DNA from: a virus
Reading direction: 5' to 3' (one strand)
IMG/VR virus record: IMGVR_UViG_3300008450_000557
Span: 1 to 21,283 of that record
Length of the DNA: 21,283 nucleotides
In this document: positions 1-21,283 of the stretch, one piece after another
Layout of the letters: each line of letters opens with the position of its first letter
How positions within the stretch are numbered: position 1 is the first letter of the stretch
The notes under the pieces: generated by a model
Databases searched by the model: none
What the model was told of the DNA's origin: nothing
The model's input: only the letters and a program-made list of their open reading frames with translations
Program-made: the position numbers and the translations under genes

Positions 1-393
1 ATAGCAGAAACAAGAATTTTGGATTTAGGGCCAAGACAAGAAGGATATTATTATAAACCACACCATTTAATAAAGATAAGAGATTTTTCAAACTATATTG
101 AATTAGGTGAAAATACAATAGATGAAATACCACCATACGCAAGTCTTAATGATGATGGTACATATTCATGGAGAGATTTAATGTCAATAGGTTTTAATGA
201 TGGTGAAATTCAAACCTTAGATTATCCATTTTTAAATGGTTCTCATTATAGATATCAGAATTATTGTTTTATATTAAAAAGACAAGACCCATACGCACAA
301 TGGGGGTTATTATATACTAATTTCCCATCAGACGCACCAGGTGATAGAATAACAGATAGATTTACAGTAAAAAGCTCCGACGATGTTTGCTAA
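1..393 (+). CDS. Unidentified phage structural-type protein, 3' end only (5' truncated by window edge)
   Basis: The reading frame is open from base 1 to the TAA ending at 393, so this is the C-terminal 130 residues of a longer protein. A TTG at 19 is only an internal Leu codon, not a convincing start. The visible part is rich in aromatic residues (YYYKPHH near the left end, then WRDLMSIGF, YPFLNGSHYRYQNY and KRQDPYAQWG), which suggests a compact globular domain. It has no signal peptide, membrane segment or low complexity. Its stop overlaps the next gene's ATG (383), so the two are translationally coupled and probably belong to the same virion/tail cluster. I do not recognise a named family. 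The structural assignment rests only on position upstream of tail genes. Confidence 0.72.
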   Translation: MAETRILDLGPRQEGYYYKPHHLIKIRDFSNYIELGENTIDEIPPYASLNDDGTYSWRDLMSIGFNDGEIQTLDYPFLNGSHYRYQNYCFILKRQDPYAQWGLLYTNFPSDAPGDRITDRFTVKSSDDVC

Positions 394-1240
394 CAAATAT
401 ACATTAAACTTACAAAATTTTAATACTGGTACAACAGAACAGTATGTTTCAATACCTATGGGTACTCAATTTCAAATTGTTGATAATGACGAATTGATAA
501 ATAGAGTATTTGTAAAAACTGAAGCACAAAATGCTGTAAATAAAATATTGGATTATGATAGGGTAAGGTATATGCCTATAACACCAAATAATGATTTGGT
601 TACATCAATAACTTATGATTTAAGTATATTTGATATTAATAACATATATACAACAAATTATGGAGGTATTGGTTTTCAATATGATGATGTTAAATTTAGA
701 AAGAACTCATTTAGTAAGACTTTTTTAAGATTATCTATTTTTGATAGTGATAACGCCATGACTCAAAATTTAGTTGGTTTTATAACATTATTTAGCAAAT
801 TAAGAACAATAGATTTAGAACCTAGTACAGGTGGTGTTATTGCTGGCGTACCTAAACCAATAAATGATATACCTATTAACTATACGCTTGAAAACCCTAT
901 TGTTAATAGACGAGGTTTTGCTGAAGGTTTTCATCTTTATTATTATAGAGATGCTTTAAATATAGGAGATTCAAAATATTTATATATGAAAGGTAGTTTT
1001 AACAATGCTAAGACTGGTAAAGCAACTAATTTAATGGTAAAAAATACACCACAATCAATTGATAAATTAGTAAACGAATTATATATAAGAATAATTATAA
1101 GTAGAACAACAACTGGGTATTATTATACCTTTGATGAAACATATCAAGGAAATCAAACTACCCCACCTAATACACCTAATAACATAACATTTGTTGGTAC
1201 AAACGTAAATGTTAAATTATACGAAGTAGACGCTTTATAA
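383..1240 (+). CDS. Unidentified virion/tail-cluster protein (285 aa)
   Basis: ATG at 383 lies inside the last codons of the preceding gene, and the TAA at 1238-1240 shares its last A with the ATG of the next gene. It is therefore in the middle of a translationally coupled run. The protein looks beta-rich, with alternating hydrophobic and polar residues and many Asn, Thr and Tyr. It has no signal peptide, membrane helix, coiled coil or catalytic motif I can recognise. Distinctive stretches are FSKTFLRLSIFDSD near residue 110 and RGFAEGFHLYYYRD near residue 178. By context it is a baseplate or tail structural component. This is inference from position; no family can be named from sequence alone. 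Confidence 0.8.
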   Translation: MFANKYTLNLQNFNTGTTEQYVSIPMGTQFQIVDNDELINRVFVKTEAQNAVNKILDYDRVRYMPITPNNDLVTSITYDLSIFDINNIYTTNYGGIGFQYDDVKFRKNSFSKTFLRLSIFDSDNAMTQNLVGFITLFSKLRTIDLEPSTGGVIAGVPKPINDIPINYTLENPIVNRRGFAEGFHLYYYRDALNIGDSKYLYMKGSFNNAKTGKATNLMVKNTPQSIDKLVNELYIRIIISRTTTGYYYTFDETYQGNQTTPPNTPNNITFVGTNVNVKLYEVDAL

Positions 1241-2115
1241 TGGAAGTAATTAAAAGAAAAATATTATTAGAAGAAGCAATAGATAGAAACTATAGTGGTA
1301 ACACATGGGGTACTGTTACTGCAACAACTTTTTATTTGGACATACAGTTAAATCAAACCATGGACGATATGGGGCTGTTTACAGATATTAATTATTTACC
1401 AAAACAAAAAAATGGGGTCGTCGATTATTCAATTCTAATTGAAAAATTAGAAGATTTGGCTATTTCATTCCCATTTATAAATGGTGTCGTACCAATGGAC
1501 TTCAGTTCAATTTTAACACCAACAGATAGAGCTGTACTACGTTTACCAACTAAACCGTTATCACACTATTATTATTATGGTAATAACCCATTAACTGGTA
1601 GTACAGATTCTAAAATAGATGATGTTCGTTCATATAAAAATGGTGAACCATACATTGCTGGTTTTAATATTAATGAAGAAACATATTTAAATTACAAAAA
1701 TATATTAATAAATGGTGTAGATAGAGTTACAAATATTGGAGAACCTAAAACATATGTTTTTGATACTACAGCTGATTTATCTATCGGTATGCCAACTCAA
1801 ACAACTGGAATACAATATAAAGATTATTCAGCATCAACAATAAGTCCTATTTTATTACCTGAAGGTATTGACTTACCAACAACTACGTTTAGATTTATAA
1901 GTGAAGGTTGGAACCAAACAAATACATCATTATCAGCATTAATGAAAGAAGAATTTTTATTAGGAATAATTTCTCGTCCAGAAGTTGAAAACGATGTATT
2001 TATTGATAGAGGTGTAGTACCAGTATTAGATTATCATTTAAGATTGTCAGAGATTAAAAATTTAGGTCAATTACAACAATATGGTAATGGGTATTATAAC
2101 ATAGATAGAATATGA
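1240..2115 (+). CDS. Unidentified virion/tail-cluster protein (291 aa)
   Basis: It starts at the ATG in TAATG shared with the upstream stop and ends with TGA in an ATGA overlap with the small ORF that follows. Residues 1-60 contain a mixed helix/strand region (MEVIKRKILLEEAIDRNY). The middle has YYYYG near residue 110, and the C-terminus has a charged segment (RPEVENDVFIDRGVVPVLDYHLRLSEI) that looks helical. No catalytic or metal-binding residues stand out. It is flanked on both sides by similarly sized proteins and all are probably tail/baseplate parts. Equal size and tight coupling suggest assembly in fixed proportion, but that is inference. Family not recognised. Confidence 0.8.
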   Translation: MEVIKRKILLEEAIDRNYSGNTWGTVTATTFYLDIQLNQTMDDMGLFTDINYLPKQKNGVVDYSILIEKLEDLAISFPFINGVVPMDFSSILTPTDRAVLRLPTKPLSHYYYYGNNPLTGSTDSKIDDVRSYKNGEPYIAGFNINEETYLNYKNILINGVDRVTNIGEPKTYVFDTTADLSIGMPTQTTGIQYKDYSASTISPILLPEGIDLPTTTFRFISEGWNQTNTSLSALMKEEFLLGIISRPEVENDVFIDRGVVPVLDYHLRLSEIKNLGQLQQYGNGYYNIDRI

Positions 2116-2243
2116 TAAAAAAATTAAACAAGTATTACGCGTTAATAAAATATTGCAACTTATCGATTGAAGACTTAAACGAAATGTCAGAATATGAAAT
2201 GGATTGCATGTATAATATAATAAAAGAAAAAATAGAAAAATAA
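2112..2243 (+). CDS. 43-aa acidic/helical miniprotein between two virion genes
   Basis: This is a short frame starting at the ATG of ATGA (2112), which overlaps the upstream TGA. It ends with TAA at 2241-2243, one base before the ATG at 2245. The exact fit between two genes with overlapping signals supports it being real. The translation starts MIKKLNKYYALIKYCNLSIE and continues with DLNEMSEYEMDCMYN and a lysine/glutamate-rich tail. The pattern 'LS-x-EDL-x-EMS-x-YE' looks like a small helical protein. In many tailed phages such small helical genes in tail clusters act as assembly helpers, but no specific homology can be claimed. Function unknown. Confidence 0.62.
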   Translation: MIKKLNKYYALIKYCNLSIEDLNEMSEYEMDCMYNIIKEKIEK

Positions 2244-2244
2244 T

Positions 2245-3159
2245 ATGGCAACAGGAAATTACGGAATAGTAAGACCAGCTGATATTTTACCAGAAGATGT
2301 TGAAATCTTCTACAGTTATTCAGCAACTAGAGATGTCCAAGGCACACCATTACAAAAATTAGACCCAACTCAAGTTTTGGTACCAATGCGTAACCCAAAC
2401 AATGCTTCTGGTATTGGTTTTGAAATCTTTGGTGGTATGTATACACTTAAATTACCAGTAACAACTTTTGGCGTTAAGGGTTATTATTCAATTATTATTA
2501 AACCTATTGAAATAAGAACAAGAATAGTTGATGTTGGTGTTTTATCTGCTTATCCTGATATAAAAGGTTTAGTATTTGATTTATCAACAATACCAACTAA
2601 TTTTTTACCAAAATTTGAAAATGATGGGCTTGTTGGTTATAGAATTGAATATTTAAATTCAACACCAATTGGAGATAATTTAAAAATTAATAACTTTTTT
2701 AGAGTTATAACATCTAATAATAGATGTGAACCAGTTAATCAAAACTTAACAAATACAAATCAAAAAGCCATAAGATATAGATTCAATGATAATTCAACAT
2801 TAACTTTCGCTACTGTATCACCAGCTTCAGCATCTAACGTTAAACCAAACGTATTACCATATATAGGCCAACCAAATCAAAATGTGATTATAACAAACAC
2901 GTTTTTTAATCCAGTTATGGTTGAAGTTGAGATGGTAGACCATGATATCGAAACATTGGCATTTGCGTTATTTGGAAATCAATCCAAATCACTTGAAGAT
3001 GGTATTTATACTATATACAATTTCAGTAATCAAATATACAAACAATACAATTTATACGAAATAAAAGACCAATTTAGTGGAAAACCATTGTTTGAAGTAA
3101 GAGAAGAAAGAAATAATATAGATTTTAGTAAAAACTTTAATAATATAAGACAAGCGTAA
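2245..3159 (+). CDS. Unidentified virion/tail-cluster protein (304 aa)
   Basis: The ATG at 2245 follows the preceding stop by one base. The upstream sequence is A-rich without a Shine-Dalgarno motif, typical of Bacteroidota. The protein opens MATGNYGIVRPADILPEDVE and is predominantly beta in character. Recognisable stretches are YSIIIKPIEIRTRIVDVGVL (about residues 92-111), FRVITSNNRCEPVNQNLTNT (about 151-170), and a C-terminal half with FFNPVMVEVEMVDHDIET. No signal peptide, coiled coil or enzyme motif is visible. It sits directly before the giant gpI-like gene, so a baseplate or tail-end structural role is the reasonable inference. I cannot name the family. Confidence 0.82.
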   Translation: MATGNYGIVRPADILPEDVEIFYSYSATRDVQGTPLQKLDPTQVLVPMRNPNNASGIGFEIFGGMYTLKLPVTTFGVKGYYSIIIKPIEIRTRIVDVGVLSAYPDIKGLVFDLSTIPTNFLPKFENDGLVGYRIEYLNSTPIGDNLKINNFFRVITSNNRCEPVNQNLTNTNQKAIRYRFNDNSTLTFATVSPASASNVKPNVLPYIGQPNQNVIITNTFFNPVMVEVEMVDHDIETLAFALFGNQSKSLEDGIYTIYNFSNQIYKQYNLYEIKDQFSGKPLFEVREERNNIDFSKNFNNIRQA

Positions 3160-3167
3160 TATAAGAA

Positions 3168-6100
3168 ATGGCTAACGACACAATAAAAGTTGCTGGGTAT
3201 GTAAAAAAAGTTATATACAACGGCAACATAGAATATAGGAATTACAACCCAGATTTAGTTGGTTTACAATTAACTAGTGAGGGTGGTACACCATTGTTTA
3301 CAATGGGTAATTTCAATATTACGACAAATTTAGACCCAAAACTTAGTAAGCTTTTTGTAACAAAACAATTTTCAGATTTTGTTACTTTAGATGGGTTAAA
3401 TTTATCCGTTAGTCAGACAGAAACATTATTAAACAATAATGCTACAGTATTCTTAAATATTGACAAATCTAAGTTATCCTATTATGCTACGTTTGGTTCT
3501 TTAACTGAATTCATCAGAGTTGGTTTAGAAAACATTATTATCAATTGGCCAGCTTCAATATACATGCAACCAATTAAAAGTTTACCAGATGGTGAACAAT
3601 TAATCGGTAATACTTATGAAAATTACTACTATGACAATTTAACAAATATATCGTCTTTTAGAATACCAACAAATTTTATTAAAAACCCGTATAATATAAA
3701 CTATTTAACAAATGGTGATATAAGCGGTACATTTAACGAAACAAATACTCTTCGTAATATGGTTACTGATTTCGCATCATACGCTATGTTAATTAATTCA
3801 GTAGAATACGATGTTGTTGGTTTTACAGGTTCTACTAGTACTACTAATGATTATATTTATTTTGAAATAAAAAATAATCCATTTACAGCAACTAGTAATA
3901 CGATAAGTTATCACATAAAACCAAAAGCGATAATATGTGATAATTTTTTTAATAGTTTAGATGAATTTGAATATTATTTATTAAACAGACAAACCTATCC
4001 AATATACACATCCACTTTTAAATATCCACTTAGAAGTGATTTTGGTGTTTTATTATATACCGAAACCACTCTAACATGGCCAACTTCAGATGGGTATAAT
4101 TTAGATTATAACACATCAGCTTATAATGATTATGCCACATTGTTACTTAATTTAGCTAGTGATAGTGATTTAATTAATAGTAACATTATGACTAGATTCT
4201 TAGTCAGTGAATCTATTACTGGTTTTGATACTTTACCATATTATTTGGCTGATGAAGACCAAGATACTTCTGGTGGTAAAATAAATAAATTGCTTAATAT
4301 ATATGGTGTGTCTTATGATAATTTTAACAGATATATAGAAGGGTTAGCTTTCGCAAATACTGTTAGTTATAATAAAATGGATAATACACCAGATGTTTAT
4401 TTAAAAAACATAGCTAGAGTTATGGGTTGGGAGTTAATAGATTCCGTTATAAGCAACGACTTATTAACAGATTATATTCAAACCAGCCAATCAACTTATA
4501 GTGGCCAATCAGTAGGTTTAACACCAGTTGAAGCTGATATAGAACTTTGGAGAAGAATTATATTAAACACCCCATGGATTTGGAAATCTAAAGGAACCAG
4601 AAGTGGTGTTGAATTTTTACTTAGATTTATAGGAACACCAAATGGGTTAGTTACCTTTAATGAATACCTATATAAAGTAGATGGACCGATTGATGTTGAT
4701 TTATTTAGAACTGTTTTAGAATTAAATGGTTTAGAGCCTGATATTACCAATTACCCTATTGATAGTGAAGGATACCCTAGATTTTTTGATGATACGGATG
4801 ACATGTATTTTCAAGGAAATGGTTTATGGTATAGAGAAACTAGTGGACCAAACACAATATTGGATATAACAACAGGTAACAACCCACACGTAGGGCCATA
4901 TGATGGAGGTTATAAATATTTCAATCAATTAAGAAGTTTAATAGCAGATTTTTCAGCTGTTACTATTACCTCTGATACTACAACATCAACTTCACAAGAT
5001 TTATTTACAAATTATAATACAGGTGAAATAACAGATTATAATGGTGAAACATATGTTGATTTGGTATACGCTAATGGTTTACAATTACCAAACTGTGTGG
5101 TCACATCAACTGAAATAATTCCTGACCCAAAACCACAACCAATTACAACAGAATGTGGTTGTGAATATGACGAAAATGACGATTCTTTAAGTATTTGTAT
5201 TGAAAAAATTGAACCACCAATACCAGAAGAAAATTGTTTTGTTGGTTATGATTTAGAACCTGATAGTGGGTTATTTGTATTTACTCAATATTATGAAGAC
5301 AATTTAGGCAACCCAACAATAGTGCCATATAAAACTTTTTTAATTGATAGAGATTGCTGTACATCACCTCCAGTTGAAGGTGTTTCGATGTATAACGATA
5401 TTATCGATGTTAATACTAGTACTATCCAATCTGGTTATGTTTGTTGTAAAAAAGGAACTAAATGTGCTTGTAATGTTTCAAAAGATTGGGCGATAAGACA
5501 AACACCTACTTATATAAATGGGGAACCATACATAACATTTGCAACACTTAATGGGTTAAACGGTAGTACAAATGTGATAGTTGGTGCTGATGCTAGTTTA
5601 TGTCCAGCACCAGGAGTATGGTCAGAAGTTGTTCAAAATGTTATAGACCCATTTTCAGGTATAGTTGGTTTTGGTTGCAAATTAACACCTTATGGTTTAA
5701 CAAATATAGGTGTTTTATATAATGGATATCTAGATAGAATTAAAAAAGGTACTGGGTGTAATTATGCGTTTGGTAATTTAATACCTAATCCAACAAACCC
5801 TACTAACCCAACAAACCCTACTAACCCAGTAACAACACCAAGTTGTGTACCACCAGTTTTAACTTCTATAGTTAGAAATAGTTTAGACGGTAGTATTACA
5901 GCTACATGGACATTAAGTAATATACCATGTAGTAACGGTACAGTAAGAATTCAATTCTCAACTGATAATGTTAACTGGTCAAATTTAACTTTAACTAACC
6001 CATCTGTTTTTGTTTCAAATTTAACAGCAACATCAATTGGTGGTTATAACTTTAATTCTTTAGTTTATTTTAGAATTAATTTAGAATATGGTTTAAGTGC

Positions 6101-6575
6101 TGATTGTAATGACCCATTAACAAAATGTGATGTTATTTCTAACACATCTAGTATTGATTTTACAACCACAATAGGTCCAGGTGGACCAACACAACCAAGT
6201 TTTACACGTGAAAGAGTTCTTATATCACAAACTTCATTTGATATATCAAATCTTGTTTTACAGCAAGGTGCAGTGCCAAATGAATTTATTAACATGTGTA
6301 TAGATTTTAATGATGGTTTTTTTAATGATAGATACATTGATAGTCAAAATTATGCAACATTTGATTTTACAGTCGGTGATAGAGTATCATACATAGCACC
6401 AAATGGTAGTATTGGCTCACCATTAATAGGTCAAAATAAATGGTGGGTTCTAGAATATAAGATACAACCAGCTACAATATTAGGTAAAATATGTAAAATA
6501 GACAACAATGGGTATATACAACAAATATATAATTTCCAATGTAGCGACATAATACCACCACCAAACTCACAATAA
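3168..6575 (+). CDS. Large baseplate/tail protein with P2 gpI-like segment, Cys-rich region and C-terminal beta domain (1135 aa)
   Basis: Residues about 405-495 carry a pattern typical of the P2 gpI / phage tail-protein family: DVYLKNIARVMGWEL, then LWRRIILNTPWIWKSKGT followed by GVEFLLRFIG, i.e. an 'LA..LGW ... RR.I ... KGT..G...LL' signature. In that family the protein belongs to the baseplate wedge region of contractile tails. The N-terminal 400 residues are beta-rich and unassigned. Residues about 640-790 are Cys-rich (ECGCE, RDCC, VCCKKGTKCAC). An (Asn-Pro-Thr) linker at residues 874-887 leads into a fibronectin-III-like beta domain (about 888-1005; SITATWTLS, VRIQFSTDNVNWSNL), then a C-terminal tail. 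The length far exceeds ordinary gpI proteins (under about 300 aa), so this is a multi-domain fusion. The gpI similarity is read by eye and is moderately secure; the other domains are less so. Confidence 0.85.
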   Translation: MANDTIKVAGYVKKVIYNGNIEYRNYNPDLVGLQLTSEGGTPLFTMGNFNITTNLDPKLSKLFVTKQFSDFVTLDGLNLSVSQTETLLNNNATVFLNIDKSKLSYYATFGSLTEFIRVGLENIIINWPASIYMQPIKSLPDGEQLIGNTYENYYYDNLTNISSFRIPTNFIKNPYNINYLTNGDISGTFNETNTLRNMVTDFASYAMLINSVEYDVVGFTGSTSTTNDYIYFEIKNNPFTATSNTISYHIKPKAIICDNFFNSLDEFEYYLLNRQTYPIYTSTFKYPLRSDFGVLLYTETTLTWPTSDGYNLDYNTSAYNDYATLLLNLASDSDLINSNIMTRFLVSESITGFDTLPYYLADEDQDTSGGKINKLLNIYGVSYDNFNRYIEGLAFANTVSYNKMDNTPDVYLKNIARVMGWELIDSVISNDLLTDYIQTSQSTYSGQSVGLTPVEADIELWRRIILNTPWIWKSKGTRSGVEFLLRFIGTPNGLVTFNEYLYKVDGPIDVDLFRTVLELNGLEPDITNYPIDSEGYPRFFDDTDDMYFQGNGLWYRETSGPNTILDITTGNNPHVGPYDGGYKYFNQLRSLIADFSAVTITSDTTTSTSQDLFTNYNTGEITDYNGETYVDLVYANGLQLPNCVVTSTEIIPDPKPQPITTECGCEYDENDDSLSICIEKIEPPIPEENCFVGYDLEPDSGLFVFTQYYEDNLGNPTIVPYKTFLIDRDCCTSPPVEGVSMYNDIIDVNTSTIQSGYVCCKKGTKCACNVSKDWAIRQTPTYINGEPYITFATLNGLNGSTNVIVGADASLCPAPGVWSEVVQNVIDPFSGIVGFGCKLTPYGLTNIGVLYNGYLDRIKKGTGCNYAFGNLIPNPTNPTNPTNPTNPVTTPSCVPPVLTSIVRNSLDGSITATWTLSNIPCSNGTVRIQFSTDNVNWSNLTLTNPSVFVSNLTATSIGGYNFNSLVYFRINLEYGLSADCNDPLTKCDVISNTSSIDFTTTIGPGGPTQPSFTRERVLISQTSFDISNLVLQQGAVPNEFINMCIDFNDGFFNDRYIDSQNYATFDFTVGDRVSYIAPNGSIGSPLIGQNKWWVLEYKIQPATILGKICKIDNNGYIQQIYNFQCSDIIPPPNSQ
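5787..5828 (+). repeat. In-frame tandem (Asn-Pro-Thr) repeat coding a proline-rich linker
   Basis: Nine-base units alternating aatcca/aaccct/aaccca with aca/act encode NPT repeated four times plus a final NP. The repeat joins the Cys-rich region to the C-terminal beta domain of the 1135-aa protein. Proline-rich spacing of this kind normally forms an extended, flexible linker. Alternating third-position bases (cct versus cca) show the repeat is diverging at the DNA level while the peptide is kept. Confidence 0.85.
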
Positions 6576-6580
6576 TTAAA

Positions 6581-6597
6581 ATAAATATATTTATAAT
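6581..6597 (+). promoter_or_regulatory. Possible phage late-promoter motif TATTTATAAT, overlapping a 14-bp palindrome
   Basis: The 33-base gap before the 1194-aa gene contains TATTTATAAT (6588-6597), 11 bases upstream of ATG 6609. It overlaps the perfect palindrome ATAAATATATTTAT (6581-6594). The same TATTTATAA core recurs in the gaps before the 712-aa fibre gene and before the resolvase. TATTTATA is the reverse complement of the T4 late promoter core TATAAATA. Whether this phage uses such a motif is inference; in AT-rich DNA the motif is weak on its own. Confidence 0.35.
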
Positions 6598-6608
6598 AAA
6601 ACAAAAAA

Positions 6609-9600
6609 ATGCCTATAACACCAAAACAATATACCAGTGTTTTACTTCAATGTGATAAAATTTGGGATACTATCTTTAATTACAATGGTGGAGATGTTGT
6701 ATTTGTACCAGATGGTACTATATATGCTGAAACATCAAATGGTGATGGTACTTTTAGCCCTTATCAAACAACAAAAATTTGTTGTGAAATACTAAAAAAT
6801 AGATTATTAGCACAAAACCCACCACAATATCCGTCAAATGTTGACCCAAATAATATTTATTTTGATTTAGATGAACAAAAATGTAGATGGAGTCAAACAC
6901 CAGATTCATCATGTTTATCAAACCAACCTATTAAAATAGTTTTAAACCCAGTTGGTAATGATGGTGCATTTTTTACTTTAACTGAAAATGATACATGTAG
7001 ATTGGAAGTTAGTTTTGATTATTTATTTAAGATAAAATGTAGTCATTTAGGAAACATATTTTACTACAACCGTATAAATAACTCTGGAGGTGGTAGTCCT
7101 GCAATTCCCCCTAGAGTTAGTGAGACAGAGTTAATACAAAATAAATTTACTAAAGAATCGGAATTGTTAGATATTAATAATGAATTAGAAAGTTTATCTA
7201 AACAAGCTGCAAACATATCATATTCAATCACATGTAATGATTTTCCAACCACAGAAGAGGTTGTAACAGCAACACCAACAACAGAAATAACCCCAGTGCA
7301 AAAATTACCGTTTTTAAATACTGGTTTTGGTTCATTAACAAATGAAACACAAATAACAACATCAAAAACAAAAGTTGCTCCAGTTTATGAAACAAAAAGT
7401 GTTAATTTTTGTTTAACAGATATTGGTTTAGATGCTTGGAGACTTATTTTGGGTGACAATAATTATAATGAATTTATAAATGGTAATCCAGATAGTTATA
7501 CATGTTTAGATGTTATTGAAATAGATAATCAAAACCAAGAAAGTATAGTTAATAATGGTGAAAAATTAATTTTTGAATGTGAGACACCTTTTGGTGAAAA
7601 AACAAATTTATTAAATAAAATTTCAGAATTAGCAGGAATTCAAAAAAGTATTAAAAATGAAATAGAAATTTTAGATGCTGGTATAACACGCATTGGAGAT
7701 ATTGTTGACCCATGTTCAAGCTTAATAGGACAATTTGAAAATATTAGCGCTAGCGCAACTTTAGACCTTATTGATGAAAATAATAACATAACTCAAATCC
7801 ATATAGATAATTTTTTTCCAACTCATGCAAATTTATACGAATACTTAACACAAACACAAGACAATAGTGGGTTCTTTGTTTGTGGTGACCCATCAACAAC
7901 AGAAACATGGGCTTCTGGTTGTACTGGTTTAGTTTATCCAGAATTTACTTATTACGGTGTTATAGAAGATGATGAAGAATTAAATGTGTCAATTTGTGAC
8001 AACATAAAAGATGTGTTACAACAAGAACTTTTTAATTCATCTAATATTGCAACGTTAAGTGGATTTAATAGCTCATTATCATCAAATGTGTTTAATTCAA
8101 ATTGGTTAACGCATAGCTTCACAATAAGCGACCCACGAATCATATCTGGTGCGACTGATAACCAGATAAAATTAAATATTATTATTAATAGTTCATGTGA
8201 TAATTTTTGTTTATTAATTGACCAAATTAATATGACCAAAGTTTGTGACGACGCTAATAGAACAAATATTTTTATTAGCGAATCACCAGGCTTCGAAATA
8301 ACAAGAATTATAGATAATAAAAAATCATGGTTACAAGTAGAAAACACAACTGATAGAAATTTCTTTGTTGCAAATTATGACGATTCAAACAAAATACGTC
8401 AAACAGAATACACAGTTGATGAAGATAGACTTATTTTAAATTCAAAAGAGATAGATTTAACCATGAATATGGCATCAGCTGTTGAGAATGATGTATGGTG
8501 CTATTTGGTTGACAACCCAAATGTGCTAACTGGTATCACATGTGAATCAATAACTGGTTTTACACCTACGGATAGTTTTGGTAACTCTATTGTATTACCT
8601 ACTGCTCAAACCGCAACTTCAGCTGTGAATCTAATTTTGCTTGCTTATAAATATGTGAGTAATTGTCTTAGAAACCAACTATTAGGAAATCCACCAGACG
8701 TAGGTTGTTACCCAGAAATTGAATGTCAATTATGTGGTAAAATTTTAAAAATAGTTCTTAATCAAGGTAATGATTATTATAATTTGTGGGTGACATGTCA
8801 AGATAATGGTGATTTAGGTTTTTATTATATTGATGATTTATCAGATGTACAAAATAACATTTATAATGTAACTAATGAGTTTGTTACTAATGGTATAACA
8901 AGTTTAAATGATTTTATTAAGTATGTTAATGTTAATATGGCAATTACAAATCCAGAAATTGTTCCTTTTGATACATTTTGGGATACAACTAATGGTAAAT
9001 GTAATTCATGTTGTATTTCTTGTGGGGACCAATCAATAAATTTCACTGGTTTTATGACAACAAATATTACAGAAGTTAACACACTTGAGACTTTTGAAGA
9101 ATTAATGATATCTGAATTAACAGATGCAAAAAATAGAAAAGTATTATCCTCATACCCAACACTTAAAGCTGTGTATGATAGATATCTTAACGCAACGCAA
9201 TATGGTATCCCAGCTAGTAATGAATTTGATTATTATAAAATGGATAAATTCACTGGTCTTATTAAGAGTTATTGGGATGATTTGATTGAACAAGTTGTGC
9301 CAGCAACAACTATTTGGGGAAGTGTAAAAGTGTATACCAATACTTTCTTTGACCAGCAAAAATTTAAATATAGAAGTTATAGTTCACTATTATGTAATAA
9401 CCCATTAAATTTTATAACACCACCTAGCCCTATAAACGGCTCTAGTGGTTTATGTCAAAGTGTTGAGGTTATAACAACAAATATAAATCCTTTTGCTGCT
9501 AGTGGGACAACTGTTACTAGTAACAAGAAAAAAACATATAATAGCGTATGTATATCACAAATGAATTGGGGTTCTGAATTTATTGGCAATGTGGATATCC

Positions 9601-10193
9601 AAGATGGTAATTTACAATATACAAATTATGATGATTTCTGTATTGAATGTGAAAAGAATATAAGATGGTACAATATGATAGATAGCCCAGAATTTGTTAT
9701 ATCAGGATTTACATGTTCTAGTAGTTTGACAGCATTAACATTTACAATTGATGGTCTATTTGTTAATGACACAGAATATATCACAACACCTTTAAGCTCA
9801 TCAACAGTAACAAATGGAACGTTAAATTTAGTTCAAGCTAGTAATACGGTCGTTTCTGGTTGTAGCGGTTCTACTGGTTGGACATATAGTAACTTTACTG
9901 AGTTCTTAAACCAAACTTTCCAAAGTTTAGGTTTATTTAATTACACAGCAATTTTGTCTTTAACTGAAAAACAAGGTATTGGAAACGGTTGTAGTAAAAA
10001 TGGATTCTATATTAGTTATCCTAAAGATGATTTGTTTATTATTAGCGTTGATAGTAGCACACCACCTTTAAGCTCATCAACAGTAACATATTCTAATGCT
10101 GGTATAATAGTTGAAAGTGGAAACACTAGTAATTATTGTACCACAACTGATGATATAGATTATGATTGTTTAGTAAATAAAGTAAATGAATAA
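6609..10193 (+). CDS. Giant Cys-rich virion protein of unknown role (1194 aa)
   Basis: The ATG at 6609 is preceded by AAAACAAAAAA, an A-rich leader typical of Bacteroidota translation. About 39 cysteines by hand count are spread over the whole length, including ICCEI (near residue 57), ECQLCGK (about 705), CNSCCISCG (about 800) and FCIECEK (about 1015). Short CxxC and CxC pairs raise the possibility of metal-binding knuckles. Two KIVLN-containing segments (near residues 115 and 715) suggest an internal domain duplication. Residues about 845-925 are more helical (YPTLKAVYDRYLN, YWDDLIEQVVPATTIW). A 26-base exact repeat near the 3' end encodes PLSSSTVT twice. There is no signal peptide or membrane segment. 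The position among tail genes argues for a tail, fibre or baseplate component. Family not recognised. Confidence 0.8.
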   Translation: MPITPKQYTSVLLQCDKIWDTIFNYNGGDVVFVPDGTIYAETSNGDGTFSPYQTTKICCEILKNRLLAQNPPQYPSNVDPNNIYFDLDEQKCRWSQTPDSSCLSNQPIKIVLNPVGNDGAFFTLTENDTCRLEVSFDYLFKIKCSHLGNIFYYNRINNSGGGSPAIPPRVSETELIQNKFTKESELLDINNELESLSKQAANISYSITCNDFPTTEEVVTATPTTEITPVQKLPFLNTGFGSLTNETQITTSKTKVAPVYETKSVNFCLTDIGLDAWRLILGDNNYNEFINGNPDSYTCLDVIEIDNQNQESIVNNGEKLIFECETPFGEKTNLLNKISELAGIQKSIKNEIEILDAGITRIGDIVDPCSSLIGQFENISASATLDLIDENNNITQIHIDNFFPTHANLYEYLTQTQDNSGFFVCGDPSTTETWASGCTGLVYPEFTYYGVIEDDEELNVSICDNIKDVLQQELFNSSNIATLSGFNSSLSSNVFNSNWLTHSFTISDPRIISGATDNQIKLNIIINSSCDNFCLLIDQINMTKVCDDANRTNIFISESPGFEITRIIDNKKSWLQVENTTDRNFFVANYDDSNKIRQTEYTVDEDRLILNSKEIDLTMNMASAVENDVWCYLVDNPNVLTGITCESITGFTPTDSFGNSIVLPTAQTATSAVNLILLAYKYVSNCLRNQLLGNPPDVGCYPEIECQLCGKILKIVLNQGNDYYNLWVTCQDNGDLGFYYIDDLSDVQNNIYNVTNEFVTNGITSLNDFIKYVNVNMAITNPEIVPFDTFWDTTNGKCNSCCISCGDQSINFTGFMTTNITEVNTLETFEELMISELTDAKNRKVLSSYPTLKAVYDRYLNATQYGIPASNEFDYYKMDKFTGLIKSYWDDLIEQVVPATTIWGSVKVYTNTFFDQQKFKYRSYSSLLCNNPLNFITPPSPINGSSGLCQSVEVITTNINPFAASGTTVTSNKKKTYNSVCISQMNWGSEFIGNVDIQDGNLQYTNYDDFCIECEKNIRWYNMIDSPEFVISGFTCSSSLTALTFTIDGLFVNDTEYITTPLSSSTVTNGTLNLVQASNTVVSGCSGSTGWTYSNFTEFLNQTFQSLGLFNYTAILSLTEKQGIGNGCSKNGFYISYPKDDLFIISVDSSTPPLSSSTVTYSNAGIIVESGNTSNYCTTTDDIDYDCLVNKVNE
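9787..10088 (+). repeat. Pair of exact 26-bp direct repeats inside the 1194-aa gene
   Basis: Copies at 9787-9812 and 10063-10088 begin CACCTTTAAGCTCATC and end CAGTAACA. They are 276 bases (exactly 92 codons) apart and in the same frame, so both encode PLSSSTVT. The flanking protein sequence is only loosely similar. This suggests either partial duplication of a ~92-residue unit or a recent local conversion. Confidence 0.85.
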
Positions 10194-10240
10194 ACTAAAA
10201 ATAACACTGGATATGTCGCAATACTATAATATTTATTAAT

Positions 10241-10483
10241 ATGATACATTTAATTAAAAACATACAAGGTATTTTTATAACCGAAATAAAAGGTAATGTA
10301 AAATATTCTAAATCAGTAACTGGAGAAGTTCAAAGAGAAGATTATATTGATATTTATGGGTTTAAAGCATTTTTGCAAAATTTTTCAAAAACACCAATAA
10401 CTAGTGGTATGGTTATACCAAACCCTTTTGGGTATAAACCACCTGTAGGTATAACACAAAAAAACATAGAGATTAGTTACTAA
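10241..10483 (+). CDS. Small unidentified virion-cluster protein (80 aa)
   Basis: The ATG at 10241 follows a 47-base gap after the giant gene, and the TAA ends two bases before the next ATG (10486). The protein is basic to neutral: an N-terminal strand-like part (MIHLIKNIQGIFITEIKGNV), a central helix candidate (YGFKAFLQNF) and a C-terminal Pro/Gly-rich section (IPNPFGYKPPVGIT). No motifs of known function are visible. Its close coupling to the fibre-like 506-aa gene suggests it works with it, for example as an assembly partner or small structural subunit. That is inference. Confidence 0.68.
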   Translation: MIHLIKNIQGIFITEIKGNVKYSKSVTGEVQREDYIDIYGFKAFLQNFSKTPITSGMVIPNPFGYKPPVGITQKNIEISY

Positions 10484-10485
10484 TA

Positions 10486-12006
10486 ATGAGATATCAAGAA
10501 AGAATATACCCACAAACAAACGTAAGCGCTCTTAGAAACAAATATATTAATATTTTTAATGAGAGCTCTGATATTTGTATTTTTAATGCCCCAACTTATT
10601 ATGTCAGTGGTGCAACAACATTAGATTGTACTGTATTAAGTGCTACATCTATAAGTGGTTATTCTCATATTATAAGCGGAGAATCACAAACAATACCCCT
10701 TAATTTTGTATTCACGTCAAACACAACAACATTTACAGCAAATACGGCAATATTCAATTATAAATTATTTAAATATGAAGAAAATACAAATGCTTTTAGT
10801 GCCATACCTACTTATGTTTCTGAAGATATAACATATACTTCATTAACAAATAGTGCAACAACTCAATTAATACCGTCTACTGGGTTAACCTTAGATAATG
10901 AATACATGATTAAAGGATTTTTCAAATTTTCAGCGTGTACTGAATATATGAATAAATTAGGGTTGATTATAGATACGTCTAGATATGTTGGTGGTACTGA
11001 ATATGGTATATACAATAAAAATTTAGATTATTATATATCAGTTGTAGAAACAGCCGCAACACCAATTTTTAACTACAACGCTAGTAATAGTGTTGCTAAC
11101 GGTGCTTTAGTACAAGCATATCTACCAATTAATTATTATACTATTTATCCAGATATTGACGCACTTAATGAAACTTATGATGGTGAAGATTTAGAAATTG
11201 TTTATGGTGAGCCAGATAATACTATTATAGGTATACCAACAGATATTGACACTCCTTTTATAATAACTTTAAATGGTTTGGTTCTAGCAGCAGATGTTGA
11301 TTATACTTATTCAGGTGATAGTATTGTTTATATGAATGCTCCATTAGTACCAGAAGATATTGTCACCATCATATATACAGCATCAGCACCAAATAAGATT
11401 CAAAATGATATATTTGAAGTTACTACAATAGTGCCAAGTGGTGCTACTGATACTCAAGGTAGTTATTCAGTATTTTTTAATACAACAACTAGTAAATTTG
11501 AATTATTTACCTCTGCTAAACCTATAGATTTTAGTAAAGTATTAGTTATGATTAATGGTGTTGTATTAGCTAATGGTATTGATTTTTACCAATCAACCTC
11601 AAACCCAAGAAGAATAATTTTAAATGGTGATTTAGTACTAAATGATATAATAACAATATCTTATTTCCCAGATGGCGTTACTGGAGACATAATAACACAA
11701 ACACCAACAGCTTCATGGTCAATAACACCACCACCTAAAAAGGTAAATGGATATTTTACTTTTCAATTAGCAACGGATATTAATTTTACAAATGTGGTTT
11801 ATTCATCAACAACTGATTATTATATAGATATACCATTTTATAGTATTGATTATCCATTATCTGGTTATACTTATGGTGATAGATTATTTTATAGAGTTAA
11901 AAATGATAAAAATTATGAAACAATTTGTGGAAACATAATCAACAGTTACGCATATAGTGACACAATACCAATAACAATTGCAACTAATACTATAAATTCG
12001 TATTAA
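10486..12006 (+). CDS. Fibre-like tail protein with two repeated beta units (506 aa)
   Basis: The ATG at 10486 lies two bases after the preceding stop. The protein is Thr/Ser/Asn/Ile-rich and beta in character throughout. Two similar units can be aligned by eye: residues about 259-300 (ITLNGLVLAADVDYTYSGDS, then PEDIVTIIYTA) and about 353-398 (VMINGVVLANGIDFYQSTSN, then LNDIITISYFPDG). The pattern 'hNGhhLhxxhDaxhxxxx ... DIhTIxYh' occurs in many phage tail-fibre and host-attachment proteins, where it forms small beta sandwiches. The C-terminal ~110 residues (SWSITPPPKKVNGYFTFQ onward) resemble a fibronectin-like module. A role as tail fibre or baseplate-decorating protein is likely. The exact family is not determined. 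Confidence 0.78.
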   Translation: MRYQERIYPQTNVSALRNKYINIFNESSDICIFNAPTYYVSGATTLDCTVLSATSISGYSHIISGESQTIPLNFVFTSNTTTFTANTAIFNYKLFKYEENTNAFSAIPTYVSEDITYTSLTNSATTQLIPSTGLTLDNEYMIKGFFKFSACTEYMNKLGLIIDTSRYVGGTEYGIYNKNLDYYISVVETAATPIFNYNASNSVANGALVQAYLPINYYTIYPDIDALNETYDGEDLEIVYGEPDNTIIGIPTDIDTPFIITLNGLVLAADVDYTYSGDSIVYMNAPLVPEDIVTIIYTASAPNKIQNDIFEVTTIVPSGATDTQGSYSVFFNTTTSKFELFTSAKPIDFSKVLVMINGVVLANGIDFYQSTSNPRRIILNGDLVLNDIITISYFPDGVTGDIITQTPTASWSITPPPKKVNGYFTFQLATDINFTNVVYSSTTDYYIDIPFYSIDYPLSGYTYGDRLFYRVKNDKNYETICGNIINSYAYSDTIPITIATNTINSY

Positions 12007-12023
12007 TATTCTTTACAATTGCA

Positions 12024-12033
12024 TATTTATAAT
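12024..12033 (+). promoter_or_regulatory. Possible late-promoter motif TATTTATAAT
   Basis: TATTTATAAT lies in the 57-base gap before the 712-aa fibre gene, 30 bases upstream of ATG 12064. It is identical over ten bases to the element before the 1194-aa gene. The rest of the gap is A-rich and otherwise featureless. Promoter function is inferred from recurrence in gaps, not demonstrated. Confidence 0.35.
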
Positions 12034-12063
12034 TAAAATAAAGACAAAAGATAAAACAAAATT

Positions 12064-14202
12064 ATGAGTTACATTATACCAAGTACCAGCCCATTTGTTA
12101 GCATAAAACTAACACAAAAAGGTAGAGAACAATTGGCCCAAGGAAGATTAAATTTTTCATTTTGGGCAATAGGTGATTCTGAATTAAATTATGTTAGAGA
12201 AGCGTTAGTAGACGCAAACCCAAACGATGTTTCATTATCGGCAACTAGTGTTGTTATGAGACCAGTAGATAGACAACCTAATATAAAATATTTCATTAAA
12301 CCTAGCACCACTACAAACCCTTTAAACGAGATAAACAGTGGGGTTTTAAATGTTATAAAAGCTGATGTTAATAATGAAGCAACTGAAAGAGGGTTTTTCT
12401 CTAATTCTAATGGTGTTTACACCACATTAACTGCTAGTACATACACACCATTTACAACAACTATAAGTAATGTTGTATTTACTGGTGGAACAACACTACA
12501 ACTTACTGGTGCTACTGTAAATGTTGGTGATTTAATCTTATTAAAGATAAGTAATACAACTGCTGGTAATATTACAGTAAACGCAAATACAATCCCTTTA
12601 CCTAACTTATGGTATAAAGTCCAAGCTCTTGGTACAAACTCAGTAACTCTAGATAGAAATTTACCAAATTTTTCATCACAAACTGTTACTAGTCAAGTAA
12701 TTGTATATAGAGGTGGTGAAGTATACAATACAATTGCTACTGGAAATACAACAGCTTATTGGGATACTGGAACATTATCTTTTGATTCTGCAAATAATGT
12801 AACGTGTTCAGATGTTCCAGTATGGAATATGAACAATGTTTGGTGTGAAAACATAGCTGGTATAACTGGTTTAACATCAACAAATTTATATGAAGATTAT
12901 ACAAAATTTGGTTCTTACACTTTCTTAGGTCAAAAACAACCATATTTTGAAATTGATTGTGAATCAGACCCATCGACTAGCACATTAAATTGTGACGGTA
13001 TTGGTTTAAGTTACCCAGATGATGTTGTAAAATCTATTTCAGTGTTACATTATACAAACAATACAATATCAAACTTATATGGGGAATATTTCTATACAAA
13101 TATCGCTGATAATAAATACTTAAGCGTTACTTTACCAGATTTAATGTATCACAGAATGAGTGGTTCAACAGCTAGTGGAACAACAATGGGTATGACTTTT
13201 GTGGGTTCAGGTACAACTAAATTAATACCGAATACAGATATTCAATATATTGATTTGATAGAAAATCCAACAATGATTAATAGCGGTGCAACACCAAGTA
13301 TTGTTGGTAAAGTATTACCACAATTAAAAACAGTTGTGTTTACTGACGATGAAATTGTTGCTGCCATGTCATATAAAGCTAATAGAAACTGGACATTACC
13401 AGAATTAGCCGCGGTATTACAATCACCTTCTGGTGGTACATCAACAGGTGTATTGGGTGTTAATGAAACAATGTATTTAACATATACTTTAGAAAACAAT
13501 TATGTTAGTGGTTTAACAACACCATTATCATGTCAAAAATATATAAAAATAACAAATAGCACATCATCACCTAAAGACATAGCATTTAGAATAAATGGTA
13601 CTGACTTATTAACGTATATGCGTAAAATTGAAAATGTTGGTTATGATGGTTACGGTTTTTATGCTGACACATTTAAATTACTTTATCAAATTGTTGCTGA
13701 ATCAACAACAAGACCAGCATCAGGAAGCTGGAAACAATATGATTTTACAACAACTGCAATAACTTCAGTGGCGAATCAAACTATTGACCCTAAGTTATTA
13801 GAAAATCAAACATCTTCAATAACAGGTTTTGTTTTAGATAAATTAAAAGATAACAATGCAACAACATATAGTGCAATACAATCTTTGAATTTAGCACCAA
13901 ATACTTTTCCATCTTACTTACAGTTTGGTGATGAGAGATTTTTCTATGGTAATTTAACAACATATATTGGAGCAACAATATATAAAACATTATTTAACAT
14001 ATCAATAAACGCTGGTCAATTTAACTCTACGACAAATCCAACTAGAAGTACAAACCCAGCCACAAACCCAGCAACAATAAAGGTAACCGAAGTTGGTATT
14101 TATGATTCTAATAACAACTTAGTTTGTATAGGTAAATTATCAAACCCAGTTCCTTTATCTGGTGGCAATACAATAATGCTAGAATTAAGCATGGATTTTT
14201 AA
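12064..14202 (+). CDS. Tail fibre/baseplate-attachment protein, larger paralogue (712 aa)
   Basis: The ATG at 12064 follows an A-rich leader (GATAAAACAAAATT). Residues 12-46 (VSIKLTQKGREQLAQGRLNF, FWAIGDSELNY) and the last ~40 residues (KVTEVGIYDSNNNLVCIGKL to the end) together resemble the tail-collar fibre N-terminal domain of many phages. In that domain an 'LT..G...LA.G...F....hGD' start is paired with an 'I.EhGhaD..G.L' end. Here the two halves are separated by more than 600 residues of insertion, which probably form the fibre or decoration part. The next gene has the same two ends with a shorter middle, so the two are paralogues. A probable role is attaching fibres to the baseplate or forming a fibre network. 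The domain match is read by eye and is moderately secure. Confidence 0.8.
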   Translation: MSYIIPSTSPFVSIKLTQKGREQLAQGRLNFSFWAIGDSELNYVREALVDANPNDVSLSATSVVMRPVDRQPNIKYFIKPSTTTNPLNEINSGVLNVIKADVNNEATERGFFSNSNGVYTTLTASTYTPFTTTISNVVFTGGTTLQLTGATVNVGDLILLKISNTTAGNITVNANTIPLPNLWYKVQALGTNSVTLDRNLPNFSSQTVTSQVIVYRGGEVYNTIATGNTTAYWDTGTLSFDSANNVTCSDVPVWNMNNVWCENIAGITGLTSTNLYEDYTKFGSYTFLGQKQPYFEIDCESDPSTSTLNCDGIGLSYPDDVVKSISVLHYTNNTISNLYGEYFYTNIADNKYLSVTLPDLMYHRMSGSTASGTTMGMTFVGSGTTKLIPNTDIQYIDLIENPTMINSGATPSIVGKVLPQLKTVVFTDDEIVAAMSYKANRNWTLPELAAVLQSPSGGTSTGVLGVNETMYLTYTLENNYVSGLTTPLSCQKYIKITNSTSSPKDIAFRINGTDLLTYMRKIENVGYDGYGFYADTFKLLYQIVAESTTRPASGSWKQYDFTTTAITSVANQTIDPKLLENQTSSITGFVLDKLKDNNATTYSAIQSLNLAPNTFPSYLQFGDERFFYGNLTTYIGATIYKTLFNISINAGQFNSTTNPTRSTNPATNPATIKVTEVGIYDSNNNLVCIGKLSNPVPLSGGNTIMLELSMDF

Positions 14203-14212
14203 TATATAAAAA

Positions 14213-15418
14213 ATGGGATATAACAGCACAGCAACAACAATTACATTAACCGCTAGGTTAACACCAATAGGCAGAGAAAGAATGATTTCAACTAACAACG
14301 GTTTGATAAAAACTTTTAGTTTAGGTGATTCAGATGCTAATTATTACACAAATTTATCACTATCAACAGGTGAAGTGCCTAGTATTGCTGGTAATATAGG
14401 TGTAAGCAACTCAATTAGCAATAGCACAACCAGAGCTGTTGGTTTAAAAAATGCATTAATAGTAAATTCTAGTGGATTATTAACAAAAGCAGTTGCTACT
14501 AAATCAAGTAGTATTTTATCAGAATACGAAGCGGTTGGTTATACAACAGTTAGTGGTAATAATTTAACATATTCAGTAATAAACAGAACAGATTACACAA
14601 CAGATGCAAAAACTAATTTATATTATTCTTTTGGATTGCCAATTACGGATGCTAACTTTACAACATTTACCTCAACAACATCATCAACTAATGGTTATGC
14701 TAATACAGCATTTAGTGGTTTCGCAGTAAACAAAATAATAGCAATAGCAATAAATAATTCAACTTATGGTGATTTAATTGATGGTAAAACACTTAAAATA
14801 GATTTACCAACCAGTGCTGGTACGTATACAATATATTCTACATATCAATACAATACACAACCTCTAAACATTTTAGACAGCACGTTTACTGATAATAATA
14901 ACTCTAGAAGTAATATATTTGGACCTAATGTTTCTATGCTTGTATCCGATTCTATTATGACACCAAATGGTGGTGACCCAACATTAAGCTGGGCTACAGG
15001 TTATAATTTAGATAGACCGTTTAGTTATGCTGGAAAGAAAACATACAATTATCAAACAAATACAAATTTATCTTTAACCGCAGATACCTTAGTTGGTATT
15101 GCTTATTTAGATAAAGGGTTTATTGTTATTACAGACCCAACAATAGTTAATAACTATACAGCTTCAGCAACAACAGCAACAACTATTAGCTTTAATAGTC
15201 AATCTGTGGGTGTATACCAAATTATAAATTGTGTTGCTGATAGAGGTGAATTTGGTTCTAGTACAAATCCAACATTTGAATTTAACGATACGCCTAGAAT
15301 AAGTGAGGTTGGTTTATACGATGATATTGGAAACTTAATAGCATATGCTAAACCAGACAGACAAATATCTAAAAATATAAACGAATTTTTAGCTCTTTCA
15401 ATAAAAATTAGCGTTTAA
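14213..15418 (+). CDS. Tail fibre/baseplate-attachment protein, smaller paralogue (401 aa)
   Basis: ATG 14213 follows TATATAAAAA ten bases after the upstream stop. The N-terminus (ITLTARLTPIGRERM, then FSLGDSDANYYTN) matches the start of the 712-aa neighbour. The C-terminus (GEFGSSTNPT, then ISEVGLYDDIGNLIAYAK) matches its end, including the shared 'F-x-S-TNPT ... EVG-x-YD ... NL' pattern. The middle (about residues 60-330) is Ser/Thr/Asn-rich beta sequence unrelated at sight to its paralogue, as expected for parts that diversify with host receptors. It is the last gene of the structural block, and a strong inverted repeat begins within its stop codon. Role inferred as fibre or baseplate periphery. 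Confidence 0.8.
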   Translation: MGYNSTATTITLTARLTPIGRERMISTNNGLIKTFSLGDSDANYYTNLSLSTGEVPSIAGNIGVSNSISNSTTRAVGLKNALIVNSSGLLTKAVATKSSSILSEYEAVGYTTVSGNNLTYSVINRTDYTTDAKTNLYYSFGLPITDANFTTFTSTTSSTNGYANTAFSGFAVNKIIAIAINNSTYGDLIDGKTLKIDLPTSAGTYTIYSTYQYNTQPLNILDSTFTDNNNSRSNIFGPNVSMLVSDSIMTPNGGDPTLSWATGYNLDRPFSYAGKKTYNYQTNTNLSLTADTLVGIAYLDKGFIVITDPTIVNNYTASATTATTISFNSQSVGVYQIINCVADRGEFGSSTNPTFEFNDTPRISEVGLYDDIGNLIAYAKPDRQISKNINEFLALSIKISV

Positions 15419-15446
15419 GACTTTATTTTTATTTATAAAGTCTTAA
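15415..15446. terminator. Perfect 11-bp inverted repeat closing the structural block (putative terminator/RNA hairpin)
   Basis: TTAAGACTTTA (15415-15425) pairs perfectly with TAAAGTCTTAA (15436-15446) around a 10-base T-rich loop. The left arm includes the TAA stop of the 401-aa gene. The stem is AT-rich and no clear U-run follows on the + strand, so it is not a textbook intrinsic terminator. Its placement exactly at the boundary between virion genes and DNA-processing genes supports a termination, processing or mRNA-stability role. Confidence 0.55.
15430..15439 (+). promoter_or_regulatory. Possible late-promoter motif TATTTATAAA inside the hairpin region
   Basis: TATTTATAAA spans the loop and right arm of the inverted repeat, 26 bases upstream of the resolvase ATG (15466). 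It shares the TATTTATAA core with the elements before the 1194-aa and 712-aa genes. No host-type TAnnTTTG element is visible in this gap. If the motif is a late promoter, the resolvase would be expressed with the virion genes. Inference only. Confidence 0.3.
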
Positions 15447-15465
15447 ATTACTAATAAAAAGTTAT

Positions 15466-16116
15466 ATGGAAAAAGAACCAGAGTTTTTATTAGCCCTAGA
15501 TATTTCAACTAGCACTATAGGTATTGCTTTATTTGAGGATAAGGGGGATAAGGGTGATATTAAATTGCTTCATCATGTTAGTCCAAAGGTAAAACCTAAA
15601 CCTAACAATAAAATGGAAGAACTTTTTAGAAAAGTTGAAATATTTGAAAGCGAGTTTTTGTCAAACTATGCTGATTTTGGTATAACAAAAGTCGTAATAG
15701 AAGAACCATTACTACAATCAAACAATGTTTACACAATAGCCACACTATTAAGATTCAATGGGATGATATCTAAATCAGTCTATGATACAATAGGTGTGGT
15801 ACCAGAATTTATATCATCTTACGATGCTCGTAAATATGCTTTCCCAGAATTAATGGCTGTTCGAACAACTAAAAAAGATGGTACACTATTAACAGAAAAA
15901 CAAATTTCTAAAAACACACCAGTTTTATTTGGTGGATACCCATATGATATTGATAAAAAATATGTCTTATGGGAAAAGGTTGCTGAATTGGAACCACAAA
16001 TCACATGGTTCTATGATAAAAACAATAAACTTAAGAAAGAAACTTTTGATACTTCAGATGCTTATGTTTGTGGTTTAGCGTTCTTTAATAAACGTAATCT
16101 AGAAAAAGAACAATAA
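15466..16116 (+). CDS. RuvC-like Holliday junction resolvase (216 aa)
   Basis: This is an RNase H-fold nuclease of the RuvC type. The first acidic motif is LLALDISTSTIGIALF (catalytic D12). The second is KVVIEEPLL (E79 or E80), followed by a helix with NVYTIATLLRFNGMI. The last is FDTSDAY (D195 and D198), the DxxDA motif that completes the metal site. RuvC-type enzymes resolve four-way DNA junctions; in phages they debranch replicated DNA so that it can be packaged. The length is slightly above bacterial RuvC (about 170-190 aa), with an insertion at about 130-175. The ATG at 15466 follows an A-rich leader. Placement directly after virion genes with a shared upstream motif fits late expression for packaging, as with T4 endonuclease VII, which has an unrelated fold but the same job. 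No frameshift or missing catalytic residue. Confidence 0.88.
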   Translation: MEKEPEFLLALDISTSTIGIALFEDKGDKGDIKLLHHVSPKVKPKPNNKMEELFRKVEIFESEFLSNYADFGITKVVIEEPLLQSNNVYTIATLLRFNGMISKSVYDTIGVVPEFISSYDARKYAFPELMAVRTTKKDGTLLTEKQISKNTPVLFGGYPYDIDKKYVLWEKVAELEPQITWFYDKNNKLKKETFDTSDAYVCGLAFFNKRNLEKEQ

Positions 16117-16121
16117 AATTA

Positions 16122-16157
16122 TTTGCAAATATACTTATTATGCTGTATATTTGCAAA
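16122..16157. promoter_or_regulatory. Host-type (Bacteroidota) promoter embedded in a perfect 12-bp inverted repeat, upstream of primase
   Basis: TTG (16123-16125), 20 bases, then TATATTTG (16146-16153) matches the Bacteroidota TTG/TAnnTTTG promoter. The whole element is the inverted repeat TTTGCAAATATA (16122-16133), 12-base spacer, TATATTTGCAAA (16146-16157). It ends immediately before ATG 16158. Because of the symmetry an equally good promoter reads leftward on the - strand. Expected start of + strand RNA is close to 16157-16160, so the primase message would be leaderless or nearly so. The element could also act as a repressor operator or as an RNA hairpin in read-through transcripts. Confidence 0.7.
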
Positions 16158-17096
16158 ATGAATTATTTACCAACCATATTTGAAAGTTTTTTAGGTGAAC
16201 CTAGAAAACACAACCATGAGACAGGTCAAATGGCTTTTGACTGTCCAGCTTGTTCTGCTGATAAAGGCGAATATTTGGGTGATGGTAAGGGTAATTTAGA
16301 AATGAACTACAATAAAGGTGTTTACAAATGCTGGGTTTGTTATGAAACAAACCGCATGCATGGTTCCTTAGAAAATCTTGTAAAAAAATACGGAAATACT
16401 ACACACTTAAAAGAATACTTGTTATTCAAACCAGATTACGATTACACCAAAAAAGATAGCGAAAGAATAATAATTAGGTTACCAGAAGGGTATAAAAAAC
16501 TATCAGAGTGTACTAGTAAAGATTATATGTCAGATTTGGCCAAAAAATACTTAAAAAACAGAGGTATAGGTGATGACATTATAGAAGAATTTAATATAGG
16601 TTATACAATAACTGGTGATTTTAAAAACAGGATAATTATACCGTCTTATGATGAAGATAATTATCTAAACTATTTTATAGCTAGATGGTTTTTAAATAAA
16701 AAAACAAAAGTAAAATACTTAAACCCACACGCTGAAAAATCTGAAATAATATTTAATGAAAATAAAGTAAATTGGGATGCAACAATATATTTAGTTGAAG
16801 GTGTTACAGACCACATAGTAGTACCCAATTCAATACCATTGCTAGGTAAATTTTTATCAACAAATCTAAAAGAAAAATTATTAGAGAAATCAAAAGCTTT
16901 CATTGTTATATTATTAGATAGCGATGCTTATGAAGATGCTATTAGATTATATAGAGAATTAAATGTTAGCGACCTAAGAGGTAGAATAAAATTGTGTTTA
17001 CCACCAGAAGGTCATGACCCATCCAGTATTTACCAATATTTAGGTTCTAAGGGTATTGTAAAATTATTAAGTAGTTCCCATAATTTAAGCGATTAA
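16158..17096 (+). CDS. DnaG-type DNA primase (zinc-binding plus TOPRIM, 312 aa)
   Basis: This protein would lay RNA primers for lagging-strand synthesis at the phage fork. The N-terminal zinc ribbon has FDCPAC (C29, C32) and YKCWVC (C58, C61). A middle region (about 120-205) includes YLKNRGIGDDIIEEFNIGYT and RIIIPSYDED, typical of the primase catalytic-core N-lobe. The TOPRIM domain has YLVEGVTDHI (E214) and VILLDSDAYEDA (D254, D256), followed by GHDPSS. I chose the ATG at 16158 rather than the in-frame ATG at 16140: the latter lies upstream of and within the promoter/inverted repeat and would add only MLYICK. The protein is much shorter than bacterial DnaG (about 600 aa) because the helicase-binding C-terminal domain is missing, as is common in phages. 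Confidence 0.88.
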   Translation: MNYLPTIFESFLGEPRKHNHETGQMAFDCPACSADKGEYLGDGKGNLEMNYNKGVYKCWVCYETNRMHGSLENLVKKYGNTTHLKEYLLFKPDYDYTKKDSERIIIRLPEGYKKLSECTSKDYMSDLAKKYLKNRGIGDDIIEEFNIGYTITGDFKNRIIIPSYDEDNYLNYFIARWFLNKKTKVKYLNPHAEKSEIIFNENKVNWDATIYLVEGVTDHIVVPNSIPLLGKFLSTNLKEKLLEKSKAFIVILLDSDAYEDAIRLYRELNVSDLRGRIKLCLPPEGHDPSSIYQYLGSKGIVKLLSSSHNLSD

Positions 17097-17099
17097 AAG

Positions 17100-17132
17100 T
17101 TGTAAATATAGTATTTTATTAGTATATTTGCA
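17100..17132 (+). promoter_or_regulatory. Host-type (Bacteroidota) promoter upstream of the PD-(D/E)XK nuclease
   Basis: TTG (17100-17102), 20 bases, then TATATTTG (17123-17130) is the same arrangement as the primase promoter. The symmetric core TGTAAATATA (17101-17110), N12, TATATTTGCA (17123-17132) differs from a perfect repeat by a single T/C change. The predicted RNA start is near 17133, giving a leader of about 15 bases before ATG 17148. The element probably drives the nuclease-to-SbcC run. Confidence 0.72.
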
Positions 17133-17147
17133 GTAAATGTATTTTTT

Positions 17148-17930
17148 ATGGCAAACGCGAAATTATGGACAGGTCCTGTATACTTAGAACCGATAGAACA
17201 CAAATATCATCACAGAGAAACTGGTAAGATATATAAATCAGTTACCACCACACTAACATCAATTGAACCACATTTTGATTCAGAGGCCGTTTCTTTGGCT
17301 ATTGTAAACCAACCAGATAACGTAAAACAAGAACGTTATATTGGTTTAACACAACAACAAATCCTTGATTATTGGCAAATGTTAAACGATGAAGCAAACG
17401 TATACGGTACTAGAGTACACGATATAGTTGAAAGATATTTGTTGGCTAACAAGTGGTATTTTCCAGAAGATACTGAAGAAGGTAAATTTGAACAAGCTGT
17501 TATTGATGGTTGGAATGCTTTAAAAATGGATGAAGGTGTTGCAATGTGGCCAGAGAGAATTATGTTTTCTGAACAATACGAATTGGCTGGTATGTCTGAC
17601 CTTGTTATTGATGTTGATGAAACATACTTTGATATATGGGATTGGAAAACAAACAGAGAATTCAATTTCTTTAACCAATACGGATATGAAACACTTTATA
17701 AACCATTTGACCACTTACAAGCATGTCAATGGTCAATTTATACATTACAATTAAGTGTTTATGCTTATATGTATGAATTGGAGTTCCCACATAGAAAATG
17801 TAGACAAATATGTATTGGTTATTGGGATAAAGAAAAATTAACCTTTCAAAAAATTCAAATAATGTATCTTAAACATGAGGCGAAGAAACTTATTGAGATG
17901 CACCACTATAATATAATGAAAAATGCATAA
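17148..17930 (+). CDS. PD-(D/E)XK nuclease, RecB/Cas4-like (260 aa)
   Basis: The RecB-type nuclease motifs are in order: GTRVHDIVERYL (H91), SEQYELAGMSDLVI (E142, G148, D151), then FDIWDWKT (D165 and K167, the D-x-K of the active site) and QLSVYAYMYELE (Q201 and Y205, the QxxxY motif). Enzymes of this fold cleave or degrade DNA; in phages they act as recombination exonucleases or DNA-processing endonucleases. The length is close to stand-alone Cas4/RecB-like phage nucleases. The four-cysteine iron-sulphur cluster of Cas4 is not evident, since only a few scattered Cys remain, so it is not a typical Cas4. The start is the first ATG after the promoter. It sits in one operon with Mre11- and Rad50-like genes, so a joint end-processing role is likely. 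Confidence 0.85.
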   Translation: MANAKLWTGPVYLEPIEHKYHHRETGKIYKSVTTTLTSIEPHFDSEAVSLAIVNQPDNVKQERYIGLTQQQILDYWQMLNDEANVYGTRVHDIVERYLLANKWYFPEDTEEGKFEQAVIDGWNALKMDEGVAMWPERIMFSEQYELAGMSDLVIDVDETYFDIWDWKTNREFNFFNQYGYETLYKPFDHLQACQWSIYTLQLSVYAYMYELEFPHRKCRQICIGYWDKEKLTFQKIQIMYLKHEAKKLIEMHHYNIMKNA

Positions 17931-18192
17931 TAGAAATTTATACGAACCCTTTAATGATGAGCAATTATATAAAATTGTTCATGATGGTTGGCCAGAATTT
18001 AAACACGCTTTGAGTCATGAATTAAAACATGGTACTGATTCAGTATTAGCTTTATCAATGCAAAGCACTGCTAGCGTTCTAATAATGGATAGAGAAGAAT
18101 TATTAGACATGATAGGTTTAATGGATAAATATATTTACAAATTAAATAAATACAACGAAGAAAATGGTAAAGAAGATAATACACTTAGCTGA
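17923..18192 (+). CDS. Small unidentified protein in recombination operon (89 aa)
   Basis: The ATG at 17923 overlaps the end of the nuclease gene by eight bases, and the 3' end overlaps the SbcD-like gene by 29 bases in another frame. The protein looks mostly helical and acidic. An N-terminal segment has FNDEQLYKIVHDGWPEFKHA, and a central to C-terminal part has MDREELLDMIGLMDKYIYKL. No catalytic motif or zinc site is visible. Long overlaps with genes for recombination nucleases suggest co-regulation and perhaps a partner protein. Function unknown. Confidence 0.7.
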   Translation: MHNRNLYEPFNDEQLYKIVHDGWPEFKHALSHELKHGTDSVLALSMQSTASVLIMDREELLDMIGLMDKYIYKLNKYNEENGKEDNTLS

Positions 18193-18976
18193 TATACACC
18201 TTAGAACTTTTCGTATGCACGAAGAGTATATGTCAGTGTTTAAAAATTTAATGTCTGATTTAACAGATTTGTTATCAGAATACAAAAAAGAAGAAATCAG
18301 AATAGTTATTGCTGGAGATTTGGTTCATCAAAAGATTGTAATATCAAACGAACAACTTATGCTTGGTACATGGTTTCTAAGAAACCTTGAAGAAATAGCA
18401 CCAGTTATTATGATTGCTGGTAATCATGATTTATTAGAAAACAATAAAGACCGAATAGATTCAATATCACCTATGGTTCAATTTTTATTCGATAAAAATG
18501 TAAACTATTTCAAAGAATCAAAATGCTATTTGGATGATAACATTGTATGGTGTGTTTATTCAATATTTGAAGATAACTCAAGACCAGACATTGAAGCGGC
18601 TAGAGAACAATTTGGAAACGATAAAACATATATTGGATTGTATCACGCACCAATTATAAATGCTAAAACAGATATTGGATATGAGATTGACCATGGTGGT
18701 GAGCTTGAAATATTTGAAGGGTGTGATATTGCAATGCTAGGTGACATTCACAAGCGTCAATCATTCAACCATAAGGGGATTCCAATCGCGTATCCATCAA
18801 GTCTTATTCAACAAAACTTTGGTGAGAATGTAAGCAAACACGGATTCTTATTATGGGATGTTGAAACAAAAACATTTACAGAACATGATGTTGACAACAA
18901 ATCACCATTTTATCAGTTTAAAATAAAGTCCCTTGAAGACCTCGATAATGGGACAGAGGTATTAACAAATTTATAA
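18164..18976 (+). CDS. SbcD/Mre11-like metallophosphoesterase nuclease (T4 gp47 type, 270 aa)
   Basis: All calcineurin-like phosphoesterase motifs are present: LADIHLR (D10, H12), VIAGDLVHQ (D52, H55), MIAGNHDLL (N87, H88, D89), YIGLYHAP (H161) and MLGDIHKRQ (D194, H196, Q199). SbcD/Mre11 proteins pair with SbcC/Rad50 ATPases to trim DNA ends. In T4 the gp47/gp46 pair resects ends for recombination-dependent replication and degrades host DNA. The partner gene lies two small genes downstream. The start at 18164 puts DxH at the normal N-terminal position despite the 29-base overlap with the upstream gene. At 270 aa it is shorter than T4 gp47 (about 340 aa) and bacterial SbcD (about 400 aa). The C-terminal capping and Rad50-binding part is therefore reduced. 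Confidence 0.9.
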   Translation: MVKKIIHLADIHLRTFRMHEEYMSVFKNLMSDLTDLLSEYKKEEIRIVIAGDLVHQKIVISNEQLMLGTWFLRNLEEIAPVIMIAGNHDLLENNKDRIDSISPMVQFLFDKNVNYFKESKCYLDDNIVWCVYSIFEDNSRPDIEAAREQFGNDKTYIGLYHAPIINAKTDIGYEIDHGGELEIFEGCDIAMLGDIHKRQSFNHKGIPIAYPSSLIQQNFGENVSKHGFLLWDVETKTFTEHDVDNKSPFYQFKIKSLEDLDNGTEVLTNL

Positions 18977-19206
18977 TGACACTAAACGAATTAAAAAAAT
19001 TTATAGATAGATTACCAAAAGAAATGGGTGAATGGTCTGTTGTAAATGGAGAAGTTGGGTACTTAGACCCAGAAGATGATAATTCTATGGTATATAGAGT
19101 TGACAAACCAATAATTGCGTTATTTGTGGATGAAAATTCTCAGGAGATATGTTTATTTCACCAAACGCAAGAAGATGTAACGGGTATGCTAGATGGAAGT
19201 GAATAA
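18976..19206 (+). CDS. Small unidentified acidic protein (76 aa)
   Basis: The ATG at 18976 shares its A with the TAA of the SbcD-like gene (TAATG). The 3' end overlaps the next gene by 14 bases. The protein begins MTLNELKKFIDRLPKEMGEW, a helix followed by what look like short strands (IIALFVDENSQEICLF), with many Asp and Glu. It resembles the general layout of small one-domain phage accessory proteins. I recognise no functional motif. Coupling between the gp47- and gp46-like genes is the only hint of a role. Confidence 0.7.
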   Translation: MTLNELKKFIDRLPKEMGEWSVVNGEVGYLDPEDDNSMVYRVDKPIIALFVDENSQEICLFHQTQEDVTGMLDGSE

Positions 19207-19624
19207 AGAATTTAAAGACGAAATCTGGGATTACTGTAGACTTAACAATATTACAAATATTGATGAGTTTATGGTTAAGTGTTTGAAACAAGGTTTCACA
19301 GCTGAAAAATATGGAGCCACACCAACAGTAAGAGAAAAGATTGTTGAAAAAGAAATAGAAAAGATTGTAGAAGTTGAAGTGGAGAAAATTGTAGAAAAGA
19401 TTATTGAAGTTCAAGTTGAAAAAGAAGTTTTCATTACTGATAATAAAGAAATGAAAAAATTAACAAAAGAAATTGGTAGATTAAATGGTCTTATAGAAAC
19501 AAATAAAGAAACTATCGATAAACAAACATTAGACTTTGCAAACTTGGAAATAGAAAACAATAAATTAAAAAAAGATTTAGAACTAGAAAAAAAGAAAAAG
19601 AAAACTGATTTGTATGGGGAATAA
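19193..19624 (+). CDS. Coiled-coil protein with Lys-Ile-Val-Glu repeats (143 aa)
   Basis: ATG 19193 lies inside the preceding gene. The N-terminal ~45 residues form a small domain (FKDEIWDYCRLNNITNIDEF, then CLKQGFTAEKYGATP). Residues about 48-84 are a run of charged/aliphatic repeats built on EKIVE, KEIEKIVE and EVEVEKIVE. Residues 85-140 are a classic coiled coil (KKLTKEIGRLNGLIETNKET onward, ending KKKKKTDLYGE). This gene directly precedes and slightly overlaps the Rad50-like gene, itself a coiled-coil protein, so it might pair with it or form a separate scaffold. Function unknown. The repeat makes homology searches prone to false hits. Confidence 0.75.
   Translation: MEVNKEFKDEIWDYCRLNNITNIDEFMVKCLKQGFTAEKYGATPTVREKIVEKEIEKIVEVEVEKIVEKIIEVQVEKEVFITDNKEMKKLTKEIGRLNGLIETNKETIDKQTLDFANLEIENNKLKKDLELEKKKKKTDLYGE
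19336..19430 (+). repeat. Degenerate in-frame repeat encoding EKIVE-type units
   Basis: Purine-rich DNA built from variants of aaaattgtagaa/aagattgttgaa encodes about five K-I-V/I-E units in the coiled-coil gene. Units are variable in length and codons, so this is a peptide-level repeat rather than a recent tandem DNA duplication. Confidence 0.6.
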
Positions 19625-21283
19625 TACACAACACATGACGGACAATTTAACACTACTATCTCCAAATGCTAAGATTAAAGTATATTGGGATGACCAACCA
19701 CATAACTATAGTCGTGAAGCTAAGAACAAAATAAAGAATTATTTTGCGTCTAAGTATGGTTTTAATAAAAACAATATAAATGTCATTTACAGACCAATCA
19801 AAAAAACAGCTAACGGTGATGTTATTGAAATAACAGGTGCTGGTATTGAAAATATAATGGATGTAAATTACCAGAGGAGTCTTATGAAAGAATTTATAAG
19901 TAGAGAAGGTAAAAATATTGATTTTAATAGGATATTAGCATTAGATGAAAAGGTAAATGGTGAATTAAATATTGACTTGAACAACATTCAACATAAGAGT
20001 TGGTCTATAAAGTGGATTATGATAGATAACTTTCTTTCATTTGGTGAACAAAACTATGTTCCATTTACAAAATTAAAAGGTCTTACAATTGTAAATTCAA
20101 TCCCAGCAAATCAAGGTGGTAAAACAACCCTTACGATTGACGCTATAAAATTTCTATTACACGGTAATACAACAAAAACAGACACCAACGAACAAATATT
20201 CAATCAATTCTCAGATAAAAATGAATTGGTTGTTAGAGGTATGATTGAAATTGAAAATGAGGAAACAATCATTGAACGTAAAATGAGAAGAACTGCTAAG
20301 AAAGGTGGTGGTTGGACCGTTGTTAATAAAGTAAATTATTATAAGATATTACCAGATGGAGATGAAGAAGAATTAAATGAAGAAGATGCAAAACAAACAA
20401 CTAGAAAAATTAAAGATAGTATAGGTTCTGAAAAAGATTTTGAAATGCTTGTATTGGCAACTGAAAAAAATCTAGATGAACTTATTGGTTTAACAACCTC
20501 AGAATCTGGTAAAATACTTACCAGACTAATAGGGCTTGAAGTTTTAGAAATGAAAGAGGCGATAGTGCGCACAATGTATAATGAATTTTCTAGAAAGAAA
20601 AAATCTAATGAATATGATGTAATCACATTAAATCAAGAAATAGAAGAACACCAAGATAAGATTCAACAGTTTCAAGACCTTGAACAATCTTTAAATGAAG
20701 AATTAGATACAGCCAAGGATAAGATTAAGAAATTAGAAGAAGAAAGAGACGAGTTACTATCAAATAAACAAACTATTGATGTAACCATATCAGAATTGAA
20801 TCCTGATAGCCTAGAAGACAGTATTAAGACTATTACTGATAAAGGTATCGAACTTGGTAATAAAGTGTCTGAAATCAAACAAGAATTGGTTAAAATTGGT
20901 GATGTTAATTTTGATGAGGATATTTTTCACGAATTAACTAAAAAATCTGGTTCATTAAACACACAAAAAGCATTAAAAGAAGCTGAGATTAAAAGACTTA
21001 AAAAAGTTGTATCAGATTTAATAGCTGGGGGTGTATGCCAATCGTGTAATAGAAAACTTGATGATGTTGATAATTCAGAACACATAGCTAAGCATGAACT
21101 CGAGATTGAAAAATTAAATAATGAATTAGCTGAAATAGAAAAAAAATTAAAAGATACTGACACTAAGTTAGAAACACTTGATGCTATTAAAAGATTAGTA
21201 GATGATAAAAATAAAAAAGAATTAGATATAGATAGGTTAGAAGTTGAGATGGGTGGTCTTAGAAATAAAGTCGTTGAAAAGAA
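19614..21283 (+). CDS. SbcC/Rad50-like ATPase (T4 gp46 type), 3' truncated by window edge, with extended N-terminus
   Basis: The frame is open from ATG 19614 (alternative ATG 19635) to the right edge, so about 556 residues of N-terminal sequence are visible. Numbering from 19635, the first ~128 residues are an extra domain (KIKVYWDDQPHNYSREAKNK, then EITGAGIENIMD). A typical Rad50 start follows (WIMIDNFLSFGEQNYVPF), then a Walker A-like loop PANQGGKTT (157-165), and LVLATEKNLDELIGLTTSES in the Q-loop region. A long coiled coil leads to a zinc hook VCQSC (C468, C471), and the returning coil begins. The C-terminal ATPase lobe lies beyond the window. With the SbcD-like protein it should form an end-resecting complex. 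The Walker A lacks its first glycine (Pro instead). Confidence 0.88.
   Translation, partial: MGNNTQHMTDNLTLLSPNAKIKVYWDDQPHNYSREAKNKIKNYFASKYGFNKNNINVIYRPIKKTANGDVIEITGAGIENIMDVNYQRSLMKEFISREGKNIDFNRILALDEKVNGELNIDLNNIQHKSWSIKWIMIDNFLSFGEQNYVPFTKLKGLTIVNSIPANQGGKTTLTIDAIKFLLHGNTTKTDTNEQIFNQFSDKNELVVRGMIEIENEETIIERKMRRTAKKGGGWTVVNKVNYYKILPDGDEEELNEEDAKQTTRKIKDSIGSEKDFEMLVLATEKNLDELIGLTTSESGKILTRLIGLEVLEMKEAIVRTMYNEFSRKKKSNEYDVITLNQEIEEHQDKIQQFQDLEQSLNEELDTAKDKIKKLEEERDELLSNKQTIDVTISELNPDSLEDSIKTITDKGIELGNKVSEIKQELVKIGDVNFDEDIFHELTKKSGSLNTQKALKEAEIKRLKKVVSDLIAGGVCQSCNRKLDDVDNSEHIAKHELEIEKLNNELAEIEKKLKDTDTKLETLDAIKRLVDDKNKKELDIDRLEVEMGGLRNKVVEK

Follow-up and report, generated by a model that had tools for sequence, protein, structure and literature searches.

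The window analysed here, a 21,283-base stretch of viral DNA with a G+C content of 30%, does not contain a single GATC on either strand by direct count. Its relatives, up to 368 kb in length, are almost all likewise free of the motif. This purging is the result of selection, acting largely through synonymous changes, and GATC was regained at least twice in the lineage. We consider restriction-site elimination, under long-lived pressure from hosts that cut DNA at GATC, to be very probably the correct explanation.

GATC in the window and across its lineage

An earlier note, made from the sequence alone, had claimed that GATC is missing from the window while several other palindromes occur there, and both statements hold. 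The expected number of sites is 56.6 from base composition, 42.3 under a second-order Markov model, 33.5 ± 5.1 in 100 dinucleotide-preserving shuffles and, within the 15 coding sequences, 34.5 (minimum 29) in 50 rounds of synonymous codon shuffling. The Markov and codon-shuffle checks that the note proposed are thus far from zero. We took elimination to mean an observed/expected ratio near 0 with at least 15 sites expected; the window has 0 against 33-42. CCGG is also missing from both strands, with 4.3-10 copies expected and a codon-shuffle mean of 7.4 (minimum 3) in the coding sequences. The note's reading of a selective loss of one palindrome is therefore right about a real, selective absence but wrong about its being single: CCGG was purged too, and relatives lack further motifs.

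An AT-rich genome with a low C content might be thought to lose GATC by chance, composition or codon usage. However, every control expects at least 33 sites in the window, the Poisson probability of finding none is about 1e-15, and phages of similar composition (the unrelated loci L036 and L040-L046, and Flavobacterium phage immuto) have normal or nearly normal GATC, with no equal depletion. Chance can be dismissed for practical purposes.

Judged by its genes, the window is a fragment of a T4-like jumbo myovirus with Bacteroidota-type features. A near-identity DNA search with the window among phage records gave no match, nor did a search of those records with its tail protein. The window's gene order continues in the closest long relative, G006 (306 kb), with 78-93% identity for most replication genes, and the portal, capsid, protease and terminase genes of G006 are of T4 type. 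The T4-like portal, capsid and terminase, together with the lack of an integrase among the families listed, would fit a lytic lifestyle for the lineage.

Features of the window, with the evidence for each assignment
Feature	Position	Strand	Evidence
Whole window, without GATC and without CCGG	1..21283	.	Counts and shuffles
Late/structural block: large virion, tail and adhesin-like proteins	383..15418	+	Role inferred from gene order and sequence character; no PHROG match
712-aa tail protein, lineage marker for the tree	12064..14202	+	Within the late/structural block
RuvC-like Holliday junction resolvase	15466..16116	+	PHROG 159, E 2e-7; ortholog in GATC-bearing G014
DnaG-type DNA primase	16140..17096	+	PHROG 47, E 3e-37; Pfam DNAG_N
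PD-(D/E)XK nuclease-superfamily protein	17148..17930	+	Pfam PF12705; 65% identical ortholog in G014
SbcD-like (gp47-type) metallophosphoesterase	18164..18976	+	Pfam PF00149; relatives found
SbcC-like (gp46-type) AAA ATPase, open at window end	19614..21281	+	Pfam PF13476

Using the tail protein, we built a tree of 75 relatives (52-86% identity) and counted GATC in each fetched locus. In 72 of them there is none, against 16-68 expected; of the other three, L096 has just one site, and many were counted in the remaining two. The window's record ends with the window itself, so the whole-genome counts called for in the earlier note were taken from relatives. Against Markov expectations for whole records, GATC is absent from G006 (708 expected), G002 (368 kb; 1,113), G003 (363 kb; 1,100) and G005 (353 kb; 806). 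Codon shuffling predicts 530-780 sites for the coding sequences of the large records; counted in this way, G004 (362 kb) has 0 of 622, G009 0 of 361, G010 0 of 313, G012 0 of 289 and G013 0 of 279. The extended motif WWGATCWW does not occur in 21 whole lineage records of up to 368 kb, compared to 19-179 for the reversed control. CCGG is absent from most of the lineage as well; among the tree loci it occurs in L097, L113 and L081 and is at zero or nearly so elsewhere. One seemingly half-purged record, G001, was excluded because it is probably a chimera, with 10 Ns (90,703-90,712) marking the join. Overall, the absence of GATC is a trait of the lineage, apparently produced by a pressure spanning most of its history.

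How sites were lost and regained

The coding sequences show how GATC was avoided. Aspartate is mostly encoded by GAT, but never where the next codon begins with C (0 of 28 cases in the window and 0 of 358 in G006). In purged genomes, serine following an NGA codon is always AGY, and isoleucine following an NNG codon is never ATC. Among neighbouring tetramers, the largest excess is that of GACC/GGTC, at 1.30-1.56 of the codon-shuffle expectation. The synonymous shuffles, the aspartate context and a control with non-palindromic motifs all show depletion beyond composition and codon usage. In that control, codon shuffling shows each genome to have lost 2-3 of the 16 palindromic 4-mers and none of the 240 non-palindromic ones.

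These patterns bear on whether the sites were lost by mutation, through methylation of the GATC cytosine followed by deamination or through some other neighbour-dependent bias. The deamination product, GATT/AATC, is in mild excess (1.06-1.16 of the codon-shuffle expectation) and GATT often stands in for GATC at homologous positions, as such a process would have it. The top excess, GACC/GGTC, is nevertheless not a deamination product, mutation bias does not produce exact zeros over 360 kb, and the loss is confined to palindromes among 4-mers. We find mutational loss very improbable.

The two relatives with many sites are L101 (record G014, 81 kb), with 119 evenly distributed GATC against 188 expected, and L067 (10 kb), with 31 against 40. 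They occupy two separate positions within purged clades of the tail-protein tree, and at conserved residues their GATC aligns mostly to GACC, then to GATT, in relatives. Because the two regains are separately nested, the absence of GATC is not a fixed compositional or mutational property, and a fixed feature of replication would hardly be expected to give way like this. Restriction pressure probably lapsed in L101 and L067.

Hosts, restriction enzymes and competing explanations

The earlier note had pointed to a Bacteroidota-type host, and several features of the relatives agree. Leaders that lack Shine-Dalgarno motifs and are A-rich are the Bacteroidota pattern. In G006, Shine-Dalgarno motifs precede 2% of genes against a 4% background, and the leaders are rich in A near positions -10 to -14 and -3. 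One G006 protein also bears a Type IX secretion (T9SS) sorting domain, and the closest capsid proteins among named phages include those of Flavobacterium immuto phages. The hosts are thus likely to be Bacteroidota, probably of a freshwater-type habitat. A cyanobacterial host had been suggested by the purged hexamers, some of which presumably resemble cyanobacterial enzyme specificities, and by a relative, Microcystis phage Mel-JY01. We ruled it out for the lineage, whose leaders lack Shine-Dalgarno motifs, unlike those of Mel-JY01, and which has the T9SS domain. Thymidylate synthase was too weak a host marker, with best matches of 61% and 56% to metagenome-assembled contigs, one of them labelled Bacteroidetes.

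Enzymes of the required kind exist in this phylum. When we sampled 395 Bacteroidota genomes, as the note had proposed, both DpnII-type and Sau3AI-type systems were present: 11 genomes had DpnII-type matches above the cut-off, two of them full-length, and six had MutH/Sau3AI-domain proteins, five of these 463-514 aa long. Most of the GATC-enzyme genes that we examined adjoin ORFs with adenine- or C5-methyltransferase motifs. A GATC restriction-modification system has been characterised experimentally in Prevotella intermedia (PMC5608340).

The phages, for their part, do not appear to protect themselves by methylation, as judged from their gene content. D12 (Dam-type, PF02086) methyltransferases were found in 0 of 30 records and N6_N4 methyltransferases (PF01555) in 0 of 23; a C5 methyltransferase (PF00145) was found in one of 23, G013. 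Base modification of the DNA, if present, would make purging unnecessary, and the virion DNA is probably unmodified at GATC. Methyl-directed (DpnI-type) cleavage, which the note had offered as another cause, is not supported by any of our results. Its main proposal of restriction is upheld as the likeliest explanation, with a host Type II enzyme as the probable acting agent.

We propose that these T4-like jumbo phages are lytic, infect freshwater-type Bacteroidota and have DNA that is apparently unprotected at GATC, and that they would evade Type II restriction by leaving the host enzyme no site to cut. Each new GATC would expose the whole genome to DpnII/MboI- or Sau3AI-type cleavage, and variants carrying synonymous or otherwise tolerated alternatives would then take over. 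The pressure may have lasted for most of the lineage's history and lapsed at least twice, allowing sites to re-accumulate. CCGG, CGCG, CTGCAG and phage-specific sets of motifs would have been removed in the same way, depending on which hosts a phage encountered.

Two observations run against host restriction as the explanation. Few genomes in the phylum sample carry a recognisable GATC enzyme (about 2% have strong matches), compared to near-universal purging in the phages; the scarcity is reconcilable if the true hosts are enriched for such enzymes or if the enzymes are of an unrecognised type. Additionally, immuto and LR756508 have Bacteroidota-type leaders, yet their GATC content is normal in the 50 kb read.

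The purged motif sets differ from phage to phage. G006 lacks GATC, CCGG and CTGCAG, the last with 0 of 27 expected copies in coding sequences, and G002 additionally lacks CGCG, AGCGCT, GCTAGC, TGGCCA and GTGCAC. In G003, CCGG persists in 484 copies, yet ACCGGT, TCCGGA and GCCGGT/ACCGGC are all missing. G005 is without CCATGG, CACGTG and CTGCAG, and it has also lost asymmetric motifs: counted on both strands of its 353 kb, TCAGG/CCTGA occurs 0 times against about 298 expected, GCAGG/CCTGC 0 times against about 151, and CTGAAG/CTTCAG once against about 154. A diversity of enzymes among the hosts would be expected to produce such differing sets.

This variety also bears on whether the phages themselves encode a GATC endonuclease, directed at host or competitor DNA, that forces their own genomes to be free of the site. 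A phage nuclease easily explains a near-universal, old trait, and G006 encodes HNH_3, Endonuclease_7, Endonuclease_NS and PD-(D/E)XK proteins. On the other hand, different motif sets in different phages would require many nucleases, and no DpnII, MutH or other GATC enzyme is among the Pfam families listed for the part of the G006 ORFs that was scanned. Moreover, the window's nuclease-like genes all have orthologs in GATC-bearing G014; for this reason, its PD-(D/E)XK protein is unlikely to be a GATC cutter. We therefore give the idea little credence, and no more to the version in which a nuclease is phage-borne or packaged in the virion across nearly the whole lineage while enzymes of the hosts account for the remaining purged motifs.

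That the phages are instead avoiding methyl-directed mismatch repair, or Dam-linked regulation, seems even less probable. MutH is a gammaproteobacterial feature, and its domain is rarely matched in Bacteroidota, mostly by proteins of Sau3AI length; three of the four such genes examined adjoin C5-methyltransferase-like ORFs. Mismatch repair would also not account for the purging of CCGG, CGCG, CTGCAG and the remaining motifs. The proposal comes from phiX174, which contains no GATC and in which added sites lower the mutation rate (PMC5014478). That phage shares the complete absence of the motif but is a tiny single-stranded DNA coliphage.

Relation to known phages and significance

Host restriction acting through the loss of sites is an established phenomenon. 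Site elimination is a known anti-restriction strategy, and Staphylococcus phage K, whose 140 kb genome has no GATC, escapes Sau3A (PMC6532042). Phage K and other Kayviruses are large lytic myoviruses with GATC fully eliminated and hosts with a GATC Type II enzyme (PMC6532042). The present lineage resembles them in being large myoviruses without GATC, and probably in lifestyle and host enzyme, but phage K is 140 kb long and has a Gram-positive host. Here the genomes reach 306-368 kb, the trait spans many divergent relatives and other motifs have been purged as well. Among almost 4,000 viruses surveyed, about one in ten had a genome with near-complete site elimination, which was essentially limited to orthodox Type II sites and to non-temperate phages; GATC was among the most avoided, and elimination affected less than 0.5% of the sites of non-Type II systems (Rusinov et al. 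2018, PMC6286503). Our lineage fits this pattern of orthodox Type II avoidance, GATC included, but differs in that several relatives have eliminated many motifs together, asymmetric 5-6-mers among them.

Similar in likely host and in size are the bS21 jumbo phages of freshwater Bacteroidetes, myoviruses of up to 331 kb with predicted freshwater Bacteroidetes hosts (PMC9723584); the main text of that study mentions neither restriction nor GATC. We did not retain membership in the bS21 clade: a ribosomal S21 gene (PF01165) was not found in the purged records searched and occurs only in the unpurged part of G001. Tenacibaculum jumbo phage pT24, also of Bacteroidota, has 0 of 144 expected GATC and 0 of 14 expected CCGG in its first 50 kb but is only distantly related by SbcD, the gene used for comparison (26% identity), and its purging is probably a parallel case. 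No prior report of such purging in these phages was found in the literature searched, with subscription literature outside our reach. What is added here is the scale (more than 1,000 expected sites), the persistence deep in a lineage together with regains, and the purging of multiple, partly asymmetric motifs.

The reduction of some 1,000 expected sites to none, kept across deep divergence and abandoned at least twice, indicates that even very large phage genomes can be shaped by Type II restriction, and relatives that do carry GATC provide natural comparisons. Some relatives have apparently eliminated asymmetric motifs as well (TCAGG and GCAGG, for instance, 0 in 353 kb), which would extend the survey's near-null result for non-orthodox systems. 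Each phage's purged set can be read as a trace of the restriction specificities found among its hosts, and such sets could help to predict the hosts of uncultured phages and the enzymes that those hosts carry.

Motif loss in relatives of the window's lineage

In the 353-kb record G005, a GATC-free relative, several asymmetric motifs are missing as well. Counted on both strands against codon-shuffled expectation, TCAGG/CCTGA (0 of ~298 expected), GCAGG/CCTGC (0 of ~151) and GAGGAG/CTCCTC (0 of ~62) are absent, and CTGAAG/CTTCAG occurs once (~154 expected). A survey found site elimination to be very rare for systems other than orthodox Type II (PMC6286503).

GATC is also absent from G013, and CCGG occurs once (~94 expected), despite an open frame with two C5-methyltransferase-like halves. 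A third relative, G006, encodes a protein whose C-terminal domain suggests that this phage product may be exported by Bacteroidota host machinery.

Features of the GATC-free relatives
Feature	Length	Position	Character
Phage protein	630 aa	L153:12619-14511 (record G006)	Por_Secre_tail domain (Type IX secretion sorting) at the C terminus
Open frame	706 aa	G013 137699-139714	Two C5-methyltransferase-like halves

The scaffold G001 is apparently two different phages put together. Ten Ns (90703-90712) link a left part of ~91 kb, with no GATC and CCGG almost gone, to a right part that carries the S21 protein gene and in which both motifs are present at lowered frequency.

Purged motifs in other phages

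Loci of distant SbcD relatives (L019-L031, L037 and L039) contain 0-3 GATC sites versus 17-74 expected; CATG is strongly depleted (e.g., 12 versus 63 expected), and CTAG is low in some. They form a separate phage group, with a purged set unlike that of the window's lineage.

Microcystis phage Mel-JY01, a related T4-like phage from another phylum with Shine-Dalgarno-type leaders, has a purged pair of its own: across 116 of its 190 kb (L360, L361 and L239), GATC (~218 expected) and CTAG (~90) are both absent, whereas CCGG is at a normal level.

Tenacibaculum phage pT24, a jumbo phage of Bacteroidota, is available in culture. Its positions 1-50000 contain no GATC (144 expected), CCGG (14) or GGCC (6). 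This purging is probably parallel to that in the window's lineage, and pT24 offers a practical system for testing.
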